Virus record (IMG/VR): IMGVR_UViG_3300042691_039569
Span: 1 to 54,973 of that record
DNA length: 54,973 bases
Origin: a virus
Strand: one strand, 5' to 3'
This document shows positions 1 to 54,973 of the stretch, piece by piece. Each line of letters starts with the position of its first letter. Position 1 is the stretch's first letter. A model generated the notes under the pieces. That model saw only the letters and a list, made by a program, of their open reading frames with translations, was not told the DNA's origin and made no database searches. Made by a program: the position numbers and the translations under genes.

Positions 1-2
1 TC

Positions 3-86
3 ACCATAGAGTTCTTCTATGAGCGCCAGTGGCATGAATATACTTATGGATTTTTTTTAATCTCTATAGATATTAAAAAAGGTTAA
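3..86 (+). CDS. C-terminal fragment of an unidentified gene
   Basis: An open frame runs in from the left edge and ends at TAA 84-86, giving 27 residues with many aromatics. The start lies outside the window and no family can be assigned. It is on the same strand as the endonuclease gene that follows. It could also be chance, because the fragment is short. Confidence 0.35.
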   Translation, partial: TIEFFYERQWHEYTYGFFLISIDIKKG

Positions 87-115
87 CTTAACATATTTGT
101 TTTGAGGTCAAACTC

Positions 116-123
116 CATAAATA
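116..123 (+). promoter_or_regulatory. Possible late promoter motif (CATAAATA)
   Basis: CATAAATA ends 5 nt before the ATG at 129, and a second TAAATA overlaps that ATG. It matches the late motif seen before many genes in this window, but the spacing is at the short limit. Confidence 0.4.
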
Positions 124-128
124 TAAAT

Positions 129-1343
129 ATGGGATATTCAAAAGGTAGAAGATTTACAAACGAACAAATAATAGAAGAAGCAAAAAAATATAAAACAAAA
201 AGAGAAATTAAAGCTTTAGATCCGGGACTATTATCAACTGCGCGTAAAAGAAAAATTCCACTTTCCAAATTATTTGAACATATGGTTGATGTGTCTTTTT
301 CAACTCCTCAACTTATGTGTAAATTAATATTAGAAACACTTTTAGAAAAAAAGTGTTTGTATAACACAAGACAAATTATTAAACCTTATGAATTAGACAT
401 TTATTTTGAAGAATATAAACTAGCAATTGAATATAACGGCCATTACTGGCATCAACGAAAAGATGCAATCGAAAGAGATAAAATTAAACAAGATGCATGT
501 AATAAACAAAATATTACACTTGTAAATCTAAATATGAAGTCTAGGAATTGGGAAAATGATGTAAAACAACAAATAATAACAAATTTGTATATTATTAATA
601 ATGTAACAGGTAAAAATATTACACCTGAAAATGTTTTATCAATAGATTGTAAAGAAATATATAAAAATTTACCACCAATTTTAAATTTAGAAAGCGTAAA
701 AGAAAAAATTTCTTTATGTAAAAGTGTTAGAGAATTTAATGATAAATTTCAAAAGGAATACAAATATTTATTAAAAAGTAAACAATTATTTTTATTGGAC
801 AATTTGAGGAAAGTAAAACGTTACCCCCAAACAAAAGAAGAAATAATTGAACTGTGCAAAAAAATAAACAGTTATAATGAATTTGTTTCTAAACATATCA
901 GAGTGTACAATTTATGTATAAAATTAAATGTTTTAAAAGAAGCAACAAAACACATGAAAAAAACTAGGAAAATTTATGAATCATATTCTAATGATGAATT
1001 AATTAATTTTATTCCTAAAAATATTAAAAACACAGCCCAACTTAAAAAAAACAATGCCCCTTTATATTATGAATTATTCCATCGTAATCTTTTAGACACT
1101 TGTGGGCTTTCTCTTCCAGAAAAAAGAAAACTACACTTTGCTCGGAATATAAATTATTTTACAGAAAACGTAATACCTTTAATTGAAAAAGGATTTTCGT
1201 TAAATGAAATAGCAGAACAACAATTATTACCTCTTTCAAGCAGACTTTTAAAAGATATTGTCCACGTATTTGCTGGTGAAAATATTAAGCAAAAAATATT
1301 AGACAATAAAATTCAAAATTATAAAAATAAACAAAAAAATTAA
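129..1343 (+). CDS. Vsr-like (EDxHD-type) homing endonuclease with repeated helical modules
   Basis: 404 aa from ATG 129; a TTG at 102 would add nine residues. Around residues 87-108 is the signature of the Vsr/PD-(D/E)XK-like phage homing nucleases: ELD, then AIEYNGHYWH, then a K/D-rich helix and the strand ITLVNLN. The N-terminus (about 11-52) is a helical module ending in LSKLFEHM. Diverged copies recur in the C-terminal half (for example TKEEIIELCKK...ATKHM and SNDELINF...LLDTCGL), as expected for a modular DNA-binding arm. It would make a site-specific DNA cut that spreads its own gene. It is free-standing, convergent with phoH and overlaps the phoH end by 4 nt. No intron is visible. Very A-rich codon use. 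Confidence 0.7.
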   Translation: MGYSKGRRFTNEQIIEEAKKYKTKREIKALDPGLLSTARKRKIPLSKLFEHMVDVSFSTPQLMCKLILETLLEKKCLYNTRQIIKPYELDIYFEEYKLAIEYNGHYWHQRKDAIERDKIKQDACNKQNITLVNLNMKSRNWENDVKQQIITNLYIINNVTGKNITPENVLSIDCKEIYKNLPPILNLESVKEKISLCKSVREFNDKFQKEYKYLLKSKQLFLLDNLRKVKRYPQTKEEIIELCKKINSYNEFVSKHIRVYNLCIKLNVLKEATKHMKKTRKIYESYSNDELINFIPKNIKNTAQLKKNNAPLYYELFHRNLLDTCGLSLPEKRKLHFARNINYFTENVIPLIEKGFSLNEIAEQQLLPLSSRLLKDIVHVFAGENIKQKILDNKIQNYKNKQKN

Positions 1344-2119
1344 TGTTTACTGTTTGCTATGTGTGGTGGTAGCTGTTTAAATTTTTGTGATATAAATTTA
1401 CAAAAATCAGAACGGACTATATCGTCTTCTGTAAATTCCATACAATAAATCCCTTGTTGTCTTGATTCTTCATTATTAAACAAATCATAAGATTCATTGA
1501 ACCCAGATTTACCATGAGGAAGATCTGATTGATCTGGATCACCACATAAAAATACTTTCGAATATTCACCTATACGTGAAAGAATAAGTAAAATTTCTTT
1601 TCTGCTTAAATTTTGCATTTCATCCACACAAATAAATTTTGCAGCGAAATGCAATCCTCTAGCAAAACTTATAGGACATGAAATAAGTCTTTGATCTTTT
1701 TCAAGGGCGGATATGTGAGCTTTACATAAAAGTTCATTAAATTTGTCTTGAAACGGTGTCATATATACAGAAATTTTCGAATCAATATCACCAGGCAAAT
1801 ATCCTAATTTAGCATCAGAACTTTCAACTGCCGATCTCACCAATATAATATCAGAAACTCTTTTTTTATTGAGGAGTTGCAACCCACAATACATTGCTGT
1901 TAATGTTTTACTGGTACCGGCAGGACCCTTTAAAAACAGAGCTTTCGTGTTTTTATTTAAAAACAATTCTATTATAGTTTTTTGTTTTTCTGACCACGGA
2001 AGTTCACGGATATTTAATTCCAGGGAAATTTTATCTCGTTGAAAAACATACGGAGAAGTGTCTTTAGTAGGTTCGTTGGGTTGAGGTTTAGCTTTAGATG
2101 GTTTTTTAATTTTTTTCAT
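1340..2119 (-). CDS. phoH: PhoH-like P-loop ATPase
   Basis: 259 aa. Walker A GPAGTSKT at residues 65-72, Walker B CVDEMQN at 164-170 and a sensor-like GDPDQSD at 193-199 give the standard PhoH fold, an SF1-helicase-like ATPase core. The about 25-residue N-terminal tail is Lys/Pro-rich and probably disordered. PhoH proteins are common in T4-like marine and freshwater phages; they are linked to nucleic-acid or phosphate-stress metabolism and their exact role in phage is not settled. The gene has its own leader: a late motif at 2200-2207 faces it and a strong hairpin lies just before its start. The overlap with the endonuclease gene at the 3' end is 4 nt. Confidence 0.9.
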   Translation of the reverse strand: MKKIKKPSKAKPQPNEPTKDTSPYVFQRDKISLELNIRELPWSEKQKTIIELFLNKNTKALFLKGPAGTSKTLTAMYCGLQLLNKKRVSDIILVRSAVESSDAKLGYLPGDIDSKISVYMTPFQDKFNELLCKAHISALEKDQRLISCPISFARGLHFAAKFICVDEMQNLSRKEILLILSRIGEYSKVFLCGDPDQSDLPHGKSGFNESYDLFNNEESRQQGIYCMEFTEDDIVRSDFCKFISQKFKQLPPHIANSKH

Positions 2120-2130
2120 GGAATAATAAA

Positions 2131-2155
2131 AAAAGTAGACGAAGAGTCTACTTTT
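2131..2155 (-). terminator. Perfect hairpin with flanking T-runs in the phoH leader
   Basis: AAAAGTAGAC (2131-2140), a 5-nt loop, then GTCTACTTTT (2146-2155): a perfect 10-bp stem. Read on the minus strand it is followed by a T-rich tail, the shape of an intrinsic terminator, only 11 nt before the phoH ATG. Read on the plus strand it is followed by TTTTGAATTTTTT, so it may work both ways. On the minus strand it would act as an attenuator between the 2200-2207 promoter and phoH. Confidence 0.6.
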
Positions 2156-2199
2156 GAATTTTTTAAATAGAATGTTGATACTTTGAATAGCATCGTTAT

Positions 2200-2215
2200 T
2201 ATTTAACGTTAAATA
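2200..2215. promoter_or_regulatory. Palindrome holding two divergent late promoter motifs
   Basis: TATTTAACGTTAAATA is a perfect 16-bp palindrome. It contains GTTAAATA on the plus strand (2208-2215, 7 nt before ATG 2223) and GTTAAATA on the minus strand (2207-2200, facing phoH). Both fit the late motif found across the window. Confidence 0.65.
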
Positions 2216-2222
2216 TCTAATA

Positions 2223-3641
2223 ATGTCACAAGATCATTTTTTATCCAAAGTTTATGAGTCAGTAGTCAATAAAACTGCTACTCCTTCCAATAAACCTCAA
2301 AACCTAAAACAAGCTTACTATCGGGTCATTCTAGAACAGATTAATGAAGATACCGATGTTTTAATGCAGGATAGGGATGCTCAAGGCAAACCCATAGGAG
2401 ACGTTGAAGAGTATAAAATCTCTGATCAATTGGCTAAACAAATCAAATCCAATATTAAAAAAGAAACAGGATTTGCTACCGCGGAAGGCAAAACTAATTT
2501 AAATGAAATTATTAAAAAAGTTTTAATTTCTGGAAATTGGGGCAAGACCGCTGATTTAAATTTCTTGGTAGAAGGAGTCTCAAGTGTCTTTGATAAAGAA
2601 GAATTGATAATAGATAACATTATTAAATATCCTCAACTTATAGAAACCTCTAAAAATCTTTTAAAAGAAAAATTAATAAACAACCCTTCTACTAAAATTA
2701 ATTTGAAAGATTTAATTCCAGATTGGTTTAATAAATTTTTTGAAACGAACAGTGGATTGGGCGTAGTTAATTCTTTATGGAATATAGTCCCTAATACTAA
2801 ACCTTCTTCTGGTCGTGGAGAATTGGCATTGACTATGATTTCTCCTACTAAAAAAGCACCACAAGGAGATTTATTAGTGGATGGTGATTTGATAGAAGTA
2901 AAAGGTAGTAGTGGTACTATGGGAGGAGACAACCATATTATTGATACAGCCAAAGAATTAAATGAAATTTTAGCAGGAGATGTTATGAATCTTAGTTTAG
3001 AAAATCGAAAGAAAAAATTTATCGATGACATTAATAAATTTTCTGAAAAATATTCCGATTTCAAACAAAAACTTATAGAATTAATTCAAGGTAATTCTGA
3101 TGAAGAAGAAGTTAAAAATCTTATTATAGATGGACCACTTACAGAAAAAAGTAAAGAAGGTTTAGTAAAGTCGTATGTTAAATTTTTAGCTATACCTAAA
3201 TTTAATTACAGAGACTCTTTATTGGCATTTTTTAGCAAATATGATTTATTGACCGATGAACAATTAGCAGAAGGAGTTTATGCTGGTAGAAATTACAAAA
3301 AAACTTCTTCACCACAAAGCATCAAAAATAAAATTAAAAGTATTATAACATCAGATAAAAATTTATTTTTTGATAAACAACACAAAAACAAATTTACATA
3401 TAGTTTAGCTTGTTTGATAACCGCTCTTCATGTTTGTTGCTATCAAGAAATTTATAAATTCAAAGGTATAATTTTTGCTAATGATATTAGCAAAGATATG
3501 ATTTATTTAAATTTTGTTGGAGATTCTGTTACCCAAAATTTAGAAACAGTGTATCAATTTTTAAAACAATTTAAACCTGTCATATCATTATCAATGACTC
3601 AAATTCAAAAATCTGCCAATTTGAGTTTTTTCGCAAAATAA
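2223..3641 (+). CDS. PD-(D/E)XK nuclease-like late protein
   Basis: 472 aa. Residues 195-229 carry a PD-(D/E)XK-like core: SGRGE, then after a short gap GDLLVDGDLIEVKGS with E225 and K227, followed by a Gly-rich turn. This order (E, D, ExK) is that of restriction-endonuclease-fold enzymes. The regions on either side are helical and Lys/Asn-rich and match nothing I recognise. A late motif 7 nt upstream of the ATG means it is made with virion proteins, so it may be packaged or act during assembly. Nuclease activity is inferred from the motif alone; it could be a structural protein that keeps the fold. Confidence 0.6.
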   Translation: MSQDHFLSKVYESVVNKTATPSNKPQNLKQAYYRVILEQINEDTDVLMQDRDAQGKPIGDVEEYKISDQLAKQIKSNIKKETGFATAEGKTNLNEIIKKVLISGNWGKTADLNFLVEGVSSVFDKEELIIDNIIKYPQLIETSKNLLKEKLINNPSTKINLKDLIPDWFNKFFETNSGLGVVNSLWNIVPNTKPSSGRGELALTMISPTKKAPQGDLLVDGDLIEVKGSSGTMGGDNHIIDTAKELNEILAGDVMNLSLENRKKKFIDDINKFSEKYSDFKQKLIELIQGNSDEEEVKNLIIDGPLTEKSKEGLVKSYVKFLAIPKFNYRDSLLAFFSKYDLLTDEQLAEGVYAGRNYKKTSSPQSIKNKIKSIITSDKNLFFDKQHKNKFTYSLACLITALHVCCYQEIYKFKGIIFANDISKDMIYLNFVGDSVTQNLETVYQFLKQFKPVISLSMTQIQKSANLSFFAK

Positions 3642-3646
3642 TAAGG

Positions 3647-3675
3647 TTGCTTTAATTTATTAGATTTGCCATACT
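3647..3675 (+). promoter_or_regulatory. Early sigma70-like promoter
   Basis: TTGCTT, 17-nt spacer, CATACT; the -10 box ends 6 nt before the ATG at 3682, leaving almost no leader. Confidence 0.45.
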
Positions 3676-3681
3676 CTCATT

Positions 3682-4212
3682 ATGGCATTCTGTAAATTAT
3701 CTAACTATCACGGTCAAGTCTTCAAGGATATGAATCTCTGGGCTCCTAAAGGGGCTTATGTTTTCGATTCAGAGACTCACGAACCCATAGAGATCCAAGA
3801 AAAGACAGCTTTTTATACGACAGGCAATATGCGTTTGGGTATAGGAAAGTATCGCATTAACATGCTCACACTAAACGGTAAAAAGGTTTATTGCAACAAC
3901 TACATGATGGGAAGCGCCAAAAAGCGTTTTTACGCGCTATGGGAACTCAAAGATAAGCCATATACAGCTGAGGATATATTCGAAAAGTATGGTTATAAGG
4001 TTACACCAGACCATCAACGAGTTAAAAAGTATAAATTGACTGGTAGGGTTAGAGTTAAAAAGACTGCTAAAATTCTTCGAAATCAAGGTCGACTGGAAGA
4101 AGCTAATCGTATTGAAAGGGAATTAGAAGAACACCTTAAAATGGGTAAGCGATATATTTGCCCTATTTGGATGGACTTTAAAACCGAAGAACAGAAAAAA
4201 TCTTTTCATTAA
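3682..4212 (+). CDS. Hypothetical basic phage protein (176 aa)
   Basis: 176 aa with no family I recognise. The N-terminal half (about 1-95) is rich in Tyr, Asn and Gly and looks like a small beta domain. The C-terminal half is basic and helical with a long charged helix (about 125-155, RVRVKKTAKILRNQ... through ERELEEHLK), which could bind nucleic acid. It ends with a single Cys in RYICPIWMDF. It starts a run of short plus-strand genes each with its own promoter-like sequence. Codon use is less A-rich than that of the endonuclease gene. Confidence 0.75.
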   Translation: MAFCKLSNYHGQVFKDMNLWAPKGAYVFDSETHEPIEIQEKTAFYTTGNMRLGIGKYRINMLTLNGKKVYCNNYMMGSAKKRFYALWELKDKPYTAEDIFEKYGYKVTPDHQRVKKYKLTGRVRVKKTAKILRNQGRLEEANRIERELEEHLKMGKRYICPIWMDFKTEEQKKSFH

Positions 4213-4216
4213 AAGC

Positions 4217-4245
4217 GTGACAAAAATTTCAAAATCCTATTTAAT
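4217..4245 (+). promoter_or_regulatory. Early sigma70-like promoter
   Basis: GTGACA, 17-nt spacer, TTTAAT; 9 nt from the -10 box to ATG 4255. Confidence 0.4.
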
Positions 4246-4254
4246 TTATAAAGT

Positions 4255-4593
4255 ATGATTACAAAAGAAACACAAGAACTCGCGCGCGAAGTTAAAGGAA
4301 CAAATATTAAAGTCGTGGTAGATGATCCGGAATGGCAAACCTTGCGTCTTTGGTTGAAAGGCAAGTGGGCTATTCGAGGAAAAGAGTGCGTTCAAAGGAT
4401 GCGAAATTATTTTGAAGTTGATAAAGAGAATCCTTGGAGGGTTCGTCGTCTTTTGAATTATCTCACCTGCTCGGGATTTAGGACAGGAGCCATCAAAGAA
4501 ACCTCTGCAGAAGTTCTTCGAGAAGAGGTTCGAGAAGCTTGGCATAATCTTCTCGGAGAGAATGCTACTTGCCGAATGGGTGGAAAGTTGTAA
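4255..4593 (+). CDS. Hypothetical protein (112 aa)
   Basis: 112 aa, no recognised family. It is mostly helical and rich in Arg, Trp and Glu (LRLWLKGKWAIRGKE, NPWRVRRLLNYL), with two cysteines. The size, charge and position among early genes suggest a small host-interaction or regulatory protein, but nothing in the sequence shows a function. The start is the only ATG close to the upstream promoter-like sequence. Confidence 0.7.
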   Translation: MITKETQELAREVKGTNIKVVVDDPEWQTLRLWLKGKWAIRGKECVQRMRNYFEVDKENPWRVRRLLNYLTCSGFRTGAIKETSAEVLREEVREAWHNLLGENATCRMGGKL

Positions 4594-4601
4594 AAGACCT
4601 C

Positions 4602-4630
4602 TTGACTTTTATCGGAAATAATAGAAATTA
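4602..4630 (+). promoter_or_regulatory. Weak early promoter
   Basis: Good -35 box TTGACT at 4602-4607; the best-spaced -10 (AAATTA, 17 nt on) is poor and ends 8 nt before ATG 4639. Confidence 0.3.
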
Positions 4631-4638
4631 TTTTCTGT

Positions 4639-4800
4639 ATGGATTCCTATACTATTGACCAGCTTCAACGCATCGAAGAAAAATTAGACTTCATTATTAA
4701 AAATGTAGAAATTTCTTCAAAAGAAACTTCACCTGAAGATAAAAATCAAAAATACTTTCCTTGGTATCAAGACCTGAAGTCTTCTAAAGTCACTGTGTGA
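4639..4800 (+). CDS. Small hypothetical protein (53 aa)
   Basis: 53 aa from ATG 4639 to TGA 4800. The N-terminal part reads as a coiled-coil-like helix (IDQLQRIEEKLDFIIKNVE) and the tail as Ser/Lys-rich with PWYQDL. Its stop overlaps the GTG start of the next gene by 4 nt (GTGA), which suggests translational coupling and supports both genes being real. Confidence 0.6.
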   Translation: MDSYTIDQLQRIEEKLDFIIKNVEISSKETSPEDKNQKYFPWYQDLKSSKVTV

Positions 4801-5117
4801 CTGCATTTGAATTTAACGAAGAACTAAAAGAACGTTGTATTCTTTTGGGTGCTACACGCTGTTATACAAAGTATGTAGATAATCCAGAATACAAAAATGC
4901 TCCTTTTTGGTTTAATACTGTTGAACTACCTCTTCACATGCACAAAAATTACATAATGGTAGTTTGTGGTTTGGTGGATAGCTATTTAGAAGAAATGGCA
5001 TTTTGGGGTATTGAAAAACAAGACACTGATGTTTCTATCAACGAAAAAGGAAGATACGTCACTTATTGTTTTTATTACGATAAAGAAACTTTCCACAAAA
5101 TGTTGTGCGACTCGTGA
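4797..5117 (+). CDS. Hypothetical protein (106 aa)
   Basis: 106 aa from GTG 4797, chosen because it overlaps the preceding stop as GTGA. It mixes alpha and beta segments, with several aromatic residues and five cysteines (three in the first 25 residues and in the middle, and one near the C-terminus). No family recognised. Confidence 0.65.
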   Translation: MTAFEFNEELKERCILLGATRCYTKYVDNPEYKNAPFWFNTVELPLHMHKNYIMVVCGLVDSYLEEMAFWGIEKQDTDVSINEKGRYVTYCFYYDKETFHKMLCDS

Positions 5118-5135
5118 TAAATAAAAAGAAAATTT

Positions 5136-5312
5136 ATGTCACTCTCAAAAAATGAAATCGAATGTTTTGTAGACGCAGCTATTGATGATGCAATTCTAGA
5201 AATTTTTAAGAACCAATTTTATTCTTTTAAAGAAATCGAATACGCGGTGGATTACTTGAAAGAAAAAATTCAAGATATGGATCCAGAAGATTTTGAAGAC
5301 TCTGTTGGTTAG
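5136..5312 (+). CDS. Small acidic hypothetical protein (58 aa)
   Basis: 58 aa from ATG 5136 to TAG 5312. Acidic and helical (VDAAIDDAILEIFK, KEIEYAVDYLKEKIQDMD), like many phage small early proteins. It ends the plus-strand run and overlaps the end of the convergent minus-strand gene by 4 nt. Confidence 0.55.
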   Translation: MSLSKNEIECFVDAAIDDAILEIFKNQFYSFKEIEYAVDYLKEKIQDMDPEDFEDSVG

Positions 5313-5845
5313 AGTCCTTTAAGATACTGAGAAGTGTCTGCTGGTTGTTCAGCACCTCCAGGAAGAGCAGAAGGAGTTTCTCCTACTTGAGCTGGTACTT
5401 CTGTTCCTGCAGTAGCTTGTGTTTCTGCTTCTACCTTTTTAGTTTCAAGATAATCTACAATGTCAGAAATAGAAGACTCATCATAGGTGTCTTCAAACAT
5501 TTTAGGTTTCTCGTCTGATTTAGGAGGAACTGAGGCAATTTTAACAACTAAATTATTGACAGATTGGTTTTCGTCACTCTTAGCAGTATCTTTGCCTCCT
5601 CTGAAAACAAATTCAATCTTTTGGGAAATGTTGTTTTTTTCGTCGTTAAAAAGATAATAACCTTTCTTAATCGTTTCCATAGCAATTTTACGAAGGTCTG
5701 ATAATTTATTAGGATCAATTAAATTAGGTTTGCTGCGAAGCTGTTTTAACAAAATGACCACATAATCATAAAAAGAAGGATCATTTCGATCTTCTACATT
5801 AAATTCTTTGAGAAGTTTTGAGTAAACTAGGTTAAATCTTTTCAT
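5309..5845 (-). CDS. Hypothetical late protein (178 aa)
   Basis: 178 aa, no recognised family. Residues 1-100 look like a folded helical/beta domain; from about residue 120 it becomes an acidic, Ala/Pro/Gly-rich tail ending ADTSQYLKGL, a low-complexity style also seen at the portal C-terminus of this phage. A late motif (CATAAATA) 9 nt before the ATG places it with virion or lysis genes. Possibly a minor virion protein. Confidence 0.7.
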   Translation of the reverse strand: MKRFNLVYSKLLKEFNVEDRNDPSFYDYVVILLKQLRSKPNLIDPNKLSDLRKIAMETIKKGYYLFNDEKNNISQKIEFVFRGGKDTAKSDENQSVNNLVVKIASVPPKSDEKPKMFEDTYDESSISDIVDYLETKKVEAETQATAGTEVPAQVGETPSALPGGAEQPADTSQYLKGL

Positions 5846-5854
5846 TGTATATAC

Positions 5855-5862
5855 TATTTATG
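5855..5862 (-). promoter_or_regulatory. Late promoter motif (CATAAATA)
   Basis: CATAAATA on the minus strand, 9 nt before the ATG at 5845. Confidence 0.65.
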
Positions 5863-5988
5863 CTAGCCAAAATTCTTTTTTATATTTTCTTTACTTTTTA
5901 TTTTTTAATCAACCTTCCAGAAATACTTTGGTTGTTAATTCAAAGAGAGTGGATGTATTTTAAAGTAATGGTTAAAGAATTGTTCTAA
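5860..5988 (+). CDS. Possible small membrane protein (42 aa)
   Basis: 42 codons filling the gap between two minus-strand genes. Residues 1-26 are strongly hydrophobic (MLAKILFYIFFTFYFLINLP), then basic and aromatic, a plausible single membrane helix. Its ATG lies inside the minus-strand late motif and there is no ribosome binding site, so it may be chance. Confidence 0.3.
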   Translation: MLAKILFYIFFTFYFLINLPEILWLLIQREWMYFKVMVKELF

Positions 5989-6665
5989 ACAGAAGCTTCA
6001 ATCGCTTGAGCTTCTTTATCTCTTCTAGCAAGAAGACCATCTAATTTTTTTCCAACCCAAAGTCTCTTCATGGAACGAATTTCATTAGCAATGCCTTTAT
6101 AGTCTTTATTGACTACTAAAGGTTTAATATTTTTCATTTCAGCTCGAGATGGTCCTTTAATAGAAGCTCCTCTATTAAAAACTAAACTGACTAAAGCAAT
6201 TTGAGCGCTTTCTTTTAACTGATCTAACCCAGGCCAAAGATCATTGGCCATTTTCCAAAACTTAGGTAAAGTCCATTTTACAAACGCTTCAGAAGCATTG
6301 ACCCAAGATAATTCTATGTGTTGTACTTTAGACAAAGCTTTTTTAGCTTTATCTCCCTTTAGTCCAATAATTTTTTTAATTAAAACATTTTCTTCTGTTG
6401 TGAAGTAATGAGAAAAATAGTTTTCAAATTCTTCCAAAGACATATAACCCAAATCAGCTCCAATACCCATAGTAATACCAGATTCTCCTTTAGGCCATGT
6501 AAGTTTTTTTAAAAACTTTTCGTAATAATTTCTACCCCCAGTTTCAAATTCAATAACAGAGGACCAATCATAATCTAAATAAGTTCTCTTTTTGGGGAGT
6601 ACTTGTATTGATGGTGTATTTTCTTCAAACAAGTATTTTAAACATTTTAAAAGAAATTGTTTCAT
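5985..6665 (-). CDS. Endolysin, pesticin-like muramidase (GH24-like)
   Basis: 226 aa. After an N-terminal stretch of about 35 residues comes the lysozyme-like core: ETGG (E41), then GITMGIGADLGY (T65, D71), matching the Glu-Thr-Asp layout of the pesticin C-terminal/T4-lysozyme-like muramidases. The second half has the family block LVSLVFNRGAS...PSRAEMKNI. It would cut the glycan chain of peptidoglycan at lysis. No signal peptide or SAR segment is clear, so it needs a holin. It lies next to the holin-like genes and starts 1 nt after the following gene's end. Confidence 0.85.
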   Translation of the reverse strand: MKQFLLKCLKYLFEENTPSIQVLPKKRTYLDYDWSSVIEFETGGRNYYEKFLKKLTWPKGESGITMGIGADLGYMSLEEFENYFSHYFTTEENVLIKKIIGLKGDKAKKALSKVQHIELSWVNASEAFVKWTLPKFWKMANDLWPGLDQLKESAQIALVSLVFNRGASIKGPSRAEMKNIKPLVVNKDYKGIANEIRSMKRLWVGKKLDGLLARRDKEAQAIEASV

Positions 6666-6853
6666 TAAAAATCAGCCCCCCCTTTTATTTTAAATTTTAT
6701 TTTACTTAAAGCATCTTCAGTATCTGATGGCATTTTCTTAGCAGAAAACGAAAAAGAAGGTCTAATCGAAAGAAGAAGTCTCAACCAAAATGGTCTATCA
6801 TCTTGTTTAGAACTTGGATTTTTTATGTATTGTGAGTAATCTCGTTCAGGCAT
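6665..6853 (-). CDS. Small hypothetical protein in lysis cassette (62 aa)
   Basis: 62 aa, basic, with a central PFWLRLLLSIRP segment that could be membrane-associated. It lies tightly between the holin-like gene and the endolysin, so a role in lysis is likely by position. No family recognised; spanin-like motifs (lipobox, long coiled coil) are not seen. Confidence 0.6.
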   Translation of the reverse strand: MPERDYSQYIKNPSSKQDDRPFWLRLLLSIRPSFSFSAKKMPSDTEDALSKIKFKIKGGADF

Positions 6854-7150
6854 TTATTCCTTCCCGGAAGAAACTTTTAAATTGGATACGGCCATTTCAA
6901 TAGCGAGATTGATCAATGAAGAAGCTGCATTAATTCCTTCGCTTTTAGCGGCGTCAGAAAGCTTATTAAAAGCTTCTTCTCTTTTTTCAGAATTAGTAAT
7001 GTTGTTATTATTTGCTAACTCTTTAACGATACTGAGAGCTAGAGGAAGAAGGATAGCTAAAGATGCTCCTACTTGTTTTGTAATAAGGGGCCAAATAAAA
7101 TCAATAAAAGATTTCGAGACTCCTAAAATTTTAGATATTAATGTTTTCAT
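6854..7150 (-). CDS. Holin-like membrane protein (98 aa)
   Basis: 98 aa with one clear membrane segment around residues 22-45 (KQVGASLAILLPLALSIVKE), a polar Asn-rich linker and an amphipathic helix (KLSDAAKSEGINAASSLINL). Size, topology and place beside the endolysin fit a class III-like holin or holin-associated protein. The start overlaps the previous stop as ATGA, so the two membrane genes are probably translated together. Confidence 0.6.
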   Translation of the reverse strand: MKTLISKILGVSKSFIDFIWPLITKQVGASLAILLPLALSIVKELANNNNITNSEKREEAFNKLSDAAKSEGINAASSLINLAIEMAVSNLKVSSGKE

Positions 7151-7500
7151 TTTTTTGACTTTGTGGGTTTAACTTTTTCAGAGACGGCTTTTACTGTTTC
7201 TGGTCCAACATATCCGTCAATTCTTACGTTGGCTCCATTTTGATTTAATACTTCTTGCATTTCTTTTCCATACTTCTTTTTAATATTTTCTGGAATTAAA
7301 CCATAAGCATAATCAATAACAACCCAGAGAATACCAGTAAGTACATATTCATTAAGATACATTTCTATTCCAGGTACTTTCTGTGCTAAATAGGCTACGA
7401 CTGCAGCAACTATGCCGGTAGTTGCTTTCATAATTAACGGACCACTTCTTGAAATGGCCATTCTAACTATAAAGGATTCGGCAAATTCAGGAATCTTCAT
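7147..7500 (-). CDS. Membrane protein with peptidoglycan-binding-like tail (holin-like)
   Basis: 117 aa. Two hydrophobic segments (about 20-42 and 50-66) are followed by EMQEVLNQNGANVRIDGYVG, which ends in GPETVKAVSEKV. That is the pattern of PG_binding_1 repeats (LQ..L...G..V..DG..GP.T..AV). A holin-type membrane anchor joined to a cell-wall-binding motif would keep the lysis complex at the wall. First membrane gene of the lysis operon, ATGA-overlapping with the next. Confidence 0.6.
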   Translation of the reverse strand: MKIPEFAESFIVRMAISRSGPLIMKATTGIVAAVVAYLAQKVPGIEMYLNEYVLTGILWVVIDYAYGLIPENIKKKYGKEMQEVLNQNGANVRIDGYVGPETVKAVSEKVKPTKSKK

Positions 7501-7539
7501 ACTAAAATTAATTATGTAAAAAATCCCCCTTTTTATAAA

Positions 7540-8190
7540 TTATTTTAAATCTTCCCCACAAAGAGAAGCGACATAACCAGATAAGAGATGGGCTGTGATT
7601 TTTATTTGTTCGTGAGCCGATGTACTTAAAACCCCTTCTCTTTTAACAAAATCTACACCCAATATACCAATAAAACCCCCCTGAATACAAATTACAGGAA
7701 AAAGATACACAGAATTAATACCACGACCACCCCAAAATGACTGTAATGCGTAATCTTCTTCTGTATCTACATTTACTACCAAACTTTCATGACCCTCACC
7801 CAATTTTTGTAATAAAGAAGAAAAGAAAGATACAGGCAAGTTTTGCATCTTCATTATGTCTGTGGATATACCAGGAGCAGTAGATTCAAAAGAAACAGAC
7901 ATTTTTTTCATCCCTTTATTGCCTGGATAATAATTCCCACCGTTATGAAATTGGGATAACCAAACTCTGTCTAAATTGTACTTATTTTGTAATTCATTTA
8001 AGGTTTCATTGACTATTTTTTGTGTTTCAATAGTATGGATAAAATCTTTTTTTCTTTTTTCTGTTTCTGAAGTTTTACCACTCAGATAATGCCTTATAAA
8101 AACTAAAACGGAGGGACCGACCACCCCTGTTAAAAATGCCACGATAACTGCCGTATATTCAAAATTGAGCCCAAATAAACTACCTAACAT
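7540..8190 (-). CDS. Membrane-anchored GAF-like protein
   Basis: 216 aa using ATG 8190; an upstream ATG at 8229 would add 13 residues, but a late motif (8202-8209) lies between the two starts and favours 8190. Residues about 10-33 form a membrane helix; about 55-75 is a charged helix; the rest is GAF-like, with RVWLSQFHNGG, YLFPV and GGFIGILGVDF. Similar membrane-GAF proteins sit near lysis genes in other large phages. It may sense a small ligand or redox state to time lysis; this is inference. Confidence 0.65.
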   Translation of the reverse strand: MLGSLFGLNFEYTAVIVAFLTGVVGPSVLVFIRHYLSGKTSETEKRKKDFIHTIETQKIVNETLNELQNKYNLDRVWLSQFHNGGNYYPGNKGMKKMSVSFESTAPGISTDIMKMQNLPVSFFSSLLQKLGEGHESLVVNVDTEEDYALQSFWGGRGINSVYLFPVICIQGGFIGILGVDFVKREGVLSTSAHEQIKITAHLLSGYVASLCGEDLK

Positions 8191-8201
8191 AAATGTAATA
8201 C

Positions 8202-8209
8202 TATTTATT
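8202..8209 (-). promoter_or_regulatory. Late promoter motif (AATAAATA)
   Basis: AATAAATA on the minus strand 11 nt before ATG 8190; helps choose the start of the GAF-like gene and heads the lysis cassette. Confidence 0.6.
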
Positions 8210-8237
8210 AGGTTTAGACCTAAAAACAAAGAATCTC

Positions 8238-8265
8238 TTGAAAAAAAAATTCTATCCCATAAAAT
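8238..8265 (+). promoter_or_regulatory. Early sigma70-like promoter
   Basis: TTGAAA, 16-nt spacer, TAAAAT; the -10 box ends 5 nt before GTG 8271. Confidence 0.45.
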
Positions 8266-8270
8266 TTATT

Positions 8271-8549
8271 GTGCTCTTTAATAAGAAACAAACTTTAAAG
8301 TACCCCCAAGATAGAGGTCTTTATGCATTCACTAAACACAGACGAGGGGATTTTTTGTTATTTTTGAAAGAAGGCTTACCAGGAGTCTTTGAATTTATGC
8401 AATTGCCTGATAGATATGTTTTATCTTTTACTATAGAAGAATTTACAGAAGCATGTAACACTAAACTATTGGACCTAGTAGAGCAGCTTCCGGAAGACGT
8501 ATTCGATGTGGCAAATGCTAATAAAGTAAATTTAGAAAAAAACCCTTGA
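8271..8549 (+). CDS. Hypothetical early protein (92 aa)
   Basis: 92 aa from GTG 8271; an in-frame TTG at 8238 would extend it by 11 residues but coincides with the -35 box of a promoter, so GTG is preferred. Alpha/beta with FLLFLKEG and a C-terminal acidic helix (LDLVEQLPEDVFDVANANK). No recognised family. Confidence 0.6.
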   Translation: MLFNKKQTLKYPQDRGLYAFTKHRRGDFLLFLKEGLPGVFEFMQLPDRYVLSFTIEEFTEACNTKLLDLVEQLPEDVFDVANANKVNLEKNP

Positions 8550-8575
8550 CCTGATTGCTCGTTTGATCATATATT
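8546..8575 (+). promoter_or_regulatory. Early sigma70-like promoter
   Basis: TTGACC, 18-nt spacer, TATATT; 11 nt from the -10 box to ATG 8587. Confidence 0.55.
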
Positions 8576-8586
8576 AGTCGTCTGAT

Positions 8587-8826
8587 ATGAAAAAACCTAA
8601 AAGTACTATTGAACCCGTAGATATTAATAAAATGTCTTTGTATTCTCTGTGTCGTTGGTCTGCTCTAGAAGAAGCAGTCAATATCATTGGAGATAAGGCA
8701 GAAGATCGTGGCATCCCCTTTGAAACTATAGAATTGAAACCTCTAGATCTTTACAAATATATTGATAAAGCTTCGGATAAAATTTATGAAAAGGTGTCAG
8801 CTGTGGTTGACATCCAACACAAATAG
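8587..8826 (+). CDS. Small hypothetical protein (79 aa)
   Basis: 79 aa, helical, with a SLYSLCRWSALEEAV segment and a charged C-terminal helix. No family recognised. It has its own early promoter, and a further promoter for the next gene is embedded in its last codons. Confidence 0.65.
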   Translation: MKKPKSTIEPVDINKMSLYSLCRWSALEEAVNIIGDKAEDRGIPFETIELKPLDLYKYIDKASDKIYEKVSAVVDIQHK

Positions 8827-8834
8827 TCTAAACT
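8807..8834 (+). promoter_or_regulatory. Early sigma70 promoter
   Basis: Consensus TTGACA, 16-nt spacer, TAAACT; 9 nt from the -10 box to ATG 8844. The -35 box lies inside the end of the preceding gene. Confidence 0.6.
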
Positions 8835-8843
8835 TAAATCCTA

Positions 8844-9173
8844 ATGAAAACCAAATACACTATTAAATGCAATGTAACAGGACTAGATCTTGTTAGGACA
8901 CCAAAGTATCTTCGAGAGCAAACCCAAAAATATGGATTTGATTCTGTGGATTCTCTTCGAGAACAGTATATCGGACGGGAAGGTCGTAAGCTTCTTAAAG
9001 AAGGGAAGACAGTAGATGAAATCCGTAACCATTTTAAATGTGGTATTCAAACCCCCATTTCCACAGAAACTTTGATTCGTTTCAAAGTACAAAAGATTTC
9101 AGCAACGAGTAATCTGCGTTCTGAAAAGAAACCTTCTGTCAAGAAGGTTGATAACGAGAATCAACCATTCTAA
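8844..9173 (+). CDS. Hypothetical protein (109 aa)
   Basis: 109 aa, basic. Residues 1-35 contain CNVTGLDLVRTPKYL; residues 45-70 read YIGREGRKLLKEGKTVDEIR and may form a helix-turn-helix-like arrangement, then a Cys and TPISTETLIRF. The last 25 residues are a charged, probably disordered tail. DNA binding is possible but unproven. A strong terminator follows. Confidence 0.65.
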   Translation: MKTKYTIKCNVTGLDLVRTPKYLREQTQKYGFDSVDSLREQYIGREGRKLLKEGKTVDEIRNHFKCGIQTPISTETLIRFKVQKISATSNLRSEKKPSVKKVDNENQPF

Positions 9174-9194
9174 AGACAGAAAAAAAAGTCGAAG

Positions 9195-9231
9195 ATTAAA
9201 GGATGTCTTCTATGGCATCCTTTAATTTTTT
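9195..9231 (+). terminator. Intrinsic terminator
   Basis: ATTAAAGGATG (9195-9205), 10-nt loop, CATCCTTTAAT (9216-9226), running into TTTTTT: a perfect 11-bp stem ending the plus-strand early run. Confidence 0.85.
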
Positions 9232-9246
9232 GTATTAAGATAATAT

Positions 9247-9705
9247 ATGTTTAAAAATATTTTTAATAAGCCGGAAATTTTAGTAATTACTATCTCATTA
9301 CTTTTCTCTTCTTTAGTCAGTAGTGTTTTTGGTTTAGCTGGGTGGTTAGTTTTGGGTAAGTTTTGGGGATTCTTTTTAATGGCGTTGGCATTACAATTTG
9401 TTATTTTTGCTATTATTAATACTTTCTTGAGAAGAAAAGATCTTATTGAAACTACCAAATTAATAAACGAACAATTAGAAGCCACCTCTAAGCATCTTAT
9501 TAATCTTACTTGTGCTTATTGTCAAATAACTAACACCATTCCTATTGTTCTTAATGAAGAAAATAGATTTAAATGTGAGTCTTGTAAACAGGTTAATGGT
9601 ATTAAGATGCAATTCTTTGCTACTCAAATAACTACCCCATTAAAAAAGGTTATGATCCCTGTAGGAGACGAAGAGGTGGAATATCAAACTTCAATGACTA
9701 GTTAA
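9247..9705 (+). CDS. Two-helix membrane protein with zinc ribbon
   Basis: 152 aa. Residues 11-57 form two membrane helices (ILVITISLLFSSLVSSVFGL and a second around 38-57). A basic RRKD stop signal and helix follow, and then a zinc-ribbon-like module CAYC (89-92) and CESC (110-113) in the cytoplasm. Function unknown. It is set apart from the upstream run by a terminator and converges with the next gene, overlapping it by 8 nt. Confidence 0.65.
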   Translation: MFKNIFNKPEILVITISLLFSSLVSSVFGLAGWLVLGKFWGFFLMALALQFVIFAIINTFLRRKDLIETTKLINEQLEATSKHLINLTCAYCQITNTIPIVLNEENRFKCESCKQVNGIKMQFFATQITTPLKKVMIPVGDEEVEYQTSMTS

Positions 9706-9973
9706 CCCAAAAGGTATCTAAGTCTTTAGTTAAATTCTTAATAAGATTCATAGCTACATTCACTTTGTATTGCATCTTAGTCAATCTTTTAAGACGAGCT
9801 GGGGTTAAATTAACCACATTGTTTCTTTTGGATACTTCCATTCTTTTACGAATATTGTCCATTTCAAAGTAAACATTAGCTAAATCTTCTTCGATATTCT
9901 CTAGAGGAAACGGTAAACGTTTTTTACTTTGAGGAATAGGGCCCCCAGTGTCTATCATAGGATTATTAAGCAT
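9698..9973 (-). CDS. Small late coiled-coil protein (91 aa)
   Basis: 91 aa. A proline-rich start (GGPIPQSKKRLPFPLENIEE) is followed by two amphipathic helices with heptad-like spacing. A late motif (CCTAAATA) 8 nt upstream suggests a virion or assembly role. No family recognised. Its promoter interlocks with the early promoter of the divergent gene. Confidence 0.6.
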   Translation of the reverse strand: MLNNPMIDTGGPIPQSKKRLPFPLENIEEDLANVYFEMDNIRKRMEVSKRNNVVNLTPARLKRLTKMQYKVNVAMNLIKNLTKDLDTFWVN

Positions 9974-10001
9974 TGGATATATATTTAGGGTATTGTATAA
10001 T
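9973..10001 (+). promoter_or_regulatory. Early sigma70 promoter interlocked with a late motif
   Basis: TTGGAT (9973-9978), 17-nt spacer, consensus TATAAT (9996-10001), ahead of ATG 10033. The minus-strand late motif at 9982-9989 lies inside the spacer. Confidence 0.65.
9982..9989 (-). promoter_or_regulatory. Late promoter motif (CCTAAATA)
   Basis: CCTAAATA on the minus strand, 8 nt before ATG 9973, within the spacer of the divergent early promoter. Confidence 0.6.
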
Positions 10002-10032
10002 TAAAAGAAATCCCTAAGTATCAATAAAAGCT

Positions 10033-10407
10033 ATGAACAAGATCGATCAAAACGACATAGCAGAAATTTATAAAAAGTGTTTAAATTTAATACGAAGAAA
10101 ACCTCCAGGGTTTCTCATATTTAAAAAACTTCGATATTATGGTTGGTGTAAAGAAGCTGAGGATCTTTTAGAGGTCGACCATCGTAAAGATATGTTGAGA
10201 ACAGCTTATCACGAATGTATTCACTATCTTTATCCCGAATGGCCAGAAACTAAGGTTCTTTATGCTGAATCTCGAGTGGTAAATAATTGTTCTATTTTTG
10301 AGAATGTTAAATTTTTAAAACATCTATCAGATAAAGTTTATCAAGCTCTTTTAAAAGAAGAAAGAGCTAAAAAGAAAAAAAATAAAAATGCATCTCGAAA
10401 TAGATAA
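10033..10407 (+). CDS. Small HExxH putative zinc metallopeptidase
   Basis: 124 aa. HECIH at residues 60-64 with a downstream Glu in YAESRV (about 79) fits the zincin layout HExxH...E. The upstream helix (DMLRTAYHE) and LYPEWPE resemble short SprT-like or phage zincins. The tail is Lys/Arg/Asn-rich and may bind nucleic acid. Activity is inferred from the motif only. First gene of a two-gene early unit. Confidence 0.55.
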   Translation: MNKIDQNDIAEIYKKCLNLIRRKPPGFLIFKKLRYYGWCKEAEDLLEVDHRKDMLRTAYHECIHYLYPEWPETKVLYAESRVVNNCSIFENVKFLKHLSDKVYQALLKEERAKKKKNKNASRNR

Positions 10408-10597
10408 TTTATATTTTGAAGGGGAAAGAATGGGGGTGGATTTCGAGTATGATGAGGAGTTTCGCCGAAATGTAGCTAAAATTTGCGGGGTCAATTATAT
10501 TTCTAAAAAAGAACTCCAAATTTTTGTGGTACATGCTATGAAGCATGTTTTATCTCAAGAAGATATTTCTAATCTTCGTAAAGAGATAGAAAGTTAA
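10388..10597 (+). CDS. Small hypothetical protein (69 aa)
   Basis: 69 aa from ATG 10388, overlapping the previous gene by 20 nt. A second start at 10430, behind a purine-rich GGGGAAAG that could be one of the few real ribosome binding sites here, gives 55 aa and may be the true one. Acidic and helical (DFEYDEEFRRNVAKICGV). No recognised family. Confidence 0.55.
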   Translation: MHLEIDNLYFEGERMGVDFEYDEEFRRNVAKICGVNYISKKELQIFVVHAMKHVLSQEDISNLRKEIES

Positions 10598-11499
10598 TTC
10601 AAGCGAGATATCAGATCGACTAAATTTTGAGATCTTATAAAAGATTCTTTCCAAGAATCTAATTCTTTTAGAAAAGAATAAAATTCTACTTCATGACATT
10701 TAGCTTCAAATGTTTTAATGTCTGTCTTTAAAGATTTTAATTCTTGGTATTGTTTCTCGTAACAATCGGCTTCTCCTTCTTCTTTGTCGTAAGATTTAAA
10801 GAGATCTACCATTTTGATATTAATATCAAACTTATTTTTGTCTTCTTCACTCAAAACTTTACAAATACCATCATACCCCTCAGATACTAATCGTTTAGAT
10901 TTAACAACACCGTAACCATCTATTCCTTCGATATTATCTGATTTGTCTCCTAATAGAGCTTTATAATGAACGTATTGTTCTACTCGGACTCCCATCTCCT
11001 CTTCAAAATTTTCTAATGTAATTAATTTCTTACTAATAGGGTTATAAAAATCCGTATGAGCATCCACTAATTGAAGCATATCTTTATCTACAGAAACAAT
11101 AACTGAAGAAGAACATTTTTCTTTCACCAAGAATGAAATGATATCGTCTGCTTCTAAGCTCCAAGGATACATTTGTTTAATTCCTAGAAGCTTGATCCAA
11201 GGTTCAATGAGATCAAATTGCTCATGAACCTTATTAGCTAATTCAGAATCTCTATTTTGTTTATAGGTATCAGGAGCTAATTGCTTACGGTAATTGGTAG
11301 AAGGGTAATTTAATTTCTTATCCCAACACAAAAACGTTTCATTGGGTTTAAATTTGTCTTGTAAAGATTTAAGAGACTTCAAAAACAAATAAACAGGACC
11401 AGTCCAATTACCGCTAGAATTAATAAATTTGGGTTTAGATTCAGCAATCCAATAGGCTCTAAAGAGTAGATTGGAGCCGTCTATTACAAGTGATTTCAT
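10594..11499 (-). CDS. rnh: RNase H / FEN-family 5'-3' exonuclease
   Basis: 301 aa, near the length of T4 RNase H (305). It has the FEN-family metal sites in order: VIDGSNLLFRA (5-15), EADDI (116-120), SVDKDMLQL (136-144), and the helix-hairpin-helix-like GDKSDNIEGIDGYG (184-197). It would remove RNA primers and flaps during lagging-strand synthesis, working with the phage polymerase and clamp. It is transcribed from its own early promoter, divergent from the next plus-strand gene. Confidence 0.88.
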   Translation of the reverse strand: MKSLVIDGSNLLFRAYWIAESKPKFINSSGNWTGPVYLFLKSLKSLQDKFKPNETFLCWDKKLNYPSTNYRKQLAPDTYKQNRDSELANKVHEQFDLIEPWIKLLGIKQMYPWSLEADDIISFLVKEKCSSSVIVSVDKDMLQLVDAHTDFYNPISKKLITLENFEEEMGVRVEQYVHYKALLGDKSDNIEGIDGYGVVKSKRLVSEGYDGICKVLSEEDKNKFDINIKMVDLFKSYDKEEGEADCYEKQYQELKSLKTDIKTFEAKCHEVEFYSFLKELDSWKESFIRSQNLVDLISRLN

Positions 11500-11505
11500 G
11501 TTTCT

Positions 11506-11533
11506 AATTTAATATAGAAAAAATTCTTTTCAA
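11506..11533 (-). promoter_or_regulatory. Early promoter for the exonuclease gene
   Basis: Minus strand: TTGAAA, 16-nt spacer, TAAATT; only 6 nt from the -10 box to ATG 11499. Confidence 0.5.
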
Positions 11534-11534
11534 G

Positions 11535-11562
11535 TTGAAATCCTGAAAGAATCTGTTAAGAT
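11535..11562 (+). promoter_or_regulatory. Early promoter, divergent
   Basis: TTGAAA, 16-nt spacer, TAAGAT; 9 nt to ATG 11572. The -35 boxes of the two divergent promoters are adjacent. Confidence 0.55.
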
Positions 11563-11571
11563 TTCTTTCTT

Positions 11572-11832
11572 ATGCTTACTAAAGAAGAATTCAAAGAACG
11601 ACTCAAAACCACTACTGCTAAAGTTAAATTTCGCAAAGTAGATCAAAGTATTCGGGAGATGTCTTGTACCTTGTCAGAGAAGTTTCTACCGGAGATGGAA
11701 ATTAAAGAAAATTATACACCTAAAACCAAAACAGATAATCCCAATAATCTTCGAGTATGGGATTTGGATAAACAAGCTTGGAGAGCTTTTCGTTTGGATT
11801 CGGTAATAGACTATTCTTTCAAATCCGTTTAA
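11572..11832 (+). CDS. DUF2693-like (Sm/SH3-fold) small protein
   Basis: 86 aa. The pattern AKVKFRKVDQSIREMSCTLS, then P-rich linker, then LRVWDLDKQAWRAFRLDSV is the one I associate with the DUF2693 (WYL_2, Sm-like SH3 barrel) proteins found widely in large phages, where a small beta-barrel may bind nucleic acid. Its biological role is unknown. Early promoter immediately upstream. Confidence 0.6.
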   Translation: MLTKEEFKERLKTTTAKVKFRKVDQSIREMSCTLSEKFLPEMEIKENYTPKTKTDNPNNLRVWDLDKQAWRAFRLDSVIDYSFKSV

Positions 11833-11840
11833 TTAATACC

Positions 11841-12101
11841 ATGCAAGCTTATCTTATTAAACCCGAACACGTAGGACAAGACGACCTTCATCAATTTCTT
11901 CACAAAGTTATTGGTAAAGAATTTGAAGGTAAAGATTATAGTATTGTTGGTGAAACTCCAATGGATCGATTGATCCCTGGTCGAGACGGTCTTCGAAAGC
12001 TTATTGCTTTAAATGTAGAGTCTGGACCAGAAACACACGCTATTTACTTTGACGTTACCGAAGTTCAAGCCGCTAGATCTATTAATTGGTTAGGTCGTTA
12101 A
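11841..12101 (+). CDS. Hypothetical protein (86 aa)
   Basis: 86 aa from ATG 11841; a longer reading back to 11778 would overlap the preceding gene by about 55 nt and is not favoured. Alpha/beta, beginning MQAYLIKPEHVGQDDLHQFL and ending with a helix of EVQAARSINW. No family recognised. Converges with the fibre genes, overlapping by 4 nt. Confidence 0.6.
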   Translation: MQAYLIKPEHVGQDDLHQFLHKVIGKEFEGKDYSIVGETPMDRLIPGRDGLRKLIALNVESGPETHAIYFDVTEVQAARSINWLGR

Positions 12102-12454
12102 ATCACAAAATAAACATTTCCACCGGTTAAGGTGCCAAATGCTTGAGGACTAGACCCCGAGGTACTATAACCAAATTGATCACCAATACGATCTGTGGTA
12201 TGGGAGATACTAGCTACAGGCACACTGTTAACTATAACAACTGTACTAGTATAACTTAAAGTACTCCCATCATAATTGTCATAAAGGTAAAGTTTATGAT
12301 TAGCACCAGAAGAAGTCATATTAATCTGCTGAACACCATTTTCTGCAAAATAATTCGTACCATCAAAAGTTCCTGGTCCTAGAACAAAAAGATAAACAGG
12401 AGTAATTTTAATACTACTGTAAATTCCTATTAATATCTCTTTACCGAGAAGCAT
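12098..12454 (-). CDS. Small tail-fibre-associated protein (118 aa)
   Basis: 118 aa, beta-rich and full of Ser, Thr, Gly and Asn, as in fibre-tip or receptor-binding domains. It is the last gene of the fibre operon. Its ATG overlaps the stop of the fibre gene upstream (TAATG), which suggests coupled translation with that fibre and a shared complex. No named family. Confidence 0.6.
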   Translation of the reverse strand: MLLGKEILIGIYSSIKITPVYLFVLGPGTFDGTNYFAENGVQQINMTSSGANHKLYLYDNYDGSTLSYTSTVVIVNSVPVASISHTTDRIGDQFGYSTSGSSPQAFGTLTGGNVYFVI

Positions 12455-12999
12455 TAAAAACCCCCTACGGCAAAAATTTGAGAGTTTGCTTTATAAACAT
12501 AAGCTCCTGCGTATTGAGTTTTTAAAACGTTTCCTATAGATCTATAATTACTATTCGTTGAAAGATGAAGGGTAGATGTTCCAGTATTCATAAGAGCAAC
12601 ATTAAAACCATCAAGCAAAGAATTTGGAAAAATCGCACTAAGAGGAATAGAATTATTAAAATGAAATATTTTATTTGTATCAGAATTTAAAAATGTTTTA
12701 TTGGTTGTTAAATCAATTACCGATACAGGAACTGTAGAAGATTGTGCGGAAATATTTCCAAGAACCGAAAGGTTGTGGGTAATAGTACCACCAGAAACAG
12801 GAACAAAATTAGTATGAACGTAAGATGTAGCTGCTAATCCTGAAGTTAAAGCTCTAACCCCGGTATCGACATTAGATGCCCATTGAGCCGAGTTACTTCG
12901 GACTGTGGTATAGGTACTTTGCCACCCATCACTACCACCACCAGTCACAGTACTAAGAGAGTAGAATATTAAAGTATTATTATTAAATTCTGTTGCCAT
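12454..12999 (-). CDS. Tail fibre protein (181 aa)
   Basis: 181 aa. Residues about 22-60 hold the stalk repeat of this phage (QSTYTTVRSNSAQWASNVDT, then GVRALTSG). Next comes FVPVSGGTITHNLSVLGNI, a common tail-fibre shaft motif, and then a beta-rich C-terminal domain that ends AVGGF. Coupled to genes on both sides by TAATG overlaps. Likely a distal or short fibre component that shares its stalk type with the neighbouring 574-aa fibre. Confidence 0.75.
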   Translation of the reverse strand: MATEFNNNTLIFYSLSTVTGGGSDGWQSTYTTVRSNSAQWASNVDTGVRALTSGLAATSYVHTNFVPVSGGTITHNLSVLGNISAQSSTVPVSVIDLTTNKTFLNSDTNKIFHFNNSIPLSAIFPNSLLDGFNVALMNTGTSTLHLSTNSNYRSIGNVLKTQYAGAYVYKANSQIFAVGGF

Positions 13000-14723
13000 T
13001 ATATTAAGTTATAAAGACGTAAATATAGTTCATTACCATTAACAACAACTTTTATAAAGACGTTAGTGGCAGTAATATCACTAGAAGTACTATTTACTTC
13101 TCCTGTAAACTGTACATTATTTATATTTACAGTTTCATTTACACTAACAGAACTTAATTTTATGTTGTTTGAAGAAAGGTAGTTTGTTACTGTCGGAAGA
13201 ATCTCAGCAGACTCCTCCCAAAGAGCACTTAAAAAAGAAACGGTTGCATATGTTGATTGCCAATTAGAAGTTAAAGCTCTAACCCCGGTATCGACATTAG
13301 AAGCCCATTGAGCTGAGTTACCTTGGACTGTGGTGTATGTGCTTTGCCAGTTAGCGGTTAAGGCTCTAACCCCGGTATCGACATTAGAAGCCCATTGAGC
13401 TGAGTTACCTTGGACTGTGGTGTATGTGCTTTGCCAGTTAGCGGTTAAAGACCTAACTGCTAAATCTGTACCAGCAGAACCATAAGCCGCATCCCATTGA
13501 GCTGATTTACTTTGAACAACAGTAGAAGTATCTTGCCAATTACCTGTTAAAGACCTAACCCCGGTATCGACATTAGATGCCCATTGAGCTGAGTTACCTT
13601 GGACTGTGGTGTATGTGCTTTGCCAATTAGAGGTTAAAGACCTAACCCCGGTATCGACATTAGATGCCCATTGAGCTGAGTTACCTTGGACTGTGGTGTA
13701 TGTGCTTTGCCAATTACCTGTTAAAGACCTAACCCCGGTATCGACATTAGATGCCCATTGAGCTGAGTTACCTTGAACCTGAGTATAAACATTATTCCAT
13801 TGTGTACTGTTGTTATTTTCAGAATAGATGATACCAGAAGCACTTAATTCACCTTTAACAGTTAAATCTTTATTAGGTTCACTGGTTTTAATACCAACAT
13901 TTGGGAAGGTACCATTTGATCCTCCAATATGGAGAACTTCAATATTTTGATCTAAATCATAAAAAGAAGCAATGTCACCTGTTCCATTATTGCCAACGTA
14001 AACTGCTGGTCCTGTATTTCCTAAGTTAATGACACTTAAAGCACTTGTTGTTGAATAAACTGTATTGGCAAAATAAGAATTACCTGTTGCTGAAATATTT
14101 CCGTAAACCGTTACATTGCTATTGAATTGGGTTACACCAGTTACGGTTCCACCAGACAATGGTAGATAATTAGATTGATTTAAATAGGTACTTTGCCAAT
14201 TACCTGTTAAAGACCTAACCCCGGTATCGACATTAGAGGCCCATTGAGCTGAGTTACCTTGGACTATGGTGTATGTGCTTTGCCAGTTAGCGGTTAAGGC
14301 TCTTATACCAGTGTCTACTGATGTGCCGTCAATCAAAGCACTTAAAGAAACCGTATTACCATTCGAAATAGAAAGATCTTTAGTGCCCTCATTAAATGAA
14401 AGGGTCTGAGCATCCGTTTCAGAAGTAAGAAAAGTAGAACTTACGTCTCTAAATGTAGTATATGTCGATTCCCAATTAGCACTAAGATTCTTTATATCGG
14501 TTCCTTGATATGTATTGATACTTCCAAATTCTTCCCAATTTGTTCCTGAGCTATTTAATTTATATGATTTACCATCTTGCAAATCAGAAACAATTTGACC
14601 TGGGTATCTTCTAGCATTTGTGAGGTAATTTATTCGATTTGCTGTAGTAGAAAATACAAGATCCACATCTAATGGACCATTAAATTGTCTTATAAACGAA
14701 TTTGGAAAAATCATTTCTGCCAT
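12999..14723 (-). CDS. Tail fibre with tandem 29-residue stalk repeats (574 aa)
   Basis: 574 aa. The N-terminal ~70 residues (MAEMIFPNSFIRQF...) are probably the attachment domain. Then come QTLSF...LSISNGNTVSLSAL, a phage fibre motif, and a 29-residue unit with core VDTGVRSLTGNWQSTY and VQGNSAQWASN that occurs about nine times, at about 150-190 and 325-490. A collagen-free shaft segment with LPLSGGTVTGVTQF and a GxGT-like block (NVGIKTSEPNKDLTVKGEL) separates the two repeat sets. Likely a trimeric long fibre; the C-terminal ~70 residues may be the tip. Confidence 0.8.
   Translation of the reverse strand: MAEMIFPNSFIRQFNGPLDVDLVFSTTANRINYLTNARRYPGQIVSDLQDGKSYKLNSSGTNWEEFGSINTYQGTDIKNLSANWESTYTTFRDVSSTFLTSETDAQTLSFNEGTKDLSISNGNTVSLSALIDGTSVDTGIRALTANWQSTYTIVQGNSAQWASNVDTGVRSLTGNWQSTYLNQSNYLPLSGGTVTGVTQFNSNVTVYGNISATGNSYFANTVYSTTSALSVINLGNTGPAVYVGNNGTGDIASFYDLDQNIEVLHIGGSNGTFPNVGIKTSEPNKDLTVKGELSASGIIYSENNNSTQWNNVYTQVQGNSAQWASNVDTGVRSLTGNWQSTYTTVQGNSAQWASNVDTGVRSLTSNWQSTYTTVQGNSAQWASNVDTGVRSLTGNWQDTSTVVQSKSAQWDAAYGSAGTDLAVRSLTANWQSTYTTVQGNSAQWASNVDTGVRALTANWQSTYTTVQGNSAQWASNVDTGVRALTSNWQSTYATVSFLSALWEESAEILPTVTNYLSSNNIKLSSVSVNETVNINNVQFTGEVNSTSSDITATNVFIKVVVNGNELYLRLYNLI
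13260..13790 (-). repeat. Near-identical 87-bp tandem coding repeats
   Basis: The fibre stalk units are close copies at DNA level: CCCCGGTATCGACATT recurs near 13283, 13372, 13559, 13646 and 13734, with further copies near 12857 and 14219. The spacing is about 87-89 nt (29 codons) or a multiple. One diverged unit sits near 13440-13540. These could recombine and change fibre length. Confidence 0.8.
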
Positions 14724-14727
14724 AATA

Positions 14728-16299
14728 TTAAATAGTTACTGTATAAGTTGCTGATGAAGGAAAAGGTTGTACTGGGACATAACGATATACTTTATAATTA
14801 ATTGCGGTATAACCATTTAAACCTTCAACTAAAACAGTAGTTTGGGTAAAGTTAGTTTTTACTTCTGCATTTAATCCTTCAACATATTTTACTGTTGTTA
14901 CATTTTGAAGAGTGGATGGATAAGCAAATATAACACTTGTTGCCCCTGCAGGAATATTGATAGTGAAATTTGTCCCATTCGAAACACCCGGATTAGTGTT
15001 ACTTCCAAGAGATCTTATTAAAGCACTTGTATCCGCTAAGCTATCAACACCATAAAAACCTCTTCGTGCACCTGTAACGTTTGTGATCGCATTGGCCGTT
15101 CCCGCAACAAGAGGAGTAGAATAGTTTATATTTTTACTATCGACTGGTTGGGGTCCTTGGTCATAGCTTGTAGTAGAACTGAAAGAGTTTGAACCGTCTT
15201 TGATTATAGCAGTTGATGATACAAGAGAATTAGTAGTTCCGTTGTTAATTCCGTTTATAATATAATTTGTTGCTACGCCTGATCTAAAATCTTGAAAAGT
15301 AGAGGGTTGCCAAATACCACCAATCGATTTACCCGTAATAGCCCCTCTATTCAATGTTACTGTTAATGTAACACTAGTTGTTCCAGATTCAACTGTAGAT
15401 GCTAAATTACTACTCATTGACGCAGATGGGTTGGTGAATGTGGGATAAAAAGTTTTTAACAAGAGTTGTTCAACAAAATTTTGTAAATTAGTTCCCTTTA
15501 AAACTACATCACCTGCATTAATTGAACCTACAGTAACATCCGAGGTCACATCTGATATAGTAGCTGAGTTACCTTGGACTATGGTGTATGTGCTTTGCCA
15601 GTTAGCGGTTAAGGCTCTTATACCAGTGTCTACTGATGTGCCGTCAATCAAAGCACTTAAAGAAACAGTATTTCCATTAGAGATAGAAAGATCTTTAGTT
15701 ACTTCATCAAATGAAAGAGTCTGAGAATCCGTTTCTGAAGTTAAAAAATTAGCAGAGATAGCAGCATAGTCTGTTGCTGTATTGTAAGCAGTATTCCAAT
15801 CACCAGATACACTCAAAAAACTAAGATCTACGGCGGAAAGATAAGCTGTAGAATTACTAACTACATTAGTATATACTTCTTCATACCTAGAGGAAGCAGA
15901 GGCATAAACTGTAGATATATTATATGCTTCTGCCCAAAAAGGAGAATTTGTTAAAACAAATTGATTTAAGGCTAAATGTTCAGAACTTAATTCTGATATT
16001 TGTAAAGAATTGGAATATACCTGAGCTAACCAATGCTCTATTCCTTTATCTGAACCAATAACTTCAAAAGCAGAAAGAGGGAATATGTGATAAGATTTGA
16101 CAGAATTTTCTTTTAAGTGAGAGAAAAAAATACGAGTTGATGGATCGTAGTTTAAATAAATGGTGTCTGAACTATAAAAGTCAGGCATCATGTGATGTAG
16201 TTTGACTTTTTTAGTCAACCCAGAACCATGTACAACAAACAAATCTTGGGACTGTGGCCATAGTTCTTCATTTAATTCTGAAATTATTTTATTCGCCAT
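14728..16299 (-). CDS. Tail fibre / adhesin protein (523 aa)
   Basis: 523 aa. The N-terminus (MANKIISELNEELWPQSQDL then VVHGSGLTKKVKLHHM) resembles that of the 491-aa fibre at 33539, suggesting the same docking site. Residues about 195-250 share the QTLSF...LSISNGNTVSLSAL and DTGIRALTANWQSTY modules with other fibres here. The C-terminal ~270 residues are a different beta-rich domain (VTLTVTLNRGAITGKSIGG and later), a candidate receptor-binding region. Late promoter 12 nt upstream. Confidence 0.7.
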   Translation of the reverse strand: MANKIISELNEELWPQSQDLFVVHGSGLTKKVKLHHMMPDFYSSDTIYLNYDPSTRIFFSHLKENSVKSYHIFPLSAFEVIGSDKGIEHWLAQVYSNSLQISELSSEHLALNQFVLTNSPFWAEAYNISTVYASASSRYEEVYTNVVSNSTAYLSAVDLSFLSVSGDWNTAYNTATDYAAISANFLTSETDSQTLSFDEVTKDLSISNGNTVSLSALIDGTSVDTGIRALTANWQSTYTIVQGNSATISDVTSDVTVGSINAGDVVLKGTNLQNFVEQLLLKTFYPTFTNPSASMSSNLASTVESGTTSVTLTVTLNRGAITGKSIGGIWQPSTFQDFRSGVATNYIINGINNGTTNSLVSSTAIIKDGSNSFSSTTSYDQGPQPVDSKNINYSTPLVAGTANAITNVTGARRGFYGVDSLADTSALIRSLGSNTNPGVSNGTNFTINIPAGATSVIFAYPSTLQNVTTVKYVEGLNAEVKTNFTQTTVLVEGLNGYTAINYKVYRYVPVQPFPSSATYTVTI

Positions 16300-16311
16300 T
16301 GGTATATAGTT

Positions 16312-16319
16312 TATTTATG
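16312..16319 (-). promoter_or_regulatory. Late promoter motif (CATAAATA)
   Basis: Minus strand, 12 nt before ATG 16299; overlaps the stop codon of the 1741-aa gene. Confidence 0.65.
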
Positions 16320-19300
16320 ATTCCACTGACGGTTTAACGATAATTTTTTGTTCTTCTGGTTCTACTTCGGGTTCGGTTAAAACATTAACATCTTCTAAAT
16401 CAAGTAAATCCAAATAACCATCTGTAAATAGATAATTGATTGGTAATACATTAATAGTCAATGAATAATAAATAGGACCATAATCATTATATACTACAAA
16501 AGTTGCATGGAAAATTCCAGCTTCTGGTGGAGTACCTATAAATAACCCGTCTTCAGTAAGTCCAACCCAACCTGGAGTATCTACTGGTTCATATCCAGTG
16601 ACGTTATTTTCCGCCGAGAGTTGAAAATTTAAACTCTCCGGGAAATTAATCGTTACATTTAAACTATGTTTAATAACAGGAGGTTCTGTTAATGTGCCTA
16701 TTGGATTTGGGGTATAAACGTTTATACTTTTCAAACTAGGAGGATTAACATTAGTAATATTAAATTCGATTATGGTGTCTCTATTTTCTTCATTTTTACC
16801 CAATAATGTAAATAGGTATTCTCTTTTCAGTGAATTATAAGACAATAAAGGTCTACCAATTTCTTGTAAATTTAATGATGTTAGTGATGCGATGGATAAA
16901 ATATCTTCCCTTAAAAGAGGAAATAATTTTTGTAATTTTAATTTGTTTAAATCTAATTGATAAAGTTCAGGAGCAACAATTCCAGAAGAAAGACTGCACA
17001 TAGACACTGTTACTAATTTTTGTTCAGGAAAGAACCAAGTATCTCCCGGTTTAGCAATAGTATCAGAATTTTCTAAAAGAATTTTAAATTCGTTTTCTTG
17101 TAAAACGTTTTCACTGGGGTCAACGATCAAAGTAGGATAGGGTTCAAATTCTCTTAAAAGATTAGTAGAAACCGGCACTACTAAAGAAATATGACGAGCA
17201 TTGTCGGTGATAGAGAAAATTTCATCCTTATCAAAATTGTAATTGATTTTTTCAAAAATTAAAACCCCAGGAGTTTCAATTAACATGGTATCAAAAAACA
17301 TATCAATTCTTTTGATATTAGATCCCGATAAGTCATTAATATAGTTTAAAATATATGATCCTGTAAGATCATTCATTAAAGCCATTCCAGTATAAGAATC
17401 AAATACAGCAGACATCCCAACAGAAGCAGAAGCAACAAATTGAGAATTTTTTCTTACCCAAATTTCTCCTGGGGTGTTTATACGATTAGAGTAAGAAACA
17501 TTTTTAATGTCTTTGTATAATCCGTATTGATTACCAAAAATATCGGTAACCCAATTATCTAATAAGAATCCAGATTTTTTAAGAATTTGATCTTCTGTCC
17601 ATTGTTTAATATCCAATTCTCCTGTATAAGAAACAGGATAATTAGCTAAATCTTTCCACTCTGTTCCTTCCTTCCCCGTCCAAGGAGTTTGCATGGACTT
17701 TGGTGTTACTAACCCCAAATTAATATTAGGATTGGTATCATAACCTGATTGATAGGGAATAAATTTTTGGTGTGTTTTAAATATCTCTTTATTAACATTA
17801 CCAGCCAATTGACCAGCAATAAAGGGTTCTTTCATCCAACCATTATTTTCAGAATCAATATTGTAAGGAGTTTCTTGGTGTTGTTTAGATAGACCCCTTC
17901 CTTCAATTATCCCGTAATCATCAGAAAATTGCCCTGAAAGAGAACTGCCAGATAAGTTATAACTTACATTGTAGTATTTGTTAACATAACGAGAAGCCCC
18001 CAAATTAGTAGGGATAAAATACCCCCCTTCTTCATAAACACTATATAAATCTTCAAAAGCGGGGAAAGACGCAATAGAAGGGAAAAATTGGTTTGAGAAG
18101 TTGGCGTAAGGTTGTAAAGCTTCTATGGATAATGTTTCTTCAACTGCAGGATAAACAGTCTCAGATAATTGTGGAGTAGTCGTAATGTTCCAGACAAAAG
18201 AATTTAAAGCATTATAATAAATTTCAACAGGTTCATTTTCTACTATGTTTTCTAAAATAATATTTGATACAGAAGAAGTTGCATTTACAATTAAATCATT
18301 TTTAAGATTTCCTAATTGAAAGGCTAAATTAGAATCTGAAGAGGTGGTAAATTCTAACGTACACCATTGATTTTCATCTACAGTAACTTGCAAATTTAAA
18401 GGTTGAGACCAAATAATTTTTTCAGGGTAAACCCGTTCATATTCTACTTTAAGACGATTTGTAAATACAATGTCAGAAAATCTGGGTTGAGATATTAAAT
18501 TGTGATCATCGACCACTCTTATATAATTTCCAGCGGAATTAATACCACCATAACCAGTAAATTGATTTTTGCCCGAGTAAGCTTTTGCCCAAAAAGGTTT
18601 TGCTCCTGTATTTTCAACTCTAGCATATTGATTGGGGGTAGAAGTATTATAATCCCAACCAAATAATTTTGTATTTAAAACATACCCCGGAACCGGAATT
18701 TCAATTGTACTAAATGAAGGAATTAAAGTTATAGGGGACAATGCAGTAACTGCTGGTATATTATTAAAAATATAATAACCAGAAATTATAGGGTTAGCTG
18801 TGTTTGTTGTTATTAAAGTATTAGTTATATCCCCTGAAGTAGTTATTGCAGTTAACGCGGTAACAGACACTGTATAAGTTCCCGATACAGAAGGAACAAA
18901 GATAATACTTTGGGTGTTTTGAAAATATTTTGTAGATGAATCTGGCCTTGTAATTGACCATGACTTAACACCAACAATATCATTAAAAAATAATTCTGGG
19001 TATTGGGGATCTTCATCAAGACGTAAAATCATTGAGGGATAACTTACCACTATTGGTCTGATATCTGAAATGGTTGTATAATCAGCATTAGACCAAATAG
19101 AACCTCTATTTTCTAAAATATCGACCGTTTCTTCTAAAGCCCCTGAGAGTGTATAATAAGAAGAAAGAGATCTGGAATATAAAAGAATATCGCCCGGATT
19201 TACTACCATTTTAGATTCTTCATTAGTAGACACCCAATTATTGTTTATGTCTCTTTTTGCTTTGACCCAAAGATTTTTATTTTGAATGGGGTATTGATAT

Positions 19301-21540
19301 CTTAAAATGTAATGGGGTAGTCTAATATCTTCTTGGTCTTGATCGATAACATTGGCTCTGTAATAAATATATTTTTTATTTTTTCTGAGATAAAAAATAT
19401 TTCCTAATGTACTATTGTGTGATCTCCAAGTACCGTCTCCCCATCCAATAGTTTTATTAGTTTTATACCAACCGAAAGTATCTGCTAATAAATTTTGATT
19501 GCTTAAATCTAAATTTTCGGGTGTAGAATTATCTTCTATAATAAAATCAGTTAAAGATCTATAGTCTGTGTATTTTTCCCCTGGATGACCAAAAGGAGAA
19601 AATAAAACTTGTTTACAATCACACGTTTTAAAATCTAAATAAGAATTATTTCTTGTAGTTACAAATTTGCAATCTGGTTGATGTTTTATAGTTTTAAAAA
19701 CATCATTAGCATTTGTATAATCAGGACCTGTCCAAATAAATTTACCAAATTCACCAGAACTCAAATAAAGTTGCAAAGAATTTTGTAAAGGCATTGTCAA
19801 ATTTAACTCAGGTACTGAGTACGTACCTGCAGACAACCAACAACATTCTATAGCTCTTTCAATAGAATCTTTATAATTTTTAAGTTTATAAATTACGTCT
19901 GCAGAAGAAAGACTGTTTGAACCACAAGCATGAACAAAATTAATAGCAGAGACGGGTAATGAATTACAAACTTCACCCATATTATCTGGAAAATATGTAG
20001 GAAAAGTACTTTGGGTGTTTATGTTTTCATAAGGCCATAAAATAACAGAATTACTGCCTCTTTTAATGGATAAATCTGTAGTTTCATAACGATACAGCCA
20101 AGCTTCAGATGGAGTAAAATTAAATGAAGTTTCATCATAACCAGGAGCAAATGGCCATGTTTTAATTTTATCTGAGTGGGTATAATTTTTGGTAGCGTAA
20201 GCTTTATTTTTTATTAAGGTAGAATTATTGATCGAAATAGGATCAACGGCAGTTAATGAAGTGTCAGTAGACCAATAAGTTTTTTCTACATTCTGTTTAA
20301 GTTCATCATTTAAATATTGATAACGATTATCCGTTTTAAATCCAAATCCGGTCCAAGGTATATCTTCTCCAGACAATCCTAAACCCGGATAAGGGAATTT
20401 AAATACAGTTTTAGTAGAAGGGTTTAATGTGCATTCTAAAGTTTCTTCTTTGTAATCATAAAGTTGGTTTCTTAACCAAGCTCCTTGTGTACCTAGAACG
20501 GTTTTAACAAAAATAGTGTCAGCTTCTTGTATTCCTGATCCAGCAGTGGCCAAAGTTTCAATATTTAAATCATGTATTGAAATGGGTTCGTGTCTTGGTA
20601 ATAATAAAGCCTGAGACCGATAAACATAAGAAGGCCAATAAAAAAAATTATTACCGCTACCAATATTAATAGTATAAAAATCTTTTTTACTACTTGGAGC
20701 AGAATATTCTGTCGTGTATTTATTTCTTCCTAAATATTTTTTAGGAAAAGAACTTGCCAATAAATCACGATTCTCGTTTGAAAAATCAGAAAAATCATTC
20801 GATAGAGCAAAAACCCCTGTTTGGTAAATCCATTCGGTGGAGGTTAGTTGTAAATTTTTTGAGGTTAAAAATTTTTGAAGACCTTCATTATCTAAATCAA
20901 AATAAGCAGATATTGGTAAAGTAGGAGACCTATCAAAATAAACATGATCATCATATAATTCATCCAATTGAATGGTGATTGAATCTCTTATCGCGCTTAG
21001 TTCTGGTAAAGTCTGCCAAACACTAGCCGGAACGGTTATAGGAGAATTATTTTTTTTACTATACTCAGATAATATAAATTTTTGAATTTGGTCTATTATA
21101 CCTAAATTGGTGCCAACTTGATTATATCTTAGTTTAGACTCTTTAACTGTGTTTCTGAGTTTAAGGTAGTAAAGAGAAATATCTTTTAATTTTTTAGCAA
21201 AATAGGGAATCGCTAATAACAATTCTTTATCATTATTAAGGTCTACGTTAGTGTACCAATTTTCTAATTCCTCACTTGATAAAAAAAGTTGAAGCTGTCT
21301 TAAAAAAGTAAGATAATTTAATTTAATTCTTAATTTAGTGTCTGTAGAAACTAGAGATTTATCTCTATACCAATTTACTAGATAATCATTATATTGATTA
21401 AATTCTTGAGAAGGAATAATTCCCCGATAAGCTTTATACCAATCTTTATATGCTAAAGGGGAGTTTGTATCTTGCCTTGTTGAAGATATGAGCGTAGGTT
21501 GCGCATATTTCTCAAGAATTTGTTGATTACTAATATTCAC
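16315..21540 (-). CDS. Giant virion structural protein (1741 aa)
   Basis: 1741 aa from GTG 21540, supported by a late motif 6 nt upstream. The first ~230 residues are helical and charged (a likely virion docking region). The long middle is Trp/Tyr/Asn-rich beta structure with Cys-containing segments (TCDCKQVLFSPFGH). Around residue 850-900 is a PKD/Ig-like stretch ending SGTYTVSVTALTA. Near 1660-1720 is a putative Ig domain of the He_PIG type (PGWVGLTEDGLFIGTPPEAG). The tail is acidic. Probably part of a large adhesion structure of baseplate or fibres. No enzymatic motif seen. Confidence 0.7.
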   Translation of the reverse strand: MNISNQQILEKYAQPTLISSTRQDTNSPLAYKDWYKAYRGIIPSQEFNQYNDYLVNWYRDKSLVSTDTKLRIKLNYLTFLRQLQLFLSSEELENWYTNVDLNNDKELLLAIPYFAKKLKDISLYYLKLRNTVKESKLRYNQVGTNLGIIDQIQKFILSEYSKKNNSPITVPASVWQTLPELSAIRDSITIQLDELYDDHVYFDRSPTLPISAYFDLDNEGLQKFLTSKNLQLTSTEWIYQTGVFALSNDFSDFSNENRDLLASSFPKKYLGRNKYTTEYSAPSSKKDFYTINIGSGNNFFYWPSYVYRSQALLLPRHEPISIHDLNIETLATAGSGIQEADTIFVKTVLGTQGAWLRNQLYDYKEETLECTLNPSTKTVFKFPYPGLGLSGEDIPWTGFGFKTDNRYQYLNDELKQNVEKTYWSTDTSLTAVDPISINNSTLIKNKAYATKNYTHSDKIKTWPFAPGYDETSFNFTPSEAWLYRYETTDLSIKRGSNSVILWPYENINTQSTFPTYFPDNMGEVCNSLPVSAINFVHACGSNSLSSADVIYKLKNYKDSIERAIECCWLSAGTYSVPELNLTMPLQNSLQLYLSSGEFGKFIWTGPDYTNANDVFKTIKHQPDCKFVTTRNNSYLDFKTCDCKQVLFSPFGHPGEKYTDYRSLTDFIIEDNSTPENLDLSNQNLLADTFGWYKTNKTIGWGDGTWRSHNSTLGNIFYLRKNKKYIYYRANVIDQDQEDIRLPHYILRYQYPIQNKNLWVKAKRDINNNWVSTNEESKMVVNPGDILLYSRSLSSYYTLSGALEETVDILENRGSIWSNADYTTISDIRPIVVSYPSMILRLDEDPQYPELFFNDIVGVKSWSITRPDSSTKYFQNTQSIIFVPSVSGTYTVSVTALTAITTSGDITNTLITTNTANPIISGYYIFNNIPAVTALSPITLIPSFSTIEIPVPGYVLNTKLFGWDYNTSTPNQYARVENTGAKPFWAKAYSGKNQFTGYGGINSAGNYIRVVDDHNLISQPRFSDIVFTNRLKVEYERVYPEKIIWSQPLNLQVTVDENQWCTLEFTTSSDSNLAFQLGNLKNDLIVNATSSVSNIILENIVENEPVEIYYNALNSFVWNITTTPQLSETVYPAVEETLSIEALQPYANFSNQFFPSIASFPAFEDLYSVYEEGGYFIPTNLGASRYVNKYYNVSYNLSGSSLSGQFSDDYGIIEGRGLSKQHQETPYNIDSENNGWMKEPFIAGQLAGNVNKEIFKTHQKFIPYQSGYDTNPNINLGLVTPKSMQTPWTGKEGTEWKDLANYPVSYTGELDIKQWTEDQILKKSGFLLDNWVTDIFGNQYGLYKDIKNVSYSNRINTPGEIWVRKNSQFVASASVGMSAVFDSYTGMALMNDLTGSYILNYINDLSGSNIKRIDMFFDTMLIETPGVLIFEKINYNFDKDEIFSITDNARHISLVVPVSTNLLREFEPYPTLIVDPSENVLQENEFKILLENSDTIAKPGDTWFFPEQKLVTVSMCSLSSGIVAPELYQLDLNKLKLQKLFPLLREDILSIASLTSLNLQEIGRPLLSYNSLKREYLFTLLGKNEENRDTIIEFNITNVNPPSLKSINVYTPNPIGTLTEPPVIKHSLNVTINFPESLNFQLSAENNVTGYEPVDTPGWVGLTEDGLFIGTPPEAGIFHATFVVYNDYGPIYYSLTINVLPINYLFTDGYLDLLDLEDVNVLTEPEVEPEEQKIIVKPSVES

Positions 21541-21546
21541 TTAAAT

Positions 21547-21554
21547 TATTTAAC
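21547..21554 (-). promoter_or_regulatory. Late promoter motif (GTTAAATA)
   Basis: Minus strand, 6 nt before GTG 21540; supports the non-ATG start. Confidence 0.6.
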
Positions 21555-21568
21555 AAACACCTTTGAGT

Positions 21569-22054
21569 TTAAAACGTTTGTGAGAAAAATATTAAATTGA
21601 TAAAATTTGGGTTTATTAAATTACCATTACTATTTCTTGTGTTAATTTCCGCATAATTTGTGTATTCACCCACCACAAATATAAAACAAGGTATTTCTGA
21701 AATACTAGAAGCTATGGTAATGTAATTAGTGTCATTAAAATTACTAGAAAAATATATTCGAAAAATTCCAGTATTGACTTTAGTTACGTTAGTTATGTTT
21801 TCACTAAATACTATAACACCTTCGTCATCAAATTTTACGGAACATTTAGGTAACAAATTCAACTGAGAAGAAAGAGAAGTTGTATAATTTGTTAATATAT
21901 TTTTTTCCGATTCAGCCAATAAAATATTAGAATACTGATCACATATCTCGTCTTTAACAATATTGAAATTGGTATTCATTGTTGTCAAAGAATTACCAAC
22001 ACATTCGCTAATATCTATGGTTATAATGGAATTAGGATCGGTACAAAAAGACAT
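21569..22054 (-). CDS. Paralogous small virion protein A (161 aa)
   Basis: 161 aa using ATG 22054, chosen because it aligns with the start of its neighbour. Begins MSFCTDPNSIITIDISECVG then NSLTTMNTNFNIVKDEICD, a helix often seen at the N-terminus of phage fibre-associated proteins; the C-terminal half is a beta domain (CSVKFDDEGVIVF, TGIFRIYFSS). It shares layout with the next gene, so the pair arose by duplication. Probably a trimeric beta-tipped virion protein. Confidence 0.65.
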   Translation of the reverse strand: MSFCTDPNSIITIDISECVGNSLTTMNTNFNIVKDEICDQYSNILLAESEKNILTNYTTSLSSQLNLLPKCSVKFDDEGVIVFSENITNVTKVNTGIFRIYFSSNFNDTNYITIASSISEIPCFIFVVGEYTNYAEINTRNSNGNLINPNFINLIFFSQTF

Positions 22055-22055
22055 T

Positions 22056-22574
22056 TTAAATAGCAACAATAGATACGAAATTTGGATCTGCGGTTACTCC
22101 TGTACAAGATTGTAATTTAATTTCCAAATATTCTTTGGTTGTTGAATAGGGTTGACTCCAAACATATTCGCTGTTTGAATTTAATTTTTCACTGTTCGTG
22201 GCTAAAACTAGATAATTACCAGTAGATAATGGGGTATTAAAATATATTCTATAATCTCCTGTATTTTTTCTATAAACAGAAGAAATATTATATGAGTGGA
22301 GAATATATCGGTTGGGATTTCCTCCTGTGTTATTGTTGTTAACATCTTGAACACCAGAAAATTTTACAAACGCTTTTGGAACACTGTGGGAGGTAACAGA
22401 AGAAAGTATTTCAATATGGGTGTCTAAATTTTGAATATCTTGTTGTAAAGAAATTATTTCAGTATTGTTGTCACAAATACCGTCTTTAAGATTGGAAAAA
22501 TTATTATTTATTGTTTGTAAAGAATTTCCAATATACTCAGATCTATCAATAGATGTTATGGTCGGGCATGACAT
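22056..22574 (-). CDS. Paralogous small virion protein B (172 aa)
   Basis: 172 aa from ATG 22574; a longer reading from 22598 would run over the late motif. Begins MSCPTITSIDRSEYIGNSLQ then INNNFSNLKDGICD, matching its paralogue residue for residue in places, then a coiled-coil-like helix (TEIISLQQDIQNLDTHIEIL) and a beta domain with TGDYRIYFNTPL. The stop is 1 nt from the paralogue's start, so both are expressed together. Confidence 0.65.
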   Translation of the reverse strand: MSCPTITSIDRSEYIGNSLQTINNNFSNLKDGICDNNTEIISLQQDIQNLDTHIEILSSVTSHSVPKAFVKFSGVQDVNNNNTGGNPNRYILHSYNISSVYRKNTGDYRIYFNTPLSTGNYLVLATNSEKLNSNSEYVWSQPYSTTKEYLEIKLQSCTGVTADPNFVSIVAI

Positions 22575-22579
22575 AAGAT

Positions 22580-22587
22580 TATTTATT
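22580..22587 (-). promoter_or_regulatory. Late promoter motif (AATAAATA)
   Basis: Minus strand, 5 nt before ATG 22574; overlaps the stop of the 1364-aa gene. Confidence 0.5.
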
Positions 22588-25500
22588 AGCTTGAACAAGT
22601 AGGATCAAAGAAATCTACTATAGTAAGGAAATTTTCCCAAAGATAACCCAAAACACGATTTACTACAGTCGACGTGACAATTTCATTTTGACCTATGATC
22701 ATTTTGTCTTTTCCGTGAATGGGTTCTTTATATTTTTTACAAGTAGCAAATTCATCATTTTCATAAGAATAATACAGAGTGTTTCTAAAAAATTCGATAT
22801 TATCCCACAATCTTTGGAAAGCTTTAGTGTAAACCCAGTTTTGAATATATTCATTTTTATGAATATAAAGATCTTTTAAATTCCAAAATTCAGCCGGTAC
22901 TAAACCTTTGATCTTAGTTCTTTCCATTAAATCTACATATTTTAAAATTTTATTATTAGTGGTTATTAAAAGGTTTCTATATTCGTCATGGAAAACACTA
23001 GTGATATTGTTAATATTTTCATTGGTTGAAATAATAGTCCCAGAAAAAACACCATTCCTAAAAAACTTTATGACGCTATTTTCAAAAACAATATAAATTA
23101 CTTCCTTATTATAAGAAGAAACTATTTTTCTCACTTCTGTAGAAGGAGTATAAGGAACATATTCATATGTGAATATGGATTCACCATCATAAGAAAAAAC
23201 TTCGACATTTTTATCTGTGAGAATATGAATATTGTCTTGACTGTCTACACAGAGAGAAAGTGGAGTGTTTGTTAATTTAAGTGTTTTTAACAACCAGGTA
23301 CCCGTATTAGAATAATGCTTTACTGCCTTATTACCAGTGTCGACCACCCAAAGAGTATCATATTTATCTACATGAATATCATTTGGGTTTAAATATTTAT
23401 TTCTAGAATTTTCTGAACCGTAACCACCCCAATTAGTTAATAGGTACCATTTATTTCCTATAGCATCTGGGATGTAACTATAAACAACAACCTGAGATAA
23501 AATACCATCCAATATAAATATTTTGCCTTCAGAATCTTGACATATACTTTTAATGTCTGAAAAATCTAAAACATCATCAAATTTGGTTCTACTGTCATAA
23601 AAATCTAAAGCTTTTGAATCTGGAATATAGCGAACCTCTGTTTTTGTTGCTACGAATAAATTATTGTCTCTAGAAACAACTCCTTGATATATACACCTTT
23701 CTTTTGTTTTTACATTAGCATGTAAATCATAATATTCATTAATTTTAGGAACATTAACATTCCAATTTATATCACCACATACATCCTCATTAGAAAGAGA
23801 ACTAGATGTAGTAATATTTTTTTCATGATCCATCCATCTTCCATAAGATGTCAATTCTCCTTGATCCAAAACATTATCAGCAGTTAAAAGGGATTTCCAT
23901 GTAATACTATATTCTAAAGAAGTGTTAAAACAATCAGCATCTATCCAAGTCCAAAGAGGAACAAAACTTGGATCCCCACTTAAAGTATCTGGATTAGGAC
24001 CCATGTACCCATAATATTCTTTATAAGAACTTTTATACAATTGACCTAGTGCGTCTAAATATTTTAAATTGTCATAAAATTGATCAAAACAGACATTGAT
24101 ATTGTTTTCGACCACCCAGTCATTAGAACCCACTTTAGGCTGTTTGGTCCACGGCAAACTAATGGGAGTTGATGTTGAACGATATTCTAAAGATTCTATT
24201 ACATCATATTCCGGTAAAACTTTTATGACATTCGGGAATGAAGTAACAACCACACCACATTGACCAGTAAACGCCGAAACAGTAATAGTTTTTGATCCTA
24301 CAATATCATAAACAACACTAAAATTATCATTTACTGCATCTCCTGATAAGAAAGTAGTTAATCCATCATCAAATCCTATTCCTAATCCAGTAATAATGTG
24401 TGTACGTGTTATTAAATTTTCAAATTTAACATCCATACCAGTTAAAACATATTTGTTAGGGATGTAAATTTTAACATCAGGTGGTGCTAATGTAATGAAA
24501 TCAAAAGTGTTATTAAGCAAATAAACCTTATAATTAAAGGGGAATACTGAAGTATCCACATAAGTCACCGACAAGTAAGCATTGAGTGTAAGACTTGTAT
24601 CATTATAATAACTAACAGTGCCAAATTCATCTCCTTCATCTTTTATACGTAAATTATAAATAAAATCTTGCGAAACTGAAGGGGGTATGACTAACGTATT
24701 ATAGAACGGCCATTTTTCAGTTGAAAGAGTCCAGTTAATAGGAGTAAGATAAAAAGGATTAAAATCTGGTTTAAATACATCATAATACAATGCACCTTCC
24801 CTTTTCCATTTTTTAGGGAAAGTCGCGTAAAGGGAACTACCCAAACTTCCCCAGGAAGAAGGATAAATCATTTGAGTTGAACTTAACGATTTAACATTAT
24901 TAGAAGTAAAGGTATTCCATTTCCAATCTAAACCATATTTGTCAAAACAATCAGGGATTTCAGAAGGAAGAAGGTCCGCTGTCAACCCTCTATAAAAAGC
25001 AGTAAATTCATCAGGATCACCAAAAGTGCCTAATGTTTGTGGGTCATTAAAAGGTGGTAAACAAACTACTTCCTTTACACCGGGGTCAAAAGTATAAACT
25101 TTGACTATTTGTGGGAAATAAGCAGTAATAGGTGCCCAGTGTTCTGTGAACGCAGTTAAAGAAATACTTTTTGTTCCTGGTCCAAAAATTGGTAAAATAA
25201 AATCTTGAGATATATCAGCTCCTAATTTTGTTGTTAAAAATCTGTCAAAATCAATTTTAAGAGATGTGATAAAATTAGTATGTGTGATGTAATTTTTAAA
25301 AGTAACATTATCATTGGATTGAATAACATACTGTTGGGGTATTACAGAAAGAGCAGGAGGAGCAACGGAAGTAAAATTTAATGTTTCATCAATGACAGTT
25401 GTTCTGTTTTGATAAGGCCAAACTTCTACATCTATATAGGTTACACTTAGTAAAGTATTGAGTGTAATGTCTGTATCTTCATAATAATTGACATTATATC

Positions 25501-26680
25501 GTCTTTGTCCTTGATCGTATAAACGAAACCCGTATTCAAAAATAGAAGAAGTAAGTTGTGTGGTGCTTGTGATTACAGACCATTTAGATGTAGATAAAGT
25601 CCAGGTTAATGGCGATGCTGAAATTAAATTGACTCCCGTACCGAAGGTTAAAAAGTCTATAGTGTCTTCTCTGCTCCATTTTTTAGGATAAGGCCCTGTA
25701 CTACATTTTAAGGCATTCCAAGAAGAAGGATATGGTGAACCTGGTTCGCAACTAAAGTTATCCCATCTCCAATTTAAGCCATATTTCCCATAACATAAAG
25801 GATGATTTAAAATAGTATTAGAAAGAGCAGAAAAGAAAGAACCAGTATAAAAAACAGAATCACCAGCATTCCTTTGAGCTGGCAAATAAATTTTATCGGT
25901 ACTTAATCCTAAATTGTGATAATAGGTTTGTACTAAATTTTGAAAAACCATTACTAACGGACCAGACCATTTAGTACTAAATGCCGTAACAGAAATAGTT
26001 TTTGTTCCTATAGTATCATAAGAAGTTGTGAAATTATTACTAACGTCACCTCCTAAAAATTCTTGAATAACACCATTACCGAAATCTATAGTAACACTGG
26101 TAATTAAATTTACTAAAGTAATATGATTCTCTATTGTTACTGGTGTATTAATAGGAACAAATTGTTTAGGTGTTTTAATTATTATTTTCGGTGGAGCTAC
26201 AGATACAAAATTAAAAGTTTCACTAATAGTTGTATCTAAAGAGGTAGCTGGGACAACAGAAGTATCGTAAACGGAAGCGGTGAAAGTAGCGTTGAGTGTA
26301 AAAGGAGTATCCTCATACCGACTAGCGGTAGTATACTCGGTTCCATCCCCCTTCAATTTAAGATTGTAAACAAAGTTCTCACTTACAGAAGGATGTATTA
26401 CTAATGTGTTTTGAGTGTTCCACTTTTCTGAAGATAATGTCCATACAATATTAGAAACCCCCGTTAATGAAGGACACCTAGTAACAAATTCTTCCAAATT
26501 AAAAGTTATAAAATCTTCATTATCAAATGTTATAAAATTAATAACACACCCATCATCTGGGTTATAAACATACCCAGAAAGTCCGGTAAAAAAAGCAGTA
26601 TATTGATTATAAACCTCGTTAAGAGGCAAATATATATTAGCGGATACACCGGGATCAAATGTGTATGGCAGGTAAGGCAT
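22586..26680 (-). CDS. Giant virion protein with three long repeats and a beta-propeller (1364 aa)
   Basis: 1364 aa. Residues about 10-830 are three tandem copies of a ~270-residue unit. Each has WTLSTEKW (or near), a Y.EDT..TLN strand, an APP...P.QYV hinge and a PKD-like end ITSLTIDF...GTKTISVTAFT..W. Residues about 1000-1240 are an NHL-type beta-propeller (NPNDIHVDKYDTLWVVDTGN, SLCVDSQDNIHILTDKN). The C-terminal ~110 residues are helical and aromatic and may be the docking domain. Likely a large adhesion or host-recognition component. Late promoter 7 nt upstream. Confidence 0.75.
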   Translation of the reverse strand: MPYLPYTFDPGVSANIYLPLNEVYNQYTAFFTGLSGYVYNPDDGCVINFITFDNEDFITFNLEEFVTRCPSLTGVSNIVWTLSSEKWNTQNTLVIHPSVSENFVYNLKLKGDGTEYTTASRYEDTPFTLNATFTASVYDTSVVPATSLDTTISETFNFVSVAPPKIIIKTPKQFVPINTPVTIENHITLVNLITSVTIDFGNGVIQEFLGGDVSNNFTTSYDTIGTKTISVTAFSTKWSGPLVMVFQNLVQTYYHNLGLSTDKIYLPAQRNAGDSVFYTGSFFSALSNTILNHPLCYGKYGLNWRWDNFSCEPGSPYPSSWNALKCSTGPYPKKWSREDTIDFLTFGTGVNLISASPLTWTLSTSKWSVITSTTQLTSSIFEYGFRLYDQGQRRYNVNYYEDTDITLNTLLSVTYIDVEVWPYQNRTTVIDETLNFTSVAPPALSVIPQQYVIQSNDNVTFKNYITHTNFITSLKIDFDRFLTTKLGADISQDFILPIFGPGTKSISLTAFTEHWAPITAYFPQIVKVYTFDPGVKEVVCLPPFNDPQTLGTFGDPDEFTAFYRGLTADLLPSEIPDCFDKYGLDWKWNTFTSNNVKSLSSTQMIYPSSWGSLGSSLYATFPKKWKREGALYYDVFKPDFNPFYLTPINWTLSTEKWPFYNTLVIPPSVSQDFIYNLRIKDEGDEFGTVSYYNDTSLTLNAYLSVTYVDTSVFPFNYKVYLLNNTFDFITLAPPDVKIYIPNKYVLTGMDVKFENLITRTHIITGLGIGFDDGLTTFLSGDAVNDNFSVVYDIVGSKTITVSAFTGQCGVVVTSFPNVIKVLPEYDVIESLEYRSTSTPISLPWTKQPKVGSNDWVVENNINVCFDQFYDNLKYLDALGQLYKSSYKEYYGYMGPNPDTLSGDPSFVPLWTWIDADCFNTSLEYSITWKSLLTADNVLDQGELTSYGRWMDHEKNITTSSSLSNEDVCGDINWNVNVPKINEYYDLHANVKTKERCIYQGVVSRDNNLFVATKTEVRYIPDSKALDFYDSRTKFDDVLDFSDIKSICQDSEGKIFILDGILSQVVVYSYIPDAIGNKWYLLTNWGGYGSENSRNKYLNPNDIHVDKYDTLWVVDTGNKAVKHYSNTGTWLLKTLKLTNTPLSLCVDSQDNIHILTDKNVEVFSYDGESIFTYEYVPYTPSTEVRKIVSSYNKEVIYIVFENSVIKFFRNGVFSGTIISTNENINNITSVFHDEYRNLLITTNNKILKYVDLMERTKIKGLVPAEFWNLKDLYIHKNEYIQNWVYTKAFQRLWDNIEFFRNTLYYSYENDEFATCKKYKEPIHGKDKMIIGQNEIVTSTVVNRVLGYLWENFLTIVDFFDPTCSS

Positions 26681-26687
26681 TATATAT

Positions 26688-26695
26688 TATTTAAG
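26688..26695 (-). promoter_or_regulatory. Late promoter motif (CTTAAATA)
   Basis: Minus strand, 7 nt before ATG 26680. Confidence 0.65.
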
Positions 26696-26705
26696 ACACC
26701 AGGAA

Positions 26706-29171
26706 TCATTCAACCCATTCAACTTGTAAAAATTCCGTATAAGCTGGTTTAATTCGTTGAATGGTCTTCTTAATTTCGTTTTCTATCTTATTTTTGAGGG
26801 ATTCATCTTTAATTTGTGAACCAGCCAATCTTAATTTGAAGAATACGCTTTTAGAACCCGGCATTTTATGTTTAAAAAATCTCTCAATTAATTCAATGTA
26901 TTGTAAAGCACTGGTTTGAATATTCCAAGATATGTCAACTCCTTTAGTTCTTTCATTAATAAAATAAGGAATAAAATCAGAATTTAAAGCATAATCATAA
27001 ATTTTAATATTATCTATATAACCATTCCAAATAACATTGTTAGATTCAATTTCTTTATTTAAATTTTCAGTTTTTCCAGTTTCACACCCAATAAACAAAG
27101 AATTTTTAAATTCATAATTTAAACTAGAATGTTTAGGTGTCTGTAAAGTGTTTTTTAATTGACCATTAATATAAATTTTAGAAACATCGTTTTTTACAGA
27201 ACAAGTTACTAAATACCAACTTTCATCGACAAAAGTATCAACTGGCGTCGATACCGCAAAAATAGAAGTGGGGAAACTTAAATTTGGGTATTTAACAGCT
27301 ACTTTAAAGTGAATCTGTGGTTTATTGCCATATTTGACTTTATTGAATATTCTTCTCCTTTCATATCCCGTAAAGTCAGTTTTACATTCAAAATTTAATT
27401 TTTGTAAATCTTGTTCTGCTATAATAGGATTGTCTATATTAACCTTTTCCGGTAAAAAAACAGTTTTAACCGTTTTGCCGTTTAATGTTACATAATACAT
27501 AATTTTTTCGAAATTATGTATTATTATCGCATACCACACAAAAGTATTCTTTTTTCTATTATATTGTTTAATGAAGCTTATATTTTTTGCCTCGGGTTCT
27601 TGTGCTTTAATACCAACATTAAAAGATGTTAAAACTTTACGGGTTGTGGGATTTACTTTATAAACCGTATTAGAATTCGTTAAAACCCAAACGTTATCTT
27701 CAGGATCAATAATCAAATTAGTATTAACTCCTGTTTGATTTAATTTATTTGAAGGTAACGCACTCAAGTACTCATTATTGCAATATAAATTTTTATCTGT
27801 TTTGATAACCCATTTTTGATTATTGGAATCAAATTTTATATCATTACAAGATAATTCTTTAACTAAAGACCCATTATAATCAAAAACAACTTGAGAATTT
27901 TCTTCATATTTTAAAGAAAGGTCCGATGATTTAAAAATAAGATCTTTATCAAAAATGTAACCAGCAGAAGTGGTTATGACTATAGATTCATCTTCACCAT
28001 TTAAAAGAAATAATTTTGGGACACCCTCAACTTTTACTTCTTCTGTATCAATATTTTTTGATATGGTTAATACATCACCGACATGATTATATTTGACTAA
28101 AGTATTTTCTACAGAATCAACAAACACGATTTCTGAATTAGAATTAATACCCACTAAACTAGGATTGGAAGGAACACCTAAAACAAATTGGCTATTTTTA
28201 TCTACATAAACATTCCCTTCTTGATTCACATAAAATATGTGACCATAATTACTTTCAGGTATTACAAAATAAGGATTGTTATTTAAATTGTCGTAAAAGA
28301 CCCCATATCCGCCTCTTTTTAAATTACCTAATAATTGTGTAGAAGATGCATTTTTCCAATCTTTATGGCTAATCCAAAAATTAACAGTAAATTCATTTTT
28401 AACATTATAAGAAGAATCATAAATGACTTTACAATTGATAAAATCTGTATTATCAAAAGATAATACATTCGAGTCTTGGTAATTAAGGGTTTGAATATTT
28501 TCAACCCAATTATCTTTAAATCCTTCAATGACAACTAAATTATCGTAAATTGATTGATCTTTAGGCAAATTAGACCAATCTTCTACATTTAAACGCAATC
28601 TTTCTTTGCTTTCTCCTGCAAAAGAATCAATAATAGTTTTAGCTGTCTTTTCTCCGACATGAAAATATTGATAAAGTACACCAGGTTCAAATGTTAATGT
28701 AGAAGAAACATCATAATATAAAACGGAATTTTGATATTCTGGTTTATTTAAAATGTTAGGAGTGCTTGTTAATAATTGAGCGTGAGTAAAATATTGTGGG
28801 TTATAGTATCTATCAACCCACATCGGAGTACTACCAGAAGTACTATATAACCAAGTACAAAACCAAGTACCATCCACTTCATCTGAAGTAGATCCCCAAG
28901 GGGTGGAGTTGCCGTAATTACCTTGTTTCTTTAAAACTCTATCAGAAAAAGCAGGAATAGGACCAGCAATAGCACCATCTTTAATAAGAGAAGAATCGGA
29001 AATTAATTGGAGTTCGCTGAAATAAGGAATATGAAAATAGGTAGTTTCGTCTTTTTTTAATACCAATTCCAAATTAGTTGATTCATATCCCAAATGAATT
29101 TTGTCATAACCTTGCTCTTGGTTAGTCCCTGTAAAAATTTTGTAGTAATTTCTTTGAATGGAGTCGAGCAT
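26706..29171 (-). CDS. Virion protein: LamG domain interrupted by a beta-propeller (821 aa)
   Basis: 821 aa from ATG 29171; an in-frame TTG at 29189 is less likely because a late motif lies between. The N-terminus contains DGTWFCTWLYS...WVDRYYNP, a block I have seen in T4-like phage structural proteins. A concanavalin A/LamG-like fold starts near 255 (NEFTVNFWISHKDW). It appears interrupted by propeller-like repeats (about 300-560: EIVFVDSVENTLVKYNHVGD, LIIDPEDNVWVLTNSN). It resumes near 630-750 (WYLVTCSVKNDVSKIYINGQ, WNGYIDNIKIYDYAL). Suggests glycan binding on the host surface. Confidence 0.7.
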   Translation of the reverse strand: MLDSIQRNYYKIFTGTNQEQGYDKIHLGYESTNLELVLKKDETTYFHIPYFSELQLISDSSLIKDGAIAGPIPAFSDRVLKKQGNYGNSTPWGSTSDEVDGTWFCTWLYSTSGSTPMWVDRYYNPQYFTHAQLLTSTPNILNKPEYQNSVLYYDVSSTLTFEPGVLYQYFHVGEKTAKTIIDSFAGESKERLRLNVEDWSNLPKDQSIYDNLVVIEGFKDNWVENIQTLNYQDSNVLSFDNTDFINCKVIYDSSYNVKNEFTVNFWISHKDWKNASSTQLLGNLKRGGYGVFYDNLNNNPYFVIPESNYGHIFYVNQEGNVYVDKNSQFVLGVPSNPSLVGINSNSEIVFVDSVENTLVKYNHVGDVLTISKNIDTEEVKVEGVPKLFLLNGEDESIVITTSAGYIFDKDLIFKSSDLSLKYEENSQVVFDYNGSLVKELSCNDIKFDSNNQKWVIKTDKNLYCNNEYLSALPSNKLNQTGVNTNLIIDPEDNVWVLTNSNTVYKVNPTTRKVLTSFNVGIKAQEPEAKNISFIKQYNRKKNTFVWYAIIIHNFEKIMYYVTLNGKTVKTVFLPEKVNIDNPIIAEQDLQKLNFECKTDFTGYERRRIFNKVKYGNKPQIHFKVAVKYPNLSFPTSIFAVSTPVDTFVDESWYLVTCSVKNDVSKIYINGQLKNTLQTPKHSSLNYEFKNSLFIGCETGKTENLNKEIESNNVIWNGYIDNIKIYDYALNSDFIPYFINERTKGVDISWNIQTSALQYIELIERFFKHKMPGSKSVFFKLRLAGSQIKDESLKNKIENEIKKTIQRIKPAYTEFLQVEWVE
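27492..27524. repeat. Perfect 14-bp intragenic hairpin
   Basis: ATAATACATAATTT (27492-27505), loop TTTCG, AAATTATGTATTAT (27511-27524) inside the LamG/propeller gene. Such a long perfect stem in coding sequence is unusual; it may be an mRNA processing or stability element, or chance in AT-rich DNA. Confidence 0.55.
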
Positions 29172-29176
29172 ATTAG

Positions 29177-29184
29177 TATTTAAT
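29177..29184 (-). promoter_or_regulatory. Late promoter motif (ATTAAATA)
   Basis: Minus strand, 5 nt before ATG 29171. Confidence 0.45.
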
Positions 29185-29185
29185 T

Positions 29186-30079
29186 TCAAATAATTGGTGA
29201 CGGATGACCAACAGGACTTACATTGGTTTTGAGATTAGCTAAGTTGATATAACCAACTCCGGTTTTCGCTGTTCTTTCTATAGGAAAATCTAAAAGAAAA
29301 TTAGTTAAAACATTAGGGTCTTTTAATTCAATATTTACTGTTCTGTTTTCGGCATTTTGATTATCTGAATAATAAGCAACCCAATCATTGCTAGGTACAA
29401 ATCCTAATACTGTTTTATCGTCCGTTAAAATTTCACATTTAAAAATGTAATCATTAATAATTGTATTATTAAAGGCAGCTCCAGTAGCTCTTAATATTCC
29501 ATCTACACCAAAACTTAAATATCTAAACCCCGAAGGTGTTAATATTTTGAAAGATATAAACCCTTCTTGATAAGTTACTGAAAATCGTTGTCGTTGAATC
29601 TCTTCGGGGTCTAAAGATTCTTCTTGTAAATAGGCTTTATACGGATATGAATTTTCTATTTGAAGATACTTACCGTCAATAAAAATTTCAACTTCTCGAG
29701 TGTTTTTAACTGGGTTCAAATAAATGCTTGATGGGTTAATTTCAGAAGCGATTAAAACATTTTGTGATGAATTATAAGAAATATGTTTAGATGGGTTGTC
29801 TCTAGTTGAGGCTTTAATAGAAGTTGGATAACGCGCTATAGAATTTTTATAATAAGGTTGTTCAAATACAGAACTTAAAAAAATAGTATTTGTTAAAGCC
29901 AAACAAGTATTTTTATTGATAGCAACATCTTGAAAATCATTTAAACCTTTAATAGTGTTAAACGACAATCCTTCATTAAAACGAAAAGATTCAAGATTTA
30001 ACTTTTCATTTCTTGAATACTCATATTTTAATTCTACAGGAACAAGTCCAGAGAGAGGTTTATATACAACATCAATCAT
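29186..30079 (-). CDS. Hypothetical virion protein (297 aa)
   Basis: 297 aa, beta-rich, without a named domain. Segments such as REVEIFIDGKYLQIENSYPY and FVPSNDWVAYYSDNQNAENR look like successive beta-sandwich strands. Its late promoter and place between PKD and LamG proteins make it part of the same structural complex. No catalytic motif seen. Confidence 0.65.
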   Translation of the reverse strand: MIDVVYKPLSGLVPVELKYEYSRNEKLNLESFRFNEGLSFNTIKGLNDFQDVAINKNTCLALTNTIFLSSVFEQPYYKNSIARYPTSIKASTRDNPSKHISYNSSQNVLIASEINPSSIYLNPVKNTREVEIFIDGKYLQIENSYPYKAYLQEESLDPEEIQRQRFSVTYQEGFISFKILTPSGFRYLSFGVDGILRATGAAFNNTIINDYIFKCEILTDDKTVLGFVPSNDWVAYYSDNQNAENRTVNIELKDPNVLTNFLLDFPIERTAKTGVGYINLANLKTNVSPVGHPSPII

Positions 30080-30086
30080 TGTTAAT

Positions 30087-30094
30087 TATTTATG
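30087..30094 (-). promoter_or_regulatory. Late promoter motif (CATAAATA)
   Basis: Minus strand, 7 nt before ATG 30079; overlaps the stop codon of the upstream PKD gene. Confidence 0.65.
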
Positions 30095-31163
30095 AGTACA
30101 AAACATTTGTCCCCGAATTGCCTGTAAAGCCTGTATTTTCTATTCCTGCACCGTTCCTCAACCTATTTTTTGGTATGTAAGAAGACACAACACATCTTTG
30201 AGTAGTGAAATAATCATTTTCAAAAGTAGCTATATATTCGTCGTTTGAAGTATTAAAATTTTCATAAGCACATTCTGGCATTGTTGAACTTAAATTAAAA
30301 TGTGTTGTAAAAAAGACTGCTTTTTGATTTACATCAAATACGTAAAGATTGCCATTAGAGGTATTTCTTGCTTTAATTAAATTAATAGTTTGAGGTTGTG
30401 CAGATAACATTAAAGGACCAATAGTGGTAGCACAACTATCTGATGTATTAGTACTAGCGACGTAACAGGTTAATGAAGGATAAAATACAGGATAATCATC
30501 TTTACCCCTTACAAAGGTATGTATTACATCATAATTCCGAACATCTAAAGGATCTTGGGGAAATTTGTTTGTGTGTATAATAAATTCTTCTCCAGTTAAA
30601 AGAGAGTATCTGGTAATGGTTTTAATGTCTGAACCGTCATTAAAATCCCAGTCTATACGATCTATAGGAAAAGAACCTTGTAAACAATATTGAGGAGAAA
30701 GTCTTACGGTTAATGGAGAATACCCATAAACCGGTTGAGTAACACAAAATATTTTAGCAACAGGCGGTACTTCTTTAAGTTCAACTATTTGGTTTTTAAT
30801 TTCAATGCCACTAAGATATCGAGTAATAGTGGTTTGTTTGGTTTGATTTAAATTTAAAGATACTGTATATACACCAGGCATAGTGTATAAATGTTCTACA
30901 TAATCCTTGGAAGTGAGAGTTTGCTTTAGGGTAGTGCTGTAATAGTCACCAAAATTCCATTCATAAGTCTCATTATCATAGTCGGTGGAAGGTTGAGATG
31001 TATTTTTAAATTTAACTTTTAAAGCAGGTGCATACCCAGAAATGTAATTAGTTGTACTGTAAGCAATTTTTTTATATTTTTTCTTGCTTAACGGAGTACC
31101 AAGATCCCAAACATAATCATTCGAGACGGTAATACCGGATAAGACTTCAAAATTTACATCCAT
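30090..31163 (-). CDS. PKD-domain virion protein (357 aa)
   Basis: 357 aa with two PKD (polycystic kidney disease-like) domains. The first is about residues 45-125, with YEWNFGDYYS and HLYTMPGVYTVSLNL. The second is about 145-245, with GYSPLTVRLSP and DRIDWDFNDGSD. PKD folds are rigid beta-sandwich spacers in surface proteins that bind polysaccharide or protein. The C-terminal ~100 residues are a separate beta-rich region with a YTTQRC-like Cys. Late motif upstream at the longer spacing of 18 nt. Confidence 0.75.
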   Translation of the reverse strand: MDVNFEVLSGITVSNDYVWDLGTPLSKKKYKKIAYSTTNYISGYAPALKVKFKNTSQPSTDYDNETYEWNFGDYYSTTLKQTLTSKDYVEHLYTMPGVYTVSLNLNQTKQTTITRYLSGIEIKNQIVELKEVPPVAKIFCVTQPVYGYSPLTVRLSPQYCLQGSFPIDRIDWDFNDGSDIKTITRYSLLTGEEFIIHTNKFPQDPLDVRNYDVIHTFVRGKDDYPVFYPSLTCYVASTNTSDSCATTIGPLMLSAQPQTINLIKARNTSNGNLYVFDVNQKAVFFTTHFNLSSTMPECAYENFNTSNDEYIATFENDYFTTQRCVVSSYIPKNRLRNGAGIENTGFTGNSGTNVLYS

Positions 31164-31181
31164 AATAAAACAATTTTTTAT

Positions 31182-31189
31182 TATTTAAG
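31182..31189 (-). promoter_or_regulatory. Late promoter motif (CTTAAATA)
   Basis: Minus strand, 18 nt before ATG 31163; one of the few late sites here that leaves room for a leader. Confidence 0.6.
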
Positions 31190-31227
31190 GTAAAAAATTG
31201 AACCCAATTACCGAATAAAAAAAAATA

Positions 31228-31479
31228 TTATTCTACTGGGGGTGGTGTAATTTGTAATTCCTCTTCCACAACACCTAAAGAATCTTTTGAGGCTAAAGGT
31301 AAATTAAGCTCTAAAATTTTAGACTCACACTCTTCTTTTGTTCCCACAAAAAGTTTTTCTTGTGTAGATGTTCCCAAATTAACCTCAAATAATTTAATGA
31401 TATATTGATCGTTAAAAATTAATTGCCACGGTCCTTGATTGCTCGTTGACCACCTCTCGCCATTTGGTTCTATTAACAT
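31228..31479 (-). CDS. Small hypothetical protein, possible fibre-assembly helper (83 aa)
   Basis: 83 aa, mixed alpha/beta, with GPWQLIFNDQYIIKLFEV, an acidic TKEECESKILEL helix and a Pro-rich end. It follows the autotransporter-repeat gene by 1 nt, so it is co-expressed with it. Chaperone-like helpers are often found right after fibre genes, but nothing in the sequence proves that role. Confidence 0.55.
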   Translation of the reverse strand: MLIEPNGERWSTSNQGPWQLIFNDQYIIKLFEVNLGTSTQEKLFVGTKEECESKILELNLPLASKDSLGVVEEELQITPPPVE

Positions 31480-31480
31480 A

Positions 31481-32638
31481 TTATGAATCTATTGTTAGAG
31501 TTGAAATTGATGAATTATAACTAGCTGTTCTTCCTGGTGCTCCTATTAAAGATATGGATGCATACGTTTGCACAGTAGAACCAGAAAAGAATCTAAAAGC
31601 GTCTCCTATACTAGGAGGAGTGTTAAACGAAACTGTTAGAGTAGTATTTGTAAACGACGCTGTTGCTGTCACAGCTCCAACTGTTTTATAGGCTCTGATC
31701 GTTCCAGCGGTTATGGTTGTGTCGTCTGTGTAAGTAAGTGTTCCCTGCAAATCAAGAAGACCATTTCCAGTTTTATTTATTCCTCCGATTCCTGAAATAT
31801 TGCCTGTAACCGTTATGGTGTTTGCACCAATGGTGCGATACTGAAGGGAGGTGCTATTAATTAGGAAATCATTCGGAAGAGTTACATTGTTACCCGAATC
31901 AATTCGTCCCGCGTTGTTAAACAGGGTGAAAATTCCCGTTCCAAATGCGTTGCTTGAGTTGTATACTATATACGCCGCTAGACCTGCGCTAAAATACGAT
32001 GTGCCTCCAGAATAGGTGTTGTTACCGCCTATCGTTAAAATGTTAACCCCCCTTTTTTCCAGCGATCCCTCTCCGCTTATCACTCCGTTAAGTGTTGATG
32101 CGCTCGTAACTGTAAGAGTCCCTTGGTTGATTATTGTTTGCCCTGTGTAGGTGGAAACTCCTGAATAGGTTAATGTTGATGATCCATTTTTTACTATTGA
32201 TCCTGTTCCGGATAAGGCTCCAGCAAACGTTATAGGACCAGAAGTACAATTGACAATGTTGTTTCCAGGACTTAATACAACATTATTATTAATCGTCTGA
32301 GTGTTTGTAGAATTGTTTGTAAACCCACTATTGCCAATTATTAATTTATTGCCAGCCAGTTGAAATGTTCCAGCATTAGAATTAAAAGTGACCGCACCAA
32401 ACGTTGTATCTGTAACAAAGTCATTAAAAGGACTTAATCTCGTTGTTCCAGCGAATGTTAAAAAAGAATTGGCTATGGGTGTTGTTGCATTAGACCAATT
32501 GTTAGCAGTAGACCAATTATTGTCTGCTCCTAAACCATTCCAATAAAAACCTCTATTCCAAAGAAGGACAGCACCTTTCCAAACCTGAGAAACAGGAAAT
32601 GTACCAAATTGTATGTCTGTAGCACTTAATAATTCCAT
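31481..32638 (-). CDS. Autotransporter-type beta-helix repeat protein in fibre operon (385 aa)
   Basis: 385 aa. After NRGFYWNGLGADNNWSTANN, the sequence has the autotransporter-associated beta-strand repeat (PATR type). Copies include GSIVKNGSSTLTYSGVSTYT, GSLEKRGVNILTIGGNNTYS and GGINKTGNGLLDLQGTLTYT. These build a right-handed beta-helix, as in bacterial passenger domains. No autotransporter barrel or signal peptide is present. The start overlaps the previous stop (TAATG). The DNA around 31700-32250 looks richer in G+C than its neighbours, hinting at recent transfer. Likely a fibre or adhesin shaft. Confidence 0.7.
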   Translation of the reverse strand: MELLSATDIQFGTFPVSQVWKGAVLLWNRGFYWNGLGADNNWSTANNWSNATTPIANSFLTFAGTTRLSPFNDFVTDTTFGAVTFNSNAGTFQLAGNKLIIGNSGFTNNSTNTQTINNNVVLSPGNNIVNCTSGPITFAGALSGTGSIVKNGSSTLTYSGVSTYTGQTIINQGTLTVTSASTLNGVISGEGSLEKRGVNILTIGGNNTYSGGTSYFSAGLAAYIVYNSSNAFGTGIFTLFNNAGRIDSGNNVTLPNDFLINSTSLQYRTIGANTITVTGNISGIGGINKTGNGLLDLQGTLTYTDDTTITAGTIRAYKTVGAVTATASFTNTTLTVSFNTPPSIGDAFRFFSGSTVQTYASISLIGAPGRTASYNSSISTLTIDS

Positions 32639-33528
32639 TATATTACTATATAAAGTGTATTAGGGGCTGGAGACACAGGTAAAGCAGAAACAGCAATAAT
32701 TGTTGTTACTGCACTAGTACCAGGTGTTGTAGTAGCAACTGTTTTTACAAATGTGCCTGAACTGTTAGAATAATTTGTGTAAGTAGATTCCCAATTAGAG
32801 GTTAAAGATCTTACATCAGTATCAACTCCTGTTCCTCCTATATCAATTAAAGCGCTCAACGAAACTGTATTACCGTTTGATATAGAAAGGTCTTTGGTTC
32901 CTTCATTAAATGAAAGAGTTTGAGAATCTGTTTCTGAAGTAATGAATGTAGAACTAATGTCTTTAAAGGTGTTGTATGTTGATTCCCAATTACCTGTTAA
33001 AGCTCTTACAGCCAAGTCAGCACCAGCAGAACCGTAGGATGCATCCCAATTAGCACTATTATTTTGAACAACAGTAGACGTATTTTGCCAATTAGCTGTT
33101 AAAGCTCTAACTCCAGTGTCTGTGCCATTACCGTCTACTAAAGCACTTAAAGAAACCACATTACCATTAGAAATAGAAAGATTTTTATTTAATTCGTTAA
33201 ATGAAAGAGTTTGAGAATCTGTTTCTGAAGTAAGGAATGTAGAAGAAGCTAAAGAATAAGAAGTACTGATATCATAAGCTTTATTCCAATTATTAGAATT
33301 ACCAACAGAATCAGACAAAATCCCATTGGAATTAATATTTCCACTAACGTTTAAATTGTTGGTTAGGGTTCCACCAGATAAAGGAAGATATTGAGAAATT
33401 TCATTTCTAATGGTAGAATATTGCCATTTCCTCTCCCCACCAGGGCTTGTATTTGCATACCCTACAATAAAGTCTGTATTATTAAAGGTAGTGCTTGTAG
33501 TTAATTCATTAAATTTTTTAGTAGCCAT
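32638..33528 (-). CDS. Tail fibre protein (296 aa)
   Basis: 296 aa. N-terminal docking region MATKKFNELTTSTTFNNTDF, then YLPLSGGTLTNNLNVSGNI and two copies of the QTLSF...LSISNG..VSLSAL module alternating with DTGVRALTANW-type stalk units shared with the fibres at 12454-16299. It ends in a short strand-rich piece (VSALPVSPAPNTLYIVI). Probably a short fibre or an adaptor that carries the autotransporter-type protein, whose gene is coupled to it by TAATG. Confidence 0.75.
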   Translation of the reverse strand: MATKKFNELTTSTTFNNTDFIVGYANTSPGGERKWQYSTIRNEISQYLPLSGGTLTNNLNVSGNINSNGILSDSVGNSNNWNKAYDISTSYSLASSTFLTSETDSQTLSFNELNKNLSISNGNVVSLSALVDGNGTDTGVRALTANWQNTSTVVQNNSANWDASYGSAGADLAVRALTGNWESTYNTFKDISSTFITSETDSQTLSFNEGTKDLSISNGNTVSLSALIDIGGTGVDTDVRSLTSNWESTYTNYSNSSGTFVKTVATTTPGTSAVTTIIAVSALPVSPAPNTLYIVI

Positions 33529-33535
33529 TTTTTAT

Positions 33536-33543
33536 TATTTATT
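33536..33543 (-). promoter_or_regulatory. Late promoter motif (AATAAATA)
   Basis: Minus strand, 7 nt before ATG 33528. Confidence 0.6.
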
Positions 33544-35014
33544 GGATTAAGAGTGGTATTTTATACCCAACTCCATTTATAGTTATGAGAAGACTGGAAA
33601 GGCTTTTTGTATTTGCCCAAGTCAAACATTGATTTAAATTTAAATTAGCATTAGTCAATTGTATATCACCAACAGAAAGCGTGTTGCCTGACAATATACC
33701 GTAAGCGCTATTCCAGATAGCAGAATTGGTTTCTACCATAGTGGAATTATCATTCCAGCGAGCCGATGTAGTTTCTACTACAGTAGAATTATCATTCCAA
33801 CGAACACTGTCTCCTCCTGGCGTTGATATATAAGTTGCTGAAAGATTAGCATTTACATGCACGTCACCAGGAAATGCAACACTATCCGGGAAACTTAAAG
33901 TGAATCCATTAGCACCAACTTGACCTGTGGTTTTAGTAGAGACAATTTGGTTTGGGGTACCTGATATAGAATAAACAGCATTATCAAAACCATAATTCCA
34001 TTCAACAGAATTACCTCCATCGGCATAAATGATATTAGAGGCAGTAATGTTACCAACAACAGTTAATTTCTCATGCGGTGCATCAGTACCAACACCGACA
34101 AATCCCGGAGTTGCTGTTTTACCATCAATGAACAGTGCGGTTTCGTTGTCGTCTAAGAAATGAGCAACAGGTTCATCCCCAGTTTGTTTAATCGTAGCTG
34201 CTGGTCCTGTGCCGGCATTAATAACGTCTAAAGCAGAAGTAGCATATACTAAAGTATCTAATTGAGTAGTAGTTCCTAAGACAGATAAATTACCTTTAAC
34301 TTCTAAATCATTACGAATAATAGCATCACCGTTAACATCTAAACGAACTTCTGGCGTAGATGTTCCAACTCCAGTATTGCCGTTATTCAGTATAGCAAAT
34401 TTTTCATCTCCACTAAGAAAAACTCTAAAAGAACGATCGGCTGGGTCTAATAAAGCTAGATCATTGTGATAGACATTAACTAACCTACCAGAGTTTATTT
34501 GTATTTCTCCACCAACACTTAAATTTTCTGTTATAGTGGTGTTTCCTTCGATAGAAAGCCTTTGAGTTGGTGTATTAGTACCAACACCGACTCTACCATC
34601 ATTACGAATAACGAAAGGACTTAGATCGGGGCTATTAATGTCCTCTACATAAAATGCATTCCCCAATCCTCTTTGAGTAATTCTTACGGCATCAAAATTG
34701 GTTTCTGTGTCTAAAATTATAGCACTAGTAGCAACAATTTGTGTATCTAAATAAGTAGTATCTCCGAATACGGATAATCCACCCACAATAGTTACATCAC
34801 TACCTACATCTAAATTTCCATTTACCCCTAAATTTCCAGTTATGGTTCCACCGGATAATGGTAAAAAATTAGCGTGAGTATAAGCTCTACCGAAACTGTT
34901 AACATCATGAAGAGTTATTTTTCTAGTTAACCCATCATTAACAACCGGAACAACATCACTACTCAGTGGGACGACTACTGGTGGAAGCTGAGAAATTTTT
35001 AAATCTTGACCCAT
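33539..35014 (-). CDS. Tail fibre shaft protein (491 aa)
   Basis: 491 aa. N-terminus MGQDLKISQLPPVVVPLSSD, then GLTRKITLHDV, resembling the 523-aa fibre. The shaft includes FLPLSGGTITGNLGVNGNLD and three GVGT-x-P blocks (GVGTNTPTQRLSIEGN, GVGTSTPEVRLDVNG, GVGTDAPHEKLTVVGN), a classic trimeric phage fibre repeat. Near the C-terminus the unit STVVETTSARWNDN is repeated, followed by a short tip. Likely the proximal long fibre. It begins the fibre block directly after the portal gene and has a strong late motif 9 nt upstream. Confidence 0.8.
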   Translation of the reverse strand: MGQDLKISQLPPVVVPLSSDVVPVVNDGLTRKITLHDVNSFGRAYTHANFLPLSGGTITGNLGVNGNLDVGSDVTIVGGLSVFGDTTYLDTQIVATSAIILDTETNFDAVRITQRGLGNAFYVEDINSPDLSPFVIRNDGRVGVGTNTPTQRLSIEGNTTITENLSVGGEIQINSGRLVNVYHNDLALLDPADRSFRVFLSGDEKFAILNNGNTGVGTSTPEVRLDVNGDAIIRNDLEVKGNLSVLGTTTQLDTLVYATSALDVINAGTGPAATIKQTGDEPVAHFLDDNETALFIDGKTATPGFVGVGTDAPHEKLTVVGNITASNIIYADGGNSVEWNYGFDNAVYSISGTPNQIVSTKTTGQVGANGFTLSFPDSVAFPGDVHVNANLSATYISTPGGDSVRWNDNSTVVETTSARWNDNSTMVETNSAIWNSAYGILSGNTLSVGDIQLTNANLNLNQCLTWANTKSLSSLLITINGVGYKIPLLIQ

Positions 35015-35023
35015 GATATTTAT

Positions 35024-35031
35024 TATTTATG
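35024..35031 (-). promoter_or_regulatory. Late promoter motif (CATAAATA)
   Basis: Minus strand, 9 nt before ATG 35014. Confidence 0.7.
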
Positions 35032-35048
35032 GGTGAATGTACTACTCA

Positions 35049-36908
35049 TTAAGCGGGAGGCGCTTCTGTTGGTGAAGTTTCTGTTGGTGGTGCCTCTGTG
35101 GGGGTTTCTGCTGGTGTTTCTTCTGGGGCGACTTCAGCCGTTGGAGCACTACCTCCAAAAGAAGGAATTTCTTCGGATCCCCCACCCCCACCACCACTCG
35201 GAGCTGAAGGTGCTTCTTCGCTACCCCCTTCTGGAGAAATACCTGCGGCCGCAGCAGCTTGTTCTCTCCAATTAGGACCAGACCCTTCAATTTGACCCAA
35301 TTCCCATCGAAAGGCCGCATCTTTTTGCAACCAAGCTCTATTTTCTTTCATGAGGTCATCTGCCATACCTAAGAAGTATTTTTGAGCGTAAGAAGTAGAA
35401 ATAGAATTATTTCCGGTAATTTTTAAAAAATTATCAAATTTAATATCCAATAATTGTTGATCCCTCATTGCCATGAAGCTAGTGGGGATATTAAACTCTA
35501 ATTGGATAGAACGTTGTTTAAGTTTATATTGTTGCCAAAAACCTTTAATTTTTAAATGAGCAATAAACGTATCACGAATACCCATTGCCACTTGTCTTTG
35601 GATTCGCATAATGAATTTAGCGAACCTCAATTCATCACGAGTAATTTCAGCTCCGTCTTTAAAGGGGGTATCAGAAGCTAAGAACCTAGAAATAGGAACT
35701 TTTAAAGATTCATAAAGTTTTTTAAGGAAGTAATCTAAATCTTTTATTTCTCCTAAATTTCCACCACTCGGTAAAATATCTACATCTGTGCCATTGCCTT
35801 GAGCGTCTTTGGTGAACCAATAAGAATCCAACATAGATTGAGGATCATAGATGTTAGTCATCTTTCCTCCGTCTTGTTGAGAATCATAATTCCTTTTAGT
35901 CCAATAACTTTGCATGAGCCTCTTGAGATAAGCTTCTGCTTTTGGAGCTGGCATGTTACCAGTATAAACTCGGAATTTAAGTCTCTCCGGTGCTCTTACC
36001 AATCGATAAATAACTACAGAGTCTTCAATGAGAGACAATTGGCGATAAGCTCTCTTAGAATTTTCAATGTAAGGTAAACGAATGCTTTTGAACTCATTCC
36101 AAATATTAGAATGAACATAAGTGACTTGTGCCTTATTCATAAAAAAGACTTCTTCTTGGTCTTTTTTACTCATAGAATTTGTAGGTCCGGTTACTGGTTT
36201 GCGAATAATAAATCCTTTAATTAGTTCATTTTGAACATTATGATAAACGGGATTAACCAATTCTGTCGGCAAAGAAATTAATCCAACAATGCCTAAATCT
36301 TTACGATCAGCATCTATAATGTTTTCGAAAAACAATTCTCCGTCAATAAGAAATTGTCTAAAGTATTCCCATCCTCTATTTTCCAAATCAAAAACAGTAA
36401 TAAATTTTTTAAATTCCTTTTCAATAGAATCTTTAATTTCTTTGCTATACTCGCCTCTTAAATTAAAAGTTACAATATTGTCATTTTCATCTTTAACAAT
36501 ACATTCATCACAAATCTCATCAATACAATTCGCTAACTCGGCGTAAGCAGCCATTCTACGGTAATCAGACAAACGATGAGATTTGTCTTTATCTATAGAA
36601 GCATAAATGAATGCTTGATAATCTTTATTAATGGTAATAGAACCTGGAGCGCCATGAGAAGGCTGAAACGAAGGTTCATCTAAAAAGACAGACTGATTTT
36701 GAATTAATTCATCTCTCTTAGGAGCTACATTTTTAAAGTCTTTGAACTTCGGATTCCTTTGCATAATGGAATCCAAAATAGAATAAGCATAAGGAAGTCG
36801 AGAGGCAAAAGCCCCTAAAAGAGAAGTCGAAGGATAAGACTGATCTTGAATAGGTCCTAAAGTATTACCAGGAACAGCATTATTATTAGAGTAGGGCCGA
36901 TAAATCAT
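35049..36908 (-). CDS. 20: Portal vertex protein (T4 gp20-like)
   Basis: 619 aa, longer than T4 gp20 (524). The core matches the gp20 family: LANCIDEICDECIVKDENDN, then a Lys/Glu-rich helix, GWEYFRQFLIDGELFFENII, IGLVG-like ISLPTELVNPVYH and the late block IRLPYIENSKRAYRQLSLIE. It forms the dodecameric ring through which DNA is packaged and ejected, and it starts head assembly. The extra length is a C-terminal tail of about 70 residues rich in Gly, Pro, Ser, Glu and Thr. No other head gene is next to it here, unlike T4. Late motif 12 nt upstream. Confidence 0.9.
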   Translation of the reverse strand: MIYRPYSNNNAVPGNTLGPIQDQSYPSTSLLGAFASRLPYAYSILDSIMQRNPKFKDFKNVAPKRDELIQNQSVFLDEPSFQPSHGAPGSITINKDYQAFIYASIDKDKSHRLSDYRRMAAYAELANCIDEICDECIVKDENDNIVTFNLRGEYSKEIKDSIEKEFKKFITVFDLENRGWEYFRQFLIDGELFFENIIDADRKDLGIVGLISLPTELVNPVYHNVQNELIKGFIIRKPVTGPTNSMSKKDQEEVFFMNKAQVTYVHSNIWNEFKSIRLPYIENSKRAYRQLSLIEDSVVIYRLVRAPERLKFRVYTGNMPAPKAEAYLKRLMQSYWTKRNYDSQQDGGKMTNIYDPQSMLDSYWFTKDAQGNGTDVDILPSGGNLGEIKDLDYFLKKLYESLKVPISRFLASDTPFKDGAEITRDELRFAKFIMRIQRQVAMGIRDTFIAHLKIKGFWQQYKLKQRSIQLEFNIPTSFMAMRDQQLLDIKFDNFLKITGNNSISTSYAQKYFLGMADDLMKENRAWLQKDAAFRWELGQIEGSGPNWREQAAAAAGISPEGGSEEAPSAPSGGGGGGSEEIPSFGGSAPTAEVAPEETPAETPTEAPPTETSPTEAPPA

Positions 36909-36920
36909 TGGTTGTAGTAT

Positions 36921-36928
36921 TATTTAAG
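36921..36928 (-). promoter_or_regulatory. Late promoter motif (CTTAAATA)
   Basis: Minus strand, 12 nt before ATG 36908 of the portal gene. Confidence 0.65.
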
Positions 36929-36980
36929 GTTTTTGTGTAAGATTTGCCATTTTTAAATTAAAGTGTTAAAGTATGTTATT

Positions 36981-37211
36981 ATGGACTTAAATTCGACCTT
37001 GTTAACTGTAGATTGGTTAAATCGAGAGTTAGACAAAATTATAATCATTACAGATTATATTGATACTATGATTCAAGAAACAGAAGATGATTCTGTATTA
37101 TACTTTCTACAAGAAAAACTTCAAGAGTTAGAAAAACAATGTGTCGATGTAGGAAATAAGATTGACTTTGAGAAAAAACAGTTATTATCTTTAGTAGGAG
37201 AAAAAATATGA
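36981..37211 (+). CDS. Small coiled-coil protein (76 aa)
   Basis: 76 aa from ATG 36981; a GTG at 36963 would add six residues. Acidic, largely helical, with leucine heptads in LYFLQEKLQELEKQCVDV. It is one of two tiny plus-strand genes lying between minus-strand structural genes. No family recognised. Confidence 0.6.
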   Translation: MDLNSTLLTVDWLNRELDKIIIITDYIDTMIQETEDDSVLYFLQEKLQELEKQCVDVGNKIDFEKKQLLSLVGEKI

Positions 37212-37348
37212 GTGCAGGTAAAGGAGATAAACCTCGACCAGTAGATAAGAAAACTTTTGATAATAATTTTGATCAAATTGATTGGAAGAAAAAAGAATCA
37301 ACTAAAGACTGTAAAATTTTTAAAGGTAAAAAGATTTACAAGTATTAA
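37208..37348 (+). CDS. Conserved small phage protein (46 aa)
   Basis: 46 aa from ATG 37208 to TAA 37348. MSAGKGDKPRPVDKKTFDNN resembles the short 'GKGD-PRPxxxxTFxxN' proteins common in tailed phages. The ATG overlaps the previous stop (ATGA), and AGGAG 8 nt upstream is one of the clear Shine-Dalgarno sites in the window. Function unknown. Confidence 0.65.
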   Translation: MSAGKGDKPRPVDKKTFDNNFDQIDWKKKESTKDCKIFKGKKIYKY

Positions 37349-38835
37349 ATGGGAACCATTAAGTCTTCAGCATTTAATTTTTCTCCGTTAATAAATGGAA
37401 TACTCCCAATAATATCTGTAAGTAATTGATATCCCGGATCTGCAAACCCAGAAGTAGAAGTCGGTTTTACAAATCCTAGTAAAGAAACCCATTCTGTTTT
37501 TTCGTCATAAACCTGATAGACGTGTTTATTTTGATACGTGGCATACTTGGCATGTCCGACTGGGTAAGGATTAGTAAATGGTAATTTACCACAAGCAGCA
37601 TAAGGATCCGTAGAAAGAAAATAATCTCCAGTATCATTATTTTTCATTAATAATAAAGGTAAAGAATCTTTCACTGGAATGGGATATGTGTATCCCACCA
37701 AACTACTTCCCGAAGTGCTTAATACATTTTGCCCATTTAAAGTAGCGGTATATAGAGGTAAACGACCAGAATAACTTGAGGGAAATTCTATAGTTTTTAA
37801 TGTAGCATGTTTATTTAAATCTGCACAAATATTACTAACATTTTTTAATTTACCAAATACCGCATATCTTCTATAACAAAATCCTGTACCATAAGGCATA
37901 TTCAATTGACTATAAGAAGGAGCAATCAATGACATATCTCTTTCTCCTTTGTTTACAAAACCAAAATTAACAGCAAGTCCAGTGGATTCACTTCCCCAAA
38001 CCAATGCACAGGTGATAGAATCTGGATCTGAAGGATTTACGGTATGTGCTCCCCACCCACCAGTTTTTGTGATTGCACCACTTTGAAAAGTTTTGTTAGT
38101 AATTTTAAAAGAAGAAGTTCCATTAATCCCTTCAATCATATTAGGGAATTTACTGGGTCTTACAGCCCACCAAGGATTTTCGGCAAAATTGTAAGTTCTA
38201 TTTCCAAAATTATAACAATAGAAAGTTAATTCTAAAACCCCATTTCCCATATCTCTATAACGAGAATAAAATAAAACATCTCCTCGATTTATATTGGGTT
38301 TAGGAACTAATCCCCAATTTATTACAGAATAACTTCTATCTCTTATATCAAATTCTTCAGCCAATAAAGGACAATAAAATGGTTTATTGTTGAGAGGATC
38401 CATGTGAGGTTTTATATACATCCCAGATCCGTGAAGATAACCATTAGCAAAAGAATCATTACCGCCCATTTCCGGGTCTTCATTTCTTTCAGGGGCACTA
38501 AAAACCGTAGTCGTCATGCAATCATCGTTCCAAGGTGACATATATCTTTGAGGACAAATAATTTGACCCAACCCTTGTACTTCAATGTAATAAATATGAC
38601 CACCCTTTCCTATTCTAATTGTCCAACCTATATCCGAACTCAAACCGGGAGTATGGGTTAATTGAGTGTGAAAGACATCTTGCTCTGTATAAGGAACTTG
38701 ATTTGGGTAGTTACTCCAATTAATGGTTCCATTAGTAGAGGCCCATAAAGAAGGATCAAAAAATAATATTGAATTTTGTTTACTAAAAGTACCTGTGTAA
38801 TTAGATTCTACTTTAATGGAAGATAGAGCACTCAT
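37345..38835 (-). CDS. Hypothetical structural protein (496 aa)
   Basis: 496 aa, rich in aromatic, Gly, Asn and Pro residues, typical of secreted or virion beta proteins. It has His residues that could bind metal (HMDPLNN, GGHIYYIEV, GGWGAHTVNP) and GDVLFYSRYRDM, which recalls GDILLYSR in the 1741-aa protein. No named family. The ATGA overlap with the TSP3-like protein before it makes them a likely pair, and together with the sheath stabiliser upstream it forms one late unit. Confidence 0.65.
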   Translation of the reverse strand: MSALSSIKVESNYTGTFSKQNSILFFDPSLWASTNGTINWSNYPNQVPYTEQDVFHTQLTHTPGLSSDIGWTIRIGKGGHIYYIEVQGLGQIICPQRYMSPWNDDCMTTTVFSAPERNEDPEMGGNDSFANGYLHGSGMYIKPHMDPLNNKPFYCPLLAEEFDIRDRSYSVINWGLVPKPNINRGDVLFYSRYRDMGNGVLELTFYCYNFGNRTYNFAENPWWAVRPSKFPNMIEGINGTSSFKITNKTFQSGAITKTGGWGAHTVNPSDPDSITCALVWGSESTGLAVNFGFVNKGERDMSLIAPSYSQLNMPYGTGFCYRRYAVFGKLKNVSNICADLNKHATLKTIEFPSSYSGRLPLYTATLNGQNVLSTSGSSLVGYTYPIPVKDSLPLLLMKNNDTGDYFLSTDPYAACGKLPFTNPYPVGHAKYATYQNKHVYQVYDEKTEWVSLLGFVKPTSTSGFADPGYQLLTDIIGSIPFINGEKLNAEDLMVPI

Positions 38836-39431
38836 ATATTATTAAACACTGCAAACAATGAAGAGGGGAAGTCGTTAACATCATTCGGATCAGTTCCTGC
38901 ACTCAATTCTACTACGTTAGTGTATCCATCAAAATCATCATCTGCAGTAAGGGATAAAATAAAATTAACAGACAATTCTGGGGTAACTGTTAAAGGAAGT
39001 TCAGTTCCTACAACAATACCATCTTTCCAAGGTCTTTGGTAAGGTTCGTATGTATCATAGTCTATTGTACCAGAAACATAGGGGTTAATAGTATTTTTAA
39101 TGGCAAAATGAGTCAATTTACCCCACCCTGCTTCATTTAATAAAATAACATCAGCAAACCCTTCATAAGAAGCAGAGGGCATAGTAAACACTAATTGATT
39201 GTTATTATTAGAAATATAATTTGTAGCACTTAATTGAATAGCAGAAAATGCAGGATATTCTGCGGAAAGTCGAGGAGAAGCAGAAAAGGGATTAAAAAAA
39301 GTTTGATCATCAAAAACATTTCCTGATAGAAAAACTCCTTGTATTTTAAAAAAGGATTTACCGAAAACACTAAAGGTTTTAGTAACCCCAGTAGGGACTA
39401 CTGGGGGAATAAATGGTTTTCTTATAATCAT
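38832..39431 (-). CDS. Ig-like virion protein with calcium-binding (TSP3-type) repeat (199 aa)
   Basis: 199 aa. Residues about 15-110 look like an IPT/TIG-type Ig fold (KTFSVFGKSFFKIQGVFLSG). Residues about 163-188 contain DDDFDGYTN...GTDPNDVND, the acidic calcium-binding pattern of thrombospondin type 3 repeats. Such repeats stiffen extracellular proteins when calcium is bound. Start overlaps the sheath-stabiliser stop as ATGA. Probably a decoration or neck/tail accessory protein. Confidence 0.65.
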   Translation of the reverse strand: MIIRKPFIPPVVPTGVTKTFSVFGKSFFKIQGVFLSGNVFDDQTFFNPFSASPRLSAEYPAFSAIQLSATNYISNNNNQLVFTMPSASYEGFADVILLNEAGWGKLTHFAIKNTINPYVSGTIDYDTYEPYQRPWKDGIVVGTELPLTVTPELSVNFILSLTADDDFDGYTNVVELSAGTDPNDVNDFPSSLFAVFNNI

Positions 39432-40177
39432 AATTCAGCAATAAGAATTTGGGGTTGAGGAACAGCCGAAAGAAGAGTTCTTTCTGTTAAATTCAAATCT
39501 AATTGATCTAAAGAATACTTGGTAGTTAATTCATTGACCATAGAAAAGTCTGAGGTAAATTTAAAAATTTTAGCATCACCTTTACTTGGAATGGCTTTGA
39601 AGATCCATCCTTTAATAGTGAATGCTAAGTCTGCTTGGTAACGAGCAATTTGAGAAGCATTTAAATCTGTAGGGTAGGTAGTATTAACCGTACCGTTCCA
39701 AATAACAGGACTACGAATTTCTTGATCATATACTCCAGGAATCCTCCAACTTAAAATGTGTTGAGGGTTAGTCCAAGCTACTAAGTTAGTAATAATTTGA
39801 TCCATATCACTAGCATATTTGGTTAAGATGGAACAATTTAAAGTAATGTCTACCGGATTAGGTTGGGGAATTTTTTTAAGTTCTGAAGGATCTGTTGATC
39901 TAGCATAATATCCTTCTAATTTATTCCATACTCTAGCAGGGTCTCTAGTGATACCCCCCAAATAAAAAGTTACTACTGGGAGTTGTATGTTCTGAGCTTT
40001 GTCTAAAAGATCTAAAAGAACTCTTTGTTTTGGGGAGTAAACGAAGCGAACTTTAATCCAATCAATCGCCTCTCCGAAATTAGTTCTTTTTCTGCGAGCT
40101 ACTACAACATCATCGAGCATACTCATCACCCCGTTAATTTGAATGAATATCTCGTTGTTGAAAGTATAAGTCCTCAC
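39428..40177 (-). CDS. 15: Tail sheath stabiliser / completion protein (T4 gp15-like)
   Basis: 249 aa from GTG 40177; an ATG further in (MSMLDD) is the alternative. It follows the gp15 pattern: IKVRFVYSPKQRVLLDLLDK, then PVDITLNCSILTKYASDMDQ with a helix, LSWRIPG, and YQADLAFTIKGWIFKAI. T4 gp15 caps the finished tail and joins it to the head. The neighbours differ from T4: gp13, gp14, gp16-19 are not adjacent, and two secreted-type proteins lie between this gene and the portal. A late-like motif CATAAGTA is 6 nt upstream. Confidence 0.75.
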   Translation of the reverse strand: MRTYTFNNEIFIQINGVMSMLDDVVVARRKRTNFGEAIDWIKVRFVYSPKQRVLLDLLDKAQNIQLPVVTFYLGGITRDPARVWNKLEGYYARSTDPSELKKIPQPNPVDITLNCSILTKYASDMDQIITNLVAWTNPQHILSWRIPGVYDQEIRSPVIWNGTVNTTYPTDLNASQIARYQADLAFTIKGWIFKAIPSKGDAKIFKFTSDFSMVNELTTKYSLDQLDLNLTERTLLSAVPQPQILIAEL

Positions 40178-40183
40178 AACTTA

Positions 40184-40191
40184 TACTTATG
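40184..40191 (-). promoter_or_regulatory. Late-like promoter motif (CATAAGTA)
   Basis: Minus strand, 6 nt before GTG 40177; differs from the common motif by one base. Confidence 0.4.
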
Positions 40192-40199
40192 TTATTGCT

Positions 40200-40613
40200 T
40201 TAAGACAACTTGGAAACTAAACTTTCTTTCCAACAAAACACTACATTATCCAAATCTTTTAGGCGTTGAATCAGGTTAGGTTCAATAAGAAGTTCCCAAA
40301 TTTGATATCGATTAGCCAAACAAGATCCTAGTTTAGAAATATAAAAGGTTTTATCTGATCGAGACTTAACGGTGCGAACTAATTTTTCTAACTCTTCAAA
40401 GAATACTTCAGTATATTCTTCTACGTGATAAAATGAAGTATCTCTATTGTCTGGAAATTTTTTAGTGATAAACCCCAGAGCATGAGGGTGATCTCTTAAT
40501 TTAGCAGCACCACCATATCCTCTTCTTTCTACATTATCCCCGAAAATAAAATAAGCATTAGGGTTGGAGTCTAAAAAATATTGAGTGATTTCGAAGTTTT
40601 TATAGACTGCCAT
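40200..40613 (-). CDS. DUF7831-like phage protein (137 aa)
   Basis: 137 aa. The stretch NAYFIFGDNVERRGYGGAAK followed by HPHALGFITKKFP is that of a small family widespread in phages and annotated as DUF7831. The FGDN...GGAA layout recalls a macro-like nucleotide-binding fold, which is inference. The C-terminus has FYISKLGSCLANRYQIWELL, another conserved block. Role unknown, perhaps in nucleotide or ADP-ribose metabolism. Confidence 0.6.
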   Translation of the reverse strand: MAVYKNFEITQYFLDSNPNAYFIFGDNVERRGYGGAAKLRDHPHALGFITKKFPDNRDTSFYHVEEYTEVFFEELEKLVRTVKSRSDKTFYISKLGSCLANRYQIWELLIEPNLIQRLKDLDNVVFCWKESLVSKLS

Positions 40614-40880
40614 TTACTTTTTTTCCACTTTAGCAAGATCTTTATAATAATTTAATTTTTCTTCTTCATGATGTCTTGCAATAGTTTTAGCAATTTTATC
40701 ATGGGTGGTGTGTTCTTTTTCTACCTTTTCTCCTTTTTTTAAATCTTTATCTATAATTTTTTTTATTTTTTCTTTTGATTCGCCAGTTTCTTTAGAAAAT
40801 TTTTTAGTTAATTCTTCTGTGGTTTTAGCAGGTTTAAAAAATTTTAAAACATCTTCAATTTTTTTATCAAATTTATTCAT
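40614..40880 (-). CDS. Highly charged small protein (88 aa)
   Basis: 88 aa, about half Lys and Glu. Helices such as KKIEDVLKFFK and ESKEKIKKIIDKDLKKGEK dominate. It starts right after the DUF7831-like gene boundary (TAAATG-type junction) and has TATAAG 8 nt before its ATG as a possible -10 box. No family recognised. Confidence 0.6.
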   Translation of the reverse strand: MNKFDKKIEDVLKFFKPAKTTEELTKKFSKETGESKEKIKKIIDKDLKKGEKVEKEHTTHDKIAKTIARHHEEEKLNYYKDLAKVEKK

Positions 40881-40889
40881 ATGGTATAC

Positions 40890-41537
40890 TTATAACCAGT
40901 TGAGGGCGCAAGAAGTAGCTGGAAATTCTTTAACAAAGATCTTTTTAATTTCCAAAGCAATGTCACGATGTTCTTTTTGGGTATCTTCTTTAGTTCTTAA
41001 TTGAAGGTAATGAATAAAAGACCGAATACTCCCAGACATATAAAGAGTTGTAGAAGTATTAAGAGGAAGAACCATACGAGCACACTCTTTAGCAATGCCA
41101 GACTCAATAAGTTTTTCGTAAGCTTTAAGGCATTTTTGTTGGGCTTCATGGACTATAACAGCAACATCCATATTTTGTGATATGGGATATTCTTCATCCC
41201 CTCCTTGACGATTAGTTTTACCTTGCAATCTCCATTCCAAGTTTTCTAAGGTAGTAGCTTTGGAATATCGTTGGCTATACTCCTGAAAAGAAAAAGATCT
41301 GTGGCGAAGAATTTGAGCTGCTATAGCCCTAGAAGTTTTAACCTCCACAGTCATAAACGCCTGCTCATAGATAGACCAGTGTTGATGATCTATACAATAC
41401 TTGAGAAGTCTTGGTGCTGTTTCTGTATTGAGTTGATTGGAAGGATTAGAAACCCTTGCACAATAAGAAATTAATTCTTCTGCTGTTTCGATACCTTCAA
41501 TAAAAGGTTTCGTTAAAGAAATTAATTTAACTTTCAC
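40890..41537 (-). CDS. thyX: FAD-dependent thymidylate synthase ThyX
   Basis: 215 aa, the usual ThyX length. RHRSFSFQEYSQRYS (78-92) is the ThyX motif RHRxxSxNxxSxRYS with Gln-Glu in place of the Asn. ECARMVLPLNTSTTLYMSGS and SFIHYLQLRTKEDTQKEHRD complete the flavin- and dUMP-binding site. It makes dTMP from dUMP with methylene-tetrahydrofolate and NADPH. GTG start supported by a GTGA overlap with the gene before it. With dCMP deaminase (46634) it completes a dCMP to dTMP route. Confidence 0.93.
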   Translation of the reverse strand: MKVKLISLTKPFIEGIETAEELISYCARVSNPSNQLNTETAPRLLKYCIDHQHWSIYEQAFMTVEVKTSRAIAAQILRHRSFSFQEYSQRYSKATTLENLEWRLQGKTNRQGGDEEYPISQNMDVAVIVHEAQQKCLKAYEKLIESGIAKECARMVLPLNTSTTLYMSGSIRSFIHYLQLRTKEDTQKEHRDIALEIKKIFVKEFPATSCALNWL

Positions 41538-41770
41538 TCTTCGGTTTGATTGTGAATCTTTTTCTTTTTGGTATTGCGCTCCTGTTTTTTGGATTTGTCT
41601 ATTTGTTTTTGTTCTTCAGAACGAATACCAAGAATGTCTTCTCTCCAAGTTCTATTAGCTTCTTTGCGAGAAAGAGTAGCTTCTCCAGGAGCTGTTTTCT
41701 TTTTAAGAGATTCACGGATTTCACCCATCATGGGTGATGATTTTAATGATGGCCAGGTTGCGGTAAACAT
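41534..41770 (-). CDS. Small basic hypothetical protein (78 aa)
   Basis: 78 aa, Lys/Arg/Glu-rich, with WREDILGIRSEEQKQIDKSK and a strongly basic tail (RNTKKKKIHNQ). Probably helical and perhaps nucleic-acid binding. Translationally coupled to thyX by GTGA. No family recognised. Confidence 0.55.
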   Translation of the reverse strand: MFTATWPSLKSSPMMGEIRESLKKKTAPGEATLSRKEANRTWREDILGIRSEEQKQIDKSKKQERNTKKKKIHNQTEE

Positions 41771-41781
41771 AATTTTATATT

Positions 41782-42012
41782 TTAAGATTTACGAGGTAGA
41801 CACAAAGCTAGTTCTATGTCTTCGGATGAAGTCTCTCCATACACTTCATCAAACTCTCCCTCCCAATGTTTTTCTCCTTTATTGGGATTGGGGGTCATTT
41901 TCACCAGACAAATTTTATTAAACTCATCAAATCCACATTCATATCCATTTACAACTACACGAAGTTCAGGATCTTGTGATGATAGTTTTTCAATGAGTTC
42001 TTTGACTTTCAT
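41782..42012 (-). CDS. Conserved small phage protein (76 aa)
   Basis: 76 aa from ATG 42012, chosen over a TTG at 42018 because it overlaps the previous stop as ATGA. MKVKELIEKLSSQDPELRVV then NGYECGFDEF is a pattern found in many phage and some bacterial small proteins of unknown role. C-terminal segment acidic. Confidence 0.65.
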   Translation of the reverse strand: MKVKELIEKLSSQDPELRVVVNGYECGFDEFNKICLVKMTPNPNKGEKHWEGEFDEVYGETSSEDIELALCLPRKS

Positions 42013-42692
42013 GTCCAAAAGTATTCCCTATTAGTTATCATCCACTTTAAAATTTTATCAACTTCTTTTTCTTTTTTAGATTCTAAATTTTTAATCTTTT
42101 TAGTAAGAACTTTGAATTTGTCTGAAGTGGTTCTACCCCCAGTGTAAGCTTGTTGAATGAGATTGCCAATTTCTTCATCTAACTTTTTACTCTTTTCTTC
42201 TAAAAAGTAGATAGCTTTTTCAATATCATTTCTAAAATTTTTAAGATCTTCTGTGGAATCCCAATCTACTTTAGAGGTTAAAACCTCTTCGTAATAAAAG
42301 TCTTTTAAAAGAGCTATGTTAGATTCTACAATAAGATTAGAAATGTCTGAGTATTGGGTTTTAGGAAGAACCTTTCTCCAGCGAGGACAACAAGGATTCC
42401 GAAGATTAGTCAAAGCATTTTTAATATTATGATAAGGCCAGATCAAGTATTGATAGACTGAATGAGTAATAGGGTTATCAAAACTAGTTAACCAATATCT
42501 AAAAAAGTATTGAATGGGAAATTCTTCTTTAAGTTGGTCGTAAAATTTACTCCAACCAAACCCACCACCGTCTTCCCAAACAAAAGGCAATGAACGAGGA
42601 GACATATAAAAACCATACCAGGTTCTTTCTTTTTTAGGAAGAGCAAAATACCCTTCGATACTATTTACATGAATTGTTGGAATAATTTTCAT
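42009..42692 (-). CDS. Hypothetical protein (227 aa)
   Basis: 227 aa. The N-terminal half is aromatic-rich (RTWYGFYMSPRSLPFVWEDG, FFRYWLTSFDN) and contains NPCCPRWRKVLPKTQYSDI, which I believe is conserved among T4-like phages. The C-terminal half is a long helical coiled coil (EKAIYFLEEKSKKLDEEIGN, KIKNLESKKEKEVDKIL). No enzyme family recognised. Confidence 0.65.
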   Translation of the reverse strand: MKIIPTIHVNSIEGYFALPKKERTWYGFYMSPRSLPFVWEDGGGFGWSKFYDQLKEEFPIQYFFRYWLTSFDNPITHSVYQYLIWPYHNIKNALTNLRNPCCPRWRKVLPKTQYSDISNLIVESNIALLKDFYYEEVLTSKVDWDSTEDLKNFRNDIEKAIYFLEEKSKKLDEEIGNLIQQAYTGGRTTSDKFKVLTKKIKNLESKKEKEVDKILKWMITNREYFWT

Positions 42693-42719
42693 ATCTTAAA
42701 AAGCAAAATCAATTTAAAC

Positions 42720-43643
42720 CTATTTTACTTTTTTAGCAAGGTCGTCTTCTTTAACAGGTCGTTCTTGAACGTCTTCGTCTGTTAACTTTTGATAAAGTTC
42801 AGACATTTTCAATTTGAACTTAGTCCAAAGTTTTCGTTTTCGATCATCTTGATCATCTCTAATAGTATCTAAAAAATCTTTAAAGCCTGCCACATAACTA
42901 GGCAATGTTAATTCTCCTAAATCAAAATAAGCTTCGGGCTGGGCTTTAGTCAATACTCTTAATTCAGTAAAGAATAAATTTAAACGATTTTCAAAAATTC
43001 TTTTAGTAGCAGGGTCTTTGGCTTTTTTAATAGCATCTGTTAATTCCTGATGTTTTTGTCTGATATTATAAACCACTTCATTTAAATGGGTATCATACTC
43101 AATAGGTTCTCTATAATAAAGTTCCGCACTTACCGGTTCTTCTGAATCTGTAGCTGCTCTATAACGCGAAGAAACTCCTTTGTATTCTTGGAAGCCGTGG
43201 GTAATTTCATGTAAAATTTTAGACTCTACTAATCTTAAAGAAAGACCCTTTATATTTTTATCATAAAGATTAACGGTTTCAAAATTTTCACTGTAAGCTG
43301 CATATTCATCTCCTGTGTTTCCATAGACACAAAAGACAGTAATGACTTTTTCTTCTTGAGTTTCTAAATCCATCAACTTAACTTTACCTAAAGGTTTTTC
43401 CATTGGTGTAAAGTAAGTAGGCATATTAATTTTAAAATGAGCAAAGTATTCTTTGTAATGTTTATTTTTTTCGAAAGATACAATTTTTTTACGATCAATT
43501 AATTTGGTTATGTCTGCGTTCTTGCTATTGTATTCATTGAAATATAATTCAGCTATCTTTTTAATTTGTTTAAGAAGAGCAGGAGAAGGGGCTTCACGAA
43601 ACCTAGCTTCTTTTAATAGGGTTGTAAATTCTTTAAAATTCAT
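42720..43643 (-). CDS. Late HExxH protein, putative zinc metallopeptidase (307 aa)
   Basis: 307 aa from ATG 43643; a longer reading to 43742 would cross the late motif and an oppositely directed gene. SKILHEITHGFQEYKG (142-157) carries HEITH, the HExxH zinc signature, with a candidate third ligand downstream among the Glu/Asp residues of SEEPVSAELYYREP. The rest is helical and charged. The late motif 8 nt upstream suggests it acts during assembly or is carried in the virion. It is unrelated to the T4 gp21 serine protease. Activity is inferred from the motif. Confidence 0.6.
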   Translation of the reverse strand: MNFKEFTTLLKEARFREAPSPALLKQIKKIAELYFNEYNSKNADITKLIDRKKIVSFEKNKHYKEYFAHFKINMPTYFTPMEKPLGKVKLMDLETQEEKVITVFCVYGNTGDEYAAYSENFETVNLYDKNIKGLSLRLVESKILHEITHGFQEYKGVSSRYRAATDSEEPVSAELYYREPIEYDTHLNEVVYNIRQKHQELTDAIKKAKDPATKRIFENRLNLFFTELRVLTKAQPEAYFDLGELTLPSYVAGFKDFLDTIRDDQDDRKRKLWTKFKLKMSELYQKLTDEDVQERPVKEDDLAKKVK

Positions 43644-43651
43644 ATAATCAT

Positions 43652-43659
43652 TATTTATG
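43652..43659 (-). promoter_or_regulatory. Late promoter motif (CATAAATA)
   Basis: Minus strand, 8 nt before ATG 43643; it contains the ATG of the divergent plus-strand gene at 43657. Confidence 0.6.
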
Positions 43660-43926
43660 CGTATCATTCTCTGTTTACTCCTGTCCTGTTCTTGGTGTTT
43701 TGCAATTGCGTTCGAAGAAATTGATATTACAGGAGAAACCAATTATTCTAAAAGCTCTTCGGAGTCTCTCATTACCTCTTTGAATTTTGAATATAAAATT
43801 AAATTATTTGAACCTAGCCATCAAAAATATATGTGGTATATTGGAGGAACCATAAATCCCGACTATGATCATTTCGGAAAAGTTATGAGGTTGAATGGAT
43901 TTACTAATCTTGGAATTGAATTTTAA
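43657..43926 (+). CDS. Small exported protein with signal peptide (89 aa)
   Basis: 89 aa. MRIILCLLLSCSWCFAIAFE reads as a signal peptide with cleavage near residue 18. The remaining ~70 residues alternate in a beta-strand pattern (LITSLNFEYKIKLFE, KYMWYIGGTINPDYD), as in a periplasmic or outer-membrane beta protein. This implies a Gram-negative-type envelope. A TATAAT at 43643-43648 lies 8 nt before its start. Function unknown; superinfection exclusion or envelope modification is possible. Confidence 0.55.
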   Translation: MRIILCLLLSCSWCFAIAFEEIDITGETNYSKSSSESLITSLNFEYKIKLFEPSHQKYMWYIGGTINPDYDHFGKVMRLNGFTNLGIEF

Positions 43927-43929
43927 ATT

Positions 43930-44304
43930 ATGAAAAAAATTATTAAACCACCGGAAAGAGAAGAAGTTGTTTACTATTCGGACTTCTCTGGAAAATGTTT
44001 TGGAGAATTACCAGCCCCTGTAGAATTGAGTATTGCCTTTTCATACGGATCAAAACATGACGGCGCTGGAGTGCAAATACATTTGGATGATGAAGAATTG
44101 AAACCTCTTTTGGAAGTCATTAAAAAACATCTCTCCGAAGACTACAAAAATGATATTAAAAGGTTGATTGACAAATACGAAAACGATTTCGATGGTGCCA
44201 TGCAAATGAGAGATTGGGAACATTGTGATGTACTTTCCAACACTTTGTGGTTTTGGAGGGACTTAATTGGTCTTAAAGAAGAAGACGAAATTATAGAAGA
44301 ATAA
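43930..44304 (+). CDS. Hypothetical acidic protein (124 aa)
   Basis: 124 aa, 3 nt after the exported protein. An N-terminal beta part (VVYYSDFSGKCFGELPAPVE, SIAFSYGSKHDGAGVQIHLD) is followed by acidic helices (KPLLEVIKKHLSEDY, IKRLIDKYENDFDGAM). No family recognised. Confidence 0.65.
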   Translation: MKKIIKPPEREEVVYYSDFSGKCFGELPAPVELSIAFSYGSKHDGAGVQIHLDDEELKPLLEVIKKHLSEDYKNDIKRLIDKYENDFDGAMQMRDWEHCDVLSNTLWFWRDLIGLKEEDEIIEE

Positions 44305-44306
44305 GC

Positions 44307-44335
44307 GTGCCGTTTTTGTTAAAATCTTTATTATG
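44307..44335 (+). promoter_or_regulatory. Weak early promoter
   Basis: GTGCCG, 17-nt spacer, ATTATG, then 5 nt to ATG 44341. The -35 box is poor; listed because the geometry matches other sites here. Confidence 0.25.
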
Positions 44336-44340
44336 GGGTC

Positions 44341-44505
44341 ATGAAAAAAGAAGAAACATTCATCTCAGAAGAAGAATTCAACCAAATTAAAGTAAAGACA
44401 AACCTTACAGAAGAAGATATAAGGATCATTAATTTGAAGCCTCGTTTTCCTCTTTTAGCTAATCTTTGGCTTAAAATTTGGTTATTTTTCAATAAAATTC
44501 GTTAA
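44341..44505 (+). CDS. Small protein with hydrophobic C-terminus (54 aa)
   Basis: 54 aa from ATG 44341 to TAA 44505. A charged, acidic N-terminal part (EETFISEEEFNQIKVK) is followed by KPRFPLLANLWLKIWLFFNK, a short hydrophobic segment that could anchor in the membrane. Its stop codon lies within the late motif of the next gene. Confidence 0.5.
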   Translation: MKKEETFISEEEFNQIKVKTNLTEEDIRIINLKPRFPLLANLWLKIWLFFNKIR

Positions 44506-44508
44506 ATA
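44501..44508 (+). promoter_or_regulatory. Late promoter motif (GTTAAATA)
   Basis: Plus strand, 8 nt before ATG 44517; includes the stop codon of the preceding gene. Confidence 0.6.
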
Positions 44509-44516
44509 ATATCCGA

Positions 44517-44861
44517 ATGCACTCACCTTTGGATTTTCAGTTAATTTGTGAACAAGTTCTTTTGGAAGAAGCCCTTAAAGATTTATTGGCTAATGAGATC
44601 AGACCTCTAATAGACCAAGCTTTAAAAGACTATCAATCACAAAAAACCAATCCCAATATAGATAAAAAACTTCTTCATAATGCATTATGGAAAGAGTTAT
44701 TCGACCTTAAAAAGGAAATAGTTCCAAAACTTAAAGCAGAATTTAATATAGATGTTAATACCCCACCAAAAATGGATCAATTTGTTTTAGATAAACAATT
44801 AGAATTTCCGTTTTTGAAGGCTTTACATTCGGGGTATATTAAACAAATTCCCATGAAGTGA
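44517..44861 (+). CDS. Small late protein (114 aa)
   Basis: 114 aa, helical (EQVLLEEALKDLLANEIRPL, LLHNALWKELFDLKKEIVPK). The late motif immediately upstream makes it one of only a few plus-strand late genes in the window, so it may be an assembly or minor virion protein. No family recognised. Confidence 0.6.
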   Translation: MHSPLDFQLICEQVLLEEALKDLLANEIRPLIDQALKDYQSQKTNPNIDKKLLHNALWKELFDLKKEIVPKLKAEFNIDVNTPPKMDQFVLDKQLEFPFLKALHSGYIKQIPMK

Positions 44862-44862
44862 G

Positions 44863-44890
44863 TTGACAATTTCCTGAAATAGATTATTCT
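44863..44890 (+). promoter_or_regulatory. Strong early sigma70 promoter
   Basis: TTGACA, 16-nt spacer, TATTCT; 6 nt from the -10 box to ATG 44897. Drives the six-gene operon that ends with two deaminases. Confidence 0.65.
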
Positions 44891-44896
44891 ATTTTT

Positions 44897-45502
44897 ATGG
44901 GAATGTACGATTCAATTAAAGTAAAACAAGATCTTCCTCTCCCCAAAGACATTAAGTTATTAAAATCTAATTGGAAAGATTATACCTTTCAAACCAAAGA
45001 TTTAGATAATTGTCTTTGTGATTACTTCATATCTGAAGAAGGATTTCTTTATGAACATGTTGTAGAAAGAGAATATATATCTTACACAAAAGAAGAAAGA
45101 AAAGTTAAAGGAATTAAACCTTGGGATCTCTGGAAAGAAGTTATCGAAAAAGAAACCTATGATAAAAAAATAGAAGACTATCATGGTAAAATTCGATTCT
45201 ATACATACGACGATTACAACGAGGAAAGTGATTATTGGGTCGAATTTGATGCTTACTTTGTTTATGGTAAGTTAGATAAAATTGAATTGGTAAATTTTAA
45301 AAAGGAAAAAGCTCGATTTATTTCTAACAAAAAATGGAAAGAAGAATATGAAAAACACCAAAAACACCCTTGGAATGTTTTTAAGAAGTATGCTTCTTAT
45401 GTAGGTTGGAAGTGGTTCTGGCGAAAAGTATCTAGTACTTTTTATAATTTGTCTAGAGGATGTACCAGTGTGCAATATTTTATTATTAGAAATTTTTTAT
45501 GA
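44897..45502 (+). CDS. Conserved phage protein of the MGMYD type (201 aa)
   Basis: 201 aa. Starts MGMYDSIKVKQDLPLPKDI, a signature found in a family of uncharacterised proteins in large phages; the next ~100 residues (FQTKDLDNCLCDYFISEEG and following beta strands) fit that family. The C-terminal ~60 residues are aromatic and basic (WKWFWRKVSSTFYNLSRG) and may be an added membrane- or nucleic-acid-contacting tail. First gene of the deaminase operon. Confidence 0.65.
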   Translation: MGMYDSIKVKQDLPLPKDIKLLKSNWKDYTFQTKDLDNCLCDYFISEEGFLYEHVVEREYISYTKEERKVKGIKPWDLWKEVIEKETYDKKIEDYHGKIRFYTYDDYNEESDYWVEFDAYFVYGKLDKIELVNFKKEKARFISNKKWKEEYEKHQKHPWNVFKKYASYVGWKWFWRKVSSTFYNLSRGCTSVQYFIIRNFL

Positions 45503-45756
45503 CAGTCCAACAACAACCTGATGTTTGTTATAAATTTATAAAAGAAAGTTCTGGTGTTGATGGAGTATGTCCTGAACCTCCAACAAAAGTAAAAATTTCT
45601 TTGTATGATGATGTTTCATTAGATATTCTTCTTGAATCCTTTAGAAACTTTTTAGTTGCTAGTGGATTTGAGTTGAATCAAAATGAAAGTGTAGCTATTA
45701 TTAGAGAAACCACAGAAGAAAGAGATCCTGAAAATGAAAGCGATTCTGAAATTTAA
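45499..45756 (+). CDS. Hypothetical acidic protein (85 aa)
   Basis: 85 aa, start overlapping the preceding stop as ATGA. Acidic, with a central helix (LDILLESFRNFLVASGFEL) and a disordered Glu-rich tail. No family recognised; operon position suggests an early accessory role. Confidence 0.6.
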   Translation: MTVQQQPDVCYKFIKESSGVDGVCPEPPTKVKISLYDDVSLDILLESFRNFLVASGFELNQNESVAIIRETTEERDPENESDSEI

Positions 45757-45955
45757 TTTGCCCGAAGAACAAGAAGAATTTGAAATTGCTAATAAAGGTT
45801 GGAAATTTCGTTCAGCCTTGTCTGAATATGATAACTATCTTAGAGGCAAAATCAAATACGATGAGAATCTTACCGATGAACAATATAAAGTCTATGATGA
45901 GGTTCGAACTAAACTTTGGGAGATTCTAAACGAAGATCAATTAACTTTGGATTAA
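45734..45955 (+). CDS. Conserved small phage protein (73 aa)
   Basis: 73 aa. MKAILKFNLPEEQEEFEIAN then FRSALSEYDNYLRGKIKY is a pattern shared by many unrelated tailed phages; its role is unknown. It overlaps the previous gene by 23 nt, which is unusual even for a compact operon and suggests translational coupling. Confidence 0.7.
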   Translation: MKAILKFNLPEEQEEFEIANKGWKFRSALSEYDNYLRGKIKYDENLTDEQYKVYDEVRTKLWEILNEDQLTLD

Positions 45956-45956
45956 T

Positions 45957-46268
45957 ATGTTTACTAAAACTATACAAAAGTCAGAAGAATACTTCATTCA
46001 ATTCACAGACGAAGAACTTTCTAAACTTGGTCTTGAAAAGGGTGACAAATTGGATTGGGTTCTTAATGAAGATGGCTCAGTGATGTTGAAACCTTGGACT
46101 ACTTTAGACTTAGATATGTCTGAATGGTCTAAAGAACTTTTAATGTTTCTTATTCAAGAATCGGTAGAAAAAGATTTGACCATTAATGAAGTTATCGTTG
46201 ATGCTATACAAAAATTTATTGACAATCATCCCGATGATCTCGCAGACGATACCATTTCAAAAACTTGA
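45957..46268 (+). CDS. AbrB/SpoVT-like domain protein (103 aa)
   Basis: 103 aa. The N-terminal part has the swapped-hairpin pattern of AbrB/SpoVT folds (FTDEELSKLGLEKGDKLDWV then NEDGSVMLKPW); the C-terminal part is helical (SKELLMFLIQESVEKDLTIN). Related phage proteins are common and are usually called hypothetical. Possible DNA-binding regulator or antitoxin-like protein. Overlaps the next gene by 35 nt. Confidence 0.55.
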   Translation: MFTKTIQKSEEYFIQFTDEELSKLGLEKGDKLDWVLNEDGSVMLKPWTTLDLDMSEWSKELLMFLIQESVEKDLTINEVIVDAIQKFIDNHPDDLADDTISKT

Positions 46269-46653
46269 AGACATCTCTCTTTCTCTTTTAGATAACCACA
46301 ACGCTAATCGTTGTAGGCACTTTTCTTTTATTCTTTACAAGAATCGTCTGATATCTACAGGTCTTAATGTTAATAAGACACACCCTATGAATCTTAAAAA
46401 TAAAAAGATTTCTAGGGTTACTGGAGAGGATTACTCAGACCAGAAACAAACTTGTTCCGAATTGAATGCTATATTGAAATTAAAGAGATTGACTAATATA
46501 GACACTCGCAAGTGTACCTTAATTAATTTGAGATACGACCGTAATGATAAAATAGCTTTAGCTAAACCTTGTTCTTCTTGTCAATCTCTATTGAGATATC
46601 ACAATTTTAAACAAGTCATTTGGTCTACCAATAATGGATACCAAACATATTAA
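46234..46653 (+). CDS. Cytidine deaminase-like zinc enzyme (139 aa)
   Basis: 139 aa using ATG 46234; an earlier ATG at 46186 would overlap the previous gene by 83 nt. CSELNA (74-79) and KPCSSCQSLL (111-120) form a C-x-E plus PCxxC site, the three-cysteine zinc layout of cytidine deaminases (CDA) rather than the His-containing site of dCMP deaminases. The substrate cannot be read from the sequence: a free nucleoside, nucleotide or tRNA base are all possible. It runs directly into the dCMP deaminase gene with a 20-nt overlap. Confidence 0.65.
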   Translation: MISQTIPFQKLEDISLSLLDNHNANRCRHFSFILYKNRLISTGLNVNKTHPMNLKNKKISRVTGEDYSDQKQTCSELNAILKLKRLTNIDTRKCTLINLRYDRNDKIALAKPCSSCQSLLRYHNFKQVIWSTNNGYQTY

Positions 46654-47050
46654 TATCACTTGGGAAGAATATGCTTTAAGGTTAGCTGAAGTGGCTTCTT
46701 TAAAGTCTAAAGACCCTTATGTTCGGGTGGGTTGTTGCCTCCTAAGACATGATCACAGTGTCGCTTCTTTAGGGTTTAATGGATTTCCTTCTGGTATGTT
46801 AGAAGATTGGTCTGATCGAGATGAACGTAGAAAGTATACTGTTCATTCAGAAACTAATGCCTTGCGGTATGTAATGCCTAATGAGTGCTATCTAGCAGCT
46901 GTGACTTTACTACCATGCAATGATTGTTTAAAGTCTTTAGCTTCTTATGGTATTAAGAAGATAGTTTATCGGGATGTGTACCAACACGACCCTTCTACTT
47001 TAAATCTAGCTGAAGCTTTTGGAATAGAACTAATCCAGATTACTTCTTGA
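46634..47050 (+). CDS. dCMP deaminase
   Basis: 138 aa. GFNGFPSG (47-54), HSETNA (71-76, H-x-E) and LPCNDC (93-98, PCxxC) form the zinc site and active Glu of the ComEB/dCMP deaminase family. It converts dCMP to dUMP, the substrate of ThyX. At 138 residues it is shorter than T4 gene cd (193 aa). The Arg/Tyr segment RDERRKYTVHSE fits the family loop before the H-x-E. Last gene of the early operon; convergent with the next gene, overlapping by 11 nt. Confidence 0.85.
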   Translation: MDTKHINITWEEYALRLAEVASLKSKDPYVRVGCCLLRHDHSVASLGFNGFPSGMLEDWSDRDERRKYTVHSETNALRYVMPNECYLAAVTLLPCNDCLKSLASYGIKKIVYRDVYQHDPSTLNLAEAFGIELIQITS

Positions 47051-47582
47051 GGCTTTTCTTAATAGCCTTAACGATCTTTTCTTCTTTCTTGGCGCCGTAA
47101 CCTTTTTTCTTAGCCATAGCTTTAGCAATAGCCCAAGGATTAGCTTTTTGTTTTTTGGCTTCTTCTAAGGTTTCTACGCTTTCGTAGTATTCGTCTTGAT
47201 CATCTGTATCGAAGGGATTTTCACCTTCTTCATAATCTGGGTGAGGAAGTTCTTCATCGTCTGAAGATTCAATGTCTTCAAGATCTTTTTCAGAAGAACC
47301 TTCTGAGGTTTCTACAACACCTTGAGTTTCTAAATTGTCAAGGATTCTTAGAACAGCAGACACTTTTAATCCGGTCCTGTCACTCAAAAGATCTAAAAGA
47401 TCCCCACCCGAAAGACCTTCTCCCTCTTTAAACCCAATTTCCCAAACTCTTCTTTCTCTTTCATTGTTGTCTAGTTGACCTGCTTTAATGTCATTAAAAA
47501 CATAACTAACATTACTTAACTTTTTCTCTTCAAGAGTGGAAAGAACATTTTCAAAGATTTCATTGAATTTAGGAGTATTCAT
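47040..47582 (-). CDS. Hypothetical late acidic/basic protein (180 aa)
   Basis: 180 aa. Residues 1-95 look folded and may include a winged-helix-like part (LSDRTGLKVSAVLRILDNLE). Residues 95-145 are very acidic (SSDDEELPHPDYEEGENP), and the last 40 are basic (KAMAKKKGYGAKKEEKIVKA). This acidic-to-basic arrangement is seen in nucleoid or capsid-packaged proteins. The late motif 10 nt upstream agrees with a virion or assembly role. No family recognised. Confidence 0.65.
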   Translation of the reverse strand: MNTPKFNEIFENVLSTLEEKKLSNVSYVFNDIKAGQLDNNERERRVWEIGFKEGEGLSGGDLLDLLSDRTGLKVSAVLRILDNLETQGVVETSEGSSEKDLEDIESSDDEELPHPDYEEGENPFDTDDQDEYYESVETLEEAKKQKANPWAIAKAMAKKKGYGAKKEEKIVKAIKKSLKK

Positions 47583-47592
47583 ATATTTTTTA

Positions 47593-47600
47593 TATTTATG
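47593..47600 (-). promoter_or_regulatory. Late promoter motif (CATAAATA)
   Basis: Minus strand, 10 nt before ATG 47582; separates this late gene from the upstream early operon. Confidence 0.65.
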
Positions 47601-47979
47601 TGGGAAGTGTTTGAATTTCTAAAATCTTATTATAATACTGTGAAGGAGAGTTCTTTGCTATTTGTCTTTTAAAAATTGGAACTATATCATCGTCTATATT
47701 ATTTTCAATTAAACAATCTGAACGATAGTCAAAATAAATTAAATTTTCTTCTGGGTAATATTCTGTCTTAAATGGAATAGGGATCTCAAATGTTTCTTGG
47801 GATTTCTTTAAAGACATTAAAGAAATTTGTATATAATAATGACTTCGTTTAAAAATAATTAAACGACCTTTTCGTACGGTTTTTGGTCCTAAAGTAAAAC
47901 TAATAGAACTTTGAAGATTCTTGGTAAAGAAATCTTCCCAAGACATTTCGTCTACAAAGATGTTGGATACATTAATCAT
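47596..47979 (-). CDS. Hypothetical protein (127 aa)
   Basis: 127 aa, beta-rich (SSISFTLGPKTVRKGRLIIF, SHYYIQISLMSLKKSQETFE), with an acidic YFDYRSDCLIENNIDDD segment. ATGA overlap with the gene before it. Last member of the QueC-to-GroES operon before the late gene. No family recognised. Confidence 0.6.
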   Translation of the reverse strand: MINVSNIFVDEMSWEDFFTKNLQSSISFTLGPKTVRKGRLIIFKRSHYYIQISLMSLKKSQETFEIPIPFKTEYYPEENLIYFDYRSDCLIENNIDDDIVPIFKRQIAKNSPSQYYNKILEIQTLPT

Positions 47980-48362
47980 TTGTTCATAAATGTAGCTTTT
48001 TGATCAGCTGACATAGGATAAATTTTTTCATTGAAATATTTCCAGAACTCTTTTTGGTCTGGAGAAGTTTTAATCACTGCAACGACTTCTACGTCATTAC
48101 AATTAATAGCTCTAAAGTTTTGCATGAAGATATCATAAGCAATAACCAGATTCTTCATTTTAGGATCATAAGGAAGTGATCCAGATGGGGGATTATAATT
48201 TAAAATTTCTCTACCTAATTTAGACAATAACAAGTTACGATCATTAGTACAGAGCATTCGCCTGTAGTCATTGAATCCTGGCTTGTTAATTCTTCTGCGA
48301 AATCTTAACTCGATGACATTTTGAAGAAGCATTAAAGCCAATGCATCTCTTCCTAATCTCAT
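47976..48362 (-). CDS. Conserved T4-like phage protein (128 aa)
   Basis: 128 aa. MRLGRDALALMLLQNVIELR then RRRINKPGFNDYRRMLCTND resembles an uncharacterised protein I associate with T4-like cyanophages, though I cannot check this here. Helical, with NPPSGSLPYDPKMKNLVIAY in the middle. ATGA overlaps on both sides point to coupled translation with the GroES-like gene upstream. Confidence 0.6.
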   Translation of the reverse strand: MRLGRDALALMLLQNVIELRFRRRINKPGFNDYRRMLCTNDRNLLLSKLGREILNYNPPSGSLPYDPKMKNLVIAYDIFMQNFRAINCNDVEVVAVIKTSPDQKEFWKYFNEKIYPMSADQKATFMNK

Positions 48363-48724
48363 GCAACATTTTCCTTAACATCGCAAATACCAAAGATACG
48401 ATTTTCAGAAAGGAAGATAACCATTCCTTCTTTTTGTCTAATTGCTTGAAGACCTCGATCCCCTGGAAAGATAACCTTAGAACCTTTCTTAACTTGTTTA
48501 CAATTAGGTCCAGCGAGAACCACTTCACCAACTCTCCATGCTCTAGTGTCAACTACACTTGTGGGAAGTACAATTCCGTTTCTCATAACTCCTCCTTCTG
48601 TAACATCTAAATACTTGACCATGATTACATCGCCTAATAGCTCTGTAATCTCATAGTCTTCTGGAAGTGGAAGGTCTTTGTAGTCTTCTGGTACAATGCC
48701 GTTATTTTCTCTTGGTAGGATCAT
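48359..48724 (-). CDS. GroES-like co-chaperonin (role of T4 gp31)
   Basis: 121 aa. GDVIMVKYLDVTEGGVMRNG, IVLPTS, then WRVGEVVLAGPNCKQVKKGS and KVIFPGDRGLQ follow the GroES beta-barrel with its mobile loop (about residues 42-55). T4 gp31 replaces GroES to enlarge the folding chamber for the capsid protein, and many large phages carry a GroES-like version like this one. The N-terminal extension (about 25 residues, Pro/Glu-rich) is not part of the core fold. In an operon with gp62-like and QueC genes. Confidence 0.8.
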   Translation of the reverse strand: MILPRENNGIVPEDYKDLPLPEDYEITELLGDVIMVKYLDVTEGGVMRNGIVLPTSVVDTRAWRVGEVVLAGPNCKQVKKGSKVIFPGDRGLQAIRQKEGMVIFLSENRIFGICDVKENVA

Positions 48725-49086
48725 ATATTAGATTTATTAAGTGTTTCTTTAAAGTCAAGCATTTGTTGTATTTCTTTTTGGGAAAGTTCCATGGTCTTAG
48801 CTAGAATAGGAATCTTAGTATCTTGGTCTTCTTTATCTATTTTAACTTTCTTGATGTAATTTATTCGAGACATATATTTCTGTTTAGGAAAACAGGTTAC
48901 TAAAAGTTTATAATGAATATCTTTATCTATATTACCCAAAGAATTAACAGATTCATTAATAGCAAAACAGGAAGAAGGATTAATAAAACTCAGCCACCTG
49001 TTTATAAGAAAGGGGGAGTATCCCTCTAAAGAGATACTCCCCGTCTTGGCAGACACGATATCTTTGAGGTAATCAAAGATCGTCAT
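48721..49086 (-). CDS. 62: Clamp-loader small subunit (T4 gp62-like)
   Basis: 121 aa, shorter than T4 gp62 (187) but near the cyanophage version. GYSPFLINRWLSFINPSSCF, IDKDIHYKLLVTCFPKQKYM and a Lys-rich block match the gp62 family of T4-like marine phages. It works with gp44 (not in this window) to load the gp45 sliding clamp for replication, and gp45 is also needed for T4-type late transcription. ATGA overlaps with both neighbours. Confidence 0.75.
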   Translation of the reverse strand: MTIFDYLKDIVSAKTGSISLEGYSPFLINRWLSFINPSSCFAINESVNSLGNIDKDIHYKLLVTCFPKQKYMSRINYIKKVKIDKEDQDTKIPILAKTMELSQKEIQQMLDFKETLNKSNI

Positions 49087-49670
49087 ACAATGACTTTACG
49101 AGAGGCAACATGAATATCCATAGTCATATTCAAAAAGATATTCTCTGCCTTTTGCATAAACTCTAAAGCTTTAATTTCATCTAGGTTAGTAGAGTAAGCA
49201 AAAGAAGGAGCTTTAGGTCCTGCATCAATATTGATACCAGTGTGAATCAATACACAATCATTCTTACGAGCTGCAATAGACACAGAACACTTTTTATGTT
49301 CTTCTCCATCTATAATCATAATATCATCTCCATCCACGTAACCGGGGTTGTCCAGATACTCCGAACAAAGTAAAGAACCTAATTGCGCATTGAAAAGTCG
49401 TTGAAAGCAAATTCCTCCAAACAGATCTACTTTAGGAATTTCCATAATAAAATTCATAGCCATATCGGAATAGATATAATCTTTATTAATAGAGTCTTCT
49501 AAATCGATAAGATTATCAGTAACAAGCATGGGTGCCAGAAAAGAAATAATATCTCCAGTGGATGTTACTGATTTCTTGAGGAATTTATAGCCGAAAGGTT
49601 CGTGAATAATTTTTCCACAATAGTAATCAGATCCCGATGCTTCTTTTAGTTGTTGTCTATTTATAATCAT
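49083..49670 (-). CDS. DUF366-like protein
   Basis: 195 aa. ICFQRLFNAQLGSLLCSEYL, GDDIMIIDGEEHKKCSVSIA, then CVLIHTGINIDAGPKAPS and HVASRKVIV follow the layout I recall for DUF366, a family of unknown function in archaea and some phages. No textbook catalytic motif is visible, but the conserved Arg, His and Asp residues suggest an enzyme. It shares an operon with QueC and a class II amidotransferase, so a role in deazaguanine chemistry is a fair guess. A TATAAT box lies 8 nt before the start. Confidence 0.6.
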   Translation of the reverse strand: MIINRQQLKEASGSDYYCGKIIHEPFGYKFLKKSVTSTGDIISFLAPMLVTDNLIDLEDSINKDYIYSDMAMNFIMEIPKVDLFGGICFQRLFNAQLGSLLCSEYLDNPGYVDGDDIMIIDGEEHKKCSVSIAARKNDCVLIHTGINIDAGPKAPSFAYSTNLDEIKALEFMQKAENIFLNMTMDIHVASRKVIV

Positions 49671-49678
49671 AAAGCTGT

Positions 49679-49684
49679 ATTATA
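49679..49684 (-). promoter_or_regulatory. Consensus -10 box upstream of the DUF366-like gene
   Basis: TATAAT on the minus strand, 8 nt before ATG 49670. No good -35 box at the usual distance. Confidence 0.4.
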
Positions 49685-49688
49685 CAAT

Positions 49689-50369
49689 TTATTTTCCGTA
49701 AATCTCCTTAAATTTTTTATTTGATTCTTCCCATTCTGAGGTCAACATAGAATCTCCCAACCCGTAATGAAGAACTTTAATAGGCAGGATCCCTACTTTA
49801 ACTTTTTTTTCATTAGCTTTTAAACAAAATGACATATCATAATGATGCCATTCAAATTGTTCATCAAAGTAAAGATCATTGTCTACTAGGTCTTTGACTT
49901 TACAAGCTACAAACAACCCATCTACAATCAATGCTCGAGATTGTGTGGGTCCGAATATAGTCGTCCAAGTTTGATTGTCTTTATTAACATGAGCTACTTC
50001 TCCTACAAAATCTTCTCTACCTGTAGACGCTAAATGCCAAGCCATCTTATCTGCTTTCTTATTAAAAGATTTAGTTCCTGCCAATCCTGTAATAGAATAA
50101 GGGCTAGACATTAATTTCTCATAAAGAAATATATCTTCTAATACCACATCATCATGTACAAATAAAACTATCTTGTCTAGGTTATTTGGGTCTTTTAGAA
50201 TTTCATTATAACACAACCCTAATCCCTTTTTATTATCTTTAAAAAGGTGAAAGTTGATATTAGAATTACTTTCGTATTGTTTTTTTAAGCTTAAAGAAAT
50301 CGGTTTTTGTTCAAATTCTTTATCTGTTTTGGCTTGAGTGCAAATAACAATTAATAGTTTATTAATCAT
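49689..50369 (-). CDS. Glycosyltransferase, GT2-like (StrF-type)
   Basis: 226 aa. IVLFVHDDVVLEDIFLYEKL (68-87) contains a DxD-like HDD; VDGLFVACKVKDLVDNDLYF then EQFEWHHYDMSFCLKANEK matches the acceptor-side block of the Glyco_tranf_2_5 (StrF-like) family. It should move a sugar from a nucleotide-sugar donor. The acceptor is unknown; DNA base, virion protein and host glycan are all possible. It lies in the operon directly after the amidotransferase gene (ATGA overlap). Confidence 0.8.
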   Translation of the reverse strand: MINKLLIVICTQAKTDKEFEQKPISLSLKKQYESNSNINFHLFKDNKKGLGLCYNEILKDPNNLDKIVLFVHDDVVLEDIFLYEKLMSSPYSITGLAGTKSFNKKADKMAWHLASTGREDFVGEVAHVNKDNQTWTTIFGPTQSRALIVDGLFVACKVKDLVDNDLYFDEQFEWHHYDMSFCLKANEKKVKVGILPIKVLHYGLGDSMLTSEWEESNKKFKEIYGK

Positions 50370-50995
50370 AGAAGAAAGTAAGGATTGTCATAAGGGAAGG
50401 TTCCAATTTGTTTAAAATTTAAACCAGTAAATTCATAAATGATACCATCTTCTTCTATCTGATGAGATCCTTCAAACGACATAGAACTAAAAGAATCTTG
50501 ATCCATGTGCAGAGAAGAACCAGCTTTGACTATATAAAGCTTTTCTGTATCGTAAATCCAAGACGTTAAAAGTCCTTTGTAATTAGAATAGGTCTTAGCG
50601 ATGTCGCCTTTACTAGCATGAAGATGATAGGGAATAATAGAAGAATCTACATCAAACTCCTTATGAATACTAAAGTCTGTAAAGTTTTGTATAATACCAT
50701 TATGAGCTACGAAATAAAACCCAAAGTTGAACGGATGTGTGGTATTATAATTGAAAGAAGGATCTTTGGAATTGGTAGGAGCGCGAGAATGAAAAAGATA
50801 GTATATGGGAAATTCTTCTAAAGACTTTAATTCTTCTTTCAATCCTTCTAAAGTAAAGGGAGATTCTTGTTTGGAAAGATGAAAATGATTCTGAGTGAAT
50901 ACTAAAACACCAGAAGCAAAAGATCCTCTATCTAAACCTTGAGTATAAAGTTGATAGGCTTTTTCTAAAGAAGGAGCACCACAGATATTACACAT
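50366..50995 (-). CDS. Class II glutamine amidotransferase (Ntn-type)
   Basis: 209 aa. Begins MCNICG; Cys2 becomes the N-terminal nucleophile after Met removal. LFHSRAPT (67-74), HPF (87-89) and AHNGIIQN (97-104) are the class II amidotransferase motifs that bind glutamine and line the active site. It releases ammonia from glutamine for a partner enzyme. It lies 4 nt after queC, and no synthase domain is attached, so QueC is the natural partner (compare Gat-QueC fusions). A glucosamine-type sugar synthase is the alternative partner but none is seen here. Confidence 0.8.
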   Translation of the reverse strand: MCNICGAPSLEKAYQLYTQGLDRGSFASGVLVFTQNHFHLSKQESPFTLEGLKEELKSLEEFPIYYLFHSRAPTNSKDPSFNYNTTHPFNFGFYFVAHNGIIQNFTDFSIHKEFDVDSSIIPYHLHASKGDIAKTYSNYKGLLTSWIYDTEKLYIVKAGSSLHMDQDSFSSMSFEGSHQIEEDGIIYEFTGLNFKQIGTFPYDNPYFLL

Positions 50996-50999
50996 GAAT

Positions 51000-51725
51000 T
51001 TATAATGGAGTACAATTAAATTTTCGCCACGGTATTTCTTTTAAATAGAGAAGAGGGTCTACTTTTTTACACTCAACAAAGCCTTGAAGTCTCGCCGAAC
51101 ATGCAGGACAACTTCCACAACTTAAATCTTTTCCTTCATAGCAAGTCCAAGTCTTTTCAAATTGAACTCCTAAAGAAATTCCATATTCAATAATTTCTTT
51201 CTTCGACATCTTAACTAGAGGAGCTTGTATTTGGACTTTGTGAAGTCGATTATAAGCCAAACAATCATTCAGACTGTTTCTAAATTGAGAAGTTCCATCC
51301 CAATGACCACTCGTATCATCTACTAAAGCCGCCCCGTAAAAGACATCAGAGCATCCATTAGCTTCTGCATAAGAAGCCGCAATAGACAACATGATCATAT
51401 TACGATTAGGGACGTGAGCTTTATTTTGAGCTTCTCCGATAACGTCTTTCATTTGAGGGACGTTAATATCTTTATTGGTTAAAGCGGATGTAGGAGCTAA
51501 TTGAGAAAGAAATTTCAAATCCACTACCACGTGTTGTTTAATGGAACTACCTTCTCCTACTCCCAAATTGGTAGTGTACTCTAGAGCTTTGTCAATTTCT
51601 TTACGATGTCTCTGATTGTAATCGTAAGTTAAACAATAGATTTCTTCGTATTCTTTTAAACAATGATGAAGAACTACTGTTGAATCCATTCCTGAACTAA
51701 AAATTACTACACATTTTTTACTCAT
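51000..51725 (-). CDS. queC: 7-cyano-7-deazaguanine (preQ0) synthase QueC-like
   Basis: 241 aa, usual QueC size. The PP-loop is IFSSGMDST (8-16, SGGxDS in most); LTYDYNQRHRKE (32-43), HVPNRN (104-109) and a Cys4 zinc site (C195, C203, C206, C209) in TCYEGKDLSCGSCPACSARL are all present. QueC converts 7-carboxy-7-deazaguanine to preQ0 using ATP and ammonia. One canonical block, DYSGYPDCR, reads DTSGHWDGT here (137-145). FolE, QueD and QueE are not in the window. First gene of the operon. May serve DNA or tRNA modification. Confidence 0.85.
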   Translation of the reverse strand: MSKKCVVIFSSGMDSTVVLHHCLKEYEEIYCLTYDYNQRHRKEIDKALEYTTNLGVGEGSSIKQHVVVDLKFLSQLAPTSALTNKDINVPQMKDVIGEAQNKAHVPNRNMIMLSIAASYAEANGCSDVFYGAALVDDTSGHWDGTSQFRNSLNDCLAYNRLHKVQIQAPLVKMSKKEIIEYGISLGVQFEKTWTCYEGKDLSCGSCPACSARLQGFVECKKVDPLLYLKEIPWRKFNCTPL

Positions 51726-51771
51726 TATTGATAATAATATAAACCATTTTCATTATAATTCACCCAAATAC

Positions 51772-51779
51772 CTTAAATA
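51772..51779 (+). promoter_or_regulatory. Late promoter motif (CTTAAATA)
   Basis: Plus strand, 9 nt before ATG 51789. Confidence 0.65.
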
Positions 51780-51788
51780 ATATAACCT

Positions 51789-52172
51789 ATGGTATTCAAA
51801 GACTCCACTCTTCTTCAAGAAGCTTACATTTCGGCAGTTCAAAAAACAGTTAATGTTCCTTCCAGTACTCCTCAATTAGACGCTGAAGTTAATCCTTCCT
51901 CAGAACCTATGACTATTGCTATTGGGGGCCAACCATCACCTGATGAAGGATGTGGTTGTGGTGGAGCTGAAGAAGAGGGTGAAGAAAATTATATGGCTAT
52001 GGCTAATTTGTTTTCACTTTTTAGTAATGCTAAAAAATTACACAGTTACACTATAGGAGGCATCAAGTTAGATCCTTGGATGCAACAGAAGATTGCCGTT
52101 TGTGCAGACAACCTAGAAGCTGTAGCTAGATCTATTAACTATGATGCCGCCAAAGCCGGCATGTGTGATTAA
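51789..52172 (+). CDS. Small late protein with Cys/Gly/Glu-rich middle (127 aa)
   Basis: 127 aa. A helical start (STLLQEAYISAVQKT) is followed by a Ser/Pro linker, then DEGCGCGGAEEEGEE (about 57-71), then a helical C-terminal half (LDPWMQQKIAVCADNLEAVA). The CGCGG motif could bind a metal. The strong late motif and separate transcription suggest a virion or assembly protein. No family recognised. Confidence 0.65.
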   Translation: MVFKDSTLLQEAYISAVQKTVNVPSSTPQLDAEVNPSSEPMTIAIGGQPSPDEGCGCGGAEEEGEENYMAMANLFSLFSNAKKLHSYTIGGIKLDPWMQQKIAVCADNLEAVARSINYDAAKAGMCD

Positions 52173-52375
52173 TTGATTGAGTCGTCTGCAGGAATGAAAT
52201 AACGATTCCCGGCAGAGATACTTTGTTCATACACATCATGAAGCTGAGAGGCTAGATTACGATCTACCTTCATCATAAGCTCCAACAACTTAAAAGAGGA
52301 AGAGGAAATCCCATTCACATCTTTTAGGGTTTCAGCGATGTATTGTTTGACGAGTTCTTGTGCTTCTGTATTCAT
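52169..52375 (-). CDS. Small helical hypothetical protein (68 aa)
   Basis: 68 aa, convergent with the preceding gene by a 4-nt overlap. Helical (EAQELVKQYIAETLKDVNGI, SSSFKLLELMMKVDRNLASQ). No family recognised. Confidence 0.6.
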   Translation of the reverse strand: MNTEAQELVKQYIAETLKDVNGISSSSFKLLELMMKVDRNLASQLHDVYEQSISAGNRYFIPADDSIN

Positions 52376-52380
52376 TTTTT

Positions 52381-52554
52381 TTAACTGTTAATAATGTCTT
52401 CTAGTTCTTGTTTAATTTCTTTTTCTGTTTTTAGGCGATAATTGCCGTTTTTCATTTTAACAACCATTCCTTCTTTTTCAAGATAATTTAGGTGATGTTG
52501 CACTGCTTCGATCTTTTGATCTTCTGTTAGGCTGAGGTATTCTTTGTCACTCAT
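52381..52554 (-). CDS. Small hypothetical protein, possible winged-helix (57 aa)
   Basis: 57 aa from ATG 52554 to TAA 52381. EDQKIEAVQHHLNYLEKEGM then VVKMKNGNYRLKTEKEIKQE reads like the helix-wing part of a small winged-helix DNA-binding protein. Lies 5 nt from the next gene in a minus-strand run of small genes. Confidence 0.55.
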   Translation of the reverse strand: MSDKEYLSLTEDQKIEAVQHHLNYLEKEGMVVKMKNGNYRLKTEKEIKQELEDIINS

Positions 52555-52555
52555 T

Positions 52556-52720
52556 TTATTTATAACTAATATAACGATAGGTTTGTTTTTGGCACTCCAA
52601 TTGATCCAACCAACTACAATTACTAAACCATACCATATTATGGCCGAGTAATGAGGTTTGTTGTTTATTAAATCGAAGATCTTCTTTCAAAGCTTCGATT
52701 ACTTTCTTTACTATTTTCAT
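52556..52720 (-). CDS. Small hypothetical protein with duplicated start region (54 aa)
   Basis: 54 aa from ATG 52720. Two further in-frame ATGs lie 12 and about 78 nt upstream. Because ATGAAACAAACC is tandemly repeated, the start is ambiguous. Basic N-terminal helix, then a Trp/Cys-rich end (HNMVWFSNCSWLDQLECQKQ). No family recognised. Confidence 0.45.
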   Translation of the reverse strand: MKIVKKVIEALKEDLRFNKQQTSLLGHNMVWFSNCSWLDQLECQKQTYRYISYK

Positions 52721-52741
52721 GGTTTGTTTCATGGTTTGTTT
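52718..52741. repeat. 12-bp tandem duplication at a start codon
   Basis: CATGGTTTGTTT occurs twice in exact tandem (52718-52729, 52730-52741), giving MKQTMKQT when read on the minus strand. Confidence 0.6.
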
Positions 52742-52783
52742 GGTGATTATGAATATTTTGATAAAAAACTCACGCTCTTTTGT

Positions 52784-52791
52784 ATTAAATA
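52784..52791 (+). promoter_or_regulatory. Late promoter motif (ATTAAATA)
   Basis: Plus strand, 5 nt before ATG 52797. Confidence 0.5.
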
Positions 52792-52796
52792 TAATC

Positions 52797-52997
52797 ATGG
52801 CGACTCTTATTCCTATTTTGTCTACTACTCCCGGTTCTCAGTTGAGTTACAATCCTTCTATGGCTGAAACTTTTTCTTGGGTACCCATTGCGGCTTCTGG
52901 TAGGCCTTTATTTGCCCAAGCAGTATACCCGATTAACATGCAAGAACAACTGACTACCATCACTAATGTTCTTTGTGCCATCTTAGCTAAACCTTAA
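52797..52997 (+). CDS. Small late protein (66 aa)
   Basis: 66 aa from ATG 52797. Begins MATLIPILSTTPGSQLSYNP; rich in Pro, Ser, Thr and Ala with no charged clusters, as in small decoration or head-completion proteins. Ends with a hydrophobic helix (TTITNVLCAILAKP). The late motif supports a virion role. Converges with the next gene, overlapping 15 nt. Confidence 0.55.
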   Translation: MATLIPILSTTPGSQLSYNPSMAETFSWVPIAASGRPLFAQAVYPINMQEQLTTITNVLCAILAKP

Positions 52998-53519
52998 AAG
53001 GTTCTCTCCTGCGGTAATAAAGTCTTTAACCTCCTCATCTATAATAGGTTGTCCATTATGAACAATATTGACAACTTCTTTATAAATTTTAAAGGCATGC
53101 TTCTCAAAAATAGCATTGGCTTGTTCGTACCCTAAAGCTTCGTACCAGCATTGTGCTTGAGGGAATTGTGGAGCAGCATGAAAGATGCACCCATTATGGA
53201 AATTTCCCAACCAACACAAAAGAAAAAGGCCTCCTTTGATTTCCTTTTCTTTAATCATAAACTCCCAAAAAACTGCTCTCTCTTCTGGAGCTTTACCAGC
53301 ATAACGATTCAATTTGGTCAAATATTGACCATCCAAAAAAACAATAGAACGGCCTTTAGAAGTCACATAATTTTTTAGGACCTCTACATTAGAATCATCC
53401 ATATAAGCTTTACGAATAGTTGGGAATTTAACTTTATTCTTTCTCATAGCAAAGAAAGAAGAATTACTAAGGGGTTGGCGATTCATAGAGACTCGTTTAT
53501 CTTTTCGGTTATCAATCAT
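52983..53519 (-). CDS. Hypothetical protein (178 aa)
   Basis: 178 aa. An N-terminal basic segment (DNRKDKRVSMNRQPL) is followed by an alpha/beta domain with Trp/Cys-rich LFLLCWLGNFHNGCIFHAAP and a helical end. No family recognised. An internal ATG (MNRQPL) is a possible alternative start. Confidence 0.65.
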   Translation of the reverse strand: MIDNRKDKRVSMNRQPLSNSSFFAMRKNKVKFPTIRKAYMDDSNVEVLKNYVTSKGRSIVFLDGQYLTKLNRYAGKAPEERAVFWEFMIKEKEIKGGLFLLCWLGNFHNGCIFHAAPQFPQAQCWYEALGYEQANAIFEKHAFKIYKEVVNIVHNGQPIIDEEVKDFITAGENLLRFS

Positions 53520-53546
53520 GAGATGAAAGATAGAGAAATTTAAAAT

Positions 53547-54119
53547 TTAGTCAAGCCCCAAAGTCCTTTTTCGATCAGGCATGGTAAAAATTTCTGAACT
53601 ATTCAGACAATTTTGTTTCCAACGAACTACGCAATTCTTAATATCCTTTTTAAGAATTTGGGAAGCGAACCCCAATATTCTAAGATTAGGCCAAGCTTCT
53701 GGTCGAATAGCTAAAACATAATCTAAAGCCATATCAATAGTCTTTCCTGACATCACTAAAGCAATAATAGCTATTGCGGTAGACCTTGAGATACCCGCAA
53801 AGCAATTGATTCCTACATTGTGAGGTTTATCATCTTCTACAATAGGTTTGAGAAAAGAAATGATGTTTTCAATGTGGTGCAATTGTGGTCCTCCAGTTTC
53901 TAAATGTTTCCACTTATGACCATCTTCGTCAGACCAATCATAAAAAAATTGAGAACAGTATTGAACTCCTTTATTGCTAAAATTGGTCCTCATTCTATTA
54001 ATCTTTCTGGTGTCGTCCACATCTACTGTAGAGATCCACACGTCATAATTTTTATTAGTAGAATTAAAAGAATACTTTTCAGCTTCTGAAAGGTCAGTGA
54101 CTATAATTTCATTAATCAT
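53547..54119 (-). CDS. Dual-specificity protein phosphatase-like
   Basis: 190 aa. INCFAGISRSTAIAIIALVM contains CFAGISRS (106-113), the CX5R P-loop of cysteine-dependent phosphatases (C106, R112). The usual His before the Cys is Asn here. The upstream Asp-rich segment YDWSDEDGHKW could hold the general acid. The C-terminal ~30 residues are basic with NCLNSSEIF. It may dephosphorylate a host protein or nucleotide. Minus-strand run with three small genes upstream. Confidence 0.75.
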   Translation of the reverse strand: MINEIIVTDLSEAEKYSFNSTNKNYDVWISTVDVDDTRKINRMRTNFSNKGVQYCSQFFYDWSDEDGHKWKHLETGGPQLHHIENIISFLKPIVEDDKPHNVGINCFAGISRSTAIAIIALVMSGKTIDMALDYVLAIRPEAWPNLRILGFASQILKKDIKNCVVRWKQNCLNSSEIFTMPDRKRTLGLD

Positions 54120-54319
54120 TTTACATTAACTGTAGCTTGTTCTTTGGTGTAAAATTGGTGATAGTGGGTATCAAAATAATCACCGATATTAAATTTGTTC
54201 CAAGTTTTTTTGTCTACCTCTTTAATTAAAGTTCCTTTAAGATCTTCGTCACCAAACAGATAAAAATAAAAAACAGAAAAAACCCAAAAACCTCTTTTAA
54301 CTTTAAAAACTATTCTCAC
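54116..54319 (-). CDS. Small hypothetical protein (67 aa)
   Basis: 67 aa from GTG 54319, which overlaps the preceding stop as GTGA. Aromatic N-terminal segment (GFWVFSVFYFYLFGDEDL) and a C-terminal NKFNIGDYFDTHYHQF. No family recognised. Confidence 0.55.
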   Translation of the reverse strand: MRIVFKVKRGFWVFSVFYFYLFGDEDLKGTLIKEVDKKTWNKFNIGDYFDTHYHQFYTKEQATVNVK

Positions 54320-54588
54320 GAATTAGCTTCTTTCCAACCCCACATAAGGTCAAAGTAAGCCCATTCTTTTTCTGCTTGGTGTTTTTTGAGGTTTAAATCT
54401 TTTTTAATTTCCATAGTGAACCACTTTTTAAACTCATCAGATTGTTCTTTGGTCCAAGTCTTTTGTAAATACCAATCTTGTCTTTTTGAAAATTCTTTAT
54501 CCCAACTTTCAAATCCTACAGATTGAAAGAGTTTATTAAAGGCTTTATCGAGAAAGTCTGTGTTTGATAGTTTTTGTTTTTTACTCAT
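54316..54588 (-). CDS. Small hypothetical protein (90 aa)
   Basis: 90 aa from ATG 54588, preferred over a TTG at 54594; the ATG overlaps the stop of the gene before it. Lys/Trp-rich helices (DWYLQKTWTKEQSDEFKKWF, EKEWAYFDLMWGWKEA). No family recognised. Confidence 0.6.
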   Translation of the reverse strand: MSKKQKLSNTDFLDKAFNKLFQSVGFESWDKEFSKRQDWYLQKTWTKEQSDEFKKWFTMEIKKDLNLKKHQAEKEWAYFDLMWGWKEANS

Positions 54589-54772
54589 TTTCAAATAATG
54601 ATAAGGTTTCTAGAATTTGTTCTTTTTGTATTTTTAAAAGAGTTCTTCCGTATTGTGTAATCGCTTTTCTAGCGTAGTCGTCTAATTTATTTAGACACCC
54701 ATCAGCAGAAAGACCACTCCTATAAAAGGCATAATCTTCCATATCTTCAAGAGTTAGTTTGTTTTTTTGCAT
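54581..54772 (-). CDS. Small hypothetical protein (63 aa)
   Basis: 63 aa, helical (LTLEDMEDYAFYRSGLSADG, YARKAITQYGRTLLKIQKEQ). Its start overlaps the end of the edge gene by 26 nt. No family recognised. Confidence 0.55.
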   Translation of the reverse strand: MQKNKLTLEDMEDYAFYRSGLSADGCLNKLDDYARKAITQYGRTLLKIQKEQILETLSLFENE

Positions 54773-54973
54773 CCTTTTCCTTCCAATAAGCTTCGGTTGA
54801 TTCGCTGCAAGCTACATAGCCATCTTTTCTGGCTTGTTCATAACATAATGTTCTATACCAACCACCTCGCTTGCAAGGTTCACCATGCTCGCCTGTAACC
54901 TCGCATGTATAGGCTGATTTTCTTTCTGCTTCTGAAATAATGTCATCAATAATATCATTTTGAATATTATCTG
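54747..54973 (-). CDS. C-terminal part of a phage protein with ribbon-like Cys pairs
   Basis: Open to the right edge; about 74 residues are visible, ending at TGA 54747. DDIISEAERKSAYTCEVTGE then EPCKRGGWYRTLCYEQARKD resembles the zinc-ribbon-like tail common in uncharacterised phage proteins (often CEVCG...RGGW..TLC), here with one Cys of the first pair replaced by Thr or Gly. The 5' end is outside the window. Confidence 0.55.
   Translation of the reverse strand, partial: DNIQNDIIDDIISEAERKSAYTCEVTGEHGEPCKRGGWYRTLCYEQARKDGYVACSESTEAYWKEKDAKKQTNS

Follow-up and report, generated by a model that had tools for sequence, protein, structure and literature searches.

Single leaderless genes are known from phages, and in bacteria such genes form a minority. 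In phage lambda, the transcript of a single gene, cI, has its 5' end at the start codon. In the leaderless genes of bacteria (Actinobacteria, Deinococcus-Thermus), the -10 box lies about 10-12 nt upstream of an ATG or GTG start, and no Shine-Dalgarno (SD) sequence is present (PMC3160421, PMC4633059). Among phages, the late promoters of phiKZ have the transcription start (+1) inside a TATG motif (PMC5312081), while the late box of T4, TATAAATA, occupies positions -13 to -6 (PMC1524935). A search for late promoters in phages such as HTVC008M was unsuccessful (PMC7029224).

The Window and Its Relatives

Judged by its gene content, the 54,973-nt stretch analyzed here (the window) is part of the genome of an uncultured and deeply divergent T4-like phage, with a GC content of 33%. 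It carries the gp20 portal gene (35049..36908, minus strand; Portal_T4, E 2e-98), which was used as the anchor for finding relatives, and a homologue of the tail sheath stabilizer gp15 (39428..40120, minus strand). A 218-kb relative, G019, encodes gp17, 18, 21, 23, 32, 43, 44, 46, 47, and 55 as well as uvsW, such that T4 core structural and replication genes are present in the window and G019 together. PhoH has a 65% homologue in G019, and a scan of viral contigs for PhoH gave no matches. The main comparisons below rest on 1,091 genes from related viral contigs, a non-redundant set in which no two members have an N-terminal 7-mer in common.

Of 15 large relatives, 11 encode gp55 (phrog_234), the sigma factor expected for T4-type late promoters, with best E values per record of 4e-16 to 8e-29. 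The factor was not found in the window, a 55-kb fragment; neither gp55 nor the clamp gp45 was found in the first set of related contigs, and gp55 emerged in the larger relatives. A weak match to gp45 (E 0.002) lies between gp17 and gp32 in G019. Some relatives also encode the ribosomal protein bS21, and the bS21 gene of G019 has a predicted promoter of the leaderless type.

As to the host, searches of genome contigs with the portal, as one protein and as an alignment, gave no match, and neither whiB nor psbA turned up among the marker genes, so that nothing points to an actinobacterial or cyanobacterial host. The early promoters have the classical form TTG-17-TATAAT rather than TAnnTTTG, the element of Bacteroidota promoters, although the closest PDB hit to the phage bS21 takes in a bS21 that is presumably from Bacteroidota, a weak pointer.

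Promoters Close to Start Codons

T4-type late promoters consist of the box TATAAATA, with T or A as its first base, and have no other conserved element at -35. Such motifs recur just upstream of many genes here, and among 230 aligned late sites no strong conservation is seen further upstream. Counted as WTAAATA, the motif is found 4-13 nt before 19 of the 77 curated starts of the window, against an expectation of 0.9 ± 1.0 from 1,000 dinucleotide shuffles (maximum 5), or 1.7 ± 1.3 (maximum 8) from shuffles confined to the last 30 nt. With a gene caller blind to promoters, the motif stands at 19 of 70 starts. The gaps are 5-12 nt, in agreement with the initial annotation, according to which late motifs mostly end at this distance from the start codon.

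On the plus strand, ATAAATA (117..123) lies 5 nt before the ATG at 129 of a homing-endonuclease-like gene, and a borderline late-like ATAAATA (5117..5123) is 12 nt from the ATG at 5136. The TTAAATA form precedes the ATG codons at 2223 (2209..2215, 7 nt), 44517 (44502..44508, 8 nt), 51789 (51773..51779, 9 nt), and 52797 (52785..52791, 5 nt). On the minus strand, ATAAATA precedes the ATG codons at 5845 (5855..5861, 9 nt), 8190 (8202..8208, 11 nt), 16299 (16312..16318, 12 nt), 22574 (22580..22586, 5 nt), 30079 (30087..30093, 7 nt), 33528 (33536..33542, 7 nt), 35014 (35024..35030, 9 nt), 43643 (43652..43658, 8 nt), and 47582 (47593..47599, 10 nt). On the same strand, TTAAATA is found before the GTG at 21540 of a 1741-aa protein (21547..21553, 6 nt), the ATG at 26680 of a 1364-aa protein (26688..26694, 7 nt), the ATG at 29171 (29177..29183, 5 nt), and the ATG of the portal gene at 36908 (36921..36927, 12 nt), while CTAAATA is located 8 nt from the ATG at 9973 (9982..9988). 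The starts at 43643, 8190, 22574, and 52797 are our own picks among several in-frame alternatives. Among 21 portal orthologues, that of the window included, all but one retain the motif, at a gap of 6-12 nt.

Sites resembling sigma-70 promoters (at least 9 of the 12 consensus bases, gap of 5-11 nt) are found at 13 of the 77 window starts, compared to 1.1 ± 1.1 expected from shuffles, some of the 13 being AATAAT boxes within late motifs. The initial annotation had listed nine early examples with the same close geometry, six of which have good -35 and -10 boxes. These are, on the plus strand, TTGAAA-16-TAAAAT (8238..8265, 5 nt to the GTG at 8271), TTGACC-18-TATATT (8546..8575, 11 nt to the ATG at 8587), TTGACA-16-TAAACT (8807..8834, 9 nt to the ATG at 8844), TTGAAA-16-TAAGAT (11535..11562, 9 nt to the ATG at 11572), and TTGACA-16-TATTCT (44863..44890, 6 nt to the ATG at 44897), and, on the minus strand, TTGAAA-16-TAAATT (11506..11533), 6 nt from the ATG at 11499 of a 5'-3' exonuclease gene whose orthologue in G019 has TATAAT at 6 nt. 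Of the remainder, the gene at 49670 has a perfect TATAAT 8 nt from its ATG (49679..49684, minus strand) and no clear -35 box, and the sites at 3682 and 4255 are weak. Further early-type sites are TTGACT-18-AATTAT (4602..4631, plus strand, 7 nt to the ATG at 4639), TTGCCA-17-TAAAGT (36944..36972, plus strand, 8 nt to the ATG at 36981), and TTGACT-16-TATCTT (53527..53554, minus strand, 7 nt to the ATG at 53519). In G019, TATAAT-type boxes stand 6-7 nt before the ATG of gp43, gp32, and gp44; counts of TANNNT alone, without a -35 element, are noisy.

Spacing and Initiator Context across the Relatives

Among the 1,091 genes, the distances from WTAAATA to the start codon are cut off sharply below 5 nt, with gaps of 0-4 nt in 2, 5, 2, 0, and 5 genes, respectively, and gaps of 5-8 nt in 62, 65, 43, and 21, those of 5-7 nt being the commonest. 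The sigma-70 sites have their own edge at 6 nt, with 4, 4, 4, 5, 2, and 5 genes at gaps of 0-5 nt and 32, 16, and 17 at 6-8 nt. Placed by T4 and sigma-70 geometry, the transcript starts would coincide with the start codons at these edges: a late gap of 5 nt puts +1 on the ATG because the T4 box ends at -6, and a sigma-70 gap of 6 nt does so because the -10 box spans -12 to -7. Most of the leaders implied are 0-3 nt long. The close placement of both promoter kinds extends to hundreds of related phages. The -10 element lies about 10-12 nt before the start codon, as in leaderless genes. The promoter-linked genes start with ATG (420) or GTG (28) and never with TTG, which is weak evidence because TTG is rare anyway.

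The same edge is seen in a scan of 833 kb that does not depend on gene calls. It gave 149 WTAAATAAT sites, about 95 of which are followed by an ORF of at least 40 codons starting 3-14 nt on and only 1 by an ORF starting 0-2 nt on, and the controls (reversed motif, mirrored promoter) are weaker. Directly before the ATG, C or T is found in 90% of the genes at late gap 5 and in 89% at sigma-70 gap 6, as compared to 63% of the genes without a recognized promoter; a pyrimidine before the A of the ATG at those spacings is a preferred initiator context. The scheme proposed below is not demonstrated for all genes: of the 1,099 analyzed, about 30% lack both a recognized promoter and an upstream neighbor within 12 nt.

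Shine-Dalgarno Sequences and Gene Overlap

An SD sequence, called as a 4-nt match to AAGGAGGTGA at -18 to -4, is present at 5 of the 77 window starts, which is the background level and bears out the earlier remark that such sequences are mostly absent. Among the relatives' genes, the frequency is 10.4%, against 15.1% at a control position; the lack of SD sequences is as expected for leaderless genes. The corresponding frequencies are 78% in T4 (28% shuffled) and 58% in HTVC008M (27% shuffled).

The late motif is found in 2% of the genes that overlap their upstream neighbor, as opposed to 57% of those lying 13-40 nt from it. Its near absence from the overlapping genes argues that it is not a translation signal within long mRNAs, a possibility that the initial annotation had named. 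Genes without a promoter of their own mostly overlap the upstream gene, which suggests coupled translation. About a third of all genes lie inside operons and are instead positioned for stop-start coupling, a feature unnoticed in the initial annotation, and the junctions within units are mostly ATGA, TAATG, or a 1-nt spacing. When an alternative SD sequence was sought in the internal genes, GGAGG/GAGG alone was modestly enriched (18 GGAGG in 324 genes), and the anti-SD is thus probably canonical and simply little used.

Proposed Scheme

We consider it probable, at roughly 0.86, that transcripts are leaderless or nearly so (0-8 nt) throughout the phage, for early and late genes alike, with coupling inside the units. 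The two promoter types with their own cutoffs in hundreds of non-redundant genes, the pyrimidine before the ATG at those spacings, and the background level of SD sequences support the phage-wide leaderless use put forward in the initial annotation; "leaderless or nearly so" is more exact because roughly a third of the late-linked genes, with gaps of 9-13 nt, would have leaders of 4-8 nt.

In this scheme, early genes would be transcribed by the host's ordinary sigma-70 polymerase from TTGnnn-17-TATAAT and late genes from (A/T)TAAATA, presumably read by a gp55-type sigma factor. With both kinds of promoter, +1 would coincide with the first base (A or G) of the start codon or precede it by 1-8 nt, and transcription units would thus begin at the start codon or a few bases earlier. 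Such placement leaves no room for an SD sequence, and with +1 at the start codon ribosomes would start on a 5'-terminal AUG or GUG. Genes further down the unit would probably be reached by coupled termination and re-initiation, an SD sequence being present in few. Read-through transcripts from upstream could also be translated. Leaderless messages are poorly translated in E. coli (PMC4633059), and the scheme would therefore call for a permissive host or a phage factor. A broader proposal, which we hold only tentatively and regard as rather doubtful, is that the whole T4-like lineage has given up SD-led initiation, its sigma-70 and gp55 promoters having moved onto the start codon to give leaderless early and late messages, with stop-start coupling in operons, and that the bS21 carried by some members may retune the host ribosome toward leaderless messages.

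Alternative Explanations

The alternative that survives best, although we judge it unlikely, keeps the motifs as real promoters and assumes short leaders of about 4-12 nt that are translated by an SD-free mechanism rather than by strict 5'-terminal initiation. The gaps of 9-13 nt would fit, as would the choice of start site, which is generally flexible by 1-3 nt; however, with a mode of 5-7 nt most implied leaders are shorter than this, and it is precisely at late gap 5 and sigma-70 gap 6 that the pyrimidine-purine initiator at the ATG is most pronounced.

It is considerably less probable that the closeness reflects only a compact genome, the important mRNAs being long, leadered read-through transcripts. 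Genes are indeed tightly packed, and late genes lie in long same-strand runs, but promoters are spaced in the same way (42% late, 16% sigma-70) at the first genes that follow a change of strand, where room is no constraint, and T4 is also compact, yet most of its motifs are 21-28 nt away.

Slightly less credible still, and in our view very improbable, is that the AT-rich motif is a translation signal in longer mRNAs that substitutes for the SD sequence, similar to the A-rich start context of Bacteroidota, where AT-rich contexts replace it (PMC6847099). The absence of SD sequences fits this, and the T bias at -1 is present, more weakly, in promoterless genes too. However, the motif, a specific 7-mer, corresponds to the late promoter of T4 and has a variable gap with a hard lower edge, the unrelated TTG-17-TATAAT has the edge that its own geometry predicts, relatives encode gp55, and the genes that overlap their upstream neighbor also need translating, yet almost all lack the motif.

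An artefact of chance AT-richness or start-codon choice, to which the low GC content and the few author-chosen starts might point, is refuted by the shuffles, the motif-blind gene caller, and the gene-independent genome scans, and T4, P-SSM2, and HTVC008M are about as AT-rich without showing the pattern genome-wide.

Comparison with Known Systems

The open literature searched gave no report of a T4-like phage with genome-wide leaderless use, and by that measure a leaderless or near-leaderless design built on two independent promoter systems, with SD sequences essentially lost, would be new for these phages. With such a design, how efficiently leaderless messages are translated during infection becomes open to test. 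For this large uncultured group the design also supplies an improved rule for calling gene starts, and it could account for the failure to detect late promoters in pelagimyophages.

The close geometry is absent from T4, Syn9, Melnitz, and phiM9. The late promoters of T4 (gp55/gp33/gp45) share with those described here the TAAATA core preceded by T or A, the AT-rich tract after it, and the occurrence of multiple late promoters on structural genes, and gp55 homologues occur in the relatives. In T4, however, most of the motifs are separated from the start by 21-28 nt, with an SD sequence in the interval, whereas in the family of the window they end 5-13 nt before it. The cultured Pelagibacter phage HTVC008M (Kyanoviridae), in which gp55 and bS21 are annotated, comes closer, having about 7 genes with WTAAATA exactly 5 nt from the ATG. 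Six of these, read individually, all have ATAAATAG, and five of the six lack an SD sequence; the ATAAATAGnnnnATG genes are at 6280, 7562, 16007 (minus strand), 18916 (minus strand), 19456, and 31132 of NC_020484. They are only a minority in that phage, the rest mostly having SD sequences, and its sigma-70 sites are not so placed.

The predicted 5' end at the start codon is shared with lambda cI, which is one gene only, and the late promoters of phiKZ, with +1 inside TATG, are similar but are read by the phage's own RNA polymerase. Bacterial leaderless genes resemble those of the window family in the distance of the -10 box, the absence of SD sequences, and the ATG or GTG starts. They use sigma-70-type boxes only and make up about 20-25% of genes, whereas the window family would employ a phage late sigma system too and has essentially abandoned the SD sequence.

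Origin of the Window

The window corresponds to an entire IMG/VR record (a linear fragment of 54,973 b, 33% GC) in which no tRNAs are found and few proteins match PHROGs. It encodes a T4-type portal (Portal_T4, E 2e-98), a gp15 tail-sheath stabiliser, ThyX, a 5'-3' exonuclease, PhoH, QueC, and dCMP deaminase. A late-type motif ends 5 nt upstream of the ATG of a homing-endonuclease-like gene (phrog_3339, 129-1343), which thus has a motif of its own. By portal, the closest named phages are cyanophages, at ~31% identity, while 28 IMG/VR loci carry portals that are 46-86% identical to it. Homologues of gp4, 6, 13, 15, 17, 18, 19, 20, 21, 23, 25, and 44 are found on related contigs, and the best relative, G019 (218,400 b, portal 73% identical), encodes gp17, 18, 21, 23, 32, 43, 44, 46, 47, 55, and uvsW. 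On the basis of these T4-type genes, we assign the window to a deeply divergent T4-like phage, whose genome is probably ~200 kb.

Promoter Motifs near the Start Codons

Gene starts were taken from a simple caller, with some chosen by us, giving 77 curated starts in the window. The T4-late-type motif WTAAATA lies 4-13 nt upstream of the start codon at 19 of them, compared to 0.9 ± 1.0 expected from dinucleotide shuffling (maximum 5 in 1,000) and 1.7 ± 1.3 from local shuffling of the last 30 nt; a gene caller without a promoter model yields 19 of 70. Sigma-70-like hexamer pairs with 16-18 nt spacing and a gap of 5-11 nt precede 13 starts (1.1 ± 1.1 expected), several of these being AATAAT boxes inside late motifs. 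A Shine-Dalgarno (SD) match of at least 4 nt is present at 5 of the 77 starts. The proposals of the initial annotation that late and early promoters lie equally close to the start codons, and that SD sequences are mostly absent, thus agree with the counts. Runs of 5-7 G, unusual at 33% GC and possibly SD-like or structural, occur ~6-30 nt upstream of the starts at 6665(-), 7500(-), and 12454(-).

The same geometry is seen in the related contigs. For the first 679 distinct genes, late gaps, counted in nt from the end of WTAAATA to the start codon, of 1-8 nt occur 4, 1, 0, 2, 28, 54, 38, and 21 times, and gaps of 9-13 nt 16, 18, 14, 11, and 8 times, with sparse counts beyond. At gaps of 4-7 nt, the gp23-anchored set gives 4, 59, 39, and 25, and the gp44-anchored set 2, 53, 39, and 21. 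When genes with a 7-residue peptide in common within their N-terminal 110 aa are removed, the 1,091 non-redundant genes left show 0, 5, 62, 65, 43, and 21 late motifs at 3-8 nt, and 5, 32, 16, and 17 TTG-(3+16..18)-TAnnnT sites at 5-8 nt. In a scan independent of gene calls, ~95 of 149 WTAAATAAT sites in 833 kb have the ATG of an ORF of at least 40 codons 3-14 nt downstream, and 1 has it at 0-2 nt.

The -10 hexamer of sigma-70 promoters lies at -12 to -7, leaving six bases before +1. Since the T4 late box TATAAATA spans -13 to -6 (PMC1524935), five bases separate it from +1. The lower edges of the gap distributions are five (late) and six (sigma-70), that is, two unrelated promoter types are each cut off where the predicted +1 would coincide with the start codon's first base. 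At a late gap of 5, 84% of genes carry T and 6% carry C immediately before the ATG; at a sigma-70 gap of 6 the shares are 75% T and 14% C, and in genes without a recognised promoter 49% T and 14% C. The usual initiator preference is a pyrimidine before a purine +1.

Promoter or Translation Signal

The late motif occurs in 2% of genes overlapping a same-strand upstream gene, compared to 57% of those 13-40 nt from the upstream gene and 42% after a strand switch. We therefore reject the alternative, raised in the initial annotation, that the motifs are translation signals. Of 1,099 genes, a late motif is in range at 330 and a sigma-70 site at 118, while 324 have neither and overlap or lie at most 12 nt from the preceding gene. 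The commonest spacings in the latter, -4 (79), +1 (55), and -1 (42), are those of stop-start coupling. These 324 genes show a modest enrichment of GGAGG (18 occurrences), and the host anti-SD is therefore probably ordinary. Neither an own promoter nor an adjoining upstream gene explains ~30% of genes.

In the proposed mechanism, transcripts would start with the AUG/GUG or a few bases before it, ribosomes would load on the 5' end of the message, and downstream genes would be reached by coupling. Its basis in the sequences is the identity and spacing of the promoters, the near absence of SD, the gene spacing, the conservation, and gp55.

Conservation and Associated Factors

Among 21 portal orthologues, the window included, 20 keep [A/T]TAAATA 6-12 nt before the start, the remaining upstream sequence being divergent, and more than one-third start with GTG. 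In the related loci L003, L006, L010, L016, L017, L018, L024, and L027, the portal gene begins with GTG instead of ATG, mostly 6 nt past the late motif, suggesting that GUG can serve at or near a 5' end in the host. Promoter-linked genes start with ATG (420), GTG (28), or TTG (0); in mycobacteria, leaderless genes can be initiated at ATG and GTG but not at TTG (PMC4633059). In G019, TATAAT-type boxes lie 6-7 nt from the ATG of the replication genes gp43, gp32, and gp44, and of the exonuclease orthologous to that at 10594-11499 of the window.

Of 15 large related contigs, 11 encode the late sigma factor gp55 (phrog_234). G019 and G027 are among them, and in these two gp55 is also matched by a separate seven-sequence profile (E 8e-23 and 2e-24). 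A weak sliding-clamp match (E 0.002) makes a divergent clamp possible. Four large relatives (G019, G020, G024, and G027) encode bS21, and the G019 gene (G019:C1:190721-190936 (-)) has TTG-17-TATAAT ending 7 nt before the ATG. bS21 adjoins the anti-SD on the small ribosomal subunit (PMC9723584). Through it, these phages may modify the ribosome of their host; that it favours leaderless-type messages is speculation.

Comparison with Known Systems

Bacterial leaderless genes were inferred by Zheng et al. from a -10 box ~10-12 nt before the start (PMC3160421), an arrangement also present here. In phages, leaderless messages are known singly, and one phage paper notes that transcripts are often of this kind (PMC5312081). 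No report of a T4-like phage leaderless across early and late genes was found in the mostly open literature searched.

SD matches of at least 4 nt precede 11.7% of genes in this phage family (shuffles, 10.0%) and 3.1% of its late-linked genes (shuffles, 2.0%). The corresponding values are 78% against 28% for T4, 58% against 27% for HTVC008M, 46% against 26% for Syn9, 76% against 36% for Melnitz, and 75% against 36% for phiM9. The Prochlorococcus phage P-SSM2 is at background (16% against 17%), and the leaderless promoter geometry is not seen in it (NC_006883, 60001-109900). SD loss alone therefore does not bring the geometry, and the two are separable.

The cultured SAR11 phage HTVC008M (NC_020484) resembles the window's relatives in that ~7 genes have WTAAATA exactly 5 nt from the ATG, but differs in that its other genes are mostly SD-led. 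In the six genes read individually (6280, 7562, 16007(-), 18916(-), 19456, and 31132), the motif is ATAAATAGnnnnATG, and five lack an SD. They likely form a leaderless late class within an otherwise SD-using genome. Late-promoter prediction in phages such as HTVC008M was reported to be unsuccessful (PMC7029224). Because HTVC008M is in culture and shares this feature, it offers a direct experimental test.
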